64,000 nt of DNA from Psychroflexus lacisalsi (GTDB lineage: Bacteria; Bacteroidota; Bacteroidia; Flavobacteriales; Flavobacteriaceae). Location of the stretch: positions 62,001 to 126,000 of the forward strand of contig NZ_JAIQYZ010000007.1 in the NCBI RefSeq assembly GCF_020164495.1, in the 5' to 3' direction. Shown in pieces: positions 1-64,000 of the stretch. The first letter of the stretch is position 1. Each line of letters opens with the position of its first letter. Under the pieces are notes generated by a model. It had not been told where the DNA came from. It ran no database searches and saw only the letters and a list, made by a program, of their open reading frames with translations. A program made the translations under genes and the position numbers.

Positions 1-93
1 GTTATCTCCAATTTTTCCATTGACTGAAGATTGAGCATAGCTATTCAACACTATTGCAAAAAATAAAAAGCTGAAAAGATGTTGAATTTTCAA
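1..93 (-). CDS. N-terminus of a secreted/outer-membrane protein (partial)
   Basis: The first 93 bases, read on the minus strand, encode an open 31-codon start that leaves the window. It begins at a TTG at 93-91; no ATG lies in frame upstream. The peptide has a short basic start, a hydrophobic run (FSFLFFAIVL) and an Ala-X-Ala-like end followed by Gln (SYAQ), a typical Bacteroidota signal peptide. It continues SSVNGKIGDN, which resembles the first strand of a carboxypeptidase-regulatory-like domain. It lies just downstream of frr on the same strand. A TonB-receptor or DUF5686-type protein is my inference from the N-terminus and from where such genes sit in related genomes; the visible part is too short to prove it. 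Confidence 0.55.
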   Translation of the reverse strand, partial: MKIQHLFSFLFFAIVLNSYAQSSVNGKIGDN

Positions 94-125
94 ATTTTGA
101 AGTTGTAAAACTATACCACCGAATA

Positions 126-680
126 TTATACGGTCATGATTTCTTTTTCCTTAATTGTATTAATTCTATCGATTTCAACGATAAAAGAATCGGTCAGTTT
201 TTGAATTTCATCTTCGGTATCTTTTTGAACATCCTCAGGAAGATCTGCTTTTTTAATTTCATTCATAGCAGTCCGTCTGTCGTTTCTAACCCCAATTTTA
301 GCTTCTTCAGCTTCAGCCTTGGCTTGTTTAGAAAGCTGTAGACGTCTTTCTTCAGTTAACGGCGGAACATTAATAATTACGCTTTCTCCATTATTCATAG
401 GATTGAAACCAAGATTTGCATTCATGATTCCTTTTTCAATTTCCTTGAACATGGTCTTTTCAAACGGCTGAATCGTAAGTGTTCTGGCGTCTGGAGTATT
501 TACATTACTCACTTGGTTAAGTGGTGTCATGGTACCATAATACTCTACCATAACAGAAGATAACATCGCAGGGTTTGCCTTTCCAGCCCTTATATTTGTC
601 AATTGCTTTTTAAGATGCTTGATCGCTTCTTCCATCGACTCCTTAGCGCTATCTAAAATAAAATCTATTTCTTCGTTCAT
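126..680 (-). CDS. frr: Ribosome recycling factor
   Basis: RRF of 184 residues, the normal family length. With EF-G it splits the post-termination ribosome in the cytoplasm. The sequence shows the characteristic helical N-terminus (ITNIRAGKANPAML region), the basic motif near residues 105-135 (PPLTEERRLQLSKQAK and VRNDRR) and the long C-terminal helix. It starts 2 bases after the pyrH stop, so the two are co-transcribed and probably translationally coupled. The tsf-pyrH-frr order is the usual one. Certain call. Confidence 0.98.
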   Translation of the reverse strand: MNEEIDFILDSAKESMEEAIKHLKKQLTNIRAGKANPAMLSSVMVEYYGTMTPLNQVSNVNTPDARTLTIQPFEKTMFKEIEKGIMNANLGFNPMNNGESVIINVPPLTEERRLQLSKQAKAEAEEAKIGVRNDRRTAMNEIKKADLPEDVQKDTEDEIQKLTDSFIVEIDRINTIKEKEIMTV

Positions 681-682
681 AT

Positions 683-1390
683 CTATAAATTCACTTTTGT
701 TCCGATTTTTTCTCCTGAAATTATTCTAAGTAAATTTCCAGGCGTATTCATATCAAATACAATAATTGGCAATTCATTCTCCTGGCTCAATGTAAATGCT
801 GTAGTATCCATTACTTTCAATCCTTTTCTTAGCACATCTTCAAAACTGATAAAATCAAATTTTGTTGCATCTGTATTTTGTTCTGGATCTGAAGTGTAGA
901 TTCCATCAACACGTGTGCCTTTCAGAATGACATCTGCTTCCATTTCAATAGCCCTAAGCACAGCAGCAGAATCGGTAGTAAAATAAGGATTTCCTGTTCC
1001 ACCACCAAAAATAACGACTCTCCCTTTCTCTAAATGACGAATGGCTTTTCTTCTGATAAAAGGCTCTGCAACTTCATTGATTTTTATGGCAGACTGAAGT
1101 CTGGTTTGCATACCATTATCTTCACAAGAACTCTGTAAAGCAAGACCGTTGATGACAGTAGCAAGCATGCCCATGTGGTCACCTTGAACTCGATCCAAAC
1201 CTTTACTGGCACCAGCTATACCCCTAAAAATATTACCTCCACCTATCACAATCGCGACTTCAACTCCTTTATCGATTATACTTTTAATCTCCTTGGCGTA
1301 ATCGTCTAATCGCTTAGGATCAATTCCATATTTGCGATCGCCCATTAGAGCTTCTCCGGAGAGTTTGAGTAAAACACGTTTATACTGCAT
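683..1390 (-). CDS. pyrH: UMP kinase
   Basis: Amino-acid-kinase-fold UMP kinase of 235 residues, which makes UDP from UMP and ATP in pyrimidine nucleotide synthesis. Visible marks are the N-terminal KLSGEAL phosphate-binding segment (about residues 9-15), IGGGNIFRG (about 49-57), the [16 protein letters not shown] nucleotide-binding segment (about 128-143) and the C-terminal MDTTAF motif. It is followed after 2 bases by frr and preceded by tsf on the same strand. Its own -7 box lies about 25 bases upstream of the start, so it need not depend only on tsf transcription. Confidence 0.98.
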
Positions 1391-1413
1391 AGTGAATTTT
1401 AAATAAAGTTTTG

Positions 1414-1421
1414 CAAATATA
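1414..1421 (-). promoter_or_regulatory. -7 promoter box for pyrH-frr
   Basis: TATATTTG on the minus strand, an exact match to the Bacteroidota sigma-ABfr -7 element TAnnTTTG, about 25 bases before the pyrH start and after the tsf terminator. I saw no clear TTG/TTTG -33 element at the expected distance, so the call rests on the -7 box and its position. Confidence 0.5.
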
Positions 1422-1470
1422 GGGATTATCTTATTCTGATAAATGAGTTATGTTGCTCATTTTTGAACAC

Positions 1471-1503
1471 AAAAAAGCCCCTTCGCAAAAACGAAAGGGC
1501 TTA
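1471..1503 (-). terminator. Intrinsic terminator after tsf
   Basis: On the minus strand AAGCCCTTTCG pairs with CGAAGGGGCTT around a short T/G loop and is followed by a run of T. It begins about 20 bases after the tsf stop and lies before the pyrH promoter box, so it separates the tsf and pyrH transcripts. Confidence 0.85.
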
Positions 1504-1522
1504 TTGTATTTATACTATAAGA

Positions 1523-2344
1523 TTATCCTAAAGCAACTCTTTCAAAAGCTACAATCTCTACATCGCCCAATGTTTTAACGTGTTGGGCAACAGAAATTTT
1601 ATTGTCTTTGATAAAGTCTTGGTTCACTAGAGTGTTGTCTTTAAAGAAACGCTTAATTTTTCCTTCAGCAATTTTGTCTAGCATGTTTTCAGGTTTCCCT
1701 TCTTGTCTCAACTGATCTTTTGCAATTTCAATCTCTTTATCTATGGTAGTTTGATCGACACCTGCTTCGTTAAGTGCTACTGGATTCATAGCAGCAGCTT
1801 GCATAGAAACTTCTTTAGCAACTTCTTCTGCGCCTTCAGCAGGCTTAGAAAGACCTGTTAAAACAGCAATTTTATTACCAGCATGGATATAAGATCCAAC
1901 GAATGCTGCTTTTAAAATTCTAAAATCTCCAATTTCGATTTTCTCACCAATAACTCCGGTTTGCTCAGTTAATTTTTCTTCAACTGTAATTCCGTTGTAA
2001 TCTAGTTTAAGCAACTCTTCTTTCGTCTCGACACCAAGTGCTAAGTTTGCGAAATCATGAGCCATTTTTGTAAACGAATCGTTTTTAGCAACGAAATCAG
2101 TTTCACAGTTTAAAGAAACAATTACACCTTTAGTGGCGTCCTCATTTACAGAAGCAATAACAGCACCTTCAGAAGAATCTCTGTCTGCTCTTTTTGCTGC
2201 TACTTTTTGACCTTTTTTTCTTAAGATTTCGATAGCCTTGTCAAAATCACCCTCGCTTTCTACAAGAGCTTTTTTACAATCCATCATTCCAGCACCAGTA
2301 CTTTTTCTAAGCTTATTGACTTCAGCAGCCGTAATTTTTGCCAT
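1523..2344 (-). CDS. tsf: Elongation factor Ts
   Basis: EF-Ts of 273 residues, the guanine-nucleotide exchange factor that regenerates EF-Tu-GTP. The open frame extends 8 codons further upstream, but the family start is the ATG at 2344 (MAKITAAEVNKL). The N-terminal UBA-like domain has the signature TGAGMMDCKKAL, and the core contains CETDFVAKN (about residues 80-88). It lies downstream of rpsB on the same strand. The spacer between them holds a perfect hairpin without a T tract, so the transcript may run through with reduced level. It ends at a strong terminator. Confidence 0.97.
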   Translation of the reverse strand: MAKITAAEVNKLRKSTGAGMMDCKKALVESEGDFDKAIEILRKKGQKVAAKRADRDSSEGAVIASVNEDATKGVIVSLNCETDFVAKNDSFTKMAHDFANLALGVETKEELLKLDYNGITVEEKLTEQTGVIGEKIEIGDFRILKAAFVGSYIHAGNKIAVLTGLSKPAEGAEEVAKEVSMQAAAMNPVALNEAGVDQTTIDKEIEIAKDQLRQEGKPENMLDKIAEGKIKRFFKDNTLVNQDFIKDNKISVAQHVKTLGDVEIVAFERVALG

Positions 2345-2370
2345 GATATATGTATTTTGTGTTAACATGA

Positions 2371-2400
2371 AAGTCGCTTAAGCATAGACTTAAGCGACTT
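2371..2400 (-). promoter_or_regulatory. Perfect hairpin in the rpsB-tsf spacer
   Basis: AAGTCGCTTAAG (2371-2382) and its exact reverse complement (2389-2400) flank a 6-base loop. There is no T tract on the minus strand, so it is not a classical terminator. It could be an RNA processing site or partial attenuator that sets the rpsB:tsf ratio; that role is inferred. Confidence 0.6.
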
Positions 2401-2418
2401 GTTATGGTTTAGTCTATT

Positions 2419-3360
2419 TTATTCTGAAACTCTGTTCTCTTCTCCAGCTGGTTTTTTAGGCTCAGCTTTATCAGTAGGAACTTCTTCAACTACTGGTCCT
2501 TTTTTCTCAGCTTTTGCTGGTTTAGCCTCAGTGATTGTTTCTTCTTTAGGTTTATCTTCAGAAGCTTCTTCTTTTACTGTTGCTTTTTTCTCAGCTTTAG
2601 CTGGCTTAGCTTCAGTACTCGCTTCTTTTTTAGCTTTAGCAGGCTTAGCTTCTCCACTGTCTTTACCGTCCTTACGTTCGTTTAAACCTTCAAGAATAGA
2701 GTCTGTCATATAGGACATAATCTTATGGATAGATTTAGAAGCATCGTCATTAGCTGGGATAGCATAATCCACATCTCTAGGATTGGAGTTGGTATCTACC
2801 ATTGCAAAAACAGGAATGTTTAATTTTTGTGCTTCTTTTACCGCAATATGCTCTCTTAAAGTATCAACAACAAATATTGCAGCAGGCAATCTTGACATTT
2901 CTGAAATAGAACCTAAGTTCTTTTCCAATTTAGCTCTCATCCTGTCAACCTGCAATCTTTCTTTTTTAGAAAGAGAATTGAAAGTTCCGTCTTTTTTCAT
3001 ACGGTCTACGGTTGCCATTTTCTTTACAGACTTTCTTATGGTGACAAAATTCGTCAACATTCCACCAGGCCACCTTTCGGTGATATAAGGCATCTGAGCT
3101 CTTAGAGATTCTTGAGCTACAATTTCTTTAGCTTGTTTTTTGGTAGCGACGAAAAGAATTTTTCTTCCGCTTGCTGCTATTTTAGAAAGAGCTTCTCCAG
3201 CTTCTTCCATTTTAGCAACTGTCTTGTAAAGGTTGATGATGTGAATACCATTACGCTCCATGTATACATAGGGAGCCATGTTTGGATTCCATCGTCTGGT
3301 AAGGTGTCCGAAATGTACACCAGCGTCAAGTAAATCCTTGACTACTATTTGATTTGCCAT
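2419..3360 (-). CDS. rpsB: 30S ribosomal protein S2 with a long charged C-terminal tail
   Basis: S2 sits on the 30S subunit near the neck and is needed to recruit S1. Residues 1 to about 230 are a normal S2, with the GVHFGHLTRRWNP, FVATKKQA, RWPGGMLTN and DTNSNP segments all present. Residues about 232-313 are an added low-complexity tail rich in Lys, Ala, Glu and Pro, with the unit EAKPAKAEKK recurring about three times. Such tails are seen on S2 of some Bacteroidota; this one adds about 80 residues to a protein that is usually 240-260 long. It is followed by tsf after a hairpin and preceded by rpsI with a 160-base gap that probably holds its promoter. Confidence 0.97.
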   Translation of the reverse strand: MANQIVVKDLLDAGVHFGHLTRRWNPNMAPYVYMERNGIHIINLYKTVAKMEEAGEALSKIAASGRKILFVATKKQAKEIVAQESLRAQMPYITERWPGGMLTNFVTIRKSVKKMATVDRMKKDGTFNSLSKKERLQVDRMRAKLEKNLGSISEMSRLPAAIFVVDTLREHIAVKEAQKLNIPVFAMVDTNSNPRDVDYAIPANDDASKSIHKIMSYMTDSILEGLNERKDGKDSGEAKPAKAKKEASTEAKPAKAEKKATVKEEASEDKPKEETITEAKPAKAEKKGPVVEEVPTDKAEPKKPAGEENRVSE

Positions 3361-3477
3361 TTTTGTTTTAGTTTACGTTCTTCTGTTGGGATAGCAATAA
3401 ATAAGTGGCAATTGGTATTGGCCTTATTCATTTAGATGCTAAACTAACTCTGGGTTTGTACTCCAGATAACAACAAA

Positions 3478-3504
3478 AAATTGAACTGTTAATAATTTCA
3501 ATTT
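3478..3504 (-). terminator. Weak terminator after rpsI
   Basis: On the minus strand AAATTGAA pairs with TTCAATTT across an 11-base loop, and the second arm merges into six T. It lies about 20 bases after the rpsI stop. The stem is A+T rich, so termination may be partial and rpsB may be partly read through from rplM-rpsI. Confidence 0.5.
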
Positions 3505-3521
3505 GTGAAGGAAATTCTCGA

Positions 3522-3908
3522 TTAACGTTTTGAGAATTGGAATTTCTTTCTTGCTTTTTTCTGACCGAATTTTTTACGCTCAACCATTCTAGGATCTCTA
3601 GTAAGTAATCCTTCTGGTTTTAAAGTAGCTCTATTTTCTGGGTCTAGCTCGCACATTGCTCTGGATAAGGCAAGTCTGATAGCTTCTGCTTGTCCGGTGA
3701 TACCTCCACCAAAGACATTTACATTGATATCAAATTTATCCTCATTCCCTGTCAATGTAAGGGCTTGATTTATTTTGTAAAGTAAAGGTCCTGTTGTAAA
3801 ATACTCGTTAGCTTTTTTCTTGTTAACTGTAATTTCACCTTTACCCTCAGAAAGATAAACTCTAGCTACGGCTGTTTTTCTACGGCCAATTTTGTGAATT
3901 GTCTCCAT
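3522..3908 (-). CDS. rpsI: 30S ribosomal protein S9
   Basis: S9 of 128 residues, full length, with the N-terminal GRRKTAVARVYL motif, the GGGITGQAEAIRLALSRA helix region (about residues 67-84) and the basic C-terminal tail ending KKFQFSKR that reaches toward the P-site tRNA. It starts immediately after the rplM stop (3909 is the last base of rplM), so the two are translationally coupled as in most bacteria. Confidence 0.98.
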   Translation of the reverse strand: METIHKIGRRKTAVARVYLSEGKGEITVNKKKANEYFTTGPLLYKINQALTLTGNEDKFDINVNVFGGGITGQAEAIRLALSRAMCELDPENRATLKPEGLLTRDPRMVERKKFGQKKARKKFQFSKR

Positions 3909-4364
3909 TTACACTAGTTCGTTTATATTAATTTCTTTTGGTTTTTGAGCACTTAAACTGTGCTCTGCGCCTGTAAAGACTCGAAGATTTCTAAACAATG
4001 CTGAACCTAATTTGTTTTTAGGTAGCATTCCCTTTACAGATTTTTCAACAAGACGCTCTGGGCTCTTGTCAAATACTTCTTGAGCTGTTAGACTTCTTTG
4101 TCCACCTGGATATCCTGTATATCGGATATAATTTTTTGAGTCCCACTTCTTACCTGTCAAGTTGACTTTTTCAGCGTTAACAACAATTACGTTGTCTCCA
4201 CAGTCTACATGAGGGCTAAAACTAGGTTTGTACTTACCTCTCAAAAATTTGGCAACAATAGAAGATACACGTCCAAGAGATTGTCCGGCGGCATCTACAA
4301 CAACCCATTGCTTATCAGCAGTTGCTTTGTTGGTAGAAACCGTTTTGTAACTTAATGTATCCAC
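3909..4364 (-). CDS. rplM: 50S ribosomal protein L13
   Basis: L13 of 151 residues, an early-assembling 50S protein. Diagnostic segments are WVVVDAAGQSLGR near residue 20, SFSPHVDCGD, VINAEK-type sequence VVVNAEKVNLTGKKW, and the KGMLPKNKLG motif (about 113-122). It is the first gene of the block, with a well-formed Bacteroidota promoter upstream and rpsI directly after it. Confidence 0.98.
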   Translation of the reverse strand: MDTLSYKTVSTNKATADKQWVVVDAAGQSLGRVSSIVAKFLRGKYKPSFSPHVDCGDNVIVVNAEKVNLTGKKWDSKNYIRYTGYPGGQRSLTAQEVFDKSPERLVEKSVKGMLPKNKLGSALFRNLRVFTGAEHSLSAQKPKEININELV

Positions 4365-4425
4365 ACTTAAATTTTTAAATAATTAAACATTCCTTTTTAC
4401 TTTCAAGGTCTTGAAAATAAGGATG

Positions 4426-4455
4426 CAAATTTACGATTATAAATTTATATAGCAA
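4426..4455 (-). promoter_or_regulatory. Promoter of rplM-rpsI
   Basis: Minus strand: TTG at 4455-4453, a 19-base spacer, and TAAATTTG at 4433-4426, matching the Bacteroidota TTG...TAnnTTTG arrangement. It lies about 60 bases before the rplM start, leaving a short leader. Confidence 0.6.
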
Positions 4456-4533
4456 GGTATGGTCAAGAATATTTTGTTAAGTGTATTTATCTTCAAGTAT
4501 TTAGAGAGTACATTAGCTCAAAAAAGTAGACTT

Positions 4534-5055
4534 ATGAATTTATTAAAGTATGTTTCCACCCTTTTAGTAAGCCTTATTCTTTTGGGATGTAGCAACGACG
4601 ATAACACTCCACAAGCATTATCCCAAAGTGATATTCAAGGAAATTGGTTTTTGGTTGAACTGAATGCAAATGAACCTACAGACCTAAATAACGATGGAAT
4701 TTCAAATACAAATCTAAGGCTTGAAACCGATTGCTTTTCAACCATGGCAATTAATTTTGAAAATGACACCTATTCATTTACTTATCCAAAACTTGATTTT
4801 ATAGGAGAAAATAACGATGAGTTAAGCTGCACAGACACTATTAACACTGGCAGTTACAGCTTAGAAAGTGGCACTTTGACAGCCACTACCACCATCGATA
4901 ATTCTACAACAACAGAAAGTGTTTCTGTTCAGCTTGATAACGACCTTTTAAAATTTACTATTACTAGAGCTCAGGTGAACGAATATCTTGATCTTGGAAG
5001 TAGTAATAATGAAAATGCAGATCTAGAAACTTTGGAATTTATATTTGAAAAATAG
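4534..5055 (+). CDS. Small lipocalin-like lipoprotein
   Basis: Lipoprotein of 173 residues if started at the ATG at 4534. The frame is open back to 4459, but only the 4534 start gives a clean type II signal peptide, with a hydrophobic run then LILLGC and a Ser-Asn-Asp-Asp stretch after the lipidated Cys (about residue 19). The mature part has the pattern of a lipocalin-like domain: SDIQGNWFLVEL, then paired strands with FENDTYSFTYP and YSLESGTLTAT, ending in EFIFEK. Two Cys (about residues 67 and 98) could form a disulphide. The ligand is unknown. Probably faces the periplasm or the surface. Confidence 0.75.
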   Translation: MNLLKYVSTLLVSLILLGCSNDDNTPQALSQSDIQGNWFLVELNANEPTDLNNDGISNTNLRLETDCFSTMAINFENDTYSFTYPKLDFIGENNDELSCTDTINTGSYSLESGTLTATTTIDNSTTTESVSVQLDNDLLKFTITRAQVNEYLDLGSSNNENADLETLEFIFEK

Positions 5056-5118
5056 ACATGACAAATGAGGTTTTGGTCAAACTTTTGATAAGATATTTAT
5101 CATAAAAACTATAACAAA

Positions 5119-5811
5119 ATGATAGGATACTATATATTAATTGGAGCCATACTACTTGTGAGCTGGTATGTGAGTAATACACTGAAGAAAAAATTCAAAA
5201 AATATTCTAAAATTCAACTTCAGAATGGAATGAGTGGTGCAGAAATCGCCAGGAAAATGCTGGAACATCATCATATTCACGATGTAAAGGTGATTTCCAC
5301 ACCAGGGCAGTTAACTGACCATTATCACCCCACTAAAAAGACAGTGAACTTAAGTGAAAGTGTTTACAATCAAAGGAACGCAGCTGCTGCAGCTGTTGCT
5401 GCTCACGAAGTAGGTCATGCGGTACAACATGCAAAAGCCTATTCATGGTTAGAAATGAGAAGCCAACTTGTCCCACTTGTCAGTGTTGCTTCCCAATGGA
5501 GCCAATGGGTCATTTTTGGTGGCCTTATTTTGATGACAATGGTAAGCGTAGGTGTTGGGCAAACTGTACTTCTAGCTGGTATCATTATGTTTGGACTCGG
5601 TACTCTTTTTAGTTTCATCACGTTACCAGTAGAATACGATGCTAGTAACCGAGCTTTAGCCTGGATGAAAGATCATAACATCGTCAACCAGGAAGAATAT
5701 AAAATGTCTGAAGATTCTTTGAAGTGGGCCGCAAGGACTTATGTGGTTGCTGCCATTGGTTCTCTTGCAACTTTGCTTTATTTTCTTAGTATTTATATGG
5801 GTAGAGATTAA
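5119..5811 (+). CDS. Membrane zinc metallopeptidase (YugP type)
   Basis: Protein of 230 residues matching the neutral zinc metallopeptidase family (Pfam Zn_peptidase_2, YugP-like). An N-terminal membrane segment (about residues 2-18) is followed by a soluble part with the HEVGH zinc motif (about 95-99) inside AAHEVGHAVQHA, then two further membrane helices (about 133-175) and a C-terminal helix (about 205-225). EYDAS after the helices supplies a likely third ligand region. Substrates of this family are unknown; it acts at the inner membrane. It stands alone and ends at a strong terminator. Confidence 0.88.
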   Translation: MIGYYILIGAILLVSWYVSNTLKKKFKKYSKIQLQNGMSGAEIARKMLEHHHIHDVKVISTPGQLTDHYHPTKKTVNLSESVYNQRNAAAAAVAAHEVGHAVQHAKAYSWLEMRSQLVPLVSVASQWSQWVIFGGLILMTMVSVGVGQTVLLAGIIMFGLGTLFSFITLPVEYDASNRALAWMKDHNIVNQEEYKMSEDSLKWAARTYVVAAIGSLATLLYFLSIYMGRD

Positions 5812-5827
5812 AAACTATTCGACGGTA

Positions 5828-5866
5828 TAAAAGGCGTTTTAGAGATTTCTAAAACGCCTTTTATTT
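5828..5866 (+). terminator. Terminator after the zinc peptidase gene
   Basis: AAAAGGCGTTTTAGA pairs with TCTAAAACGCCTTTT around a 3-4 base loop, followed by ATTTT. The A run on the left makes it work on the minus strand as well, where the small Asp-rich lipoprotein gene starts further right and ends at 5921. Confidence 0.92.
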
Positions 5867-5920
5867 TAAAGCTTTCGGCTATCATTTTAAATTGAGTAAA
5901 GTGATTTTATTCGCAACAAA

Positions 5921-6283
5921 CTAAGTGCAATTGATATTTGATTGACAATCTGGATCATCACAATCGATTAAACCATCCTCGTCGTTGTCAATTCCGTCGA
6001 TGCAACGTTCTATAAGACAATCTTGAAAATCTTCACAGTTTATGTCTTCGCAGTCTACAAAACCGTCTCCATCGTTATCTATTCCATCCTCACAGTTACT
6101 TTCAACACAAGCCCTGTTTGAAGAGCAACTTGCATCCTCACAATCCACAAAACCGTTACCGTCATTATCAATTCCATCATCGCATATCTCTTCTTCAATA
6201 TCATTTGTCTCATTTTCGGAGTCCGAACATGAACCAAAGCAGAGTAGGAAAAATGGTATTATGACTATTAAGAATTTTCGCAT
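5921..6283 (-). CDS. Small lipoprotein with three Ca-binding-like repeats
   Basis: Protein of 120 residues. A lipoprotein signal ends at LCFGSC (Cys about residue 19). Almost the entire mature chain is three copies of a 25-35 residue unit, CxDGIDND(G/E)DG(F/L)(V/I)DCxD followed by a variable Cys-containing spacer. The Asp spacing resembles the short calcium-binding repeats seen in Bacteroidota and myxobacterial surface proteins, and each unit has paired Cys that could form a disulphide. It is expected to be a small rigid calcium-loaded rod anchored to a membrane. It has no obvious partner gene; both neighbours are unrelated. Confidence 0.75.
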   Translation of the reverse strand: MRKFLIVIIPFFLLCFGSCSDSENETNDIEEEICDDGIDNDGNGFVDCEDASCSSNRACVESNCEDGIDNDGDGFVDCEDINCEDFQDCLIERCIDGIDNDEDGLIDCDDPDCQSNINCT

Positions 6284-6396
6284 ACTCTAAATATAGTATA
6301 AAATCAAAAAGAATAATTGTTTCCCTAGACTTTATTATTCGTTAAACGAGACCTCACTCAATTATTATTTCAGCATGATTTAGAAAAAAGTCTATT

Positions 6397-7935
6397 TTAG
6401 GTATTTCGTTTCAATGTATACAAATCATTACGTATATCTTTCAAATTCTTCACACTTCCGAAGTTATGAAGTTCTCGTAGAGCCAACAAGTCTACATCCG
6501 CTATCAGAATCATTTCGGTATTCGGTGTAGTTTGAGCTTTAATCCCGTCACTTGGAAACGCAAAATCTGAAGGCGTAAACACTGCAGATTGTGCGTATTG
6601 AATATCCATATTATGAACCTTTGGCAAATTACCCACGCTTCCTGCAATAGCAACATAACATTCATTTTCTACCGCTCTGGCCTGTGCGCAAAGTTTCACT
6701 CTGGAAAAGCCATTTTGAGTATCGGTGAGAAAAGGAACAAACAGAATATCCATCCCCTCTTTAGCCAAAATTCTAGACAATTCTGGAAATTCTACATCGT
6801 AACAAATCAGAATACCAATTTTACCACAATCGGTATCAAAGACTTTAAACTCATTCCCTTGCTGCATCCCCCAAACACTGGCTTCATCGGGGGTCACATG
6901 TATTTTTTCATAACGTTCTATACTTCCGTCACGCTTACATAAATAACCAACATTATAGAGTTTATTGTTAATCACTTCCGGCATACTACCAGAGATAATA
7001 TTAATGTTGTATGCGATGGAAAGCTCCGCCATTTTATTTTTGACAGGCTCTGTATATTTAGCCAGTTCTCGTATCGCATCAGGCTCGCTTAAGTGGTTAT
7101 ACTTAGACATCAGCGGAGCATTGAAAAATTCTGGGAATAATGCAAAATCCGATCGGTAACCTGAGAGAGATTCTACGAAATATTCCACCTGATGCAACAA
7201 TTCTTCCAGACTACGATAAGGCCTCATTTGCCATTGTACCAAACCAAGACGAACTTCACTTTTTTGATTGGATGGGACTTTAGTTTTCTTTTCATAATAG
7301 ATATTATCCCATTGCATCAAGACTGCATATTCCCTGGAATCTTTATCGCCATCGAGATAATTTGACAAGATTCGTACAGGTCTAAAATCATTGGATAACT
7401 GAAAGTTCAAAACCGGATCATCAATCTCCTTGGTCCTTACATTTTGAATGTATTGCTTGGGAGTCAATCGACTTGAAACCTTATGATAATTTGGGATTCT
7501 ACCGCCAAAAACAATTCCCTTTAGATTCAATTGTTCGGTTAATTCCTTACGATAATCGTAAAGTCTTCTCCCTAACTTCAGGCCTCTGTATTCTTTTCGG
7601 ATAATCACATCGATACCATACAACATATCACCGTCTCCTGTGTGGTTTTTGAACTTTACATCCCCAGCAATATCATCATAGGTGTGGTTATCGGATAATT
7701 TATCGTAATCCACAATAATGGAAAATGCACAACCAGCAATATCTCCATTTACTAAAATCACCACCTGACCTTCAGGAAAAATATCAATCAATCTTTTCAA
7801 CTCGTCTTTTTGCCAATAAGCATCGGGAACGTCACCATAAATTTCCACAAATACTTCCTTAAGGACTTCAAAATCCTTTAGAGATAAGTACTTCAGTTCA
7901 ATTTGTTCGATTTTTGGAGAATTTTCAGTCGACAT
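6397..7935 (-). CDS. GNAT acetyltransferase-nitrilase fusion protein
   Basis: Protein of 512 residues. Residues about 10-215 form a GNAT acyltransferase domain, with the acetyl-CoA loop region EYRGLKLGRRLYDYR near 115-130. Residues about 227-500 form a carbon-nitrogen hydrolase domain with the complete Glu-Lys-Cys triad: Glu in LFPEFF (about 268), Lys in YEKIHVTPDE (about 342) and Cys in LICYDVEFPE (about 376). The fusion is recurrent in Bacteroidota. It is the last gene downstream of the polyamine genes on the same strand, which suggests an amide or carbamoyl polyamine derivative as substrate, for example N-carbamoylputrescine; the context is the only support. It is separated from the previous gene by a 220-base spacer full of inverted repeats. 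Confidence 0.88.
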   Translation of the reverse strand: MSTENSPKIEQIELKYLSLKDFEVLKEVFVEIYGDVPDAYWQKDELKRLIDIFPEGQVVILVNGDIAGCAFSIIVDYDKLSDNHTYDDIAGDVKFKNHTGDGDMLYGIDVIIRKEYRGLKLGRRLYDYRKELTEQLNLKGIVFGGRIPNYHKVSSRLTPKQYIQNVRTKEIDDPVLNFQLSNDFRPVRILSNYLDGDKDSREYAVLMQWDNIYYEKKTKVPSNQKSEVRLGLVQWQMRPYRSLEELLHQVEYFVESLSGYRSDFALFPEFFNAPLMSKYNHLSEPDAIRELAKYTEPVKNKMAELSIAYNINIISGSMPEVINNKLYNVGYLCKRDGSIERYEKIHVTPDEASVWGMQQGNEFKVFDTDCGKIGILICYDVEFPELSRILAKEGMDILFVPFLTDTQNGFSRVKLCAQARAVENECYVAIAGSVGNLPKVHNMDIQYAQSAVFTPSDFAFPSDGIKAQTTPNTEMILIADVDLLALRELHNFGSVKNLKDIRNDLYTLKRNT

Positions 7936-7978
7936 GTGGTCTTTAATTTAGTTATGGATTCGAAATCTAGTAAGTATC

Positions 7979-8103
7979 AAATTCAGAATGGAAAAGTGAA
8001 GTTATTTTTCTTCTGAATTTGTACAAAGTTAGCTATAAAGCTTTAAGAAAATAAGCTTTAAGTATCATCTTCACTTTAGGACGGCATCCAAAGTGAAGAT
8101 GAT
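7979..8103. repeat. Nest of inverted and direct repeats in the polyamine cluster
   Basis: The spacer between the deoxyhypusine-synthase-like gene and the GNAT-nitrilase gene holds: a 10-bp inverted repeat AAATTCAGAA (7979-7988)/TTCTGAATTT (8011-8020); a direct repeat AAGCTTTAAG (8038-8047 and 8053-8062); and a perfect 14-bp inverted repeat ATCATCTTCACTTT (8064-8077)/AAAGTGAAGATGAT (8090-8103) with a further GGA/TCC pairing in the loop. No T tract follows on the minus strand, so this is not a standard terminator. Confidence 0.7.
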
Positions 8104-8154
8104 TTCTGAAGATTATACAATTAGGGCTCAAAATTAGATAAACCAAAATGAGGT

Positions 8155-9123
8155 TTACATTTCCAGCAAATACGCGAAAATCAAGGGAGCAACAATGGTG
8201 GCGTCGCTTTCAATAATGAATTTTGGTGTGTTAATGTCTAGTTTTCCCCAGGTGATTTTTTCGTTTGGTACTGCTCCGGAGTAAGATCCATAACTGGTCG
8301 TCGAATCTGAAATCTGACAGAAATAGTTCCAAAATGGCGTGTCGGTGCGTTCCATATCCTGATATAACATCGGTACTACACAGATTGGAAAATCGCCTGC
8401 AATGCCACCTCCAATCTGGAAAAAGCCAATCCCCTCTTTTGAGTTTTCTGTATACCAATCGGCTAGAAACGTCATATACTCTATTCCAGATTTTACCGTA
8501 GAAGCTTTCAATTCACCCTTCATCACGTAGCTCGCAAAAATATTCCCCATCGTACTGTCTTCCCATCCTGGAACTACAATTGGAAGGTTTTTCTCTGCGG
8601 CGGCATACATCCAAGAGTCTTTTAAATCAATCTCGTAGTATTCTTCCAGAACGCCTGAAAGCAATAATTTATACATGTATTCATGCGGGAAATAGCGTTC
8701 ACCTTTGGCTTCGGCATCTTTCCAGATTTTGACAATATGTTTTTGCAAACGTCTGAAGGCTTCTTCCTCTGGAATACAGGTATCTGTAACCCGATTCAGG
8801 CCTTTATCTAGTAAATCTCTTTCATCCTGAGGTGTCAAATCACGGTATTCTGGAACGCGTTTGTAATGAGAATGTGCGACCAGATTCATCACGTCTTCTT
8901 CCAGATTGGCACCAGTACAGGACACGATATGAACCTTATCCTGACGGATAATCTCAGAAAATATTTTACCCAATTCGGCTGTACTCATCGCACCTGCCAA
9001 GGAAACTAACATTTTGGAACCACCATCCAGTTGCTTTTCATAAGCCTTGGCAGCATCAACTAGACTTGCTGCATTAAAGTGTAAGTAATATTTTTCTATA
9101 AAGTCCGAAATGGGTTTACTCAT
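8155..9123 (-). CDS. Deoxyhypusine-synthase-like enzyme, probable homospermidine synthase
   Basis: Protein of 322 residues in the deoxyhypusine synthase family, which transfers an aminobutyl group from spermidine through an NAD-dependent step. The C-terminal WGK motif (in TWGKLDI, Lys about residue 293) carries the lysine that forms the enzyme-imine intermediate in the eukaryotic enzyme, so catalysis looks intact. SLAGAMS near residue 41 and the CTGANLEED loop near 70 fit NAD binding. Bacteria have no eIF5A to modify. It follows arginine decarboxylase and agmatinase in one direction, so transfer onto putrescine to give homospermidine, a known major polyamine of Flavobacteriaceae, is the likely role. 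Family call is firm; product is inferred. Confidence 0.88.
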   Translation of the reverse strand: MSKPISDFIEKYYLHFNAASLVDAAKAYEKQLDGGSKMLVSLAGAMSTAELGKIFSEIIRQDKVHIVSCTGANLEEDVMNLVAHSHYKRVPEYRDLTPQDERDLLDKGLNRVTDTCIPEEEAFRRLQKHIVKIWKDAEAKGERYFPHEYMYKLLLSGVLEEYYEIDLKDSWMYAAAEKNLPIVVPGWEDSTMGNIFASYVMKGELKASTVKSGIEYMTFLADWYTENSKEGIGFFQIGGGIAGDFPICVVPMLYQDMERTDTPFWNYFCQISDSTTSYGSYSGAVPNEKITWGKLDINTPKFIIESDATIVAPLIFAYLLEM

Positions 9124-9263
9124 TGTATTTATTTTTTAAAATTATAATTAAAGTGGAGGGCTGAGGGTCAAATAAAAAAACTTAGAAAAGACTATCTAAA
9201 AACATCAAACCAAAACTAATTTGTTTTATCCTTTTTTTAATACTAAATCTAACAAGTTCAAGT

Positions 9264-10139
9264 CTATTCCTCCTCTTCTTCGCTTCCATTTTCATATTTA
9301 AACTTGTAGCTCAGCATTTTATAATACAGTTTAGCGGCAAGAAAATCTGAAGATTTATCCACTTCATTAGGGCAAAGTTCTACAATATCAAAACCGACTA
9401 CATTTTTCTTTTTGAAAATTTCTTTCAGGAATTCTAGAGTCTCATACCAAAATAAGCCGCCTGGTTCTGGGGTTCCAGTAGATGGCAAAATGGAGGGATC
9501 GAAAGCATCCAGATCAATGGTGATAAAGACATTTGGAGTCATTTGTCCTACCGCATCATCTGCCCAGTCTTCATAAAGATCGTGGGCAAAATAAACTCGA
9601 TTTTCGTCCATATACTCTAACTCAGATTCGTCCATGGAGCGGATTCCTACCTGAATCAAGTTTCCTTTTTTACTGGCTTCATGAACGGCACAAGCATGAT
9701 TACAAGCACTTCCCTCGTAAGAAGGTCTTAAATCGGCGTGCGCATCAATTTGGACAACGGTTAACTCTGGATAGTGCTCATGAAAAGCACGGATGGTTCC
9801 TATAGAAACTGAGTGTTCACCTCCAAAAATAGTGACAAACTTTTCCTGCTTTAAGTAGTTTTTGGTGGTTTTATGAACGGCTTCTACCATTTTTTCTGGC
9901 GAGCTTTTTTCAGACACAGGAGGAGCCAGGTAAATGCCTTTTTTATAAACTTCTGTACGGGTTTCGATGTCAAACAATTCCATGTTTTCTGAAGCTTCCA
10001 AAAAAGCCTGAGGCCCTTTATCTGCTCCTTTTTGCCAAGAACTTGTTCCATCATAGGGAACTGGAATTAAAACAACTTTCGCTTCGTCGATACGTGCGTA
10101 CTTGTCTGGAATTCCTGCATAATTTTTGTTAAATGCCAT
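9264..10139 (-). CDS. speB: Agmatinase
   Basis: Ureohydrolase of 291 residues that cleaves agmatine to putrescine and urea. The binuclear manganese ligands are all visible: GGEHS (about residue 102), DAHAD (about 130) and DLDAFDPS followed by PSTGTPEPGG (about 207-222). The last motif and the length fit agmatinase rather than arginase; formiminoglutamase is less likely given the neighbours. Its start overlaps the end of the arginine decarboxylase gene by 11 bases, which couples the two steps from arginine to putrescine. The C-terminus ends in an acidic run of five Glu. Confidence 0.92.
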   Translation of the reverse strand: MAFNKNYAGIPDKYARIDEAKVVLIPVPYDGTSSWQKGADKGPQAFLEASENMELFDIETRTEVYKKGIYLAPPVSEKSSPEKMVEAVHKTTKNYLKQEKFVTIFGGEHSVSIGTIRAFHEHYPELTVVQIDAHADLRPSYEGSACNHACAVHEASKKGNLIQVGIRSMDESELEYMDENRVYFAHDLYEDWADDAVGQMTPNVFITIDLDAFDPSILPSTGTPEPGGLFWYETLEFLKEIFKKKNVVGFDIVELCPNEVDKSSDFLAAKLYYKMLSYKFKYENGSEEEEE

Positions 10140-11529
10140 GATAACCTAAAATTTTGAGTAAATCTTCACTTTTTTGTTGTTCACTAAATAATTCTGTCGA
10201 CAGACTTCCATCATCGTTTTTTTGTATTAGAATATGTTTTGGAGCTGGGATTAAACAATGCTGCAATCCTCCAAAACCTCCAATGCTTTCTTGATAAGCA
10301 CCGGTATTGAAAAACCCAATATAAAGCGGGTCATTCTTTTCGTACTTCGGGAGGTAAATCGCATTCATATGCTGTTCAGAATTGTAATAATCATCACTAT
10401 CGCAAGTCAATCCTCCAAGAAGTACTCGCTCATACCTATCCTGCCATCTGTTAATAGCTAACATAATAAAACGTTTACTTATGGCCCAAGAATCTGGTAA
10501 AGTCGTGATAAATGAAGAGTTAATCATATTCCATTTCTCACGGTCATTTTGTTGCTTCTGGTACAAAACTTCATAAATCGCTCCACCACTTTCGCCTACA
10601 GTAAAACTCCCAAATTCAGTAAAAATATGAGGCACAGGAACATCTTCTTCCTCACAAGTCAGTTTAATTTGATTGATAACCTCATCGATGATGTATTCAT
10701 AATCATACTCAAATGCCAGAGAATTCTTTATCGGAAAACCACCACCAATATTGAGGCTATCCAGACTAGGACATACTTTTTTCAAGCGAGTATAGACTCT
10801 CAAACATTTCTGAAGCTCATTCCAATAGTAGGCATTATCTCTAATACCTGTATTGATAAAAAAGTGGAGCATCTTTAACTCAACCTGATCGTTGTTTTTG
10901 ATCTGATCTTCGTAAAACGGAACAATATTTTTATAGCCAATACCTAACCTGGAAGTATAAAATTCAAACTTAGGTTCTTCCTCGGAAGCAATTCTAATTC
11001 CGATTTTAAAGTCTTTATCTATTTCTTTAGTGAGCAGAGCGATTTCCTCGTAATTGTCAATTATAGGAATGCAATTGTGATGACCACCATTAATAAGATT
11101 TGCAATATTAGAAACGTATTGGTCTCTTTTGAAACCATTACAAATCACATAAGTATCCTTAGTGATTTTACCTTTCTCTTTTAAGCTGTTAACGATATCA
11201 ATATCAAAAGCAGAAGAAGTTTCGATGTGGATATTATTCTTTAACGCTTCATCCAAAACGTGCTTAAAATGAGAACTCTTGGTGCAATAGCAATAATTGT
11301 AAGTTCCCTTATACTCGTGCTTTTCTATGGCATCTTGAAACCATTTTTTAGCACGGCCAATATTTTCAGAAATTTTTGGAAGATAAGTGAATTTTAAAGG
11401 AGCTCCATATTTCTCAACTAGACCCATAAGGTCTATATCATGAAATTTAAGTTCGTCACCTTTAAGAGTAAATTCATCTTGGGGGAAATCATAGGTTTGG
11501 CTTATTAAGTCAATGTACTTTGTATTCAT
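10129..11529 (-). CDS. speA: Biosynthetic arginine decarboxylase (short form)
   Basis: PLP-dependent fold-III decarboxylase of 466 residues producing agmatine from arginine. The PLP lysine is in CYCTKSSHF (Lys84), GGGFPIK (about residue 263) binds the phosphate, and GGLTCDSDD (about 370-378) contributes the active-site Cys and Asp of the partner subunit. It is clearly shorter than the roughly 630-660-residue E. coli-type SpeA because the inserted helical regions are missing. The overlap with agmatinase supports arginine as substrate over ornithine or diaminopimelate. It is first in the polyamine cluster. Confidence 0.88.
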   Translation of the reverse strand: MNTKYIDLISQTYDFPQDEFTLKGDELKFHDIDLMGLVEKYGAPLKFTYLPKISENIGRAKKWFQDAIEKHEYKGTYNYCYCTKSSHFKHVLDEALKNNIHIETSSAFDIDIVNSLKEKGKITKDTYVICNGFKRDQYVSNIANLINGGHHNCIPIIDNYEEIALLTKEIDKDFKIGIRIASEEEPKFEFYTSRLGIGYKNIVPFYEDQIKNNDQVELKMLHFFINTGIRDNAYYWNELQKCLRVYTRLKKVCPSLDSLNIGGGFPIKNSLAFEYDYEYIIDEVINQIKLTCEEEDVPVPHIFTEFGSFTVGESGGAIYEVLYQKQQNDREKWNMINSSFITTLPDSWAISKRFIMLAINRWQDRYERVLLGGLTCDSDDYYNSEQHMNAIYLPKYEKNDPLYIGFFNTGAYQESIGGFGGLQHCLIPAPKHILIQKNDDGSLSTELFSEQQKSEDLLKILGYHGI

Positions 11530-11760
11530 TTATGAATTAATTATTATCCTTAAAGTTAAGTAAAAAAATGTTTTAATTGGGAAGATCAACACCAAATTGA
11601 ATTACATGTTGTTGCAGTAAGAGAATTATAATATTGAAGAAACTTCATATCAGAAGCTAAATTTGATTTTAAAAACATTTACAAAAGAAAATCATTTTCA
11701 TAAATAGAAAAAGCTTACAAATGTTAAAATTTCAGTTACTTTATGGTATAAATCTACTGG

Positions 11761-12654
11761 TTACTGGACTGGTTTATCTTTCTTCCATTGCCCTTCAAAA
11801 CTTACGTTGCCATCAATATCATAAAGTATTCCACTACCATTCCTCAATCCTTCTTTAAATTCTCCAACGTATTTCTCTCCAGTAGGATAGCTAAAAGTAC
11901 CTTCGCCTGTTCGTTCACCCCTCACAAAATCTCCTTCGTATTTAGCTCCATCCGCCCATTGGAAATTACCTTTTCCATGCGGTTTGTTTTCTTTCCATTC
12001 ACCTCTATAAATAGATCCGTTTGTCCACACACCTACTCCACTGCCTGTAGCTATATTATTTTCAGTTTCGCCAACATAGTGGATCAATATATCCTTATCA
12101 GATCTAAAACTTATAACCTTTAAAGTCTCTTTGCGGTTTAACTCTTTTGACTTGATGTTCAATTCACTTTCAAGACTATCATTAACACTCTTAATTTGAT
12201 TTAATGACAGCTTGAATGCTCGCTGAAGAGAATCCGAACGACTTGAAATAGAATCTTTTAAATCAATGGTATTACTGAGCTCAGTTCGTAGATTTATTTT
12301 AGTGAGTTCATCATCATTTTCAGATTGTAAAATATTCTGGACTCGTTTTATTCTTTGATCTACCTTTTTTCTTAAATCGCTATCTGATAGTTCTAGGTTT
12401 TTATATTGTTTTAATGCATTCCCAGGTTGATTGTCCATCATCCACACCTCATCTGCTGAAATAATATCTTTTAGGATAGTAAGATCAGACTCTAATTCGG
12501 AATAAGCTGAAGCAGGTATAGTTTCACTGTTTTGATAAGTGTTAAGTTTAGAGTCTAGCGAGAATACAATCACAACCAAAGCCAAAATGGCAATCAATGA
12601 GACAATGAACAATACTTTATACCGATTTTTATTTTTTTTGTCTTTAGAACTCAT
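11761..12654 (-). CDS. Membrane-anchored coiled-coil protein with MORN repeats
   Basis: Protein of 297 residues. A short basic start (SSKDKKNKNRYK) precedes one membrane helix (about residues 14-33). Residues about 40-180 are highly charged and helical, probably coiled coil. Residues about 205-295 contain four MORN units of the type G-x-Y-x-G-E-(W/F)-x-x-G-x-x-(H/N)-G-x-G. The orientation places the repeats in the periplasm. MORN repeats bind lipids or proteins, or serve as scaffolds. It lies 12 bases after the DUF2490 gene and appears to be the last gene of the operon. Exact function unknown. Confidence 0.8.
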   Translation of the reverse strand: MSSKDKKNKNRYKVLFIVSLIAILALVVIVFSLDSKLNTYQNSETIPASAYSELESDLTILKDIISADEVWMMDNQPGNALKQYKNLELSDSDLRKKVDQRIKRVQNILQSENDDELTKINLRTELSNTIDLKDSISSRSDSLQRAFKLSLNQIKSVNDSLESELNIKSKELNRKETLKVISFRSDKDILIHYVGETENNIATGSGVGVWTNGSIYRGEWKENKPHGKGNFQWADGAKYEGDFVRGERTGEGTFSYPTGEKYVGEFKEGLRNGSGILYDIDGNVSFEGQWKKDKPVQ

Positions 12655-12666
12655 GCTTTAATTTTG

Positions 12667-13494
12667 TTAATCGTAAAATCTAGTTTCAGGTATTTTATCA
12701 TCGAATTTTCTCAAATCCAAGTTGATATACACATTGAATTTGAATATCCAACGTTCTCGATAAATCCCTCCATCTATTCCAGATTGACCAGTGGTATACA
12801 TCATATTCGCCGAGTAACTTACCCGTGGCGAGGCAATGTATCCAATACCAGGATAAAACCTTAAGTCCTCAATAGGATTGTCTACGATACTTTTTCCACT
12901 TTGCATAATCAACTCAACATCTGGATTAAAATAGAAAGCCCCTGGCTGTAGTTTAGGTTTGTTCAGCGGAATCTTCATCATAAATTTATAACGCCATCTG
13001 TTGCCAAAAACATATTCCGAACCTTTTTGGAAACTTTTTTTCCAACGGTGTTCAATTCTTATACGGTGATAAATCCTAAAACGTTCGTAGGGCATTATCC
13101 ATTGATACTCATGCCATATCCTGGGCTCCAATCTTATTTTTTCGAAAGCATCTCCGCTTTGATCACCAAAATCTACTCGCAAAACACCACCCAATGTAAA
13201 TTTGAAGCTTTTATTGGGGATATATTGAATACCATGCCTGTTATAAACCTGAGCTACATCGCCAATAAAATTTCTGCTATCATTTTCACGCATTCGATAA
13301 TGTAACTCTCCGTGCCAAAACCACTTCTCACTTAGCCTAAAAGTACCGTAACTATTGATCCACGTAAGTGTTTCAGGTGCATTCAAAATAGACTGGTCTG
13401 GAAAGCTTGTATTGTCTTCTTGTGAAAAAACAAAACTTGCAATAAAAACAAAGAATAAACTGAATTTAATTGATCCGTTGAACTTCATATACAT
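12667..13494 (-). CDS. DUF2490-family outer-membrane protein
   Basis: Protein of 275 residues with a signal peptide ending at FVFSQ. The start is taken at ATG 13494, which shares one base with the TGA of the upstream gene (TGATG); an in-frame ATG six bases further is also possible. The mature chain is made of alternating hydrophobic strands with aromatic ends (WFWHGELHYRMREN, HEYQWIMPYERFRIYHRIRIEHRW), as in a beta-barrel, and matches the DUF2490 pattern. No biochemical role is known for the family. It lies between two MORN-containing genes, so it probably belongs to the same envelope complex. Confidence 0.78.
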   Translation of the reverse strand: MYMKFNGSIKFSLFFVFIASFVFSQEDNTSFPDQSILNAPETLTWINSYGTFRLSEKWFWHGELHYRMRENDSRNFIGDVAQVYNRHGIQYIPNKSFKFTLGGVLRVDFGDQSGDAFEKIRLEPRIWHEYQWIMPYERFRIYHRIRIEHRWKKSFQKGSEYVFGNRWRYKFMMKIPLNKPKLQPGAFYFNPDVELIMQSGKSIVDNPIEDLRFYPGIGYIASPRVSYSANMMYTTGQSGIDGGIYRERWIFKFNVYINLDLRKFDDKIPETRFYD

Positions 13495-15512
13495 CAATAT
13501 TTCAACTTCAATTCCAGAACAGACAAAATAACTTCAGGGTCTTTCTCTCTTCTTAATTCTTTTTCCTCAGCCCTAGTATCACGTTTGCTAAGTTCCAGCA
13601 TTTTTTGATAAACGCTACTGATATCCTCCATAGCCAATTCTAAATTTTCACAGTTGAAATCATTGCTTAGTCTTTCAAACAAGTAAGGTCTTAAGCTTTC
13701 AATAAAGGCTGTGTAAATATTTTCCTTTATCCTTTCAGACATATCAACCATCATATATGCATTGAAAGTTGTGTTTGTGTAAGCTTCGTCCAGCCTTTCG
13801 TTTTTAGATTCTAAATTTTCAAGGAAAGTGTAGAAATCCAGAAGGTTGTTGTAACAACGAAGTAAATCCTTAATCTGATTTTTCTTTTGGTCAACCTTCA
13901 AACTACCGTAGGAATTGAAGGTGCTTTCGGTGAGTTTCAAAACTAATTCTGAATATCTTTGATGATACGTATTTAGATCATTTTCTTCTGAATCTAAATT
14001 GAATAAGCTTTCAATTTTACCTTTCTTTTCTACAAGACGTTTTTCATCATTGGAAAGCGATTTTTCAATTTCCATCTCCTTAAATATCTTTTGAACTTCC
14101 AAATCTATGGCCTTAACATCCGTCTTGATATTTTGGATTAAGGAACTAGCCTTATCCAGATTGAAATTTTCTCGTTCAGGAGCTTCAGGAAATTCATGAG
14201 GCTTCGTCACCAATTCTGATTGAAACTCATAGGTAACTTCAACTGGAAAGAGAAGTTTAGGCCAAATCTTACCATAAATTTCTTCTCGATGAACATACTC
14301 AAAAGCATCTGAAGTAATCACCTCTACCATTCTCTTTAACTGGCTTAATTCATTTTTGTAAACATTAAAAATCAATTCAGCTTCATTAAATTTTTCGTGT
14401 ACTGGCTTACCAATTTTGACTTTCGGATTATTTTCGAATTTTTTCAGAATAGATTGAATCTCCTGAAAGTCATCAGCTATATTTTTGACTAATTTTTGTT
14501 CGTTTGATGAAAATTCAAATTTCCTCACCTTAAACTTTCCAAGGCCTAGAGGACTACTCCCTCTTAAGGTGTTCCAAATATCGAATTCAGAATTAAATGA
14601 AAACGCCAAGACGCTGTTTTTTATAAAATCATTGGTCTTTTGATGGCGGTTATTGATTAAAAGTTTCACCTCCGAAGAAATGGTTTGTTCAACTTCTAAA
14701 TCTATAAGGTTGAGTATGTCAAAATATCCGTTTTGCAAGGTATAATCTTCCCACTGCTCATCATCATCCACGTCCGTAGTATCAAATCCTGAATAGGAAA
14801 TATCAAAGGTCTTACCATCGATTATAATTTGATAGGCTTTTAAAATTCCTGCTTCATAAGTCCTGTTTTCTTGAACAGGTTGGTTTTCAGTCTGATGTTT
14901 GATCACCCAATCCCCATGAAAATATCCATCTGCGTTGAAGTAGCCCTGAACAGTAATAAGATTTGAGCTTGATTTTAAAGATCCTATTAATCGATTATTT
15001 TTGAACGTAGATTCGATAAAGAATAGCGTGTCTTTAACTTCGGAGTTTACATAATCTTGCTTGACCACTTTCCAACTACCAACTGCTATACCTTCCTGAA
15101 ATTCACCAGAAATCCTGTTTTCGGTTCCTGTAGCCAAATTCCCTACTCTAAAACCTGAAACAAATTTCTGATTTTCCTCTTTCATTTTTTTATCAGAAAA
15201 GGACCAGTCACCAGATTTTTGATCGGATGAAAATTCACCGTCATACGTGAAGGCTTGATAATCGAAACTTTTCAACTTTGAAGAGGATACAGACTCAAAA
15301 GAAAATTTTCCGTCAAATATGTTCTCACCATTAGATGAATCATATTCGTAGTTGACAATCCCAGAAATACTGTCATTGATTATTAATGAATCTCTTTTAA
15401 CTTCTTTTTGCTGAGCAAGCGCCACATATGAAGAAATTAAAATTAGAACCAGAGTTACTCTACTTAAGATTAAGTTGATGTTCAATAAAAAGTATCTGTT
15501 CAATTTATCCAT
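13494..15512 (-). CDS. Secreted protein with MORN-like N-terminus and long helical C-terminus
   Basis: Protein of 672 residues that I do not recognise as a named family. A signal peptide (hydrophobic run to about residue 33, ending VALAQQ) is followed to about residue 250 by degenerate MORN/YwqK-like strands such as FTYDGEFSSDQKSGDWSFSD, ISGEFQEGIAVGSWKVV and VQGYFNADGYFHGDWVI. From about residue 280 to the end the chain is charged and helical, probably coiled coil. It sits 8 bases after the pseudouridine synthase gene and overlaps the DUF2490 gene, so the three envelope genes form one transcript. A structural role in the periplasm is a reasonable guess only. Confidence 0.72.
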   Translation of the reverse strand: MDKLNRYFLLNINLILSRVTLVLILISSYVALAQQKEVKRDSLIINDSISGIVNYEYDSSNGENIFDGKFSFESVSSSKLKSFDYQAFTYDGEFSSDQKSGDWSFSDKKMKEENQKFVSGFRVGNLATGTENRISGEFQEGIAVGSWKVVKQDYVNSEVKDTLFFIESTFKNNRLIGSLKSSSNLITVQGYFNADGYFHGDWVIKHQTENQPVQENRTYEAGILKAYQIIIDGKTFDISYSGFDTTDVDDDEQWEDYTLQNGYFDILNLIDLEVEQTISSEVKLLINNRHQKTNDFIKNSVLAFSFNSEFDIWNTLRGSSPLGLGKFKVRKFEFSSNEQKLVKNIADDFQEIQSILKKFENNPKVKIGKPVHEKFNEAELIFNVYKNELSQLKRMVEVITSDAFEYVHREEIYGKIWPKLLFPVEVTYEFQSELVTKPHEFPEAPERENFNLDKASSLIQNIKTDVKAIDLEVQKIFKEMEIEKSLSNDEKRLVEKKGKIESLFNLDSEENDLNTYHQRYSELVLKLTESTFNSYGSLKVDQKKNQIKDLLRCYNNLLDFYTFLENLESKNERLDEAYTNTTFNAYMMVDMSERIKENIYTAFIESLRPYLFERLSNDFNCENLELAMEDISSVYQKMLELSKRDTRAEEKELRREKDPEVILSVLELKLKY

Positions 15513-15520
15513 AAATACAT

Positions 15521-16339
15521 TTAAACCATTCCTAAATTGATAACCTCCTGCTTGGTGAGAATGCGGTAATGACCTCTGGGAACATTTTTCTTATCTAGGT
15601 TGGCATAGACCACTCGATCGAGTTTTTCAATTTCATAACCTAACTTTTTAAAGATACGCTGGACAATATGAGCTCTTTGGCTTCTCAACTCAAGTCCAAT
15701 AATGTTTTTTGGTCGGTTATCTACGTAGGCCGCTTCTTCGATTTTTACTTTAGACCCTTCTATAAAGGGACCATCTTTTATGACTTCAAGATCGGATTCT
15801 TTGAGAGGTTTGGTCAATTCTACCTGATAGATTTGCCTAATACCATTTTTATGCCCGGATAATTTCTTAGCCAATGTCCCGTCATTTGTAAACAAGATCA
15901 ATCCCATTGAACTAGTGTCAAGTTTTCCAACTGGAGCAAGTTTAGATTTAGACGCATTTTGAACTAAATCCAAAGCGGTCAATTTTCCTTTTTCGTAACT
16001 TCCTGTAACATAAAATCCTTTGGGCTTATTAAGCAAAACATAGGTTTTAGGTTCAGGATTAATCAATCTTCCGTCAAACTTCACCTCATCCTCGAGCTTG
16101 ACCTGGTGTCCCATCTCGGTAACAACTTTACCATTGACAGTAACATTTCCCGACTTTATATAGATGTCTGCATCTCTTCTGGAACAAACGCCAGAATTTG
16201 ATACATATTTATTAAGACGCATTCCTGCGTTTGGGTTTTTAATCTGTTTATCTACCTTAGACTGAGCAACTTCTTTTTTGCTGAATTTGCTTTTTGATCC
16301 CTTTTTGCTAGGGTCTTTATGTTTATTTGGGTCTTTCAT
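15521..16339 (-). CDS. RsuA/RluB-type pseudouridine synthase
   Basis: Protein of 272 residues from ATG 16339 (the frame could also start at TTG 16345). An extra Lys-rich N-terminal tail of about 40 residues precedes an S4 RNA-binding domain (MRLNKYVSNSGVCSRRDAD, about 42-100) and a pseudouridine synthase domain with the catalytic Asp in PVGKLDTSSMGL. The family includes RluB, RluE, RluF and RsuA, which modify rRNA or tRNA; the exact target cannot be told here. It starts the operon that carries the MORN/DUF2490 genes, probably by chance of gene order rather than shared function. Confidence 0.88.
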   Translation of the reverse strand: MKDPNKHKDPSKKGSKSKFSKKEVAQSKVDKQIKNPNAGMRLNKYVSNSGVCSRRDADIYIKSGNVTVNGKVVTEMGHQVKLEDEVKFDGRLINPEPKTYVLLNKPKGFYVTGSYEKGKLTALDLVQNASKSKLAPVGKLDTSSMGLILFTNDGTLAKKLSGHKNGIRQIYQVELTKPLKESDLEVIKDGPFIEGSKVKIEEAAYVDNRPKNIIGLELRSQRAHIVQRIFKKLGYEIEKLDRVVYANLDKKNVPRGHYRILTKQEVINLGMV

Positions 16340-16400
16340 TTTCAAAATTTGCGCAAAGATACTGTTTTTAAAGCAGTTGACGATTTAGAAAAGCCAAGCT

Positions 16401-17018
16401 TTATTTAATTAAATAGCCAAAGTAAAGCTGAAAAACTGCGTTATTTAAATTACTGGATTCAAAATTAAATCCGTCGTTGATATTATTCAAACCAAGGCTG
16501 TATCTGGCTCCAACTAAAAAGCCCCAATCTGTTTTATAACTTATACCAGCAGAAATCGACATATCCAGCTTTTCAAAATCGTCGTCTACATTTATTTTAT
16601 TAGAGTTTTCTGCTTGTTTGCTTTCATAGGTGGCATTAACAAGGTATCCAAACTGGGGTCCCAATTCAAAAGCCAAACCTTTATTGATGTAATATTTTCC
16701 CAGAATTGGTAAGTTAAAATAGTTAAGGTTTACACTGTCTTCAAAATAGGATCCTTGTTCATTTCCTCTATTTGTGCTTCCTTGTCTGGAATATAATAAC
16801 TCCAGTTGTAAAGCATATTTTTCAGTTAAACTATATTCTGAAATTAATCCAGCAGTAAAAGTCGATCGTAAGGATTTAAGATTCTCGGCGCCTTTAAACT
16901 CAGATATAGATAGACCAAACTTGGCACCATATTCTAATGTAGAATTCTGCTCTTGCGCAATTGTACCTGGAGAAAGAAAAGTGAGAAAGATGATGACTAA
17001 TGCAGTGGTATACTTCAT
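16401..17018 (-). CDS. Small outer-membrane beta-barrel protein (PorT-like)
   Basis: Protein of 205 residues with a signal peptide ending TIAQEQ. The mature chain shows the eight-strand pattern of the porin-family/PorT-like barrel: GAKFGLSISEF, TFTAGLISEYSLTEKYALQLELLYSRQGS, YFNLPILGKYYINKGLAFELGPQFGYLVN, and a final strand AVFQLYFGYLIK ending close to the C-terminus. A -7 box TACATTTG lies about 20 bases upstream (17043-17036). No specific substrate can be given. Confidence 0.82.
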   Translation of the reverse strand: MKYTTALVIIFLTFLSPGTIAQEQNSTLEYGAKFGLSISEFKGAENLKSLRSTFTAGLISEYSLTEKYALQLELLYSRQGSTNRGNEQGSYFEDSVNLNYFNLPILGKYYINKGLAFELGPQFGYLVNATYESKQAENSNKINVDDDFEKLDMSISAGISYKTDWGFLVGARYSLGLNNINDGFNFESSNLNNAVFQLYFGYLIK

Positions 17019-17135
17019 ATTTTTTAGAAAAAAAACAAATGTAAATATTCAGAACAACTTTTAATTTCAAAAAGATGAGTTTTTAGCTAGGGTTATCATG
17101 AACTGAGTTGTTTTGTAAGCGTAAAATAAAATTTT

Positions 17136-17170
17136 ACGGTTTTACCGCACTATGATTACGGTTGAACCGT
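17136..17170. promoter_or_regulatory. Two operator-like palindromes 22 bp apart
   Basis: ACGGTTGAACCGT at 17158-17170 is a perfect 13-bp palindrome. A near copy, ACGGTTTTACCGC, sits at 17136-17148. Their centres are 22 bp apart, two helical turns. A -7-like box TACATTTG at 17194-17201 precedes the DUF4304 gene, putting the palindromes at about -66 and -44, where an activator dimer would bind. The regulator is unknown. Confidence 0.5.
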
Positions 17171-17223
17171 AAATCAAAACCAAAGAAGGCTTGTACATTT
17201 GAATAAGTCAAATACCTTTAGTT

Positions 17224-17745
17224 ATGAAAGCAATTGAATTATTACAAAAAATGGAAGTCGAAATCTTAAAACCAATCATGCTTGAAGCTGGTTTTAATAA
17301 TGACGGCGAAATTTGGTGGAAATCTTCAGATGAGTTTTCTTTAGTACTCACACTTCAAAAATACTGGTGGTCAACAGATGATAAAATTGATTTCAGGATC
17401 AATTTAGGCATGATGATACCACCAATAAAATCTTCATCCAGAAAACGTCCAGAGATCACAGAGCTGGCGGTTTGCGTTTCACAAGATTGCTATCTTCCCG
17501 AGGAACTTCAGTTTCATAGATTTAAAAATAGCATCGGCTACTCATTGACCAATGAAGACAATGCAGATGAATTTCTAAAGCTAATCACACGAGACTTCGA
17601 AGAATACATCATACCACAATTACTCAAGCAGAAGACTTTGCAGGATTGTGTAGAATTTTACAAAGATGTGCCCTTTTGGAATCAAAGACTGGACCGATTT
17701 ATCCAAGAACATAGATTCAAACTAATGAACAATATAGCGAGCTAA
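17224..17745 (+). CDS. DUF4304-family protein
   Basis: Cytoplasmic protein of 173 residues with no signal peptide. The composition and the W-rich first half (GEIWWKSSDEFSLVLTLQKYWWSTDDKIDFRINLGM) match the DUF4304 pattern. Function of the family is unknown; such genes are often lone, sometimes near polymorphic-toxin immunity loci, but nothing here indicates a toxin. Upstream lies the pair of palindromes at 17136-17170, so it is a candidate for specific regulation. Confidence 0.7.
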   Translation: MKAIELLQKMEVEILKPIMLEAGFNNDGEIWWKSSDEFSLVLTLQKYWWSTDDKIDFRINLGMMIPPIKSSSRKRPEITELAVCVSQDCYLPEELQFHRFKNSIGYSLTNEDNADEFLKLITRDFEEYIIPQLLKQKTLQDCVEFYKDVPFWNQRLDRFIQEHRFKLMNNIAS

Positions 17746-17819
17746 AAAAGTTATTGTTAAGAATCGTACTTTTGGAATAATATTGGATAAGTAATATTCA
17801 ACAAAAAAATCCAAAAAAA

Positions 17820-18815
17820 ATGCAATCAACTTTACGCCGCTTCGGAAAATTCAGCCTTGCGCTTGTTTTCTTCATTTCAATTTATTCCTGTACTGACACA
17901 AAAAATTCTGCTTACAAGGCTGAATCTTCTGGTAATTTGAATCAACTAAACGTTGTGATCACCAACGACGACTGGCAGGATTCTATAGGTGAACACATTC
18001 GGCAAATTTTTGCTGAAGATGTCCAGGGCTTACCTCAACAAGAGCCAAAGTATGCATTGAACCAAATCCCACCAAAAGCTTTTAATGGTTTTGCAAGAAA
18101 AAACAGAACGTTCCTGAAGATTGAAACTTCTGAAAAAACTGGCCATCAAGTTTTGATTGATTCTTTTGCCAAGCCTCAAACCGGCATAGCTATTACTGGC
18201 CCCAATCCTTCCTCAATCATCACAGAATTGAATACTCATAAAGATAAATTTCTGGAACTTTTCAGTAATACTGAATTAAAAGAAAAAAGGAGAAGGATGA
18301 GAAAAGCTCCCAATGAAGTTGATGTTCTAAAAAAATCATTGGGAATCACGATGCTTTTTCCTTCCGCATATCGCTACGCGAAACAGGAAGATAAGTTTTT
18401 CTGGATGCGTAAAGACATAAAAAATGGAAGTATGGAATTACTTACTTATGAAGTTCCTACTTCTACTATTGAAAAAAACAACGATATTATAGCCAATGTT
18501 ATAAAAATGAGAGATTCAGTTGGTGAAAAGTATATTCCCGGTCCTACTGAAGACACTCACATGATTACCGAGGAAGCTTATGCTCCATATCTGTTTGAAA
18601 CTGAAATTGATGGAAAGTTTGCTTATGAGATCAAAGGAACCTGGGAAGTAAAAGGGTTTTTTATGGCAGGTCCTTTTATGACTTATGCTGTAAGAGATGA
18701 AAAAAATGATCGCTATATCATTTTAGAAGGTTTTGTGTTCAAACCTTCTTCTTCCAAAAGATTACAAATGTTTGAAATTGAAGCTATACTAAAATCTGCT
18801 CGGTTTATAAACTAG
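17820..18815 (+). CDS. DUF4837-family lipoprotein
   Basis: Protein of 331 residues. The signal peptide ends at FISIYSC (Cys about residue 24), so it is lipidated. The mature part has the arrangement of the Bacteroidota-specific DUF4837 family: LNVVITNDDWQDSIGEHIR early (about 41-60), LKKSLGITMLFPSAYRYAKQEDKFFWMRKDI in the middle, and GTWEVKGFFMAGPFMTYAVRD near residue 275. The family has no known activity; it is widely conserved in the phylum, so an envelope housekeeping role is plausible. Ends at a strong terminator shared with the convergent TonB receptor gene. Confidence 0.85.
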   Translation: MQSTLRRFGKFSLALVFFISIYSCTDTKNSAYKAESSGNLNQLNVVITNDDWQDSIGEHIRQIFAEDVQGLPQQEPKYALNQIPPKAFNGFARKNRTFLKIETSEKTGHQVLIDSFAKPQTGIAITGPNPSSIITELNTHKDKFLELFSNTELKEKRRRMRKAPNEVDVLKKSLGITMLFPSAYRYAKQEDKFFWMRKDIKNGSMELLTYEVPTSTIEKNNDIIANVIKMRDSVGEKYIPGPTEDTHMITEEAYAPYLFETEIDGKFAYEIKGTWEVKGFFMAGPFMTYAVRDEKNDRYIILEGFVFKPSSSKRLQMFEIEAILKSARFIN

Positions 18816-18827
18816 ACGTTTAACAGT

Positions 18828-18858
18828 AAAAAAGACCTCCACTTGGAGGTCTTTTTTT
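18828..18858. terminator. Bidirectional terminator between DUF4837 and TonB receptor genes
   Basis: AAAAAAGACCTCC and GGAGGTCTTTTTTT pair around a 4-base ACTT loop, with A and T runs on either side so that it serves both converging genes. Confidence 0.95.
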
Positions 18859-18876
18859 GGTTTATAAACTTTATGA

Positions 18877-21252
18877 TTAAAACTTAAGTGTCACTCCCGC
18901 TAAGAAGTTAATACCTGCTTGTGGATAAAATCCAGCGCCTTCAATTGTTTGAACTTGGCCTGCGTCATTTTGTGAATCAAAAAAGAAGAAATAGCCATTG
19001 GACTCATACTTTACATCAAACACATTATTCACAAGTCCTGTAAACACAACCGATTTGAATAAAGGTACATCTTTCCACTCGTAAACAATATTGATATCGT
19101 TGGTGAAAAAACTATCCAGCAAAGACACTTCACTATCGATATTGCCCATATACTGTTCACCTACATATTTTGATATCAAATTTATCTGAAACTCTTCGCT
19201 AGGGTGATAAATCAGTTGATTGGCTGCTATAATTTCTGGAGAAAAAGAAATATTAGTTTCCCCAAGGTCTCTAATTTGTCCATCGAGATTTGCTCTAAAA
19301 TCGATATTTTTATTTCGGCTTAAAGTCAAATTAGGTCGAGCAGAAAATAAGCGATTGATTTTGATATCAGCATCGATTTCCAAACCTAATCTATAACTTT
19401 CTCCACTAGTTTCTCTGATTGGCGCACCCACATCATCTATGGCTCCTGTTAAGACCATCTGGTCTTTGTAATACATATAATAAGCGTTTGTATTAATGCT
19501 GGAATTACCTAGATCGACCCTCCAACCCAATTCAAAGTCATCCAGAACTTCTGGATTGGTAATGCCATTTTCAAAGTCGCGTCGACGTGGCTCTCTTCTG
19601 GCTTTCCCATATGATGCGTATAATTGTTGATAGGCATTCAATTCAAAAGTTGCACCAGCTTTTGGGTTAAAGAAATTGAAGTTTTCATCGACTAATAAGT
19701 TTTCTTTATCTGAAGTCAAACCTATAGTTTCGTAATTTACAAACCGTCCCTGCAAATCTCCAAAGAGGCTCAGCCTATCATCCAACTTTAAAGTAGCTTT
19801 ACTAAACGCTGTAAATTCTTGTTTTGTACCCGTACCGAAATAATAGTTATCTCTTATTTTAGAATCCCCAGCAAATCGCGACCAAATGACTTCTCCAAAG
19901 TGATCATTAGTATAATAGCTGTAAAACAAACCAGAGGTAAACTCGAGTTGACTATCCGTATACGTTGAAGTTCCGCTGATGACGTAATAATCATTATCCA
20001 GCCAACGTCTTCGTATCAAGTCTGATTCTTCAATGGTTTCGTTACCAACTGTGACCGGCCCAATTTCATGAAAAGCCAAATCACCATTTTCTTCATATTG
20101 TTCAAAATAACCACGACCGTAGGTGTAGTTCAAACTCAAATTTGTCGTCCAGTTCTGATCCAATCTCTGATTCAAGTGTAATTGATAGTGATCTTGTTTA
20201 TAATTATCTACTTCGTTATCATAAAACTGAGTTTGCCCATTTTCATCGGTATATTGTCCGGAAGGGTTGAATGTTCTATCGGTTTCCAGAGTTTCTCGAT
20301 CAATACCATTCCAAGCTTGGTAAGTCACATTGTTTCCTCCAAAAGTCAGCGCTTTTATAAAGGTGTTTCCCTCCTTAAAGGTTCCTTGCAAAAAGTAAGA
20401 TTTAAGATCAGAAGAAGCTCTATCGATGTAACCGTCAGACTTGATTTGTGACAATCGACCCGAGAATGTGAATTTATCTTCCAAAAGTCCTGTTCCAAAT
20501 TCTACAGTATGGCGTCTCGTGTTGAAAGAACCAAATGAGTTGCTCAACTCCGCACTTGGCTCATCACTTTTGGCTTCTGTCAAGATATTCAAACTCGCTC
20601 CAAAAGCTCCTGATCCGTTGGTCGATGTTCCCACACCTCTTTGCAATTGAATGTTTTCTGTAGAAGAAGCAAAATCTGGAAGATTCACCCAAAAGGAGCC
20701 CTGGCTTTCCTGATCATTGAAGGGAATACCGTTTAGGGTCACATTCACTCTGGAAGCATCACTACCTCTCACTCTTATAGACGTATAACCCACACCATTT
20801 CCAGCATCGGTTGTGGACACGACGGAAGGAAGTACATTTAGTAAAATAGGAATGTCCTGACCTAGATTACGCTCTTCAATTTCTTTTTTACTGAAGTTGG
20901 AGTGCGTGATTGGAGAGTCCGCATTAACCCGAAATGCCTGGACCAAAACTTCATCCAGAGCTTCTTCAGCCTTAGACATATCAACATCAAGCCTTTGATT
21001 GGAATCTACATTCACCTTAAATTCTCTCCTGTTTCCGAAGTTAAAAATAAGCGTGTAAGTTCCTGGTGAAACTTTCAACTGATAGTCTCCATTCTCATCG
21101 GTGACTGTTCCGTAATTGGTAGATTTGGCATACACACTTACTCCCGGAAGTGCTTTACCGTTGTCTGTTACTTTTCCTTCTATCGTGTAATCTTGTGAGA
21201 AGGATTGCCATCCAAAGAAGATAGCACATAATAGAAATAATTTGATTTTCAT
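18877..21252 (-). CDS. TPP-riboswitch-controlled TonB-dependent receptor (thiamine or precursor)
   Basis: Outer-membrane receptor of 791 residues. Order: signal peptide (to about residue 20, SQDYT), carboxypeptidase-regulatory-like domain (about 22-105; GKALPGVSVYAKSTNYGTVTDENGDYQL), plug (about 115-225; VRGSDASRVNVTLNGIPFNDQ), and a barrel ending INFLAGVTLKF. The leader carries a TPP riboswitch, which in this phylum marks thiamine-related outer-membrane receptors; the ligand is inferred from that. Import would need the ExbB/ExbD/TonB system such as the one at 36.7-38.7 kb. It is alone in its transcript; candidate inner-membrane partners are at 27.4-28.8 kb. Confidence 0.93.
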   Translation of the reverse strand: MKIKLFLLCAIFFGWQSFSQDYTIEGKVTDNGKALPGVSVYAKSTNYGTVTDENGDYQLKVSPGTYTLIFNFGNRREFKVNVDSNQRLDVDMSKAEEALDEVLVQAFRVNADSPITHSNFSKKEIEERNLGQDIPILLNVLPSVVSTTDAGNGVGYTSIRVRGSDASRVNVTLNGIPFNDQESQGSFWVNLPDFASSTENIQLQRGVGTSTNGSGAFGASLNILTEAKSDEPSAELSNSFGSFNTRRHTVEFGTGLLEDKFTFSGRLSQIKSDGYIDRASSDLKSYFLQGTFKEGNTFIKALTFGGNNVTYQAWNGIDRETLETDRTFNPSGQYTDENGQTQFYDNEVDNYKQDHYQLHLNQRLDQNWTTNLSLNYTYGRGYFEQYEENGDLAFHEIGPVTVGNETIEESDLIRRRWLDNDYYVISGTSTYTDSQLEFTSGLFYSYYTNDHFGEVIWSRFAGDSKIRDNYYFGTGTKQEFTAFSKATLKLDDRLSLFGDLQGRFVNYETIGLTSDKENLLVDENFNFFNPKAGATFELNAYQQLYASYGKARREPRRRDFENGITNPEVLDDFELGWRVDLGNSSINTNAYYMYYKDQMVLTGAIDDVGAPIRETSGESYRLGLEIDADIKINRLFSARPNLTLSRNKNIDFRANLDGQIRDLGETNISFSPEIIAANQLIYHPSEEFQINLISKYVGEQYMGNIDSEVSLLDSFFTNDINIVYEWKDVPLFKSVVFTGLVNNVFDVKYESNGYFFFFDSQNDAGQVQTIEGAGFYPQAGINFLAGVTLKF

Positions 21253-21301
21253 TCGTAAAATGATTTACGAATAAAAGGGGCAATTATTCAATGTTAAACA
21301 T

Positions 21302-21437
21302 AAAAAAACCTGAAGACCGCTCTGGTATCAGGAGTATAAAGCAATGCATGACAAACATGTCATTTCCCTTGGCAACATTACTTGCCCAGGTTCATTGGGT
21401 ATGATCTCAGTCTTGCTTTCACAAAACACCCCTTAGA
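21302..21437 (-). promoter_or_regulatory. TPP riboswitch with terminator expression platform
   Basis: Reading the minus strand from about 21437, the THI-element landmarks appear in order: AAGGGGTG, CTGAGAT, CCC, GAACCTG, GTAATG and GGGAA (the last near 21362-21366), matching the conserved P2-P5 core that binds thiamine pyrophosphate. About 30 bases later CCTGA...TCAGG with an inner ACC/GGT pairing is followed by seven T (21332-21302), an intrinsic terminator. The receptor gene starts 50 bases beyond. High TPP should therefore stop transcription early. Confidence 0.93.
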
Positions 21438-21650
21438 GATTTGTTGTAAATTTATGTAATTGAATTTAATTTCAGTCATTATAAATGCACTAATTATTGA
21501 TAAAAATATATAGATTATAAACTTGAGTTTTAAGTCTCAAAGTTTAAAGGAGTTGGATTAAACTTTGATTTTGAGGTTTAATACTGGTTTTTCTTTATTT
21601 TTGATAAACTAGCTTATTAAGTTAAAATTCAAACCAAAAATCAACAGACC

Positions 21651-24157
21651 ATGCAAAACAATGAACGTATAGAAAAATTTAGACAAATTGTAAGCAATAA
21701 ATACTTAATCTATAACAGCTTGTTTTTAAATCTTCCAAACGAAAATACTACCTATACAGGTGTTTTTATTCCACTTCTTCATAAGTTGAGCAAGGAAGGT
21801 TATAAAAAGACGCAGAGCCTAAAGCAGTAATTGAAGACTTTCTAGCTAACCATACTGAGTTAACTTCCGACAAAGAAAAGTTTGATTTATTATTCAGAAT
21901 GATAAAGTATATCGAACGCCAAGTGGTTTTGTTTGATAGTATTGAAGATGCCGCCTTTTCAAGTTTCAAAAAACAAAAAATCGAAAACGTATTACAACCC
22001 GGTAACGCAAATTACCAAGATCTTATTGAACACCTGAAAAACTTTAGCTCTAGAGTGGTCTTTACCGCTCATCCTACACAATTTTACCCCAACAATGTGC
22101 AAGGAATAATGCATGAACTTCGCAATGCCGTTCAAATAGATAGCATTACAAAAATTGATAACATCCTTCAACAGCTAGCTTATACTCCGTTTATTAATAG
22201 AGAAAAGCCCACCCCACTTGAAGAAGCACAAAGTATCATATTTTACTTGAGATATGTTTATTATGAAACACTAGGCAAAATCTATCACCAAATTGGAAAA
22301 GCTGCCAATTTACCTCCAGACTTCAACCCAAATTTGCTGGAAATGGGGTTTTGGCCAGGCGGCGACCGAGACGGAAATCCATTTGTAACCAAAGAAACTA
22401 CTTATGAAGTAGCAACTCAATTGCGGATTACTATCATGAAATGTTATTATAACCACCTGAAAGTTTTGATGCGTAAACTCACTTTTAGGGAAGTTAATGA
22501 ACCTCTGAATAAACTAAAACGCAAATTATACAAGCAAATTTTCAAGAAAAAAACAAGTTTAAAGTCTGAAGAAATTCTCTCAATCATGTATCATGTAAGA
22601 AAGTTGGTTGAGGACAAGTACCAGTCTTTGAATATCGACTTAATCGATGATTTTATTGGAAGAGTGCACCTCTTTGGAAATCACTTTGCAACTTTAGATA
22701 TCCGTCAGGATAGTAGCATTCATAACCAAGTAATCGCTGAAATTTTCAAAAAAGAATTTAATGTAAATTATAACGACTTGTCTTCAGAAGAAAAATTGGA
22801 ATACTTAACAAAAGAGTCGTTAGAAATAAATTCAGCCGATTATTCGGGTGACTTGGTCGTAGACACTATAGAAAATGTATATCAAGTCCGGGACATCCAA
22901 GAACTGAATGGGCAGAGGGGTTTACATCGCTATATCATTTCCAATTCTGAAAGCATTTTCGATGTTTTACATGTGTATGCTCTTTTCAAGTATTGCGGAT
23001 ATAAGGAAGAAGATATCCAGATAGACATTGTCCCTTTATTTGAAACTATGGACGGCATGGACAACTCTGAATCTGTGATGAGAGCGCTTTATGACAATGA
23101 AATTTATAAATCACATTTGCGTAAAAGAAACAAGGAACAGCACATCATGTTAGGATTTTCAGACGGCACCAAGGATGGCGGCTATCTGAAAGCTAACTGG
23201 GAAATTTACAGAACCAAAGAGCGCTTAACAACTTTATCAAGACAAGAAGGTTATCAAGTTGTGTTTTTTGATGGTCGTGGAGGACCACCAGCGCGCGGTG
23301 GAGGAAAAACACATCAATTTTACGCTGCTCAAGGCAACGAAATTGCAAACGAAAAGATTCAGTTGACTATCCAGGGACAAACAATTACCAGTGTTTTTGG
23401 AACTCATGAACAGGCAACTTACAATTTTGAACAACTGCTTCTGGCGGGAGTAAAATCTAAACAAAGTAAAAGCTGGAAGCCAAATCATAAGGAATTACTT
23501 ACCGAACTAGCTGATAAAAGTTACGAGAAATACATAAGTCTAAAGGAACACGAGTTGTTCATTCCTTATTTGGAAGAAATGACAACCCTTAGGTACTATG
23601 GAGCCACAAACATATGCAGTAGACCAACTAAAAGAAATCAAAATGCCAAACTTCAATTAAAAGATTTGAGAGCCATACCATTTGTAGGATCCTGGGGGTT
23701 GATAAGGCAAAATGTACCGGGGTATTACGGACTTGGAACAGCACTTAATACTTATGCAGATCAATTTCATGTGGTTGAAGACCTTTACGAACACTCAGCC
23801 TTTTTTAGATCTCTTATTTTGAATAGCATCATGTCAATGAAAAAATCATATTTCCCGTTGACATCCTACATGAAAAATAATAAAAAATATGGAAAGTTCT
23901 GGATGAATTTACGCGAGGAATATGAACTTACAAAAAAACTTGTTCTTAAATTGACAAAACAGAACGAATTAATGGAAAACGAAGAACTAGCAAGAAAATC
24001 TATAAGTATGCGTGAAGATATTATTCTACCTCTACTTAGTATACAACAGTACGCCTTGCAAAAAATCCAAGAGGATGATCCTAATAAAGAGATTTATGAG
24101 AAAATGGTAATTCGAGCTTTATTTGGAAATATCAACGCAAGCAGAAATTCTGCTTAA
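21651..24157 (+). pseudogene. ppc: Phosphoenolpyruvate carboxylase gene with a one-base frameshift
   Basis: PEP carboxylase makes oxaloacetate from PEP and bicarbonate to refill the TCA cycle. Codons 1-59 from ATG 21651 (to the TAA at 21828) encode a normal N-terminus. The rest continues in the -1 frame through IEDFLANHTEL, LLFRMIKYIERQVVLFD, catalytic VFTAHPTQ (His), FWPGGDRDGNP, FFDGRGGPPARGGGKTH and the end near NINASRN. The frames join at the A5 run 21804-21808: adding one A gives YKKDAEPKAVIEDF and an 835-residue protein of normal length. The longest intact ATG frame, 21899-24157 (752 residues), would lack about 80 N-terminal residues. It is either a real frameshift or a homopolymer sequencing error; catalytic residues are all intact. 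Confidence 0.85.
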
Positions 24158-24314
24158 GTAGTATTTTGAATTAAAATCAAAGCCTAAAAAATGCTTTTTT
24201 CTATTCAATCGCGGCCGAGAAGTTGATAGTTCATCTTGATTGCGATTTAATATTTTCATTAGAACTGAAATAAAAAAAATCAAATATTTCGTTTAATAAC
24301 CAAAAAATAACACT

Positions 24315-25430
24315 TTGAATTTATCCTATTGGGAACAACATACGTGGTTTGATAATGTAGATTTTTGTATAGTGGGAAGTGGGATTGTGGGTTTATCCTG
24401 TGCGCTACAACTTAGAAAGAAACACCCTAAAGCAAAAATTCTCATTTTGGAAAAAGGAATTTTACCACAAGGGGCAAGCACCAAAAACGCTGGCTTTGCT
24501 TGTTTTGGCAGCGCCAGTGAATTGCTTTCAGACATGAAAAATCACACTAAAGAAGAGCTGCTAAATTTAGTACAAAAACGCGTTGATGGCCTGGAATCAT
24601 TAAAATCTACGCTTGGAGAAAAACAGATTGACTTCCGGCAACATGGCGGATATGAGGTTTTTCTGAAAAAAAACGAAGACACTTTTGAAAATTGCGAAGC
24701 TAATTTACAAATGTTCAATGAACTGCTTCATCCTGTCTTCAAAGCAAACACTTTTAAATTGAAAATTAATAATTTTGGCTTTAAAAATACTTTACCCAAT
24801 TTGATTTTCAATCCTTTTGAAGGACAAATCGATACAGGTAAAATGATGCAAGCTCTGTTGAAAAAAGCTCAGTCTGAGGGCATTTCAATTTTAAATTCGA
24901 TTGAAGTCAAATCATTTTCAACTGAAGCAGAATCTGTTCATATACAACTTGAAGATTTTGATTTTAAAGCAAAATATCTTCTTATTGCGACCAATGCATT
25001 TGCCTCTGAATTATTAGAGCTCAATGTCACTCCAGCTAGGAATCAAGTTTTAATTACCAAACCTATTCCGAATTCATCTATTAAGGGTACTTTCCATCTG
25101 GATGAAGGTTTTTACTACTTTAGAAATATACACAACAGGATATTACTTGGTGGTGGTAGAAATCTGGACAGTGATGGCGAAACAACCTCCGTTTTGGAAA
25201 CTACTACGCGTATTCAAAATGCTTTGGAAGATTTGCTTAAAGATGTGATTTTACCTGATTACAATTTTGAAATCGATCAGCGATGGAGTGGGATTTTAGG
25301 AGTTGGACAACAGAAAAGTCCAATCATAAAGCCGATATCGAATCGGGTGTTCTGTGCAGTTCGACTCGGTGGAATGGGTGTTGCCATAGGCAGCAGCGTA
25401 GGCAAGGAATTGGCAGATCTGGTTGACTAA
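24315..25430 (+). CDS. FAD-dependent amine/amino-acid oxidoreductase (DadA/GlyOx type)
   Basis: Protein of 371 residues. The start is the TTG at 24315 (NLSYWEQHTW), as there is no useful ATG and the first residues are the usual ones for the flavobacterial form. The FAD Rossmann motif VGSGIVGLSCALQL lies at about residues 21-34, with the acidic strand end ILILEKG after it. QGASTKNAGFACFGS (about 52-66) is the isoalloxazine-contact region, and ILLGGGRNLD plus WSGILGVGQQKSP close the FAD site. The substrate is unknown; D-amino acids or glycine-like amines are typical. It is monocistronic, with a 157-base spacer after ppc. Confidence 0.85.
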   Translation: MNLSYWEQHTWFDNVDFCIVGSGIVGLSCALQLRKKHPKAKILILEKGILPQGASTKNAGFACFGSASELLSDMKNHTKEELLNLVQKRVDGLESLKSTLGEKQIDFRQHGGYEVFLKKNEDTFENCEANLQMFNELLHPVFKANTFKLKINNFGFKNTLPNLIFNPFEGQIDTGKMMQALLKKAQSEGISILNSIEVKSFSTEAESVHIQLEDFDFKAKYLLIATNAFASELLELNVTPARNQVLITKPIPNSSIKGTFHLDEGFYYFRNIHNRILLGGGRNLDSDGETTSVLETTTRIQNALEDLLKDVILPDYNFEIDQRWSGILGVGQQKSPIIKPISNRVFCAVRLGGMGVAIGSSVGKELADLVD

Positions 25431-25485
25431 AAGGCATTTACAATAACTTCCTGCAAAAAATTAAGAATTTACAGTCCTGACTTTT

Positions 25486-25890
25486 CTAAAGCTTCGGTTT
25501 TTTCCTTAATTGCTTTTTATCAGAATGCTGTTTTTTCTTCTGAAGACGTTTTAATTTTGAAGATCTTGAGGGTTTAGTTTTAATTCGCTTTTTCGGTTTC
25601 TGAAGCGCTTTTTTAAGCAAGTCTTCCAGCATCGCTACCGCCAGTTTTTTGTTTTGAAGTTGACTTCGCGTTTTGGCAACGCTTACTTTAAGTTCACCTT
25701 CAGAATTGATTCTGGAAGCTAGTTTACTTTGGATTAAGGCTTTTTGAGATTCGGAAAAAACAGCTGAAGATGAAGGATGCCAGGTAATGATAACTTTGGT
25801 TTCCGTTTTATTGACGTGTTGTCCGCCAGGCCCACCACTTAAAGCAAATTGAAACTGAAGCTCATTATATAATACCTTGGTGTTAAACAT
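25486..25890 (-). CDS. arfB: Alternative ribosome-rescue factor ArfB (YaeJ)
   Basis: Codon-independent peptidyl-tRNA hydrolase of 134 residues that frees stalled ribosomes. The GGQ catalytic loop is present as SGGPGGQHVNKTETKV (about residues 18-33), and the long Lys-rich C-terminus (KKALQKPKKRIKTKPSRSSK) is the tail that probes the empty mRNA channel. The tail and length separate it from class I release factors. It overlaps the end of the DUF4301 gene by 8 bases. Confidence 0.93.
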   Translation of the reverse strand: MFNTKVLYNELQFQFALSGGPGGQHVNKTETKVIITWHPSSSAVFSESQKALIQSKLASRINSEGELKVSVAKTRSQLQNKKLAVAMLEDLLKKALQKPKKRIKTKPSRSSKLKRLQKKKQHSDKKQLRKKPKL

Positions 25891-27427
25891 CAGTTTTGGG
25901 TTGATGACCAGGCTTGAGAAGATCTACCACAGTTTTCACTGGATTAAAACTTTCCGCAGGAACTTCGACAAAAACCGTATTCCAAAAAGCCATTCCGCCA
26001 TTCCAAAGTCCAGGCAATTCGAGCGCTTTTATAGCTTCACCTCCAACAAACTTCTTGGCAATAAAGCCTTTATTGACATCTACAAATTGCTTCAAATCAA
26101 AAGCTTCACCTTTATAATTTTTCAAACTGCAAACAATATCCACAGGATTAAAATGCGTTGAAGCCTCTAATTTTTCTTTCTGATCTTGCTGAGTTAAATC
26201 GACCTGAGACTTTTCTATAATTTGCAAAGAAATACTATCATCTTCATTTTTAATCCAGAACGGGCCGCCACCTGGTGCTCCCTCATTCACAACCATTCCA
26301 CATACTCTTATAGGCCTGTTAAGGTAATGAACAATTTCATCCCTGTTTTTAAAATCTACGTGTATATTCAAATCGTTCTTCAAAAAAGTGACAGCTTCCT
26401 GAATTACCTCTTCACTAACGGACTCTTTATTAAGGTTCTCTAAAAGTGAAAATGCTTTGTTTTGCAACTGAATCAGTAAGCCTGCAAGAACTGATTTATA
26501 TTCCAAAGAGGATTGACCAGCTTCTAAAGCTGGATCTTGATGAGCGACATTATCTATGTTTTTTATGAATATAATATCCGAATCAAGCTGATTCAAATTA
26601 TCGACTAAGGCTCCATGACCGGCAGGACGAAACAAGATTTTATTATTCTCATCTTTAAAAATTTCACCATTGGAGTCCAGGCAAATCGTATCTGTCGAAG
26701 AATGCTGAAAAGAAAAATCAACCTCAAAACTAATTCCTGTTTCCTCTTCAATCTTAGGCTGAAAGTCTTTCAGTTTATTTTTGAATCTATCAATATGATT
26801 TGTAGAAATCGTAAAATGAAGTTTCGCTTTACCATTTTTTACAGCGTAATTTGTGGCTTCGTAAAAGTGCTCTTCAAATGCTGATAACTTTTCTTGAGGA
26901 TACTTATGAAATGGAATAAGTCCTTTTGGTAAATCTGCCATCTGGAAGCCCTCTTTAGTTAGCATTTGTTTAGCTAATTCAAAAGCATTTGTTCCTCGTG
27001 ACAACTCGTCAAAGTCTACACCTCTGCCTTTTAATGCTAGAATCAAGTCCTCATAAAAAGCAATATGCTCTATGGAATCAAAAAATACTTTTAAATCCTT
27101 AAATTTTTCTTCTTTTAAAAAGTTTTCAAAACTAAAAGTAGTAGTCGGGTATTCGTCCAAAAACTGATGAAGGGATCTAAACATTCTCGAGGCTGCACCA
27201 CTCGCCGGAACGAATTTTAATACCTGTAAGGCAGACTGTTTATAAGCTTTAATTAATTCTTTTTTTTCTTTTGTGCTTAATTTCAAAATCCCATCACCCA
27301 AAGTGGCCGGCTTTACGATTTCAAGGTTTGGAAAACCTTTTTCAAAATGTTGTAGATCTTTCTCAATTTTTTGAACAGATTGATCATGATCATTTAGATG
27401 AGAGAGGTCGTCAGGATTGAAGTTCAT
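25883..27427 (-). CDS. DUF4301-family protein, nucleotidyltransferase-like
   Basis: Cytoplasmic protein of 514 residues matching the DUF4301 family, whose activity is not established. Several segments look like a UTP-sugar-1-phosphate nucleotidyltransferase of GT-A fold: a Gly-rich loop after a strand (LKFVPASGAASRMF, about 69-82), a Lys-Gly segment PKGLIPFHKY (about 165-174), STDTICLD (about 240), and FRPAGHGALVDNL followed by IIFIKNIDNV (about 264-292), which is close to the PPGHGDLY...FVSNVDN pattern of UDP-glucose pyrophosphorylases. It is in a chain of overlapping minus-strand genes with the NadR-like kinase, PnuC and a thiamine-binding protein upstream. Confidence 0.85.
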   Translation of the reverse strand: MNFNPDDLSHLNDHDQSVQKIEKDLQHFEKGFPNLEIVKPATLGDGILKLSTKEKKELIKAYKQSALQVLKFVPASGAASRMFRSLHQFLDEYPTTTFSFENFLKEEKFKDLKVFFDSIEHIAFYEDLILALKGRGVDFDELSRGTNAFELAKQMLTKEGFQMADLPKGLIPFHKYPQEKLSAFEEHFYEATNYAVKNGKAKLHFTISTNHIDRFKNKLKDFQPKIEEETGISFEVDFSFQHSSTDTICLDSNGEIFKDENNKILFRPAGHGALVDNLNQLDSDIIFIKNIDNVAHQDPALEAGQSSLEYKSVLAGLLIQLQNKAFSLLENLNKESVSEEVIQEAVTFLKNDLNIHVDFKNRDEIVHYLNRPIRVCGMVVNEGAPGGGPFWIKNEDDSISLQIIEKSQVDLTQQDQKEKLEASTHFNPVDIVCSLKNYKGEAFDLKQFVDVNKGFIAKKFVGGEAIKALELPGLWNGGMAFWNTVFVEVPAESFNPVKTVVDLLKPGHQPKTDV

Positions 27428-27434
27428 AATTAAA

Positions 27435-27989
27435 TTATAGAGTTTTAATAATAGATTTGGCTTTTTGTAAACGTTGCTTCAAATCACCCTTTAAAGTTGT
27501 AAAAGGTAGATTTTTTTGGATGAGCGTATTTTCAAATATACTAAACATTTCAATTCTCTCCTCGGGTTTATCTCGCAAATCGTCGGCTACCCAAGGAGTG
27601 TCTATATAAGTAAGGAAATAATAAGTGTACTCGTGTTGTTCTACACATTGCTCTAAAGCAGCATTTTGAAAGTCTTCAAAATAGACTTTAGCGTAAGTAA
27701 GTGTCTGTAAAACATTGGTATCACAAAAAAGATAATTTCTTGCTTTTTTTGCTGATTTATTTTCCATCTGGATTTGACCTTTTGCAATGGGAATAAGGTC
27801 TGAAGGCGCACAAACTTCAGCAGAATTGTTGTACTTCTCCTGCAGATATTCTCTGGCAAACTCAGGAACCCATTCGGTGTTGTACTCCTCTGCTAAGGCT
27901 TCAGCTAAGCTGGACTTACCAGAAGATTCAGGACCAAAAAGGACTATTTTAATAAGTTTGCTTTGGGTTTGTTTAAGTTCTTCTTCCAT
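27435..27989 (-). CDS. NadR-type kinase (nicotinamide riboside or thiamine kinase)
   Basis: P-loop kinase of 184 residues resembling the C-terminal ribosylnicotinamide kinase domain of NadR. The Walker A motif is GPESSGKSSLAEALA (about residues 20-34), followed by VPEFAREYL (about 56-64), FCDTNVLQT (Walker B-like, about 108-116) and the lid LRDKPEERIEMF (about 148-160). The adenylyltransferase domain of full NadR is missing. It overlaps pnuC by 46 bases, so transporter and kinase act together: the kinase would trap the imported vitamin by phosphorylation. Given the thiamine-binding gene upstream, thiamine is an alternative substrate. Confidence 0.85.
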   Translation of the reverse strand: MEEELKQTQSKLIKIVLFGPESSGKSSLAEALAEEYNTEWVPEFAREYLQEKYNNSAEVCAPSDLIPIAKGQIQMENKSAKKARNYLFCDTNVLQTLTYAKVYFEDFQNAALEQCVEQHEYTYYFLTYIDTPWVADDLRDKPEERIEMFSIFENTLIQKNLPFTTLKGDLKQRLQKAKSIIKTL

Positions 27990-28582
27990 TCTAAATATCC
28001 GTAAACAGCAATGATAGTAAAAAGTATGAATTGAAATGATGTAAACGTAAGGCCTTTATAGTAATATAGGGGTATTGAAATGAAATCACCAATAATCCAG
28101 TAAATCCAATTCTCTAGTCTTTTCTTGGCCATCAACCACATTCCCACAAAGAAAATAGAGGTCGTTATAACATCCATGTAAGTAACCCAACCATCCCATT
28201 TATCGAATACTTCGTAAATTACACAAACAAAGATAGCGGTTGCTATAAAAAGAAAAATGGACTTGATGTTTTCTCTAGCTGAGGCTCTTTCTATTGGTAT
28301 AAAATGCGAATCGTCAACTTTTCTTGTCCAGAGGTACCAACCGTACACACTCATCGTAAAATAATAAGCATTTATCATCATATCGCCCAAAAGACTATAT
28401 TGGTAAAGGATGTAGACAAAGATCAAAGTGCTGATAATTCCAGTTGGAAACACTAAAATGTTATCTTTTTTAGAAAATAAAACACTCAAAAAGCCAAAGA
28501 CTATGGCAATGACTTCTAAAACTATATAATGAGTGGGCGTATTTTCATATTCTGAAAATAACCAATCAAAAATGTGGCTCAT
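27944..28582 (-). CDS. PnuC-family vitamin transporter (PnuC or PnuT)
   Basis: Inner-membrane protein of 212 residues with about seven hydrophobic helices and the PnuC signature residues: WLYWIIGDFISIPLYYYKG-like sequence near the C-terminus (WIYWIIGDF, about 160-168) and MSVYGWYLWTRK (about 77-88). Family members carry nicotinamide riboside (PnuC) or, in Bacteroidota, thiamine (PnuT) by facilitated diffusion with metabolic trapping. It overlaps the thiamine-binding protein gene by 17 bases upstream and the kinase gene by 46 bases downstream. The upstream gene favours thiamine and the NadR-like kinase favours nicotinamide riboside; sequence alone does not settle it. Confidence 0.88.
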   Translation of the reverse strand: MSHIFDWLFSEYENTPTHYIVLEVIAIVFGFLSVLFSKKDNILVFPTGIISTLIFVYILYQYSLLGDMMINAYYFTMSVYGWYLWTRKVDDSHFIPIERASARENIKSIFLFIATAIFVCVIYEVFDKWDGWVTYMDVITTSIFFVGMWLMAKKRLENWIYWIIGDFISIPLYYYKGLTFTSFQFILFTIIAVYGYLEWKKNLNKPKANLLK

Positions 28583-28826
28583 AATCGCTTCTATCAGATT
28601 TCACTAGTTTCATGTGCAGCAAGCCTCGATCCATGGCTTCAAAAGCAATTTCCACTTCGTCCTTCAAAATCTGCATCACTTTATCATATTCTCCATAAAC
28701 TTGGGTGCTCAACGGATTTTCTAGAACTGTAAGTCCTGAGTTTCTCAAGGATTTTATAAAATCTATGATAATCGGTTCATAGTCGTCCTGTATTGGAGTC
28801 AAGGTTAATTCTACTGAAATTTTCAT
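28566..28826 (-). CDS. Thiamine-binding-like protein (MTH1187/YkoF family)
   Basis: Small ferredoxin-fold protein of 86 residues, MTH1187/YkoF-like (Pfam Thiamine_BP). It begins MKISVELTLTP and contains the usual GLTVLENPLSTQVYGEYDKVM region (about 32-52), typical of members that bind thiamine or its hydroxymethylpyrimidine precursor in the cytoplasm. It is the first gene of the overlapping cluster with pnuC and the NadR-type kinase. No TPP riboswitch was found in front of it, in contrast to the TonB receptor at 18.9-21.3 kb. Confidence 0.82.
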   Translation of the reverse strand: MKISVELTLTPIQDDYEPIIIDFIKSLRNSGLTVLENPLSTQVYGEYDKVMQILKDEVEIAFEAMDRGLLHMKLVKSDRSDYEPHF

Positions 28827-29081
28827 AGCTTATATTTTCGAGTCACAAGATTACTATTTTTTATAAGAAGATTAAAGACTAACGCAAGTTTCATTTTCAC
28901 ACTTGGAGAATCATAGTAATAACAAAAAAGATGTCAGGGCGATGCCCATTGTTGTTGTGAATAGACTATCCTTCAGAAGAATCCGATTAAGGCGGAGAAA
29001 TTATGAATCTCCCTTGTCGAAATGACAAATCCTACTTTAAGAGCCTGTCTGACAGCAAAAGCAGATGAAATAACAAGCAAC
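28827..29081. repeat. Intergenic spacer with a probable dispersed repeat
   Basis: The spacer upstream of the thiamine-binding gene holds no coding frame. Around 28931-29029 it contains GTCAGGGCGATGCCC, a GGAGA/TCTCC hairpin (28994-29012) and TTGTCGAAATGACAAAT. Sequences of the type GTCATTTCGAC...GGAGA...TCTC are common multi-copy intergenic elements in Flavobacteriia, so this looks like a degenerate copy. I see only one copy in the window. Confidence 0.4.
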
Positions 29082-29118
29082 AAAAAAGCCAGGAATTTTA
29101 AAAAATTCCTGGCTTTTA
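29082..29118. terminator. Terminator after the acyl-CoA dehydrogenase gene
   Basis: AAAAGCCAGGAATTTT and AAATTCCTGGCTTTT pair around a short A loop, with A and T runs on both flanks. It lies about 20 bases past the acyl-CoA dehydrogenase stop on the minus strand. Confidence 0.92.
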
Positions 29119-29138
29119 CTCTAATCTATTTTCAATAT

Positions 29139-30281
29139 CTAATCTGCCAGAATACTTCTGGAAATGACTATTTTTTGAATCTCAGAAGTTCCTTCATAAA
29201 TCTGAGTGATCTTAGCATCTCTCATCAATCGCTCTACGTGGTATTCTTTTACATATCCATTACCACCGTGAACTTGTACTGCTTCAACAGTGACATCCAT
29301 CGCGACTTGAGAAGCATACAACTTCGCCATCGCACCAGAAAGATCATAGTTTTCACCATTATCCTTGTCCCAGGCTGCTTTCATTACCATGTGTCTCGCC
29401 GCTTCAATACTTGTGTGCATATCTGCTAGTTTGAAAGCGATAGCCTGGTGATTCATGATTTCTGTACCAAAAGCCTTTCTGATTTTTGAATAAGCTTTAG
29501 CCATTTCGTAAGCACCAGCTGCAATACCGAGAGCTTGCGCTGCAATACCAATTCTTCCGCCTGCAAGGGTTTTCATGGCAAATTTGAATCCGAATCCGTC
29601 TTCACCAATTCTATTTTCTTTAGGAACCTTTACATCGTTGAAAGTCAAAGAGTGCGTATCACTTCCACGAATTCCCATCTTTTGTTCCTTCGGACCTATC
29701 TCAAATCCTTCCATTCCCTTTTCAAGAATAAAAGCGTTGATTCCTCTGTGTTTTTTCTCTTTATCGGTATGCGCAATGACTAGATAAATATCAGCAGAAC
29801 CTCCGTTGGTAATCCAGTTTTTGGTTCCGTTGATCACATAATGATCGCCTTTATCTATTGCTGTTGTTTTTTGTGAAGTCGCATCACTACCAGCTTCAGG
29901 TTCACTTAAACAAAAAGCTCCAATTTTTTCACCTGTAGTTAATTGCGTTAAGTATTTTTTCTTTTGTTCTTCATTACCGTAAGTATCCAAACCCCAGCAG
30001 ACTAAAGAGTTATTTACAGAAACAACAACAGAAGCCGAAGCATCGATTTTGGACAATTCTTCCATCGCCAGAACATACGAAACCGTATCCATTCCACCAC
30101 CACCATACTCTGGTGACGCCATCATTCCCATAAAACCGAGTTCTCCTAATTTTTTGATTTGCTCTTTTGGGAACTCTTGCTTCTCATCACGCTCAATGAC
30201 TCCAGGTTTCAATTCATTATTAGCGAAATCTCTCGCCGCCTGGCGTATCATTTCATGTTCTTCTGTCAACTTAAAATCCAT
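29139..30281 (-). CDS. Acyl-CoA dehydrogenase (short-chain type)
   Basis: FAD enzyme of 380 residues carrying out the first oxidation in fatty-acid or branched-chain acyl-CoA breakdown. FAD contacts appear in FCLSEPEAGSD (about 123-133) and YVINGTKNWITNGG; the catalytic base is the Glu of QIYEGTSEIQ (about 360-369), the position used by short/medium-chain enzymes, followed by the terminal helix ISRSIL. QVHGGNGYVKEY supports a butyryl-CoA-like specificity, though the exact chain length is not determined. It stands alone between two terminator/promoter regions. Confidence 0.93.
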   Translation of the reverse strand: MDFKLTEEHEMIRQAARDFANNELKPGVIERDEKQEFPKEQIKKLGELGFMGMMASPEYGGGGMDTVSYVLAMEELSKIDASASVVVSVNNSLVCWGLDTYGNEEQKKKYLTQLTTGEKIGAFCLSEPEAGSDATSQKTTAIDKGDHYVINGTKNWITNGGSADIYLVIAHTDKEKKHRGINAFILEKGMEGFEIGPKEQKMGIRGSDTHSLTFNDVKVPKENRIGEDGFGFKFAMKTLAGGRIGIAAQALGIAAGAYEMAKAYSKIRKAFGTEIMNHQAIAFKLADMHTSIEAARHMVMKAAWDKDNGENYDLSGAMAKLYASQVAMDVTVEAVQVHGGNGYVKEYHVERLMRDAKITQIYEGTSEIQKIVISRSILAD

Positions 30282-30317
30282 ATAATTATTATTTCAGTTT
30301 TATTAAAAATTTGACAC

Positions 30318-30325
30318 AAATATAG
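30318..30325 (-). promoter_or_regulatory. -7 promoter box for acyl-CoA dehydrogenase gene
   Basis: TATATTTG on the minus strand about 37 bases before the start codon, an exact TAnnTTTG match. No good -33 TTG was found at the expected spacing. Confidence 0.45.
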
Positions 30326-30451
30326 GGTTTACTTACATATTTTTCAGCGTAAGGTTTCATAAATTAAGATTAATGTAAAATATAGATGAGTGGAGATATT
30401 CACAGAATAATCAAAAGCATTATATTAATTTTGAATACTTAGAACGAGCAT

Positions 30452-31504
30452 ATGAAAACTTACTCTGTCATCGGCGTCATGTCTGGCACCTCACTAGACG
30501 GTATTGATCTTTTGCATTGCACAATTACAGCGGGGACTTCTTTCTCTTTTGAAATTCATACTGCCAGTACTTATGCATATTCTTCTGCTTGGAAAGAAAA
30601 GTTAGCTCATGCTCACACCTGGCCTTTAGAAAAAATTAAAGCACTTGACGAAGACTATACAATTCTGTTATCTGAATATATCAACCGATTTATCAACGAC
30701 AAAAATGTATCCGGACTTGATTTTATAGCATCTCATGGGCATACGATCTTGCATCAACCTGAAAATCAATTCACTTATCAAATTGGTAATCTTCCAAAAC
30801 TAGCCAAGCTAACAACACAAAAAGTTATCTGCGATTTCAGAGTTCAGGATGTGGAACTTGGTGGACAAGGCGCTCCTTTGGTTCCTATTGGTGATCGGTT
30901 GCTTTTCGGTGAGTTTGATGCCTGCGTAAATTTAGGCGGTTTTTCAAATATTTCTTCTGAAAAAAATGGACAGTGTATTGCTTACGATATTTGCCCTCTC
31001 AACAAAGTGCTAAATCCTTATGCCAACAAACTAGGGAAAGAATTTGATGAGAGTGGTTCTATCGCAAGGACTTCAGTTGTAAATCTGGGGCTTTTAGATC
31101 AACTCGATCAGCTTCAGTATTATTCCAAACCCTGGCCAAAATCACTAGGTATCGAATGGTTGGAAGCTGAATTTCTGCCCCTATTAAATTTAGCAGAATT
31201 AAATTCCGAAGAAATTATAGCTACCTGTACCCAACATTTCGCCCATCAAATTGCAAAAGCCATTTCCAGCCATAAACGTGTTCTTTTTACAGGAGGCGGT
31301 GCCTTCAACAATTATTTAATGGAACAGATTTCTAAAGCAACCGATGCTGAATTGATTCTCCCAGACCCTGATATCATCAACTACAAAGAAGCATTGATTT
31401 TTGGGCTTTTGGGCGTACTGAAAGACAGAGGAGAAATCAATAATTTAGCCTCTGTTACTGGCGCTTCTAGAAATCATTGTTCTGGTAAAATTTATTGCCC
31501 TTAA
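30452..31504 (+). CDS. anmK: Anhydro-N-acetylmuramic acid kinase
   Basis: AnmK of 350 residues, which opens and phosphorylates 1,6-anhydro-MurNAc to MurNAc-6-phosphate in cell-wall recycling. The family N-terminal signature VIGVMSGTSLDGID (about residues 6-19) is complete, the active-site region FRVQDVELGGQGAPLVP (catalytic Asp in the VQDVELGG segment) is present, and FTGGGAFNNYL (about 281-291) forms the nucleotide site. Length is slightly short of the E. coli enzyme, as is normal in Bacteroidota. It converges on the TonB receptor gene with 14 bases between stops. Confidence 0.95.
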   Translation: MKTYSVIGVMSGTSLDGIDLLHCTITAGTSFSFEIHTASTYAYSSAWKEKLAHAHTWPLEKIKALDEDYTILLSEYINRFINDKNVSGLDFIASHGHTILHQPENQFTYQIGNLPKLAKLTTQKVICDFRVQDVELGGQGAPLVPIGDRLLFGEFDACVNLGGFSNISSEKNGQCIAYDICPLNKVLNPYANKLGKEFDESGSIARTSVVNLGLLDQLDQLQYYSKPWPKSLGIEWLEAEFLPLLNLAELNSEEIIATCTQHFAHQIAKAISSHKRVLFTGGGAFNNYLMEQISKATDAELILPDPDIINYKEALIFGLLGVLKDRGEINNLASVTGASRNHCSGKIYCP

Positions 31505-31518
31505 AAGAGTAGGTTTTT

Positions 31519-34236
31519 TTATAAGCTATACACAAATCTAAAGGTCACAAACCGAGGTTGAATAAATGTTTGTGAGGTAAATACCGAAACATTATTAGCA
31601 GAGTTTATTACCTGAGCGTCAATATCCAAAATATTGGTAGCCTTAATTTCATATTCCCAATTTGAGTCTTTGTCTTTTCTGTAGGACAATCTTGCATCCC
31701 AAGTCTGAAAGGATTGAGATTGCCCATTGGCCTGTTTTTGTGTGGTATAGGCGTAATTGGTTCTAAAAGTAAGCTTCTTCCAAATGTAAGCATCAAAATC
31801 AACAGAAGGTGAATTCCTAGTGAATGTGGTTTCACGACTCCCTTGGTTATTATTGGTAATGCTATATGCATAACTTAAACTTATGTTTGGAGCAACCCGA
31901 AAATTAGTCCTTAGGGCAGGTGTATAAGTTTGAGTAAACCCTTCGTTCAAGGATTGCTGACCTTGGATAAACTGGTTAATTTTGGTATAGTTATAATTAG
32001 TATTAAGAGTTGCTCTTATTTTACCAAAAGTCTTTTGTATCCTACCAAAAGCACTAAAAGTTTCATCTGCAAAATTTGAGTTGAAAAAGGTACTCGTCCT
32101 TATAATACTTTCAAAATTAGTAAGGCTTCGAATTTGATCAATATTATTGGAGTAGGCTAAACGCGCAAATACATTGGTGTAGTTGAATAAATTAAAACTA
32201 CTGTAGAGTAAACTCAGATTATGTGAAAGTGCATTCTGTAGGTCTGGCTCACCAAACTGTATGCTGTTAAAACTATTCAAAACAATTCCTTCTGCCAGTC
32301 GGGTGACATCTGTAAACTGATTTCGCATTTCATACCTGAATGTTAAGGATTCGCTTTTTTTAAACTGGACACGGGTCTCAAAATCTGGTAGAAGACGAAA
32401 AAAGTTATCTTCATAAGTTTCACCAAACTGGATATTTTTATTCCCATAGGCATGGAGTGAAAAACCTGGAGTAATAGTAAATTTTCCTGTTTTAAGTCTA
32501 TAATGTGCTCCTAAATAGATGTCACTAAAATTATATATAACGTCATTTTCGGCTAAACCATTATTGAAATTAGGAGTAGGTGCCAATGGCTCTCCATCTT
32601 CTAAAAACTGAAATAGATTAGAATCAAATTTCTGCTGACTTATAATCGTGCCTAAGGTTAGGTTAAGATTACTTACTGAATTTAGAATATTGTAATAGTC
32701 TAATTTAGCATCAATTTGGTTAGATTTAATACGCCTGTTTTGACCAATATCATAATTATCCATTGTATTATCGAGCCCCAAGGCATTGGCTGTATTATCA
32801 AAGGCATCTGTATCTGCATCAGGATCATTGTCTAGTCTAGCATTGTAAAACGGATCTTCATCTTTGATAACATGCTGTGCTTCAAAAGCGAATATGTTAT
32901 CTGCATTTAAGGTGTAGTAATAGTTTAAACTTTGATTTATACTGAAAGGCTTCACCTCCTCAACTTGTTGAGTATTCCCAATAACTGAAGAAAAAGCGTT
33001 TTGATTCTGTCTATCGTTAGAAATACGACCTAGAACATCATAGTCCAATTGATTGTTCACGTTGGGTTGATAGGAAGCACTTAATTTGACTAAACCTTGG
33101 TCTGAACGCTCAATATTTGATCTATCTGTGTCTTCATCAGGGATGCCTAACTCAGGGTTTGTATATTGTACAGAACTGGTTTCTCTTGAAAGAATTTGAG
33201 ATGAATTCAAAATCACAAAACCGCTTAGGTCTAAAGATGCTTGAGGAGAATAACTAAAGTTTGCTGTAGCTAGCTGATTTTCTATTTCTATAGCATTGTT
33301 TTGACTGGTTAAGAACCCCAAACCGTTGTCACCAAGATTTATGTCGGTCCCACTGCTCTGGCTTGGTGATCTAAATCCTCCACCAAAACCTCTTATATCC
33401 CTTCGGGTAAGTGCCAGTTCTCCAATATTATTAAGGTCACCGATAAAATTGATGGTATATTCTGGACTATAGTAGAATAATTTGGGCTGAAGTAAATAAA
33501 GCCCACCGTCTGGCGAAGCACCTCCACCTAAAGTAACATCCCCAAACCAAAAGTTTTCCTTACCTTCTTTTAGCTTGATATTCATCGCTACATTATCTTG
33601 GTTATTTCTCACTCCGCTCAATTGGTTGACTTCAGAATAGTTTCTTAATACTTGTATTTTATCAACAGCGTTAGATGGAATATTTTTAGTACCTAATTTG
33701 GTATCGCCATCAAAAAAGTCTTTCCCATTAACCATCAATTTGTTGACCACTTTACCTTCCACTTCAATTTGACCATCTTCATTGATCTCTACTCCTGGCA
33801 AATTTTTAATAATATCCTCTAACTTTCTTTCAGAACCGTTCTTAAATGAATCTGCATCATAAATTAGGGTATCTCCTTGTACTTTAACTGGAATTTTGTA
33901 ATTCAACGTGACTTCATCAAGTGAATTCTCCAGTCTAAGACTGTAGTTTTTGGTAATATCTTTATCCTCTGTAGATAAACTATCTTTAAGAGTTTCCATA
34001 CCCACATAACTTACTTGGATGTTATAAGTTTGATATTTTTGTAGCTTGAGTTTAAATTCACCTTCAGTATTTGTAATACCATAAGATTCTAAAGCGAGAG
34101 TTTCTTTGTTTATAGCAACTACATTTGCTAATTCTAAAGGTGTTTTCAGGCTATCTACAACCTTCCCTTCAAATTTAAGCTGTCCATAGGACAAACTTAC
34201 TCCACATAAGAAGAGGATACAGAAGATTCTTTGCAT
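31519..34236 (-). CDS. TonB-receptor-like outer-membrane protein with carboxypeptidase-regulatory domain
   Basis: Protein of 905 residues. Signal peptide to SLSYGQ, then a carboxypeptidase-regulatory-like domain (about 20-105; FEGKVVDSLKTPLELANVVAI), a plug-like region (about 110-220; LEDIIKNLPGVEINEDGQIEVEGKVV in pieces), and a long beta-barrel of the OMP_b-brl_3 type ending FVTFRFVYSL. It follows the GLPGLI gene by 38 bases on the same strand. This pair recurs in Flavobacteriaceae; export or uptake of a peptide-like substrate has been suggested for some, but the ligand here is unknown. Confidence 0.88.
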   Translation of the reverse strand: MQRIFCILFLCGVSLSYGQLKFEGKVVDSLKTPLELANVVAINKETLALESYGITNTEGEFKLKLQKYQTYNIQVSYVGMETLKDSLSTEDKDITKNYSLRLENSLDEVTLNYKIPVKVQGDTLIYDADSFKNGSERKLEDIIKNLPGVEINEDGQIEVEGKVVNKLMVNGKDFFDGDTKLGTKNIPSNAVDKIQVLRNYSEVNQLSGVRNNQDNVAMNIKLKEGKENFWFGDVTLGGGASPDGGLYLLQPKLFYYSPEYTINFIGDLNNIGELALTRRDIRGFGGGFRSPSQSSGTDINLGDNGLGFLTSQNNAIEIENQLATANFSYSPQASLDLSGFVILNSSQILSRETSSVQYTNPELGIPDEDTDRSNIERSDQGLVKLSASYQPNVNNQLDYDVLGRISNDRQNQNAFSSVIGNTQQVEEVKPFSINQSLNYYYTLNADNIFAFEAQHVIKDEDPFYNARLDNDPDADTDAFDNTANALGLDNTMDNYDIGQNRRIKSNQIDAKLDYYNILNSVSNLNLTLGTIISQQKFDSNLFQFLEDGEPLAPTPNFNNGLAENDVIYNFSDIYLGAHYRLKTGKFTITPGFSLHAYGNKNIQFGETYEDNFFRLLPDFETRVQFKKSESLTFRYEMRNQFTDVTRLAEGIVLNSFNSIQFGEPDLQNALSHNLSLLYSSFNLFNYTNVFARLAYSNNIDQIRSLTNFESIIRTSTFFNSNFADETFSAFGRIQKTFGKIRATLNTNYNYTKINQFIQGQQSLNEGFTQTYTPALRTNFRVAPNISLSYAYSITNNNQGSRETTFTRNSPSVDFDAYIWKKLTFRTNYAYTTQKQANGQSQSFQTWDARLSYRKDKDSNWEYEIKATNILDIDAQVINSANNVSVFTSQTFIQPRFVTFRFVYSL

Positions 34237-34274
34237 GTTTAATATTTAAAAAAAGGGAAGTGAAACGAAAGATT

Positions 34275-35102
34275 TTATCCTCTTGGTCGACCTCGGTTAT
34301 TTCTCATTTCTGTCATCTTTTTGATGATCGTTTCCTTGTAATCAATTTTGGTGATTTTTTTGCCTTTATCAGGTGCTTCAATTTCAATTTTTTCGTCAGG
34401 ATTAAGTTGTAATTCTGAACAAAGCATAACAGTATCACCATAACTCACCTCCAATATCAAACCAGGGAGTCCCCAGTATTCTGCAGGACCATGACTTACA
34501 GGGATTTGTGGAGTATACCATGCTTCTATAAGGGTCATTTCTATTTCTTCATTCTCACCTTCACTAGCTTCTGCTTGACGAAGTTCATTCCATGAAAAAT
34601 TATACCATTCTAAATTATCTTTAGGAACAGATGCAACAGCCTTAAAGCAAGTGTACTTCCCTATTTGTTTGGTTTCATTACCTAATTGCCAATTGATAGG
34701 TTCTAGTTTATCAACTACCAAGAATTTTTTACCATAAAATTCTTGGCTTTGCACTAGCTGGTTATCTTTAACGTTTTTATACTGCTTACCTCTCGAAAAA
34801 TTTTTCCCCCAAGTATCCGTTGCTCCAGATATAGCGTCTAACTTTTCCTCTTCTTCAAAAACGGAAGCTTCTTTATTGAATTCTAAAACAAAAGTCTTGT
34901 TCAATCTGTTTTTTAAACGGTCTTTTATTTGCTTTTTTTGAGCTTCACTCATTCGGGCTCCCCAATTACCTAAATCCATTTTTGATTTTGCAATATAAAT
35001 GGCTTTGCCTTGGAATTCATTCGAAACAGGCTTAAATGAAAATAAAGTAATAAAAATTGTAGCTATAAGAAGAGTAGACGTTAATTTGAAAACAGAAATC
35101 AT
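34275..35102 (-). CDS. GLPGLI-family protein
   Basis: Protein of 275 residues from ATG 35102; the frame is open 22 codons further, but only this start gives a signal peptide at the N-terminus (hydrophobic run STLLIATIFITLFSF). The family hallmark is present as EYWGLPGLILEVSYGD near residue 222. The rest follows the family layout, with an early strand FQGKAIYIAKSK and a Lys-rich C-terminal helix ending NNRGRPRG. The family has no proven function. It precedes the TonB-receptor-like gene, its usual partner. Confidence 0.9.
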   Translation of the reverse strand: MISVFKLTSTLLIATIFITLFSFKPVSNEFQGKAIYIAKSKMDLGNWGARMSEAQKKQIKDRLKNRLNKTFVLEFNKEASVFEEEEKLDAISGATDTWGKNFSRGKQYKNVKDNQLVQSQEFYGKKFLVVDKLEPINWQLGNETKQIGKYTCFKAVASVPKDNLEWYNFSWNELRQAEASEGENEEIEMTLIEAWYTPQIPVSHGPAEYWGLPGLILEVSYGDTVMLCSELQLNPDEKIEIEAPDKGKKITKIDYKETIIKKMTEMRNNRGRPRG

Positions 35103-35381
35103 TATAAATTGTTTTAAATTGTTTAACAAGAATAAACTAATTTTAAACAAGTCTGTTTGATTTACCAAAACATTAACAGCGCATAACTAATTTCAACTAT
35201 TAGTATATTGACTATTTGGAAATCAACGTTTTGTATACTTTGACTGATGCTTTTTAAGATCACTCTTCTGGAAAAAATTTTTTGACTTAATAGATTTTTT
35301 AGAATTATTGAAGCTTAAATTAATAGTGCCTTAGTGAATCTTTATATTTGCGCCCAAATCAACAAAAGGTAGAGATTTCTT

Positions 35382-36608
35382 ATGAAAGAACTTTTAAATA
35401 AATACGAAGATAAGGCCCCTGAAATAGTGTTTCACTGGAGAGATTCTGAAACGGAAGCTGAAGGCTGGACGGTCATCAACTCTCTAAGAGGCGGTGCTGC
35501 TGGTGGCGGTACACGAATGCGGGAAGGACTCAACGAAAACGAGGTCTTGTCTTTGGCTAAAACCATGGAAATCAAATTCACAGTTTCCGGGCCAGACATT
35601 GGCGGAGCAAAATCTGGCATTAACTTCAACCCTGAAGATCCTAGGAAACAAGCGGTTTTGGAACGCTGGTATAAAGCGGTTTCACCTTTGCTGAAAAGTT
35701 ATTACGGCACTGGAGGCGACTTGAATGTCGACGAAATTAACGAGGTGATTCCCATTACAGAAAGCTGCGGCGTCTGGCATCCGCAGGAAGGCGTCTTCAA
35801 CGGGCATTTCCAACCAACGGAAGCCGACAAAATCAATAGAATTGGGCAATTGCGTCAAGGAGTTATTAAAGTGATAGAAAACACAGATTATACGCCTGAC
35901 GTTTTGAGAAAATATACAGTTGCCGATATGTGTACGGGCTTTGGAGTAGCAGAATCTTCAAGACATTTTTACAACATTTACGGAGGAGATGTGAATGGTA
36001 AAAAAGCCATCATCCAGGGATTTGGAAACGTTGGTTCTGCTGCCGCTTTTTATTTAGCAAAAATGGGGGTCAAAATCATAGGAATTCTGGATAGAGATGG
36101 CGGACTCATTAACGAAGAGGGGTATACGTTTGAAGAAATAAAAGATCTGTTTTTGGCTAAAGATGGAAACACTTTACAAAGTCCAGATTTGATTCCTTTT
36201 GAAGAAGCCAATGAGAGATTCTGGTCGCTCGGTGCAGAAATTTTTGCGCCTTGTGCCGCTTCGCGATTGATACAAAAAGATCAAATTGATAATTTGGTAG
36301 AGCATGGTCTGGAAATGATATCCTGCGGGGCTAATGTGCCTTTTGCAGATAAGGAAATTTTCTTTGGACCTATTATGGAATATGCCGACCAAAAGGCGAG
36401 TGTCATTCCAGACTTTATTGCCAACTGCGGGATGGCAAGGGTCTTTGCCTACTTTATGGAGCGTAAAGTTTTAATGACCGATGAAGCAATTTTCAATGAT
36501 ATTTCTGTGACTATTAAAAATGCAATTCAACAGACCTTTGAAAACAATAATGACAAAAAACACATCAGTAAAGTCGCTTTTGAAATCGCACTAAAACAAT
36601 TGGTCTAA
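35382..36608 (+). CDS. Glu/Leu/Phe/Val dehydrogenase family enzyme
   Basis: NAD(P)-dependent amino-acid dehydrogenase of 408 residues. The dimerisation/catalytic domain shows LRGGAAGGGTRM (about residues 35-46), the catalytic-lysine region DIGGAKSGINF (about 74-84) and GTGGDLNVDE. The Rossmann domain begins at about residue 206 with AIIQGFGNVGSAAAFYL. The overall pattern is nearer to leucine/valine-type dehydrogenases than to the hexameric glutamate enzymes, so the substrate is open. A -7-like TATATTTG is at 35343-35350. Monocistronic. Confidence 0.9.
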   Translation: MKELLNKYEDKAPEIVFHWRDSETEAEGWTVINSLRGGAAGGGTRMREGLNENEVLSLAKTMEIKFTVSGPDIGGAKSGINFNPEDPRKQAVLERWYKAVSPLLKSYYGTGGDLNVDEINEVIPITESCGVWHPQEGVFNGHFQPTEADKINRIGQLRQGVIKVIENTDYTPDVLRKYTVADMCTGFGVAESSRHFYNIYGGDVNGKKAIIQGFGNVGSAAAFYLAKMGVKIIGILDRDGGLINEEGYTFEEIKDLFLAKDGNTLQSPDLIPFEEANERFWSLGAEIFAPCAASRLIQKDQIDNLVEHGLEMISCGANVPFADKEIFFGPIMEYADQKASVIPDFIANCGMARVFAYFMERKVLMTDEAIFNDISVTIKNAIQQTFENNNDKKHISKVAFEIALKQLV

Positions 36609-36684
36609 AGCTGAAATACTTATCTAGTGATAAAATTAATTGTTTACTTTAGCGTTACTTATACCATATAATACCCTATAACCC

Positions 36685-37374
36685 ATGTTTATACCTTTTG
36701 CTCAAGAAACCCCTGACGTTGCTGAGGAAGTCGTTGAAGAAAAAACCTTATCCATCATCGATTTAATGTTTAGTGGTGGTCCGGGAGGAACCATTATCAT
36801 ACTGATTTTGGCTGTGCTTTTATTTTTTGCGATTTACATCTATTTTGAACGCATATTTGCCATAAAAGCGGCTTCCAAGACCGATAAGAATTTTATGAAT
36901 CAGATTAAAGACAGCGTGACTTCTGGCAATATAGAATCGGCAAAAATTCGCTGTGCCCAGGAAAATTCTCCTGTCGCCAGGCTTACTGAAAAAGGAATTT
37001 CAAGAATTGGTTCTCCGCTGGAAGACATCAATACAGCCATCGAAAATGCCGGTCGTCTTGAAGTTTACAAATTGGAGAAAAACGTGAGTGTGCTGGCCAC
37101 CATCGCCGGTGCAGCACCAATGATCGGTTTCCTGGGAACAGTGATAGGAATGGTTATCGCCTTCCATGAATTGGCAACTAGTAGCGGGCAAGCCGAAATG
37201 GGATCTCTCGCAGAAGGCATTTATACAGCTATGACCACTACCGTTGCAGGACTTATCGTGGGCATTATCGCTTACATTGGCTATAACCATGTTGTGGTAA
37301 GAACAGATAAAGTGGTTCACCAGATGGAAGCCACCGCTGTTGATTTCTTAGACTTATTAAATGAACCTAGCTAG
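36685..37374 (+). CDS. exbB: ExbB/TolQ-type proton channel subunit
   Basis: Inner-membrane protein of 229 residues with three helices (about 33-55, 133-155, 173-195). The MotA/TolQ/ExbB signature lies in LATIAGAAPMIGFLGTVIGMVIAF, split here as ATIAGAAPMIGFLG (about 136-149) and GTVIGMVIAF, followed by TAMTTTVAGLIVGIIAYIGYN. With ExbD and TonB, encoded next, it converts proton motive force into energy for outer-membrane receptors. The exbD start lies 2 bases after its stop. Confidence 0.93.
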   Translation: MFIPFAQETPDVAEEVVEEKTLSIIDLMFSGGPGGTIIILILAVLLFFAIYIYFERIFAIKAASKTDKNFMNQIKDSVTSGNIESAKIRCAQENSPVARLTEKGISRIGSPLEDINTAIENAGRLEVYKLEKNVSVLATIAGAAPMIGFLGTVIGMVIAFHELATSSGQAEMGSLAEGIYTAMTTTVAGLIVGIIAYIGYNHVVVRTDKVVHQMEATAVDFLDLLNEPS

Positions 37375-37376
37375 TT

Positions 37377-37769
37377 ATGAATCTACGAGGTAGAAATAAA
37401 GTAAGTGCCACTTTCAGCATGTCTTCCATGACAGACATTGTTTTTCTGTTGCTTATCTTCTTCATGTTGACGTCTCCAGTAATAACACCAGAAGCATTGG
37501 ATTTGATTTTGCCAAAAGCTAAAGGAAAAACTACTTCTACTCAAAATGTTGCGGTAAGTATTACTAAAGATTTGGAGTTTTACGTGAATGAAGAAAAAGT
37601 AAATTCCAACAGAATTGAAAGCACTTTGAAATCGAAACTCAGAGGAATTGAAGAACCTACTATTATTCTGAGAGCTGCAGAAGGTGTGCCTATTGAAAAG
37701 GCTGTGAGAATAATGGACATAGCCAATAGAAATAAATATAAAATTGTTTTGGCCGTCAAACCCAACTAG
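37377..37769 (+). CDS. exbD: ExbD-type biopolymer transport protein
   Basis: Protein of 130 residues with one N-terminal helix (about 15-37) containing the conserved Asp at MTDIVFLLLIFFML, which carries protons, and a periplasmic domain ending with the family segment IILRAAEGVPIEKAVRIMDIANRN. It is translationally coupled to exbB and tonB (gaps of 2 and 3 bases). Confidence 0.93.
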   Translation: MNLRGRNKVSATFSMSSMTDIVFLLLIFFMLTSPVITPEALDLILPKAKGKTTSTQNVAVSITKDLEFYVNEEKVNSNRIESTLKSKLRGIEEPTIILRAAEGVPIEKAVRIMDIANRNKYKIVLAVKPN

Positions 37770-37772
37770 AGC

Positions 37773-38657
37773 GTGAGTCTATTTAAAACAAAACACGAGA
37801 AAAAGTCATTTCTGATCACTTCGGGAATTTATATCCTGTTTATATTATTGATGTTTTTCTTTGGATTGAAGTACCTGGATCCTCCAGAAGAACGTGGTAT
37901 CGCTATTAATTTTGGAACTACAGAGGTTGGTTCCGGAGATGTTCAGCCCGATGCGCCTATAAAAACTTCACCTCAACCCAGAAGTACACCTCCACCACAG
38001 GAAGTTGAAGAAACCAGTACTGCAGAGAACATCCAAGAGGATGTGGTTACACAGGAAACCGAGGAAGCACCAGTTATTGAAGAAAAAAAAGAAGTCGTAA
38101 AAAAACAAAAAAAACAACCTGAGAAACCCAAAGAAGAAGTAAAAGAAAAAATAGAGGAAACTCAACCTGAACCTGCTCCAGAACCAGAGCCAGAACCTGT
38201 AAAAGAACAAAAACCAGAAAAATCGGTAACCGATGCTATGGAAAGCCTGATGAATGGCCCGGAGAACACTGGTGAGACTGAAGGAGGCGAGGGTAATGAC
38301 AATCAGGCTGGAGATAAAGGAGATCCCAATGGTGATCCCAATGCAAAAAATTACTATGGTACTGGAAAAGGACTTGACGGCGATGGAAATTATAGACTTG
38401 GAGGCAGAAAAGCCCTATCCAAAAAGACATTTGTCCAGGAATGCGATGAATCCGGAGAAGTAGTCGTTCGAATTGAAGTCAATAGAAATGGGGACGTCGT
38501 AAAAGCAACACCAGGAGCGAAAGGGACAACCAACTCAAGTGCTTGTCTAATGGATCCGGCTAAACGTGCAGCTTTAGCCACCCAATTCAATAGTGATTCT
38601 AAAGCCCCCTCTACTCAAATCGGATTTATAACTTACGTTTTCAAATTATCTGAATAA
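37773..38657 (+). CDS. tonB: TonB-like energy transducer
   Basis: Protein of 294 residues with a GTG start at 37773. One membrane helix (about 13-32) is followed by a long Pro/Glu/Lys-rich periplasm-spanning segment (about 60-150, with EPEPEPEPV-like repeats), a Gly/Asn/Asp-rich linker (about 165-210), and a C-terminal TonB-like domain (about 215-294, ending IGFITYVFKLSE) with two Cys that could pair. It completes the exbB-exbD-tonB operon and would drive the TonB receptors elsewhere in the window; folC follows after 3 bases. Confidence 0.88.
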   Translation: MSLFKTKHEKKSFLITSGIYILFILLMFFFGLKYLDPPEERGIAINFGTTEVGSGDVQPDAPIKTSPQPRSTPPPQEVEETSTAENIQEDVVTQETEEAPVIEEKKEVVKKQKKQPEKPKEEVKEKIEETQPEPAPEPEPEPVKEQKPEKSVTDAMESLMNGPENTGETEGGEGNDNQAGDKGDPNGDPNAKNYYGTGKGLDGDGNYRLGGRKALSKKTFVQECDESGEVVVRIEVNRNGDVVKATPGAKGTTNSSACLMDPAKRAALATQFNSDSKAPSTQIGFITYVFKLSE

Positions 38658-38660
38658 CAA

Positions 38661-39881
38661 ATGACATATACTGAAACGCTCCACTGGATGTTTGATCAAC
38701 TTCCAATGTACCAGCGACAAGGTCAAGTTGCCTTCAAAAAGGATTTGACAAATACTTTAGCTTTAATGAAGCAACTGAAGAATCCTCAGCATAATTTCAA
38801 AAGCATTCATGTAGGAGGCACCAATGGCAAAGGCTCCGTAAGTCATATGCTAGCTTCGGTTTTGCAAACGGCAGGTTACAAAGTAGGCTTATATACATCT
38901 CCCCACCTGAAAGATTTTCGCGAACGCATCAGAATAAATGGCGTTACCATCCCAAAAACTGATGTAATTGACTTTATAGATGCACACAAAGATTTTCTGG
39001 AAACTCAAAAGTTATCGTTTTTTGAAATGACTGTAGGCATGGCTTTTCAATACTTTGCAAAAGAAGAAGTGGACATCGCTATCATTGAAGTTGGATTAGG
39101 CGGCAGGCTGGATTCTACAAATATTATTACACCGATTCTTTCTGTTATCACCAATATCGGACTAGACCATACAGCTATACTTGGTAACACTCTGGAAAAA
39201 ATAGCTGGAGAAAAAGCGGGCATTATCAAAAAGAAGGTGCCGGTAGTTATAGGTGAAACCACAGCAGACACAAAACGTGTATTCAAATCGAAAGCAAAAA
39301 AGGAGACTTCTCCATTATATTTTGCTGAAGATATGGATGATGCTCTGCATAAAACCGATCTTGGAGGTCACTACCAGAAGTCTAACCTCAAGACCTGCGT
39401 AAAAAGTCTTGAAGTTTTACAAACTTTGGGGAACTGGAAGATTACTAAAACAGCCATTAAAAAAGGACTTGCCGAGGTAAAAGCAAGGACCCAGTTAAGA
39501 GGCCGTTGGGAAGTGCTGGAATATAAACCAAAAACAATAGCTGATACTGCACACAACAAGGAAGGTTTAGCTTTGGTGATGAAACAGGTGCAGGAAGAAA
39601 AGTATGAAGAGTTGCATATGGTTTTAGGTTTCGTCAATGATAAAGACCTAGATAGCATTTTACCATTGTTTCCAAAATCAGCAAAATATTATTTTTCTAA
39701 ACCCAATGTACCACGAGGCATGGAAGCAACGGACTTGTATTACAAGGCTAAAGATTATTCACTTTACGGCAAAGCCTTTACAACTGTTGAAAATGCATTG
39801 AAAGCAGCACAACGTGAAGCAAAACAGAATGATCTGATTTATATTGGAGGCAGTACATTTACGGTTGCAGAAATTTTATAA
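38661..39881 (+). CDS. folC: Dihydrofolate synthase / folylpolyglutamate synthase
   Basis: FolC of 406 residues, which adds glutamate to dihydropteroate and folates. The P-loop is VGGTNGKGSVSHML (about residues 51-64), the Mur-ligase-type centre includes IIEVGLGGRLDSTNI (about 141-155) and TNIGLDHTAILG (about 162-173), with GEKAGIIK after it, and AHNKEGLALV marks the C-terminal domain. Length is normal. It is attached to the tonB operon by a 3-base gap. The valine tRNA operon follows with its own promoter. Confidence 0.95.
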   Translation: MTYTETLHWMFDQLPMYQRQGQVAFKKDLTNTLALMKQLKNPQHNFKSIHVGGTNGKGSVSHMLASVLQTAGYKVGLYTSPHLKDFRERIRINGVTIPKTDVIDFIDAHKDFLETQKLSFFEMTVGMAFQYFAKEEVDIAIIEVGLGGRLDSTNIITPILSVITNIGLDHTAILGNTLEKIAGEKAGIIKKKVPVVIGETTADTKRVFKSKAKKETSPLYFAEDMDDALHKTDLGGHYQKSNLKTCVKSLEVLQTLGNWKITKTAIKKGLAEVKARTQLRGRWEVLEYKPKTIADTAHNKEGLALVMKQVQEEKYEELHMVLGFVNDKDLDSILPLFPKSAKYYFSKPNVPRGMEATDLYYKAKDYSLYGKAFTTVENALKAAQREAKQNDLIYIGGSTFTVAEIL

Positions 39882-39897
39882 AAAACAAAAAAATTAG

Positions 39898-39927
39898 TTT
39901 GAGAACTCAAAATAAGGTTTATATTTG
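39898..39927 (+). promoter_or_regulatory. Promoter of the valine tRNA pair
   Basis: TTTG at 39898-39901, an 18-base spacer and TATATTTG at 39920-39927 form a full-consensus Bacteroidota promoter 13 bases before the first tRNA. The start point should fall near 39933. Confidence 0.8.
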
Positions 39928-39940
39928 CAATCCCAATTTG

Positions 39941-40015
39941 GGGCGATTAGCTCAGCTGGTTCAGAGCACCTCGTTTACACCGAGGGGGTCGGGGGTTCGA
40001 ACCCCTCATCGCCCA
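39941..40015 (+). tRNA. tRNA-Val (anticodon TAC)
   Basis: Complete cloverleaf of 75 bases: acceptor GGGCGAT/ATCGCCC, D arm GCTC/GAGC, anticodon stem CCTCG/CGAGG with loop TTTACAC (anticodon TAC), T arm with GTTCGAAC. Discriminator A; CCA is not encoded. Reads GUA and, by wobble, GUG and probably other valine codons. Confidence 0.96.
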
Positions 40016-40016
40016 C

Positions 40017-40045
40017 TAACCCTAGCTAAAGTTAGGGTTTTTTTA
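40017..40045 (+). terminator. Terminator-like hairpin between the two valine tRNAs
   Basis: TAACCCTA pairs with TAGGGTT(A) around GCTAAAG, followed by seven T and then ATTTT. It stands directly after the first tRNA, so the second tRNA is expected at a lower level or needs read-through. Confidence 0.8.
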
Positions 40046-40055
40046 TTTTAAAGCC

Positions 40056-40130
40056 GGGTCATTAACTCAGTTGGTTTAGAGTGTCACGTCGACAACGTGG
40101 AAGTCATTGGTTCGAATCCAATATGACCCA
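40056..40130 (+). tRNA. tRNA-Val (anticodon GAC) with C at position 33
   Basis: Cloverleaf of 75 bases: acceptor GGGTCAT/ATGACCC, D arm ACTC/GAGT, anticodon stem TCACG/CGTGG, loop TCGACAA, T arm ATTGG TTCGAAT CCAAT, discriminator A, no encoded CCA. Anticodon GAC reads GUC and GUU. Base 33 is C where nearly all tRNAs have U, and the first base pair of the anticodon stem is a T-G wobble; the rest is regular. Confidence 0.88.
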
Positions 40131-40140
40131 CATCAAGCAG

Positions 40141-40173
40141 AAATCCAACGCCGAAAGGTGTTGGATTTTTTTG
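40141..40173 (+). terminator. Terminator after the valine tRNAs
   Basis: AATCCAACGCC, a GAAA tetraloop and GGTGTTGGATT form an 11-bp stem with one G-T pair, followed by T7. Ends the tRNA transcript. Confidence 0.95.
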
Positions 40174-40676
40174 TTTTTCAAAATCTTAAGCTTACTTAAA
40201 GGCTGATGAAAAATAAAAAACAAGAATGTGTCCTAGTACATTTAGATTTCTTTCTTCAGGGGCGGACTTCAACTTTGGATCAATGAAAGCTAATCCGATA
40301 CACTTCGTAATTTCAAACCACACCTACATCTTAAAATTATTTTACAATCGTTTTACAAAAAAATACTATAATAAAATAAAAACAAGCAATTTATTTATGT
40401 TTTATTTAGTAATAATTATAACTCTATATTCATTTTTAATGCTCGCTAATTTTAATAAAAATCAATAAGAGTCTACTTTTCAGAGTATTAACAATTTGTT
40501 GATAACTTTTTTTAAAGCTTGTTTTTTGTTAAATAGCTATAAATAATAAGGCTCAAATCTTAATTTTATCTTAAATAAAAACGTTGGGGTTATGAAATGA
40601 TCGATTAGATCTCCGAAGATTATTTTTTAAAACAAACGCTTTTTATCTAAAAATTTAAACCTAAAACATTAAAATC
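40174..40676. other. A+T-rich spacer without recognised genes
   Basis: About 500 bases between the tRNA terminator and the lipoprotein pseudogene. It is very A+T rich, with long A and T runs. The only open frame of size (40226-40468, 80 codons) has no convincing family features. It may hold a long leader and promoter of the downstream gene; I could not identify a clear -7 box. Confidence 0.5.
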
Positions 40677-41972
40677 ATGAAAAATTTATTAAAACCTTTC
40701 AGTTTACTTTTTGCTTGCATTGCAATGCTTTTTATGTAATCCTGTCAAGATGAAGAATCCACATCGCAAGAAGAACAAGGTGGTGTTGAATTCCTATTTG
40801 CTGGTGACAGAGTAAGTAATGCCAAGTCTGGAATTACAAATGCTAAAAACGATGCAGAATCTTGTGACATGGCTTTAGCTTCTTATGCTATTGTTGAAAT
40901 GAGCGGAGAAACTTATGAGATCGATTTAAAGGCATGGGGCGAAAGCTATAAGACAGATCTTATTGAGCTCGGTCCTGGCACTTATCAAGTGACTAATGTG
41001 CAGCTTTTTGATGCCGATGATCATCCACTTTATGCTACTCCTTTGGCAGAAAGTGAATTTGGTCCGTTTGTAAGTCAGGCACTACCTTTCGACGTAACTG
41101 TTGAAAATTACAGGAAAATTGAATATGATCTGGAAGTATTATGTATCGAAGAATTTACCCCACCACAATTTGGTTTTATATTCTGGGATGTAACAATTAA
41201 AGAAGTTAAAAATTTATGTGTATTTGCTAACTATTGTGAACCTGAAACCGGACACGCTGTAGCTTCTTTGGATGTCTTTATTTATCCAAATGAAAATGAG
41301 ACTAATGAAGAAGATTTAATCTGGAGTGGTTCAGCAGATGGTGATTATAACAGTAATGATGAAGCTAACGAACTGCTTTGTTTGAAATTCCCTTATGATC
41401 CTAGTATTCCTACTGAAGATCAATCATTCTACATCGAGTTATTTGTGAATGGTGTACTTTTAGAAACCACTATGTCATTGGATGAAGTTGACTCAATCAA
41501 TGAAGAGGACGGCTACCTTCATTTAAATGAAAATTGCGAAGATGATTATGATGACTTTGACGAGACTGGCTGCGAGACAGCATTTGCTTTTGGAAACAAT
41601 ACATTTATTGATCTTGAATTGACCAATAGTCGATGGGGATGGGCTAATGAATTTACCGATGTTCAGGATGGTACGTATACTTTGGATATTTGGGCTGGTG
41701 CTGGCCAGAACAATACCAGTAGCGGAACTTTAGTCGGTCTTTTGACAATTGAAGTCTCTGGTTCTGATGTAACTGCTACCTATGATATGAACAGCGGATT
41801 TACAATGAGTGAAACTCATTTATACCTAGGAGATAATCCACCTTCAACAATAGCCCCTGGACAGTACGGAAATACTAACAATTTGAACGGTGCAACAAGT
41901 GATTCTTTTTCAGTATCCTATAGTGGTGACGGTGACTTCTGGATCGTAGCCCATGCTGTAGTCTGTGAATAG
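40677..41972 (+). pseudogene. Lipoprotein gene with an in-frame stop in the signal peptide
   Basis: From ATG 40677 the frame runs MKNLLKPFSLLFACIAMLFM, then TAA (40737-40739), then SCQDEESTSQEE and onward without interruption to 41972. Reading the stop as Leu (TTA) or Ser (TCA) restores a classical lipobox directly before Cys22 and an Asp/Glu-rich start of the mature lipoprotein, 431 residues in all. The next ATG in frame, 40869, would give 367 residues with no signal and starting inside the mature domain. The body has strand-rich segments and a C-terminal module of about 125 residues from CETAFAF to AHAVVCE. I do not recognise the family. Either recently inactivated, read through, or a base-call error. 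Confidence 0.7.
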
Positions 41973-42010
41973 AAATTAATCATCGAGTTAACTAATAATT
42001 TATTCTTAAC

Positions 42011-42047
42011 AAATACCTCTGATCATAAAAGATCAGGGGTATTTTTA
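42011..42047 (+). terminator. Terminator after the interrupted lipoprotein gene
   Basis: AAATACCTCTGATC pairs with GATCAGGGGTATTT around ATAAAA, with a T run after it, about 40 bases past the stop. Its good state suggests that the gene upstream was functional until recently. Confidence 0.92.
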
Positions 42048-42203
42048 TAATTCGTTGATTACGAAACAAACCGAATTTTAAAAAAGTGTTTATTAAATTT
42101 AAGACCTGATCAGAAAATGAATTATAACTGGTATTCTATTTCTATTTACAGAAATGAGCTTTAGTTCTGGGGAAACTCTAAATGGTCTAAAATAACTTTC
42201 AAA

Positions 42204-42872
42204 TCATGAAATCGCCTCTATAATTTCTTTGGTAAAGGTTTTTGATATAGGTATGATATTTTCATTAATACTGATTTCCTTAGTATTGAATGCATCAATA
42301 GAATTTTTGTTGATGACATAAGAACGGTGAACTTGTAAAAAAGAAGAAGAATTCATTTGCTTTAAAAAACCTTTAATGCTGGAGCGAACTAATTTTTTAG
42401 AATCTTTTAAATGGAGTATCAAATATTGATCTTCTTTTTTGGCGAATAATATCTGTTCTTCTAATAGTATAACTTTTTTGTCTTTATCTTTTACAGTGAT
42501 TTGCCCCTTATTTTTTATTCTACTAACCGCTAACTCTACAGCAATAAAGAGGTCTTTAGTATTAAAAGGTTTTACTAAATAACTAGCAGGCTTTGTAGCG
42601 ATTGCAGCTTTTATAGTCTCTTTATCATTGAAAGCAGTGAGATAAATGAGCGGAATATCCAGTTGACTGCCCAGCCAAACCCCTGTTTGTAAACCTTCTA
42701 CTCTAATGTCTAAAATAGCAATGTCTGGTTTAAGTTTACTTATTTCTGTAAGTGCAGTTTCTACATCTGTTGCCATCCCGCAAATTGTGAAATCCAAATC
42801 CTCCAGCGTCTGTTTCAAAAGCTCCTGAGTAATAATTTCATCTTCTAAAATGTAAATTTTAATGCTATTCAT
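42204..42872 (-). CDS. LytTR-family response regulator
   Basis: Protein of 222 residues: receiver domain (about 4-118) with the acidic pocket EDE at 10-12, phospho-acceptor Asp55 in ILDIRVEG and YLVKPFN (Lys about 107), followed by a LytTR DNA-binding domain (about 128-222) with the pattern LHLKDSKKLVRSSIKGFLKQM and FLQVHRSYVINKNSI. LytTR regulators bind pairs of short direct repeats about two helical turns apart. The start overlaps the sensor gene end by 8 bases, so kinase and regulator form a cognate pair. Exact direct repeats fitting this geometry lie at 46180-46210. Confidence 0.95.
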   Translation of the reverse strand: MNSIKIYILEDEIITQELLKQTLEDLDFTICGMATDVETALTEISKLKPDIAILDIRVEGLQTGVWLGSQLDIPLIYLTAFNDKETIKAAIATKPASYLVKPFNTKDLFIAVELAVSRIKNKGQITVKDKDKKVILLEEQILFAKKEDQYLILHLKDSKKLVRSSIKGFLKQMNSSSFLQVHRSYVINKNSIDAFNTKEISINENIIPISKTFTKEIIEAIS

Positions 42873-45800
42873 TTGTCGAGAAAAGTAAAGTTAATTTGAA
42901 ATTAGAAGTGTTTTCAATCTTCAAATCTCCTTTCAATTGCTTGCTCATCATTTCTATTATTTTCATACCCATAGACACTTTTTTGTTCTCTTGTTTTTTA
43001 AAATTTCCATTATCAAAATATTCAAATACATAGGTTTTGTCCTGCTTTTTAAAATAAATAGAAATTACCGGATGCTCAATTTCTGTAAAAGCGTGTTTGT
43101 TGGAATTATTTATCAATTCATTTAATAACAATGAAAATGGAGTGGCTTTTTTTACGCTTAAGAGGGAAGCATCTATATCTAGTTGGTAGCTCACATTATC
43201 CAGGAAAAGCTTTTGGTAGTAGGTTACGCTGTTTTCTATGTTTTCTTTAACAGAAATAAAATCCTGATTACTGGTATGATACAATAGGTTGTGAATGCCT
43301 GCAATAGACTCTATTCTGCTCTGGCTATCCTGCAATTTTAGTTTTAATTCCTCGTTTTTGCTTTTGGCAATTTGCAAGCCTAATAGCCCGGAAACAATTT
43401 GAAGATTATTTTTTATCCTGTGATGAATTTCCAACATCATAGTATTTTTGATGTTAGCTTCATTTAGAGCCATTTCATTTTTTGCAAATAACACCTGTTT
43501 TATTCTATACTGATAAAATAGATATACAACTGAGAGGGAAACAAAACCGAGAAGAAGCAGAATAAACCACCAGGTTTTATAAAAAACTTCTTTAGAAATT
43601 ATTTTGAGCGCAACCCTTTCTCCTATCTTTGGTTGAGATGGACTAAAGGCCTCGACCTCCAATGTATATGTTCCTGCAGCCAGATTTGCATAGAGAAGTT
43701 CTCTTCCTGGATAAGTTGTAAACCAGTCTGAATCACTTTCAGAATTCAACAGTCGAAATCGGTACTTAATATCTTGGGGAACGATCTCTCCTAGTACGGA
43801 TAATGTTGCCGAAAACCTTCTGTATTCTGCAGGCAATACTATCTCGCTGGTATTATTTAAAAAATCTGGAGAAGCATTGACTGTCCAACGATCATTTTCT
43901 GAATTAAAAAAAGAAATTGACGTAAACTGAGGCTGCACATTGGTATCAGTTTCAACTATTTCATCAGGCTTAAAGTAGCTGAGTCCTTTGAAGCTTCCCA
44001 TCAAAATACTGCCATCTTGCTCATCTTTATAGGTGCTGAACCTGTTGCCTTCAAGCTCATAAACACCGTCTTCAGTAGTGTATCTAGCTATTTTTTTTGA
44101 AGTCGGGTTAACCGAAACAATTCCCGCATAGGTATTTAGCCATAACGTGCCTGTATCGTCTGCTATCATTCCCACGATAGAAGCCTTTAACTCATCTTCG
44201 TAGAAGAGAGTTAATTCCTTAGTTGTAGTATCGAATGAATAGATTTCACCAAATTTTGTAGAAACCAGGACCCCATAATCTTCCAGATAGTTAATAGATA
44301 GTAAATCATCTGTTTCTACATTTTCAAATTCATAGGTATTAAAAGTGCCATTCTCGTATTCAAAAATCCCCTGAAAGGAGGTTGCATAGAGTCTTGTGCC
44401 ATCTGTTGTAAATTCCTTCACCTGTATAGCATCTGTATTGGTAATTTTAGTATACCTCTTTTCGTTAATGTTGTATTTAGAAATGACACCTCTTTGATCT
44501 GCAGTAAACAGAGTGTCTTTTATTTTTATGATTTCTTCACCATGTATTTTGACAGTTTTATCCTGAATTACCTTAAAATTTAAATCCAGTGTGTATAGAT
44601 CATCAGAATCCCCAATTATAAATGTGTTGTCTTTTCCAATAAAAATATCCCGGGAGTAATTAATTGCGAGCTCGGTAGTATCTTCTAGAATTTTAATTCG
44701 TTCTTCTGTGTTTTCTTTTACGTCGATCTTGTAAAACCCCTCAGCATCAGTTGCTACGATATACTTGTTTTCATTCAGTTTTCTAATCGTTCGTATACTT
44801 TTACCTTTCAAAAAAGTTTTGATTTTAGTTTCAATGAAAGAATAGGATTCTAAGGTATTTCCGTTAAGAACAACCAGGTCTTTTCCAAATTCCCTATAAG
44901 CGATTTCTGAAAAATTCTTTACTTCAATTCTGGTGAGTAACTCCTTTTGAAAATTTTTAAAACGATACAACTCAATTTCCATATTGTCACTAAAAATCTC
45001 AGTTGAATATGCTTGTTTAAAGTCTGGTGAAAACTCCAGTGTTTTGTTTTTGCTATAAAATTTATCTGTAAAAGGTATTTCTACAAATTTTGTATTTGCC
45101 TTATCAAATTTGAATGCATTTTGGTAGTCATCAATATAAGTGTAAAAGGCATCATCGACTTTGAAAGAGGGGTGTAATTCTGTTGGATAGAAATGGATTC
45201 CGCTCTTTGTTTCAAAATTATTCTCTGTTAATTTTTTTGTGAATTTCCCTTTTTTATTTAATAGATAAATCTCCTTTTCAAATAACAGCTTAATGAGCGT
45301 AAACTCATCAGTTATAACTGGATCAGCGATAAATGGATCGGTCACTGGCTTATCAAAAGGAATAGAATCTATAAATGTCAGCTTCACTTTATCAAGTTCA
45401 GCACTATAAAATTTACCTTCAGAGGTGAGAATGAGTCGGGTTAAACCATTATCCTGATGGGCTTGGGAAATGATATACTTTTGATCTAAAGTATTGTATG
45501 CTTCAACAGGCTGAATCTCTAAAGATTCTGTGTTGATGTAAAATAATTCTGCCCTTGCAGACTGATAATAGAGTTTGAGGTAGAAACCTTTGTTCTGCTG
45601 TTTCAAGAAATGTCCGTTTGTGATTTTTTTTCCGGAGATATCTGGCAACCTCAGCTTGAAAAAATTGGCCCCGTCGAAACGTTGAATCATAATTTCCTGC
45701 TCTCCATAAATAAATTCGTTTGAAAGCTTATTCTCTCCCAAAATCCACAACCAGCCGTTGGTATCATAGATGGAATGGTAAGGATTGGAAATCAGGTAAC

Positions 45801-45903
45801 CATTTGCAGAGGAGAACGTTTTTTTAGAAGTCAACACAGCACTTTCCTGCTGAGACCACAGCATGGTGCTGAACAAGAAAACTATAAAAAGTGATTTTTT
45901 CAA
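42865..45903 (-). CDS. Propeller-sensor histidine kinase
   Basis: Protein of 1012 residues starting at TTG 45903. Signal peptide to LWSQQE; residues about 25-640 are strand repeats of the two-component-regulator propeller type (for example TLWLNTYAGIVSVNPTSKK near 590); about 670-755 a Y_Y_Y domain (KYRFRLLNSESDSDWFTTYPGRELLYANLAAGTYTL in pieces); a membrane helix at about 775-797; then a HisKA_2-type dimerisation domain with the phospho-His in EIHHRIKNNLQIV (about 820-832) and a HATPase domain (LLNELINNSNKHAF, YFDNGNF, MGMKIIEMM). The large periplasmic sensor suits an envelope or extracellular ligand. Member of a pair with the LytTR regulator. Confidence 0.93.
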   Translation of the reverse strand: MKKSLFIVFLFSTMLWSQQESAVLTSKKTFSSANGYLISNPYHSIYDTNGWLWILGENKLSNEFIYGEQEIMIQRFDGANFFKLRLPDISGKKITNGHFLKQQNKGFYLKLYYQSARAELFYINTESLEIQPVEAYNTLDQKYIISQAHQDNGLTRLILTSEGKFYSAELDKVKLTFIDSIPFDKPVTDPFIADPVITDEFTLIKLLFEKEIYLLNKKGKFTKKLTENNFETKSGIHFYPTELHPSFKVDDAFYTYIDDYQNAFKFDKANTKFVEIPFTDKFYSKNKTLEFSPDFKQAYSTEIFSDNMEIELYRFKNFQKELLTRIEVKNFSEIAYREFGKDLVVLNGNTLESYSFIETKIKTFLKGKSIRTIRKLNENKYIVATDAEGFYKIDVKENTEERIKILEDTTELAINYSRDIFIGKDNTFIIGDSDDLYTLDLNFKVIQDKTVKIHGEEIIKIKDTLFTADQRGVISKYNINEKRYTKITNTDAIQVKEFTTDGTRLYATSFQGIFEYENGTFNTYEFENVETDDLLSINYLEDYGVLVSTKFGEIYSFDTTTKELTLFYEDELKASIVGMIADDTGTLWLNTYAGIVSVNPTSKKIARYTTEDGVYELEGNRFSTYKDEQDGSILMGSFKGLSYFKPDEIVETDTNVQPQFTSISFFNSENDRWTVNASPDFLNNTSEIVLPAEYRRFSATLSVLGEIVPQDIKYRFRLLNSESDSDWFTTYPGRELLYANLAAGTYTLEVEAFSPSQPKIGERVALKIISKEVFYKTWWFILLLLGFVSLSVVYLFYQYRIKQVLFAKNEMALNEANIKNTMMLEIHHRIKNNLQIVSGLLGLQIAKSKNEELKLKLQDSQSRIESIAGIHNLLYHTSNQDFISVKENIENSVTYYQKLFLDNVSYQLDIDASLLSVKKATPFSLLLNELINNSNKHAFTEIEHPVISIYFKKQDKTYVFEYFDNGNFKKQENKKVSMGMKIIEMMSKQLKGDLKIENTSNFKLTLLFSTNE

Positions 45904-46179
45904 ATTCTGGTTTAAGACCTAAAAAAAAATCAAATGTAAAAAAGCAGGCCAAGTAATTTTATGATTTGAATAATTATTTAATAAATAATCTTAGGCTAAT
46001 TTATAATGCACCAATAAATGAAGACCTAAAAGCAAAAATGAAGAACATAAATTTTTCAATTTTTGAAGGATTTCTTTTCAACAGCACCTCCAAAAAATAA
46101 GTTCTCGTTTACTTCAAATGAAATCAATTTTGAATCTTTTTTAAATAAGACAATTCAAAATATTTTGTTAACAAAATTC

Positions 46180-46210
46180 GTTCACGACAAAAAAATGACT
46201 GTTCACGACA
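46180..46210 (+). promoter_or_regulatory. Pair of direct repeats, probable LytTR-regulator binding site
   Basis: GTTCACGACA occurs at 46180-46189 and again at 46201-46210, identical in all ten bases and 21 bp start to start. LytTR regulators recognise two roughly 9-bp direct repeats with a GTT core separated by 12-13 bp, i.e. a 21-22 bp period. The site ends 28 bp before a -7 box, so it lies where the -33 element would be approached by an activator. The binding protein (the regulator at 42204-42872) is inferred. Confidence 0.7.
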
Positions 46211-46238
46211 TTTTTTAAAATCTTAATCGAGTGTTAAT

Positions 46239-46246
46239 TAGATTTG
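46239..46246 (+). promoter_or_regulatory. -7 promoter box of the surface-protein operon
   Basis: TAGATTTG, an exact TAnnTTTG match. No TTG/TTTG lies at the -33 distance, as expected for a promoter that depends on an activator bound at the repeats just upstream. Confidence 0.55.
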
Positions 46247-46407
46247 CTAACAAAATCTTAAATAACATCAACAAATACTAGACTTGAACCCATTTTATTT
46301 TAAGAATTTAATACCGCGAACTACTTAAATCATTAAATATTTAAGCAGTGATCAAATCGATCTGTAAAATCATTAAAATCAAATCAATAACTTTTATACC
46401 ACCACTT

Positions 46408-47289
46408 ATGAACAAACATTTACTTCTTGCAGTTTTCAGCTTATTCTTCTTTGGAATTAGCAACGCACAAACAACCGCTAATCAATCTGGAATTGCCATT
46501 CAGGGTATCGCCAGAGATGCTAATAACACAGCACGGGCCAACCAAAACATTCAGTTGTCTTTAGCCTTCTATTATATTAATGCCAGCGGTCAGGAGCAGG
46601 AAATTATTAACCTGAACAATTCCGTGACAACAGATTCTTTTGGGGTGTTTTCTCTGACACTGGATACTAACGTGAACAACAATCCAGTGTTTGCTAATCA
46701 CGAAAGCTACCTGCGTATTAAGGACGGTAATGGGACGACCATATCTGATGAAAAGCTTAAAACCGTTCCCTACAGTATTTCTGCTGGAAATGGGGTGCCT
46801 ACTGGATCTATTATGGCATTTATGGGTGCCACTATACCAAAAGGCTGGGTACTTTGTGATGGGCGAACATTGACAAATGTTGCTGGCTCTGAAGAGCTAC
46901 GTGCTTTGGTCGGTAATAATGTTCCAAATCTACAAGGCTACTTCTTAAGAGGTGCCGGTAGCAACGGATTTACTGAAAAAACAACCAGTGTAGGAGTAGC
47001 CTATGATGATACTAATTTATCACACGGCCACGCTGTGAATATTGACACCTCTTCCGATGGTGCATACAATCCTACAAATGAAGCATATAACAGGCTATTA
47101 CAATTTACTGGAAATTATACAGTAAACAATCCTGATAATACTAGTTTTGGTCGTGAACCTGACTTAGGGGGAAGTAGTGTATTGAACATACCAGCACACA
47201 CCCACAAAGTCAGTGGTAATACGCTTACTTCTGGTAGTAACGAATCTGCACCAGTTCACTTTGGTGTGAACTATATGATCAAACTTTAA
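46408..47289 (+). CDS. Secreted phage-tail-collar-domain protein
   Basis: Protein of 293 residues from ATG 46408 (open frame extends back to 46348, but this start gives the signal peptide, ending SNAQTT). After the signal comes a strand-rich N-terminal domain (about 30-125; AIQGIARDANNTARANQNIQLSL, split here) of the type found at the N-terminus of many Bacteroidota tail-fibre-like proteins. Then a collar domain (about 130-190) with GSIMAFMGATIPKGWVLCDG and NLQGYFLRG, and HGHAV/HTHKV His-rich strands before the end VHFGVNYMIKL. No T9SS tail. First gene of the operon, 6 bases before the giant protein gene. Confidence 0.88.
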   Translation: MNKHLLLAVFSLFFFGISNAQTTANQSGIAIQGIARDANNTARANQNIQLSLAFYYINASGQEQEIINLNNSVTTDSFGVFSLTLDTNVNNNPVFANHESYLRIKDGNGTTISDEKLKTVPYSISAGNGVPTGSIMAFMGATIPKGWVLCDGRTLTNVAGSEELRALVGNNVPNLQGYFLRGAGSNGFTEKTTSVGVAYDDTNLSHGHAVNIDTSSDGAYNPTNEAYNRLLQFTGNYTVNNPDNTSFGREPDLGGSSVLNIPAHTHKVSGNTLTSGSNESAPVHFGVNYMIKL

Positions 47290-47295
47290 TCCATC

Positions 47296-50200
47296 ATGAT
47301 GAAAATCAAACATATACTCTCAGGGGTTCTGTTCCTGATAGCCATAAGTATGGGCTATTCACAGACTACTCCTAAAGGTGCCCGTATCGTCACGGCGGCA
47401 CAAACGATCCAGACCAATAATACAGGTAGTAACAATTATACTATACAGACAGGTTTGCCCATATTGGGACAAAACCGCAATGTTACGACACCTCCAGCTA
47501 CTCAGGACTTACAGATAAGGTTTCCCTGGGGCGTTCTCTATTTATTTGATACGTTTAGTGAAGATTCCTTTGAGGTGTCTAAAGGCTTTTTTGGGGATAA
47601 AATCCTGGTGAATTGGCAGATTGGGGCTAACGCCAATCTCATCACTACCTTAAAGCTTTACCGCAGGGAATATACGGAAGATGGCTCACAACCCTATCAA
47701 TTTGTGGCGAATATAGCCCCAACAGCAACCAGTTATGAAGACCGGTATGTAGACGGCGGCATATTATATGAATATAAGTTGTTTGCCCAGGGCATTGTGC
47801 AGGGGGAAGTGCGATTGAGCAACTTTATAACAGGAATTGGTTTCCGTAATCCTACGGCGATCGTTACCGGTAATGTCACTTTTGAAGGGGGTAACCCGGT
47901 CAAGGACGTAACGCTGAGAGCACGATCCAGTGGTAGTGATTTTAACTATGGCAGTGGCTTAATGATCCCTGATAATGGACAGCTGTTAATCGATGACCTT
48001 AATAAACCTGTGGTGACAAAGATGACTTTTCAAACCTGGGTGAAGCCTGTTGATGCATTTTCTAACAATAATGAATTACCTATAAGGCTGTTTTTAACGG
48101 ATTCTGATCCACAATCTATATATGCCAATGTGAAATTAAACGCCACAGCGAATGAACTCATCATTGATGTTAAAGGCCAGGAATTTACCCTAAAAAATTA
48201 TATGCCTAGTGGTGCAGTAAATACAAGAGGTGATGATATTCTGGTTCCGGTTTCAAATTTTAATACTTCCTTTACGCACATCACTATACAGGTAGAAAAT
48301 GGTATAATTCCTAAAGTCTTTATTAACGGCCGGCCTGTAACTGATGCCTACGTGTCGACTGCCGATGATGCGCTAAGAGGAAAAGATGCAAATTATACAG
48401 AGCCTTTTTTCGCTTTATCATTAAACGAGGGAGTAACACCTATAAATCTTGATACAGACGAGTTAAAAATAGGTGGGCTGAGAGCAGCTTACATCGATGA
48501 AATTAGGGTGTACAATACTATAAAATCGCCTAAGGTAATCCGCAGTGATTATTCCAGATACATAAGTGGTAATGATGCGGGAATGATCGCCTACCTGAGA
48601 GCAAATGAAGGCGTTGGTGATTTTGCCTATGACCTTTCTCGTAACGGGTTTAATTACAACAAGAATAATGGAAAACTAGCTACCAATAGCCTGGACAAGG
48701 TGCTATGGGAAAGCAATGTTGAAAACTTCCCCAATGAAAACCAACTGGGAATTCTGGGTATTACAGACGAGAATGGAAATTATGAGATCAATGCCATTCC
48801 TTATACAGGAACAGGCGAGAGCTTTACCATCACCCCACTTTTTGGACAACACGAGTTTGATCCAGGGCAACAACTGGTATTTCTAGGTCAGGGATCTGAG
48901 GTGGTCAATAAAATTGATTTTACAGACATCTCTGCCTTCAACTTTAATGGTCAAATTCTTTATGATACACGAGGTGTTTTTAAATCTTTTGTAGAATTGA
49001 ATGAAAATACAACTAATAATCTTACCGATGGTGATGAATATGTTTCTGGACCTGGGATTATCGATGAAGGTTACAATACCTATGAAAAATCAGGTATCAA
49101 ATATCCAAAAGGAGAATACTGGTACAATGAAAATGAGGATCGCCTGGAACGTTATGCCAGAATAGGTCTTAAAGGAGCAAATGTATTTGTAGACGGCGAC
49201 ATTGTACTGGATGAAAACAACTTCCCTGTAGAAACTGATGCCGAAGGAAAATTTAGCATAGATGTACCCATAGGAAATCACTTTATCACAGTTAAGAAAA
49301 ACGGTCATGAATTTGTAGCCTCAGGGAGATTTCCTGCAGCTACACCATCGTTTCAGGAATTTTTTGAGGATGCGGTAGAACCTGTTTTTTTTATAGACGA
49401 GACCAGAGTTGCCATCGTTGGTAAAGTTGTGGGAGGCTCTGTAGAAGCGGCAAAACCCATTGGTTTTGGTGAAAATGGAATTGCAACAAGAACCTTTACC
49501 AACAGTGAAGGTATTGAAGAAACGGTTCGCTATTCTGCTAAGAATAACATAGGGCAAGCTAAATTAGTATTTGGTCACAAGCCAGCAGTTGGCAGTATTG
49601 TACCTGAAACGCGCTTTACTTTTGAAACAAATGCAGCCACCGGTGAGTATCGTGTGGAAGTCATGCCTTTGCAATATGAGATTAGTGAAACTAATGGTAT
49701 TACTATTAGTAGCAATGTGGAAGTAAATATTGGTTCACAGATACTGGAGTCCAATGAAATTCTAAATTTTGAAGACGTAAACGAAGTTAGCATTCCTGAA
49801 TTTGTGTTTTCAGATGATACGGTTATAACAGGGGTCCCTTTCAATTATGAACAGAGTCTGGTTTATAGATCTATACCTACAATGAAGGTCGTGAAACAGA
49901 CCTTTGATCCGGTAGTTTTAAAGTCTGATAAGGAGACGGCATCTACTTCAAGCTTTGAGGTACCTGTCATTACGCAAGGAAAAACATATGAGGTCGTGCT
50001 TAATACGTTTGAGCGATATGAAAATAAAGATGATGGCTCAAACACTATAGAAGATATAGTTCCGGTAGTTGACGGGAATTTGAACATTACCAATAACCTT
50101 GCATTAAATCCCTTTAATTATAATACACAGGTAACCAGAAGTACAACGGAACCAAGTCTTTTGACCTATAAATTTAAGGCAGGACTGCCTACCATAAGTA

Positions 50201-53200
50201 CGCCTTTCACAAAATCAATTTCTATCATTTATGAAATAAATGGTAATTCTTATGAGGCTGAAGACTTGATAAAGGACGTGATTGTCCTGGGAGGTAAATC
50301 TGATGGAAGCCAGACTTTTGTAACTGCAGGTCCTGATATGCCGGATATTATTCTACGTGATCCTCCAGGAACCAATAGTTCAGCTAGAATTAAAGCTGGA
50401 CAAACAGTATCCTTTACTACCGAAAGAAATGCTACCAACGAAGGAGTAATCTCGACTGAATTTACAATTAAAGCTGGTTTGACAGTTGGAGCCGGAGGTG
50501 GTTTAGCAGGTCCTGTAGTTGAACAGGAAACTACCAATAATATCAATACCGGCATTTCTGTAACTACAGGCTCTACAGATGGAAGTAGTTTGAACAAAAC
50601 TTACACATTTTCTCAAGAAATTGCCACCAGTGATGATCCTGAGTTTGTAGGAGCAGAAGGAGACCTTTACATAGGACAATCTAAAAATTTCAGTTACGGG
50701 AGTTTTGATAATGTTCAGATATCTGATGTAATAACCGGAGATCCAGGTACCAGAATTTTAGTTGCTGATGATGGTACTGAGTTCGAGATTTCAAAACAAA
50801 AAGCGATGTTTTTTGCAGACGAACCTACCGAAACCATGTTTGTTTATTCTCAGAAATTCATTTTAGAGGAATTGATTCCTAGTTTAGAGTTAATTGTTTC
50901 AAACATTGAAGGTGGACTTTTAGATCCATCAGATCCTGATGCTAATGTTCTGACAATAGAAGAGTACAATGAGCAAATTCGACTTTGGAAGAATGTCATC
51001 TTAGAAAATGAACGTTCTAAGTATTTAGCATTTAAAGAACGTGAAGCATATAAGCAACAGACCATTGATCAGATAGATGCATTCAGACAAGACTTGATTG
51101 ATGAAATTGACGGGAGCATTGGTATAGGTTCTGGAGGTGATTATGTGGATCGCTTAAAAGATCAATTGGGAGCCATGGATATCTTGCGCAATCAAGTTCT
51201 GAATAATTTTGACGATAATATTTCATTTGATGCTGGTGTTGGTGAGATCACACGTTCTGTAGAGACCAGTATTGTGAATACCACAGTAACAGCATTTAAT
51301 GTAAAAATTGATGAAAAACTTTCTTTTGATGTTGGTTTTGGATTCAATGGTGCTGGATTTATAAATTCGACAGGAGGTTCTGCTTCGCAGGATATTACCT
51401 CGAGTCTAACAGAAGAGCAACAGGAAACTACTGAAATATCTTTTACTCTTAAAGATAACGACCCGGCAAACTTCTTAAGTGTAGATGTGATCAATGCATT
51501 CGACGGGAATGGACCTATTTTCAGTACGATAGGGGGTCGAACATCTTGTCCTTATGAAGGGGCAGAATTATCCTATTTCTATGATAAGGAAACCTATCAA
51601 ACTAATCCTTCTTCTATAGAACGAATTTCAGAAGAATCGGAAAGAGAACAGTTAACCGCAGCAACACAAAAGGCAGAAGATCCAAGGATAAGTGTAGAAA
51701 TCGCAGAGATCAATAACATCCCAGAATCTGACGCGGCAGAATTTAAATTGATCTTAGAGAATAATGCAGATACTAATGGTAATGGAGAAGGTTTTGGCTC
51801 CTTTGAGCTAAGGGTAGATAACACTACCAATCCGTTTAATGCAGAGTTCAATATAGGGAGTACCAATACCTTCGTTGATGTCCCTTATGGAGAAAAGGTA
51901 GAATATTTCCTTACGTTGCGTAAATCCATATCTGATGTTTATGACTATAAGGATATCAGAATTATATTACAATCCGTTTGTGATTCAGAAGAGGTGTTTG
52001 ACGATATTTTGATATCGGCATCATTCATTCCTTCTTGTTCCAAGGTTGTTGTCAATGCTCCGCTAAATAACTTCTCCTTCAATAGAGATTCAGCGTTTAA
52101 TCTTGATGGAACTACTAATTCCTTAAACGTAGAATTAGGTGAATTTAACAGCTCATTCAATTCGTTTGAAAAGATTGAATTGGAGTACCGTAAGGCAACT
52201 TCTCCATCATGGACAAGATTGCAGACGTATTATAATACGCAAGATTTTCTTGATGCTGCAATAGATAATAATGAGACCAAAGTTTCATTGATTGAAAGTG
52301 CAAATATCAATTATGCTTTCGACATCGCTGGCCTTAATTTAGCGGATGGCGAGTATGAGATCAGAGCAAGATCCAGTTGCACCAATGGCACTGAGTATAT
52401 ATCAGAACCCATTATTGGTCGCGTAGACTTGACTAGTCCACAAAAGTTTGGAACGCCATTCCCATTAAACGGAATCTATGCTACCGGAACTGATCTTAGG
52501 GCGCGTTTTAGCGAGGACATTTTCTATAATTCTGCGGTGAGTCTTTTGGAAATCAAAGGCCAGACCAATCAGTTACCGGTGACTAATGAGGTCTCCTTAT
52601 TTTTCAATGGTTTGAACAACACTATGGTAATTGAAAATCCGCGTATTGCTAATGGTGACCTATCCATCGAATTCTGGATGAACAATCAAACCACGGCAAG
52701 CAGCGCAAGCATTATAAGTCAGCCGGGAGGCATCGATGTAAGTTTAGAAGGTACTGAAATGGTATTCAAACTTGCTGGAGCTGAAGCTCGTGGAATTATA
52801 GCTGTAGATGATTTATTCCATCATTATACGTTGACTTACAATAGTGAAACTGGAGATTTAAAAATCATCGAAGAAGATCGTGTGTTGAAATCGGTTTCAG
52901 GAAATGTAGATGCTTCCCTTCAGAACAATAATAATATAACCATAGGTGGAAATACCTTTATTGGAAACATGAGTCAATTGCGATTTTGGAACATTCCACT
53001 ATCTCTAGACGATTCATTTGCGATGATGTATTCTAAATTAATGGGTAACGAGGCAGGACTTACAGCCTACTACCCTTTAGATGAAGGTCGTGGTAACATT
53101 GCCAAAGACAAAGCTCGATTCAAAGACGCTGTAGTTACTACAGATTGGGATATCAAGCCTAAAGGTGAAAGTTACTCCTTTAGTAATGGTGCATCTCTGA

Positions 53201-55893
53201 CATTAGATAATGTAGGTTTTGCCCAATTGACACCTACGATGGATGCTACCATATCTTTCTGGATGAAAACTGATGTTTCTCAGGACGCTACCATTTTCTC
53301 AAACGGGAAAGGCGATGGTACAGACCCTGTAATGTCCGGAGGTTTTTCCAATAAATGGTCCATAGACCTGGCAAGTAATGGAAATCTATCTTTTAATAGT
53401 GAAGGAATCAATTTACCTCTAACAGAGCAATCAGTGGTGGATGATAAATGGCACCATGTGTCCATACGATTAAATCGTTTAGGCTCCATGAGAACTTATG
53501 TAGATCAAAATTTAGTGTCTACAAACTCGATGACAGGTATAGGTGGTTTCTCTGGTAATAGAGCATATTTAGGTGTTCGAGGCTCAGCTGATGCGGCAAA
53601 TATGGTATCCCTGGACAGACCTTATCAAGGAAGTCTGGATGAATTCCGCTTGTGGAATACCTTACGGACTAACGATCAGGAAGATCGAGATGCCTATGAA
53701 GAGATTGATCCGGAAACAATTGGATTAATGATATATTCTCGATTTAATGCCCCCGATCCATTGACAGGAAATGGTCCGCAATATTTCCACGCATTTAGTA
53801 ATAATACAGTAATTCCATCAAATGCAGTGATGCAAAGCGGTACAACGGCTTACAACCAAGACAGCCCAGCTATCAAACCAGCGCGTGAATTGATTAAAAT
53901 TCCAGTGAATTATGTCATCAATGGGGATGAGATCATACTGGAGCCCCAGGTCAATTCATTCGCAGAAATTGAAGGGCAGATACTCGATGTTACGATTCAC
54001 CGATTGTTTGATTCTGCAGACAATAGGCAACAGTCACCAGTGACCTGGTCTGTGTTTGTTCAGAAAAACGATATGGACTGGTATGCTGAAGGCTTTAATA
54101 ACGATGTCATCGACATTACTAAAGACTTTGAACAGGAAGAGCAGTTTGAATTGACAATCGTCAACCGTGGTGGCGCCAATCAACCTTTTAGAATTTCAAA
54201 TATTCCATCGTGGTTGAACCTAAGTGCTAGCTCTGGGACAGTTTCTCCAGCGAGCCAAATTACGATTACTGCGACGATTGATGCCTTGCTAGATCCGGGT
54301 GTTTATACTCAGGATTTGAGACTCTCTTCTGACTTTGGCTTGGATCAGGTACAGTTATTAAACGTTCGTGTGCTGGGAGATACTCCAAACTGGACCGTAG
54401 ATCCTACTCAATTTGAACATAGTATGAATGTCATTGGTATTCTAAAAATCGACGGGCAAATATCTGAAGATGAATATGACAAGATTGCAGCCTTTAGCAA
54501 CGGTGAAGTAAGAGGAGTTACTATACTAGAGTATAATCCCAATTATGAGCAATCCTTTGCCTTCTTGACCTTGTATAGCAATCAAGCCTCAGGTGAAAAC
54601 ATCACCTTTAAGGTATGGGATGCTTCTACAGGAAACATTATACAATTGGAACTGGATGATAATTCTAATCTTACATTTCTTACAAATGAAGTGATAGGAT
54701 CCTTGAATCAGCCAGCTGTATTCTCAAATACCAACGTCACAGAAAAGGAATATCAACTGAATGCAGGATGGAATTGGTTAAGTCTTAATATAGAAGATCC
54801 AAGAGCTTCTGATTTGAACCAGCTGACATCAAACATGAATCTTGAAACTTCAGATCTAATAATGAGTAGTACGCCAGCGCGTTTGGACACTTACTTTAAA
54901 AGACAGGATGGTTCTGGGTCATGGTCTGGAAGTATTTCCGCCTCTGGAGGTTTAAAAACAGATTTTATGTATAAAATCTACATGCATACTCCACAAACCT
55001 TAAAGTTGTCTGGTTCAAAAGTAGATATGACTACTTATGAGTTTGAAATTAAACAAAACTGGAATTGGTTGTCTTTCCCACTTTTGCAAAATGTCCAACT
55101 TTCAAGAGCTCTATCAAACTTTAATCCTACTGAGGGAGATGTGATTAAATCCCAAAATTTATTTGCCATTTATGATCAGCGAAACGGTTGGAGTGGTACA
55201 CTCAAGTTTTTAGAACAAGGAAAAGGATATATGATCAACTCATCTACCGGCCAGCAGTTCAGCTATCCAGCTTCTGTTTTAAAATCATTGGGAACATTTC
55301 AGAAAGAAGAATTTGGTGAGAATAAACCAATGGATAAGAGATTTTATCAATATCCTGAGAATATGAATGCGATTGTAAAATTACCAAGCTCTTACAATAA
55401 GCTATACGTATATGATGATGTAGGAGTTCTTAAAGGTCATGGAGAAAATCAGATGGTTGGAGATCATCAGCTCACCTTTATTACTATTTACGGTGAGAAG
55501 GCTGAGAACCTCAACTATTACGTTGGTTATGATGAGTCGGATTTAACAAAAGCAACCAACCTTTTAGAATTTAATAGTAATAAGGTCTTAGGTAAAATTA
55601 ATGATCCTGTAGTATTGAAATTAGGAAGTGACTCCACAACAGCTTTAGATGCTTTCGTTCTTTATCCCAATCCATTTGATGAGCGATTGGTTATTAAAAT
55701 GATTTCTGAAGTTTCACAATCTACCAGCATACAACTCTTTAGTATAGATGGAAGGTTGGTGTTTGAAAAACAGGTGACCTTGAAAACTGGAGGAAATTCC
55801 GTACAAATCAATCCTAATATTTCATCTGGAACTTATTTCTTAAAAGTATCTAACAGTACAACTACTGAGATCAAAAAAGTAATTAAAAAGTAA
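47296..55893 (+). CDS. Giant LamG-domain surface protein with T9SS sorting tail
   Basis: Protein of 2865 residues. Signal peptide to MGYSQT; fibronectin-like strands (about 95-185); three LamG/concanavalin-type domains (about 215-415, 1765-1900, 1955-2130; the third with EFRLWNTLR); carboxypeptidase-regulatory-like pieces (about 490-525, 635-690); a helical, charged stretch (about 1190-1290); a BACON-like domain (about 2285-2360; IPSWLNLSASSGTVSPASQ); a module PNWTVDPTQFEHSM shared with the next gene (about 2365-2480); two repeats with WNWLS (about 2490-2650); and a type A T9SS tail (about 2785-2865; VLYPNPFDERL, ending SNSTTTEIKKVIKK). It is exported across the outer membrane and fixed to the surface. 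An adhesin or glycan-binding role is inferred from LamG. Confidence 0.9.
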   Translation: MMKIKHILSGVLFLIAISMGYSQTTPKGARIVTAAQTIQTNNTGSNNYTIQTGLPILGQNRNVTTPPATQDLQIRFPWGVLYLFDTFSEDSFEVSKGFFGDKILVNWQIGANANLITTLKLYRREYTEDGSQPYQFVANIAPTATSYEDRYVDGGILYEYKLFAQGIVQGEVRLSNFITGIGFRNPTAIVTGNVTFEGGNPVKDVTLRARSSGSDFNYGSGLMIPDNGQLLIDDLNKPVVTKMTFQTWVKPVDAFSNNNELPIRLFLTDSDPQSIYANVKLNATANELIIDVKGQEFTLKNYMPSGAVNTRGDDILVPVSNFNTSFTHITIQVENGIIPKVFINGRPVTDAYVSTADDALRGKDANYTEPFFALSLNEGVTPINLDTDELKIGGLRAAYIDEIRVYNTIKSPKVIRSDYSRYISGNDAGMIAYLRANEGVGDFAYDLSRNGFNYNKNNGKLATNSLDKVLWESNVENFPNENQLGILGITDENGNYEINAIPYTGTGESFTITPLFGQHEFDPGQQLVFLGQGSEVVNKIDFTDISAFNFNGQILYDTRGVFKSFVELNENTTNNLTDGDEYVSGPGIIDEGYNTYEKSGIKYPKGEYWYNENEDRLERYARIGLKGANVFVDGDIVLDENNFPVETDAEGKFSIDVPIGNHFITVKKNGHEFVASGRFPAATPSFQEFFEDAVEPVFFIDETRVAIVGKVVGGSVEAAKPIGFGENGIATRTFTNSEGIEETVRYSAKNNIGQAKLVFGHKPAVGSIVPETRFTFETNAATGEYRVEVMPLQYEISETNGITISSNVEVNIGSQILESNEILNFEDVNEVSIPEFVFSDDTVITGVPFNYEQSLVYRSIPTMKVVKQTFDPVVLKSDKETASTSSFEVPVITQGKTYEVVLNTFERYENKDDGSNTIEDIVPVVDGNLNITNNLALNPFNYNTQVTRSTTEPSLLTYKFKAGLPTISTPFTKSISIIYEINGNSYEAEDLIKDVIVLGGKSDGSQTFVTAGPDMPDIILRDPPGTNSSARIKAGQTVSFTTERNATNEGVISTEFTIKAGLTVGAGGGLAGPVVEQETTNNINTGISVTTGSTDGSSLNKTYTFSQEIATSDDPEFVGAEGDLYIGQSKNFSYGSFDNVQISDVITGDPGTRILVADDGTEFEISKQKAMFFADEPTETMFVYSQKFILEELIPSLELIVSNIEGGLLDPSDPDANVLTIEEYNEQIRLWKNVILENERSKYLAFKEREAYKQQTIDQIDAFRQDLIDEIDGSIGIGSGGDYVDRLKDQLGAMDILRNQVLNNFDDNISFDAGVGEITRSVETSIVNTTVTAFNVKIDEKLSFDVGFGFNGAGFINSTGGSASQDITSSLTEEQQETTEISFTLKDNDPANFLSVDVINAFDGNGPIFSTIGGRTSCPYEGAELSYFYDKETYQTNPSSIERISEESEREQLTAATQKAEDPRISVEIAEINNIPESDAAEFKLILENNADTNGNGEGFGSFELRVDNTTNPFNAEFNIGSTNTFVDVPYGEKVEYFLTLRKSISDVYDYKDIRIILQSVCDSEEVFDDILISASFIPSCSKVVVNAPLNNFSFNRDSAFNLDGTTNSLNVELGEFNSSFNSFEKIELEYRKATSPSWTRLQTYYNTQDFLDAAIDNNETKVSLIESANINYAFDIAGLNLADGEYEIRARSSCTNGTEYISEPIIGRVDLTSPQKFGTPFPLNGIYATGTDLRARFSEDIFYNSAVSLLEIKGQTNQLPVTNEVSLFFNGLNNTMVIENPRIANGDLSIEFWMNNQTTASSASIISQPGGIDVSLEGTEMVFKLAGAEARGIIAVDDLFHHYTLTYNSETGDLKIIEEDRVLKSVSGNVDASLQNNNNITIGGNTFIGNMSQLRFWNIPLSLDDSFAMMYSKLMGNEAGLTAYYPLDEGRGNIAKDKARFKDAVVTTDWDIKPKGESYSFSNGASLTLDNVGFAQLTPTMDATISFWMKTDVSQDATIFSNGKGDGTDPVMSGGFSNKWSIDLASNGNLSFNSEGINLPLTEQSVVDDKWHHVSIRLNRLGSMRTYVDQNLVSTNSMTGIGGFSGNRAYLGVRGSADAANMVSLDRPYQGSLDEFRLWNTLRTNDQEDRDAYEEIDPETIGLMIYSRFNAPDPLTGNGPQYFHAFSNNTVIPSNAVMQSGTTAYNQDSPAIKPARELIKIPVNYVINGDEIILEPQVNSFAEIEGQILDVTIHRLFDSADNRQQSPVTWSVFVQKNDMDWYAEGFNNDVIDITKDFEQEEQFELTIVNRGGANQPFRISNIPSWLNLSASSGTVSPASQITITATIDALLDPGVYTQDLRLSSDFGLDQVQLLNVRVLGDTPNWTVDPTQFEHSMNVIGILKIDGQISEDEYDKIAAFSNGEVRGVTILEYNPNYEQSFAFLTLYSNQASGENITFKVWDASTGNIIQLELDDNSNLTFLTNEVIGSLNQPAVFSNTNVTEKEYQLNAGWNWLSLNIEDPRASDLNQLTSNMNLETSDLIMSSTPARLDTYFKRQDGSGSWSGSISASGGLKTDFMYKIYMHTPQTLKLSGSKVDMTTYEFEIKQNWNWLSFPLLQNVQLSRALSNFNPTEGDVIKSQNLFAIYDQRNGWSGTLKFLEQGKGYMINSSTGQQFSYPASVLKSLGTFQKEEFGENKPMDKRFYQYPENMNAIVKLPSSYNKLYVYDDVGVLKGHGENQMVGDHQLTFITIYGEKAENLNYYVGYDESDLTKATNLLEFNSNKVLGKINDPVVLKLGSDSTTALDAFVLYPNPFDERLVIKMISEVSQSTSIQLFSIDGRLVFEKQVTLKTGGNSVQINPNISSGTYFLKVSNSTTTEIKKVIKK

Positions 55894-55900
55894 TTAAATT

Positions 55901-58897
55901 ATGAAAAGAATACTATTACTTCTTATGGGTTTAGCAGTCAACATTTTGACTGCTCAAGCCCCTAATTGGTCCCTAAACGAAAGTGATTTCGAATATTCTA
56001 TGACTCGTGTAGCATTTTTGAATGTAAATGGACAAGAGTTGTCCAATACAAATAATAAGGTTGCAGCTTTCATAAATGGTGAAATCAGAGGCGTTGCCAA
56101 TTTAGTAACTGTTTCCGGATCTTCAAGAACCTATGCTTATTTAACTGTATTTGCTAATCAAGAAAATCAGACGGTGCAATACAAAATTTATAATTCAACA
56201 ACAGGGGCCGTTGTCGATGTGCCTAAGACAGACGTATTTAAAATTAATGACCATCGAGGAGATCTGTTTCAAGCCTATAGTATAGCGAATCCAACCTTGA
56301 ACGATGATGCTGATATTTTGGATTTCGGGTTTGAAGGTGAAGAAGAATTAGAAGTTATTGTAAACGAGTCGGAAGTCACCATAACCTTAGACAGGTCCTT
56401 ATCCTTGGATGCGTTAATTGTAGATTTTCAACTCAGCGAAGGTGCTCAACTATTTTACGATGGACAAAGAGTTGAACTTGGAGCCACAATAGATTTCAAC
56501 ACTCCTAAAAATTACCAAGTACGTTCTGAAGATGAGTCATTTGTTAAAAACTGGACAGTTGGTACAGAACTGATTTTTAATAGAGATGAAGCAGTCATTA
56601 CTGCTGATGCTACACAGACTTTTACCTATGATGGGCAGCTTAAAACTGTAACGGCAAGACTGAATCATAGTGAAACCACTTTGAACTATTCACCTCAGCA
56701 AGGCTATACCGACGCCGGGACTTATCCTATTACAGTAAGTGCTAGTCAAACGGACAATTATCTTGCAGCTTCTAAAAGTGTAAACCTGGTTATTGATAAA
56801 GCCGACATCACGGGAGTTACTTTTGAAGGTAGTAGCTTTACTTATGATGGGACTGCGAAAACTATCCAGGTAAACGGTCTCCCGGAAGGTGCCACTGTGA
56901 GCTATGTCAATAACAATAAGACCAGCGCAGGAATCTACGAAGTTATCGCCACTGTAAGAAAAGATAACTTTAATGATTTGGAATTATCTGCCGAACTCTT
57001 GATCAATAAAGCTGAAGCTACATTAACTGCAGATGCAATTCAGACTTTCACCTATGATGGAAACCTTAAAAATGTAACAGCGAGTCTAAATCATACTGAA
57101 ACTATTTTGAGCTTTGCGCCACAGCAGGGATTTACCAACGCGGGAATTTATACAATAACTGTGGTTTCAGCGGAAACCAAAAATTATGAACCCGTAAGCA
57201 AAAGTGTGCAGCTAGTGATTAATAAATCCCCTCAAGCCATTACTTTTGAAGGTGGTAGCTTTACTTATGATGGAAATCCAAAAACTATCGAAGTAAGCAA
57301 TCTTCCTGAAGGAGCTACTGTAAGTTATGTCAATAACGGCAAAATCAATGCTGGAAGCTATTTAGTCTCTGCCACTGTTAGCCAAGACAACTTTAATGAT
57401 CTAGAAATATCTGCTGGACTAATTATCAATAAAGCGGTTGCCACAATCACAGCAGACGCTACACAGACCTTTACCTATGACGGAGAAGTCAAAAATGTGA
57501 CCGCAAGTCTGAATCATAGTGAAACTGAACTGACTTATTCTCCACAACAAGGATATATAAACGTAGATTCCTACCCTGTCACTGTCATTGCAGCTGAATC
57601 GGTAAACTACCTATCAACTTCCAAAAGCGTGAGACTCGTCATTGAACCCGCAGCACAGGAAGGACTTGTATTCAATGATAAAAGCTTTACCTATGATACT
57701 ACTATTAAATCACTGGAAGTAACAGGGCAAGCAGATGGTTCCACTGTGGTTTATGAAAATAACAATCAAACAGATGTAGGAAGCTATGTGGTAATAGCAA
57801 CGATAACCCATCCTAACTTTACAGATATAGTTTTGGAAGCCATGCTAAGCATTGCTAAAGCACCTCAAACTATAACATTCGGTGCTTTAGCAATACGTAA
57901 TTCAGAAACCGATCCAGATTTTCAATTGGATGCCATAGCTTCATCGGGCCTTGAAATCACTTATTCGTTCAGCTATACCTCTGCACAACCAGCAGCGACA
58001 GTTTCTCCTTCTGGTTTTGTAGAACTACAGACTTCGGGACAAATTCAAATCACCGCTTTACAAGCTGGAAATAGCAATTACCTGGAAGCAACAGCTATTG
58101 AGCGCACCTTGAATGTTAATAGTTCTAATGCAGCAGCATTGAGCATTACCATCGACGGGCAGATTTTCAATAATCCTGGAGAACAGGTCTATTATTTGAT
58201 CGATTGCGATAAGACAGTTTCTTCAGTCGATGTATCCATCCAAACTGAACCTAATACTCAGATAAATACTGGAAACAGCCTTACCATTGCTTCTCCAGAT
58301 CAAGGAATTTACCGTCAGGAAGTTGTGGTAACTTCTCAAGATGGGATTCAAACCAGAACTTATATGGTAATAGTAGAAAAGGCTTTTGATTTTAACGCGA
58401 TCATCGTTCAAAAATATAATAATACACTTGTGGTCAATAACAACCCGAGCACGAACGGTGGCTATATCTTTGTAGCCTATGAATGGTTTAAAAACGGGAA
58501 TAGTGTGGGAAAAAAGCAGGCTTATTCCGAAGGAAATCGAGCGACCGATCTTCTCGATCCTAATGCCAGCTACATGGTAAAAATGACAACAGAGGATGGG
58601 GATATTCTTCAAACTTGTGAAACCAGAATTCAATTAAAAAGCAGTTTCTCCATGGTAATTGCAGAAAATCCAATAGCACAGGGGGCCAAATTAAATGTGA
58701 TGGCAGATTATCCATCTAGCGAACTCAAAGGAGCGGTTTACCAAATTTACTCTGCAGATGGAAGACTTTTAAAAAGCCAACCTGTTAATGGTTATCATAC
58801 TAGTATAGATATTTCTGGCCACCTATCTACAGGAATGTACAGGCTTATATTGGTAACTCCACAACGCAGAGTAGCTAAAAACTTTATCAAAAACTAA
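55901..58897 (+). CDS. MBG-repeat surface protein with T9SS sorting tail
   Basis: Protein of 998 residues. Signal peptide to LTAQAP, the PNWSLNESDFEYSM module (about 20-130) also found in the giant neighbour, a DUF5018-like domain (about 137-222), then three A-B pairs of MBG-type repeats (about 230-650). Unit A has ADATQTFTYDG...LNHSET...PQQGY; unit B has FEGSSFTYDG...LPEGATVSYVNN. After an ITFGALA domain (about 653-740) and a cadherin-like domain (about 744-825), a T9SS tail closes it (about 915-998; GAVYQIYSADGRLL, YRLILVTPQRRVAKNFIKN in pieces). It is probably a rod-like stalk. It begins 8 bases after the giant gene. Confidence 0.9.
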   Translation: MKRILLLLMGLAVNILTAQAPNWSLNESDFEYSMTRVAFLNVNGQELSNTNNKVAAFINGEIRGVANLVTVSGSSRTYAYLTVFANQENQTVQYKIYNSTTGAVVDVPKTDVFKINDHRGDLFQAYSIANPTLNDDADILDFGFEGEEELEVIVNESEVTITLDRSLSLDALIVDFQLSEGAQLFYDGQRVELGATIDFNTPKNYQVRSEDESFVKNWTVGTELIFNRDEAVITADATQTFTYDGQLKTVTARLNHSETTLNYSPQQGYTDAGTYPITVSASQTDNYLAASKSVNLVIDKADITGVTFEGSSFTYDGTAKTIQVNGLPEGATVSYVNNNKTSAGIYEVIATVRKDNFNDLELSAELLINKAEATLTADAIQTFTYDGNLKNVTASLNHTETILSFAPQQGFTNAGIYTITVVSAETKNYEPVSKSVQLVINKSPQAITFEGGSFTYDGNPKTIEVSNLPEGATVSYVNNGKINAGSYLVSATVSQDNFNDLEISAGLIINKAVATITADATQTFTYDGEVKNVTASLNHSETELTYSPQQGYINVDSYPVTVIAAESVNYLSTSKSVRLVIEPAAQEGLVFNDKSFTYDTTIKSLEVTGQADGSTVVYENNNQTDVGSYVVIATITHPNFTDIVLEAMLSIAKAPQTITFGALAIRNSETDPDFQLDAIASSGLEITYSFSYTSAQPAATVSPSGFVELQTSGQIQITALQAGNSNYLEATAIERTLNVNSSNAAALSITIDGQIFNNPGEQVYYLIDCDKTVSSVDVSIQTEPNTQINTGNSLTIASPDQGIYRQEVVVTSQDGIQTRTYMVIVEKAFDFNAIIVQKYNNTLVVNNNPSTNGGYIFVAYEWFKNGNSVGKKQAYSEGNRATDLLDPNASYMVKMTTEDGDILQTCETRIQLKSSFSMVIAENPIAQGAKLNVMADYPSSELKGAVYQIYSADGRLLKSQPVNGYHTSIDISGHLSTGMYRLILVTPQRRVAKNFIKN

Positions 58898-58909
58898 GAA
58901 CCATCTATA

Positions 58910-59869
58910 ATGACTATACTATATAAAATATTAAAACAACTGGCTTCAAGGAAAAAGCAATGGAATATAGTAACCCTATTTCCAGGAAGCCTTATTGCTA
59001 TTTTGATCTTAACGAATCCGACGTGCAAGGCTCAAACAGATCTAAGCTTTTCAGTAGGTCTTCAAATGAATTTTGCGGAGATAGAACTAGAGACTTCAGA
59101 ATTTGAAAGCTCTTTCAAAGACGGAGCTGGTATTATAGTAGGTATCTCAAAAGGATTAAATGAAACCTGGAGCCTTCACTCTGGGGTAGGTTTCAACTAT
59201 TTTGAGGCCGGTAATAGTATCAACACGTACTCCAGCGCTGAGGATGCTATTGACATGGATAGAGAAGCTTTTGAATTTCGCTATTCTGCTTCCAATTATT
59301 CTGAAACGCAAAAGTTGACTGCTGTAAGTATCCCTATAGCGATACAATACGAATCTTTCGGAGAAGTGCGTTTTTATTCAAAAATAGGTGCGGAAGCCAA
59401 CGTTTTTATTAATGAAAAATCCGATGCTAGAGCTTCAAGTTTAACCACTTCAGGTTTTTTTCCCAGATTTAATGCGGTACTAGACGGTCCTGAATTTGCA
59501 GGATTTGGAACCTATGCTAATCAGAAATTCAATGAGAAAGATTTGAATATAAAAAGCAGTTTCAATGCCTTTCTTGAGTTGGGTGTAAAACAAATTTACC
59601 CGTCTGGAAACGCTTTATACGTAGGTGGATTTTTCAAATATGGATTGAATGATATTTCAAATGGAGAAGAATCTAATGGACTAATAAGCTACAATTCAGA
59701 AAACCCTGTAGACTTCCGCTCTACTTCTGTATTGAATGCACTAAAAAATCCACAAGACGGATCTGAGAGGATTTCTACTAAAGCTAATTTTCACTTTTTT
59801 GGTATAACATTGAGATATGAATTTGATCTTCAATTCTTAAAACCTACCGTAAAAGAAAGTAAAGATTAA
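58910..59869 (+). CDS. Outer-membrane beta-barrel protein of the surface operon
   Basis: Protein of 319 residues, 12 bases after the MBG gene. A long N-terminus (about 25 residues) precedes a hydrophobic segment and a signal end at TCKAQT. The mature chain is a beta-barrel of PorT-like type: SFSVGLQMNFAEIELE, GIIVGISKGLNETWSLHSGVGFNYFE, VRFYSKIGAEANVFI, NALYVGGFFKYGLND, and a final FFGITLRYEF. It does not show PorP/SprF sequence features. The pairing of a giant T9SS protein with an outer-membrane barrel suggests that it anchors or helps to present the two surface proteins. Last gene of the operon. Confidence 0.85.
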   Translation: MTILYKILKQLASRKKQWNIVTLFPGSLIAILILTNPTCKAQTDLSFSVGLQMNFAEIELETSEFESSFKDGAGIIVGISKGLNETWSLHSGVGFNYFEAGNSINTYSSAEDAIDMDREAFEFRYSASNYSETQKLTAVSIPIAIQYESFGEVRFYSKIGAEANVFINEKSDARASSLTTSGFFPRFNAVLDGPEFAGFGTYANQKFNEKDLNIKSSFNAFLELGVKQIYPSGNALYVGGFFKYGLNDISNGEESNGLISYNSENPVDFRSTSVLNALKNPQDGSERISTKANFHFFGITLRYEFDLQFLKPTVKESKD

Positions 59870-59971
59870 AAATTTATTTCTAAAAGAGTTTAAGTATAGA
59901 AACTTTCTCTTATGATTATGGTATTCATTTAATTTCTAGTTAGACTTTATCTAATTATATAATCTAATTAA

Positions 59972-60012
59972 TTTTTAAGACCTTTCAATAAACTGAAAGG
60001 TCTTAATTTTTT
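59972..60012 (+). terminator. Terminator of the surface operon
   Basis: AAGACCTTTCA and TGAAAGGTCTT pair around ATAAAC, followed by AATTTTTT, about 100 bases past the last stop. Confidence 0.92.
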
Positions 60013-60069
60013 ATATAAAGCATTAGCAACAGCATGAGGTTAACTAAGTCCAGAACGATACCAAACAAG

Positions 60070-60097
60070 AAATCCAATGCTTTCACATTGGATTTTT
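60070..60097 (-). terminator. Terminator of the flavin reductase gene
   Basis: AAATCCAATG and CATTGGATTT pair around CTTTCA, with T and A runs on both sides. Lies about 20 bases after the flavin reductase stop on the minus strand; the plus side would back up the surface-operon terminator. Confidence 0.8.
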
Positions 60098-60117
60098 AAT
60101 TGATTATGTACTATATA

Positions 60118-60618
60118 CTAGACCTCAGCTTTGTCTTTTGTATATTCCGTTGGTAGCTGCATCGTACATAAAGCTTTTTTGTCTTTATGGATTTCTTCAT
60201 TGATGACTTCTCCGAAATAAACGGTGTGATCTCCTACATTTTGACTTCCAACGACTTTACAAGTTAGGTATCCAAGCGTATCTTCTATAATAACCTGATC
60301 GTTTTGTTTTGTGAAAGGGACTCCATTTATTTTACCATCTTCAATGGTAGATTTAATTCCAAATTTCTTCACATACTCTTTGTGATCTTCAGAAAGTAAA
60401 TGGATCGTAAAATGCTCGCTGTAGTTAATAGTTTCGTTTAGATCGCTTTTTTGACCGACAGAAACAGAAACGACCTCTGGTGAAAAAGAAACTTGTGAAA
60501 CCCAATTTACAGTTCCTGCCGCTATGTAATCCTTATCTCGTGTTTCTAAATTCTCAGATTTTTTTAGGGCTGTAAGAATGTAGTATCCGTAAGTAAATTT
60601 ATGTGTTAGTTTGCTCAT
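60118..60618 (-). CDS. Flavin reductase family protein (DIM6/NTAB)
   Basis: FMN-binding split-barrel protein of 166 residues. The flavin site is read in VNWVSQVSFSPEVVSVSVGQKS (about 36-57, split as NWVSQVSFSPEVV) and FTIHLLSEDHKEYVKKFG (about 73-90), with VGSQNVGDHTVYFGEV near the end, typical for the flavin reductase domain. It either supplies reduced flavin to a monooxygenase or is a plain flavoprotein; no partner is adjacent. Cytoplasmic, monocistronic. Confidence 0.88.
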   Translation of the reverse strand: MSKLTHKFTYGYYILTALKKSENLETRDKDYIAAGTVNWVSQVSFSPEVVSVSVGQKSDLNETINYSEHFTIHLLSEDHKEYVKKFGIKSTIEDGKINGVPFTKQNDQVIIEDTLGYLTCKVVGSQNVGDHTVYFGEVINEEIHKDKKALCTMQLPTEYTKDKAEV

Positions 60619-60937
60619 AATTTGTTTGAATTTAATTTAGTAAAATATAATTCCGTAAGATGTTTTATGTCAACTAATAGAGTTTCCAATTAAAAAACTC
60701 AATATAATTCAACATCTACAATTTTAAAATTAAAGGAAATAAGAGAGTATCGCTGTTAAAGAAATGGCAAGATTATAAGTGGGCAGTTAATAAAATCGAT
60801 TGAAGCCGTAAGGATAAAATTTGGCAGTATGCCCCTATTACAACTAATGATTAAGTTAATAACCTTATCATGCAATCACTTTTTTCAAAAATTAAAGGTC
60901 TTTATTAATTCACTAGTTAAAGTCTTAAATTTGATTT
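60619..60937. other. Spacer between flavin reductase and MntP-like genes
   Basis: About 320 bases between divergent genes, A+T rich. I looked for the yybP-ykoY manganese riboswitch core in front of the transporter and did not find it. No tRNA, repeat or clear promoter pair is visible. Confidence 0.5.
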
Positions 60938-61492
60938 ATGAATACAATTGAACTTTTCCTCTTAGCAATTGTAATCGCGTCCAACACTCTATCTTTTTCG
61001 TTTGGGCTAGGTGCATTGGACACTAAAAAATACCACTTGAGGATTGTTATCATTTTTGTTCTTATAGAATTTACTGTTCCTCTCGTAGGTTTATATATCG
61101 GTCAATTTGTAAGTTCATTTATAGAAAGCTATTCCAAAATAATTGGAGGTTTGATTTTGGCAGGTTTTGGAATTTATACTATCATTTCTGCTTACAGAAC
61201 TAAAAAACAAAGGCAAGACTCTTTGGAGTTTATCACTTCCATCAGAGGTTTACTGCTCGTGGCACTAGGACTGAGCCCGGATAAGCTTCTCGTTGGATTC
61301 AGTCTTGGTCTCGCCGGGGTTTCTCCATTAAAACTAGCGTCTATTATCGCCTTCTTTTCTGGTTTATTTTCGTTTATTGGACTGAAGACTGGAAAGTATG
61401 TGAAAGAAAAATTTGGCGAATACGTTCAGGTCTTCGCCGGCAGTGTTTTAATTGTTTTGGCTGTCATTAATTTTCTAGGCATGCCTTTTTAA
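60938..61492 (+). CDS. MntP-like membrane transporter, divergent
   Basis: Protein of 184 residues with six hydrophobic helices and the two-fold repeat layout of MntP manganese exporters. In the second half the conserved acidic residue is present (LGLSPDKLLVGFSLGLAG, Asp about 110). In the first half, where MntP has SMDAFA, the protein reads IASNTLSFSFGLGAL, so the first acidic residue is replaced by Asn. This weakens the assignment to manganese export; other ions are possible. It stands alone between an A+T-rich spacer and a convergent peptidase gene. Confidence 0.72.
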   Translation: MNTIELFLLAIVIASNTLSFSFGLGALDTKKYHLRIVIIFVLIEFTVPLVGLYIGQFVSSFIESYSKIIGGLILAGFGIYTIISAYRTKKQRQDSLEFITSIRGLLLVALGLSPDKLLVGFSLGLAGVSPLKLASIIAFFSGLFSFIGLKTGKYVKEKFGEYVQVFAGSVLIVLAVINFLGMPF

Positions 61493-61535
61493 TCTTTTCA
61501 AAAAGATGACCTATTTATACATGTTGAATTAAATG

Positions 61536-61570
61536 AAAGGGATTGAAATTTTAAGTTGCAATCCCTTTTA
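61536..61570. terminator. Terminator between converging genes
   Basis: AAAGGGATTG and CAATCCCTTT pair around a 13-base loop, followed by T and A on the plus strand. Serves the transporter gene and possibly the convergent carboxypeptidase gene. Confidence 0.75.
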
Positions 61571-61598
61571 AAGGGTGAAGAATTTTAGTAACAATTAC

Positions 61599-64000
61599 TT
61601 ACTCAGATGGAACATCGATATGCTGGCCTAAAAACAGTGCATTTAGAAACAGGCGATTGGTCCCATACCAGGACCCTCTGAAATTTGGGTTATCAGCAAA
61701 CAGAACCACTCTCCCCTTCCCTACTTTGCTGACGATTAAAGAGGCAGAAGGTTTTAGAAATTCATTTAAATTTTTATCAGTGATAAATCCATCGATATGT
61801 GGGTCGGCAGTATATTTTGCAACGGTAGCATAAGGATTTTCGCTTGGTGCAATCCAAACGCTGCTATTCCTATAGACAGGTAATTTTTCCCGCTGGTAAC
61901 CAAAAGCTAAAGGATGCGTCAAATCCAAATCAACTTCAAAAATCGCACCTCCGACGGATTGTTTTCCTATATTTTCTGAGGCCTCAACATAGGGCTTTCT
62001 TTCAATTTGCTTAGCTTTATCTATTTGCTCGTCGCTTTCTTTATCTTTCTCTTTCTCTATCAGCTTTTCTTTTACGATCTTATTTTTGATGGCCCATTCG
62101 GAAGCATTTCTTATGGTAATCAATGTATTGCCAGAACTCACCCAGTTTTTAATTTTTTCATGATCGGTAGAGTCAAGTTGTTTGTAACTCCCGGAGACCA
62201 TGACCATTGTATTGTAACGTTCCCAGTTGATGTTTTCAAAATTTCGCATAGGAATTTTACTGATGGGCATATCCACACGTGTGTCCAAAAGATGCCACAC
62301 CTCTCCGGCTTCGTAGGAAGATACACCATCTTCTATTAGCATAAATGCTTCAGGTTTATCTAAGGTATTGATATACCGGCTTCCTAAATCTACACCTGAT
62401 TTACTATATCCCGTAGTTGCAGAAGAGACTTCAACAGAATACTCATTTGCAGCATCTTTTACCAGACTGTACAAAGAATCGCCACTTATATGTTGCTGGC
62501 TCACAGGTATTACAAGTGTGCCGTAACCGAAGTCTTTTTGCTTTCCTTCAACCGGTAATGAAAAAGGCTTGAAGGCAGAAAGCACATTTGCTCCAGCATT
62601 TTGCAATCTCCACAAAAGAGCTGGCGAATTGTAATCATAACAGTCCACAAGGTAGACATAGTTCGATTTTTTAACTTCAATGTCTTTGAGTTTTAAATCT
62701 TCGCGCGTTACTTCTTTCCCTTTTTTAGCTCCTTTTTTTAGTGGAGCATATTCCAAATTGTAAAAATTGACCAGCGACCAGGCTGAAGCATCATAAAAGA
62801 CACTATCGGTGTATTCTTGATAAGTTTCGAACATGGTTTGTACCATACGGTATTGTGGCTGCTTGGCTGGAACATAATAAGCGTTCCCAGGACTAAAGGT
62901 CTTGCCTTTAGTTTTTACACTTTCTTCAAGTTCGTAGAGTTTGATACGGTGTAATAGAAGTTTATCTATAAAAGCTTTAGTTCTGTTCTCATCATAATCA
63001 TCACCAAAAACATAGCCTTCTACATTACTTTTTTCAGCATTGGAAATGGCTGATTTGAAAAATCGTTTTTGATAATCGTAAAGCAAATCCTTGTTTTCTA
63101 CTGCAGCTTTCACTGTAGCCAAACTAGATGTCAACTGATTTCTAATTGTAAAAGCAAAGGTGATTTTGCCAGTAGGTGTTTCCTGTACATGTCCTCGAGA
63201 GCTCGCCTGTTCAAACAAAATGCCCAAGCCACCTTGCAAATCTGGATATGAAGATCCATAACCCGGATAAGTGCCATCGAAAACTTCTTTGGTAAAATAA
63301 AAAGAGCCAATATCATCTAAGGCCTCTACATAATACTCAGCGAACTTATCATTTAAAGTTGTGTAATTCTCCACTGGCATGATAGGATCTTTGGAGGCAT
63401 TGGCTTTCATGGGCTCGAAAAAATAAGTGCTATTGGTTCCCATTTCATGAAAGTCTGTGACCACATTGGGATACCATTCATGATACCAATTGAGCTTCCC
63501 TCTGCTTTCTGGGTGAATGCCCAATAGCCAGTCGCGATTGAGGTCAAACCAATAATGGTTGGTTCTTCCTCCTGGCCAGCGCTCGTTATGTTCAGCATCT
63601 GCAGGATCGGCGACCAACGGGTCTCCTTTAAACATATTTGCCCATTGAGTGTGGCGGTCTCTCCCGTCTGGATTGATTGTAGGATCGATCATTATGACTG
63701 CATCACTACGGTATTTTTGAATATCAGCATGTTCTGAAGCCACCAGAATATAAGCCGACAATAATGCCGCTTCGGAACTGGATGGCTCATTACCATGCAC
63801 GTTGTAACCCAGATTGATAAAGACTGGTAACTCTGATACATCTGCGTTACTCCCCGGGACTGTCGCCAGAAGGTGTTTCTTCTGAAGTTCAGCCAGATTT
63901 TCTAAATGATCTGGATTTGAAATGTTGAGCATAACCAAAGGCCGGTGCTCGTAGCTCTTTCCGTATTGAATGATTTCAGCTCGCTCTGATACTTCTGCTA
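61599..64000 (-). CDS. M14-family zinc carboxypeptidase (partial)
   Basis: About 800 residues are visible; the N-terminus lies past the window end, as the frame is open from 63938 to 64000 without a start being needed. The zinc site has HGNEPSSSE (His and Glu, about 50 residues after the ATG at 63938), and TDFHEMGTN about 115 residues later gives the third ligand, with NPDGRDRHT between them. GILFEQASSRGH supplies the substrate-binding region. The second half (from YVYLVDCYDYNSPALL onward) looks like the class-I-glutaminase-like domain that follows the peptidase in Bacteroidota members. It is probably secreted and probably degrades peptides. Confidence 0.9.
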   Translation of the reverse strand, partial: AEVSERAEIIQYGKSYEHRPLVMLNISNPDHLENLAELQKKHLLATVPGSNADVSELPVFINLGYNVHGNEPSSSEAALLSAYILVASEHADIQKYRSDAVIMIDPTINPDGRDRHTQWANMFKGDPLVADPADAEHNERWPGGRTNHYWFDLNRDWLLGIHPESRGKLNWYHEWYPNVVTDFHEMGTNSTYFFEPMKANASKDPIMPVENYTTLNDKFAEYYVEALDDIGSFYFTKEVFDGTYPGYGSSYPDLQGGLGILFEQASSRGHVQETPTGKITFAFTIRNQLTSSLATVKAAVENKDLLYDYQKRFFKSAISNAEKSNVEGYVFGDDYDENRTKAFIDKLLLHRIKLYELEESVKTKGKTFSPGNAYYVPAKQPQYRMVQTMFETYQEYTDSVFYDASAWSLVNFYNLEYAPLKKGAKKGKEVTREDLKLKDIEVKKSNYVYLVDCYDYNSPALLWRLQNAGANVLSAFKPFSLPVEGKQKDFGYGTLVIPVSQQHISGDSLYSLVKDAANEYSVEVSSATTGYSKSGVDLGSRYINTLDKPEAFMLIEDGVSSYEAGEVWHLLDTRVDMPISKIPMRNFENINWERYNTMVMVSGSYKQLDSTDHEKIKNWVSSGNTLITIRNASEWAIKNKIVKEKLIEKEKDKESDEQIDKAKQIERKPYVEASENIGKQSVGGAIFEVDLDLTHPLAFGYQREKLPVYRNSSVWIAPSENPYATVAKYTADPHIDGFITDKNLNEFLKPSASLIVSKVGKGRVVLFADNPNFRGSWYGTNRLFLNALFLGQHIDVPSE

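Follow-up and report, generated by a model that had tools for sequence, protein, structure and literature searches.

The window, a 64,000-nucleotide stretch of the Psychroflexus lacisalsi genome, contains a single copy of a gene cassette that is conserved and scattered through the Bacteroidota, strains of Lutibacter, Gaetbulibacter, and Flavobacterium among its carriers. The conserved unit consists of genes encoding a collar protein, a giant protein, and a companion protein, often accompanied by an anchoring gene, which encodes a lipoprotein or a PorP/SprF protein elsewhere and a probable barrel in the window. The cassette appears to build a cell-surface recognition structure, in which a giant secreted protein is joined by a small protein tipped like a phage tail fibre, and which is regulated locally. 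Our computational analysis shows gene content, linkage, gp12-type homology, tip variability, replacement of the giant core in one close relative, regulator turnover, and a single operator-like site. In the open-licence literature searched, no description of a collar/giant/companion cassette was found. All six genes proposed by a first-pass annotation of this DNA are present as open reading frames at the coordinates it gave, and they are listed here with the other features of the region.

42204..42872 (-), LytTR response regulator, 222 aa (Response_reg 53.7 bits and LytTR 48.9 bits, both over cut-off)
42865..45903 (-), sensor kinase of the HisKA_2 type, 1012 aa, its N-terminal part a large sensor region (HisKA_2 at 75.3 bits, above cut-off)
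46180..46210 (+), candidate LytTR operator, two perfect 10-bp direct repeats (46180-46189 and 46201-46210), 21 bp start to start and 11 bp apart
46408..47289 (+), collar protein with signal peptide, Bacteroidota surface adaptor domain, and a collar and tip of the T4 gp12 type
46954..47244 (+), variable tip of the collar protein, between the FLRG motif and the conserved C-terminal end
47296..55893 (+), giant T9SS-exported LamG protein, 2865 aa (Laminin_G_3 74.2 bits in two stretches)
49543..51735 (+), core of the giant (residues 750-1480), conserved across the family and replaced as a block in locus L023
55660..55884 (+), C-terminal T9SS tail of type A, giant residues 2789-2863 (Por_Secre_tail at 45.7 bits against a cut-off of 27)
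55901..58897 (+), companion protein, 998 aa, with a conserved N-terminal companion domain, MBG repeats, and a probable type A tail
58910..59869 (+), probable outer-membrane barrel, 319 aa (OMP_b-brl 20.1 bits, below the cut-off of 28.7)
59975..60006 (+), terminator-like hairpin after the last plus-strand gene, a 13-bp stem followed by six T

Relatives of the giant were found by an alignment scan of GTDB contigs, a single-sequence scan of the same contigs having yielded none. Among the 41 named relatives, the collar gene lies directly upstream of the giant gene and on the same strand in 36 of the 37 loci with room for it, and the companion gene common to these loci lies directly downstream in 33 of the 34 with room. 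A gene of 127-144 aa takes the fourth place in 18 of the 41 named loci and encodes a lipoprotein wherever inspected. The four plus-strand genes of the window are separated by gaps of 6, 7, and 12 bp. In locus L052 no collar gene precedes the giant, and a fibre-type gene was not seen in four of the seven distant loci with room. An apparent collar-giant fusion in one genome of the family proved to be a sequence artefact and was excluded.

The collar reading frame is open from a GTG at 46348, but a typical signal peptide begins at the ATG at 46408, which is therefore the probable start. The protein matches the Pfam Collar model (32.8 bits, cut-off 24), and a profile of its family aligns with T4 gp12 over positions 130-293 (1ocy, E 1.8e-10) and also with the gp37 tip (E 5.8e-7), so that both a collar domain and a receptor-binding region homologous to T4 gp12 are present. 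The gp12 and gp37 proteins are trimers in which metal is held by HxH motifs, and such motifs are near invariant in the collar family, which also shares the conserved C-terminal end. In contrast to the phage proteins, the N-terminal half of the window protein consists of a Sec signal and a Bacteroidota adaptor; phage relatives match the C-terminal half only, at about 30%, and no phage structural genes were seen in the cassette. The adaptor domain on its own is commoner than the cassette, occurring in 15 of 100 genomes of the family. A T9SS tail is lacking in the collar protein.

The tip is conserved less than the body in 429 of 435 collar pairs. In the 27 pairs whose giants are at least 70% identical, tips are at most 36% identical in 16, at least 95% identical in 7, and in between in 4, a distribution in which the tip looks to have been exchanged between copies. 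Two distant relatives have, in the collar's place, an adaptor gene ending in an S74 tailspike chaperone, and a third has one with a marginal gp10-type (Gp10_C) end. A bacterial surface tip with exchangeable ends is also known from PilV, the shufflon pilus-tip adhesin of conjugative plasmids on which recipient choice is based. PilV matches the collar family in the collar region at 32%, but that system depends on a pilus and a recombinase, whereas exchange in the cassette is seen between species.

The giant combines a signal peptide, read by eye, with a C-terminal tail over the cut-off, as expected of a T9SS substrate; 28 such tails over cut-off were counted in the genome. It is conserved along its length and is not built of repeats, with few gaps; of the 33 complete copies, 28 are between 2824 and 2952 aa long. 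The core behaves differently in L023, where it is replaced as a block while the rest is 86-99% identical to L025. A fold search with the core returned no match at E 0.001 or better and no credible fold; when residues 700-1480 were used as the query, three matches reached E 0.001 or better, all Ig-like multidomain chains with TM below 0.2, and a profile comparison with solved sequences gave only Tektin, at E 0.62. The impression of pore-like hairpins in the core was rejected, since a beta-moment scan did not single them out and pore proteins stood at noise in the fold search (E about 0.1, TM about 0.1). Pfam and NCBIfam scans of the giant found no toxin domain, nor were SprB repeats found in Pfam or a TANFOR model in NCBIfam, both at E 0.01. 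Core swapping is not something that simple adhesion predicts.

The first-pass annotation had assigned T9SS tails to two of the four plus-strand proteins; the tail of the giant is firm, and that of the companion, at 18.8 bits against a cut-off of 23, is probable. The companion also has an MBG_3 match of 71.6 bits, and the domain at its start is present inside the giant as well. The product of the last gene, called a beta-barrel in that annotation, is no more than likely to be one, its OMP_b-brl score falling under the cut-off. It occupies the position of a lipoprotein or PorP/SprF gene in many relatives, itself having no PorP_SprF match and the weak OMP_b-brl match only. In L024, L029, and L035, a companion with a type B (CHU_C) tail stands beside PorP/SprF. 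MBG repeats and barrel are local features of the window locus. We also considered the lipoprotein as an immunity protein for the core, which the partial correlation of their variation (0.08) did not support. A very large T9SS-exported surface protein encoded with an outer-membrane partner is also found in SprB/SprF and further Flavobacterium operons for type B T9SS adhesins; the window giant differs in its type A tail and in lacking SprB repeats in Pfam, and its unit includes a phage-fibre collar protein.

We consider it somewhat probable that the plus-strand operon makes a T9SS-dependent recognition or adhesion complex at the cell surface with an exchangeable phage-fibre tip. The giant would be the scaffold of a single surface-exposed complex, and the collar protein would contribute a gp12/gp37-like tip for binding receptors, which is probably trimeric and would sit on an adaptor domain widespread among Bacteroidota. 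Attachment of the complex to the outer membrane would fall to the companion and the product of the last gene, with an anchoring that varies from a lipoprotein in many relatives, through a type B companion with PorP/SprF in a few, to the longer MBG companion and probable barrel of the window. Binding of a ligand, whether for adhesion or to a glycan, is a role we infer, for which the phage-fibre tip speaks most strongly. The cassette has probably moved horizontally among Bacteroidota and been placed under changing regulators, and its tip, giant core, and anchoring end may have been exchanged separately. The exchange blocks, which predict that the N-terminus of the giant associates with the collar protein and its tail with companion and lipoprotein, may reflect linkage alone. 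Phage receptor-binding tips would thereby be joined to a surface scaffold exported by T9SS, in Bacteroidota that are mostly free-living and in a giant-protein family of near-constant length, and separate exchange of the three parts would open target specificity to direct testing.

More tentatively, and with low confidence, the operon may be a chromosomal, T9SS-built counterpart of the phage host-recognition tip, whose target range changes by swapping gp12, S74, and perhaps gp10 ends. The core of the giant would then bring in another activity or identity, swapped independently of the tip, and the whole would serve target-specific cell contact (partner choice, predation, or antagonism), its regulator having been recruited anew many times.

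A weapon rather than an adhesin, in which the tip picks the cell to be targeted and the exchangeable core of the giant acts on that cell, seems to us improbable. The block replacement in L023 and the exchange of tips in the manner of phage fibres fit such contact-dependent antagonism, as does the link between T9SS substrates and polymorphic toxins in Bacteroidetes described in passages of PMC7073777, but the giant has neither a toxin domain nor a credible core fold, the pore-like hairpins were not borne out, and the lipoprotein, unlike an immunity protein, does not vary with the core. The TANFOR polymorphic toxins of those passages are likewise large Bacteroidota proteins linked with T9SS substrates, whereas the window has no TANFOR match or C-terminal toxin domain, its giant ending in a T9SS tail. 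We are also doubtful that the LamG domains of the giant bind polysaccharide and that the operon works as an accessory for sensing nutrients, comparable to surface binders of the SusD type. Alginate lyases adjoin the cassette in L016/L041, and propeller and hybrid regulators, which we take to resemble sugar-responsive ones, lie near some copies; yet among the neighbours scanned, enzymes were found at L016/L041 only and SusC/SusD were not seen in the scanned subset, and glycan capture leaves the phage-fibre tip and its variability unexplained. An accidental neighbourhood of the six genes, with a collar protein that derives from a domesticated phage gene or is an ordinary surface protein unlinked to the giant, might be suggested by the homology of the tip to phage fibres and the solitary occurrence of the adaptor. 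It is very unlikely and, for collar, giant, and companion, largely refuted by the linkage across loci with room, although it may hold for the two-component genes. The collar protein moreover carries a signal peptide, and 80% coverage of the window protein is reached by none of the 449 phage records that match.

Regarding control of the proposed surface complex, the minus-strand pair has the composition of a LytTR two-component system, with a receiver and LytTR domain in the regulator and the kinase gene adjacent, overlapping by 8 bp. The kinase has a Y_Y_Y match of 25.7 bits, just below the cut-off of 26.6, and HATPase_c was not among the matches listed. Its sensor region is related to those of other propeller-type kinases, and sensor relatives in 8 other family genomes adjoin NarL-type regulators. 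A spacer of 444 bp between kinase and collar reading frames contains the tandem repeat, which occurs once in the genome; 66 of 20000 shuffles have a repeat at 21 bp spacing. Taken singly, the 10-mer is found about as often as chance would give when one mismatch is allowed (3 vs 2.2 expected), and only the tandem arrangement is unusual. Its geometry is as in PMC11347149. LytTR targets have paired direct repeats of about 9 bp set 10-13 bp apart, and the window repeats fit this pattern, as expected of a LytTR operator, which makes this a candidate site. The kinase would respond to a cue in the periplasm or outside the cell, and the LytTR regulator paired with it would switch the operon, in a direction we can only infer, through this site. 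A scan for sigma-70-type promoters, which are not the Bacteroidota type, showed no excess (50 vs 44.6); a TANNTTTG element at 46239-46246 resembles the Bacteroidota -7 box, a match that an AT-rich spacer could readily produce by chance. Shuffled sequence gave about as many terminator-like sites as the region itself (9.0 vs 10).

The regulated surface operon envisaged by the first-pass annotation is supported by the collar/giant/companion linkage together with the unique tandem repeat. The six genes do not, however, form one conserved system: in the neighbourhood comparison that the annotation itself had proposed as a refuting test, the two-component genes are also met separately. Known LytTR two-component systems likewise combine a kinase and a LytTR regulator with tandem direct repeats nearby; the window differs from them in its HisKA_2 type of kinase and in that the pair is not conserved with the cassette. 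An adjacent regulator was recognised in 19 of 30 giant loci and none in 11 of 30; the classes include NarL-type, AraC, hybrid, and 7TMR-LuxR. A constant cassette under many unrelated regulators offers a clean case for studies of regulator recruitment. A HisKA_2/LytTR pair also adjoins the distant giant at L110.

The genes of the window that bear on this analysis are:

42204-42872, minus strand: LytTR regulator
42865-45903, minus strand: HisKA_2 kinase
46408-47289, plus strand: collar protein (signal peptide, Bacteroidota adaptor domain, T4 gp12-type collar and variable tip)
47296-55893, plus strand: giant, a 2865-aa T9SS-exported LamG protein
55901-58897, plus strand: companion, 998 aa
58910-59869, plus strand: probable barrel

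The reading-frame coordinates of the first-pass annotation were confirmed in the window. Its six frames, most of its domains and one of its two T9SS tails stand, with Response_reg, LytTR, HisKA_2, Collar, Laminin_G_3, MBG_3 and that tail over cut-off in Pfam, but the companion's T9SS tail and the barrel, like Y_Y_Y, score below cut-off in the Pfam and NCBIfam scans. The collar frame is open from a GTG at 46348, and its signal peptide begins at the ATG at 46408. The four plus-strand genes are separated by gaps of 6-12 bp, and a hairpin with a T-run lies 3' of the last. In this local form, the companion carries MBG repeats and a probable type A tail, and the probable barrel follows it.

A search of 249 same-family genomes yielded giant matches at E 1e-10 in five, a lower bound given that two candidates per genome were scored at first look. 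Four were giant genes (the window's own and those of genomes G248, G185 and G002, at 52, 39 and 32% identity), and the fifth covers a small shared domain only. The same-genus genome G174 gave no giant match at this threshold. At E 1e-15 the collar profile matched seven of the 249, with five scoring below 1e-80; two of those five were left out of later comparisons. Profile A2, built from four sequences of the giant's middle part and run on GTDB contigs, gave 41 named loci from 145 candidate stretches, again a lower bound, as the contig scan requires exact peptide patterns. Hosts include Flavobacterium, Lutibacter, Gaetbulibacter, Hyunsoonleella, Mariniflexile, Cyclobacterium, Lunatimonas, Pleomorphovibrio, Cesiribacter, Pedobacter, Daejeonella and many MAGs. 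Locus L041 was taken as the same record as G185 and as L016, and L052 as G002.

The surface cassette is real and conserved, and apparently undescribed. With linkage rates conditional on the giant, by which loci were selected, the collar gene lies directly upstream on the same strand in 36 of 41 loci; L052 has no collar upstream, and L029, L030, L034 and L038 are cut or open on that side. The companion lies directly downstream in 33 of 41; seven loci are cut there (L020, L027, L030, L043, L044, L046, L055), and it is missing in L058, where the giant frame is only 845 aa. The L029 giant is split across two frames. In 18 of 41 loci the next gene after the companion encodes 127-144 aa, and all 15 proteins of this class examined by eye, one from G248, carry a lipobox-like cysteine. 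L024, L029 and L035 differ: their companion has a type B (CHU_C) tail and is followed by a PorP/SprF gene. Complete giants measure 2824-2952 aa in 28 of 33 copies and 3099-3376 aa in the other five, and relatives are colinear, with window positions mostly filled up to the C-terminal part; colinearity and near-constant length are unlike a repeat adhesin.

Some loci hold additional genes. L016/L041 has two tandem collar genes and two alginate-lyase genes adjoining the cassette; in L041:5171-7001 and L044:515-2383, two neighbouring collar genes of differing sequence precede a single giant. In L032:478-14860, the first cassette is directly followed by another collar gene and the beginning of another giant, either a duplication in tandem or a second allele.

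At phylum level, the giant's middle part was found in 9 of 296 genomes, own included; eight stretches from seven of the eight other genomes were compared, G322 being left out. The gene before the giant carries the adaptor domain in L111, L112 and L113, ending in Peptidase_S74 in two and in Gp10_C, just over cut-off, in one. No adaptor-domain gene precedes the giant in L108, L109, L110 or L114, and the L107 stretch is cut before the giant. On its own, the adaptor domain is more widespread than the cassette, occurring in 15 of 100 family genomes.

Of the roles considered for the cassette, recognition or adhesion has the most support; antagonism and glycan capture are both possible. A profile from 24 collar proteins matches T4 gp12 (1ocy, 1pdi, 5iv5) at positions 130-293 (E 1.8e-10 to 3.2e-9) and the gp37 tip (2xgf) at E 5.8e-7; the best match, short tail fibre 9cuy (E 3.3e-16), covers positions 130-206 only. 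HxH motifs, which hold metal in gp12 and gp37, are near invariant. Phage records gave 449 matches, all to the C-terminal half only, the best at about 30%, and none above 80% coverage; plasmid matches to the L021 collar protein include a PilV shufflon adhesin. In 429 of 435 pairs drawn from 30 loci where both collar and giant are complete, the tip shows lower conservation than the body. Among 27 pairs with giants at least 70% identical, tips are at most 36% identical in 16, at least 95% in seven, and 82, 77, 66 and 51% in the remaining four. Tips of close pairs are thus mostly near-identical or highly divergent, the pattern that exchange would give, although there are intermediates.

The giant appears to change in blocks as well. 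Giants of L023 and L025 are 99% identical at residues 1-500, 50% at 750-1480 (the core) and 86% at 1550-2650. The differing L023 stretch, at about 740-1500 in window numbering, is a version of about 50% identity whose edges are fairly sharp, and makes one clear case of a replaced core. When giant region 1550-2650 is regressed out in 153 pairs from 18 loci, two groups covary: the collar body and tip with giant 1-500 (0.65-0.74), and the giant tail with companion and lipoprotein (0.72-0.81); giant 1-500 against the tail block gives 0.33-0.39, and the core covaries with no other part (0.08-0.32). Since the pairs lack independence and physical linkage could by itself produce such correlations, the pattern offers hints, not proof, of which parts may meet each other. 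The core has no credible solved relative by sequence or fold search; AlphaFold gave mean pLDDT 73 for residues 700-1480 and 60 for 1000-1440.

In a quick tree, which has open forks and takes some of its host names from MAG labels, the window giant clusters with L049, L047 and L042 from Cytophagales (SH-aLRT 99), and Cyclobacterium L048 is placed within the Flavobacteriaceae copies. The site (39882-60117) holds alternative gene content, because G174 keeps the flanks at 36685-39881 (78-99% identity) and 60118-60618 (81%), and the interval between them carries 23 kb of different genes, one of them a kinase with 24% identity to protein P0002. A 367-aa frame outside the conserved cassette (40869-41972; weak DUF4458 match, below cut-off) also lies in the variable part, so the unit may not be exactly six genes.

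The shared spacer contains two perfect 10-bp repeats, 11 bp apart. LytTR sites are described in PMC11347149 as paired 9-bp repeats 10-13 bp apart, and in PMC6193735 as repeats 12 bp apart in most cases and 11 or 13 in some. The genome contains the window's tandem repeat a single time, and controls gave no match. It was spotted by eye before statistical testing, in which a perfect 10-mer repeat was present at 21 bp in 66 of 20000 spacer shuffles and at 20-22 bp in 174; elsewhere in the 64-kb window, a 21-bp-spaced 10-mer repeat occurs at one place (29518). The genome has three LytTR matches.

The annotation had read the six genes as a self-contained LytTR system with its surface operon; the surface part is real, but the six-gene set is one local form of it, and adjacent regulators vary in class or are not recognised. 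A recognised regulator adjoins 19 of the 30 named loci that include upstream genes. HisKA_3 kinases with NarL-type regulators lie beside ten giant copies, G248 included (called by Pfam for the G248, L021, L022 and L049 kinases and the G248 regulator, otherwise by phmmer similarity). Reg_prop-AraC adjoins L042 and L047 (Pfam) and L046 (similarity), hybrids with AraC output L035 and L048, 7TMR-LuxR L052 (seen in G002), and divergent AraC-type regulators L039, L040 and L056, which a partial gene in L059 resembles. None was recognised beside 11 of 30: L020, L044, L057 and L058, checked solely by similarity to seed regulators, L036, whose nearest gene lay outside the Pfam scan, and L024, L028, L031, L041, L053 and L054. 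Regulator labels change at least 10 times over 27 labelled giants on the quick tree, the L059 gene counting as its own label. A HisKA_2/LytTR pair is also found upstream of the distant giant L110.

Relatives of the window kinase occur in eight other genomes of the 249, none giant-bearing, all beside a NarL-type regulator; a gene of at least 941 aa follows in seven of eight, and all three scanned have T9SS tails. In L095-L099 and L101, such kinases and regulators precede a large surface gene (1270-1457 aa; HYR domains and T9SS tails in the two scanned, L095 and L097), followed at several of these loci by genes of roughly 165 and 225 aa; the arrangement may be another regulated surface cassette.
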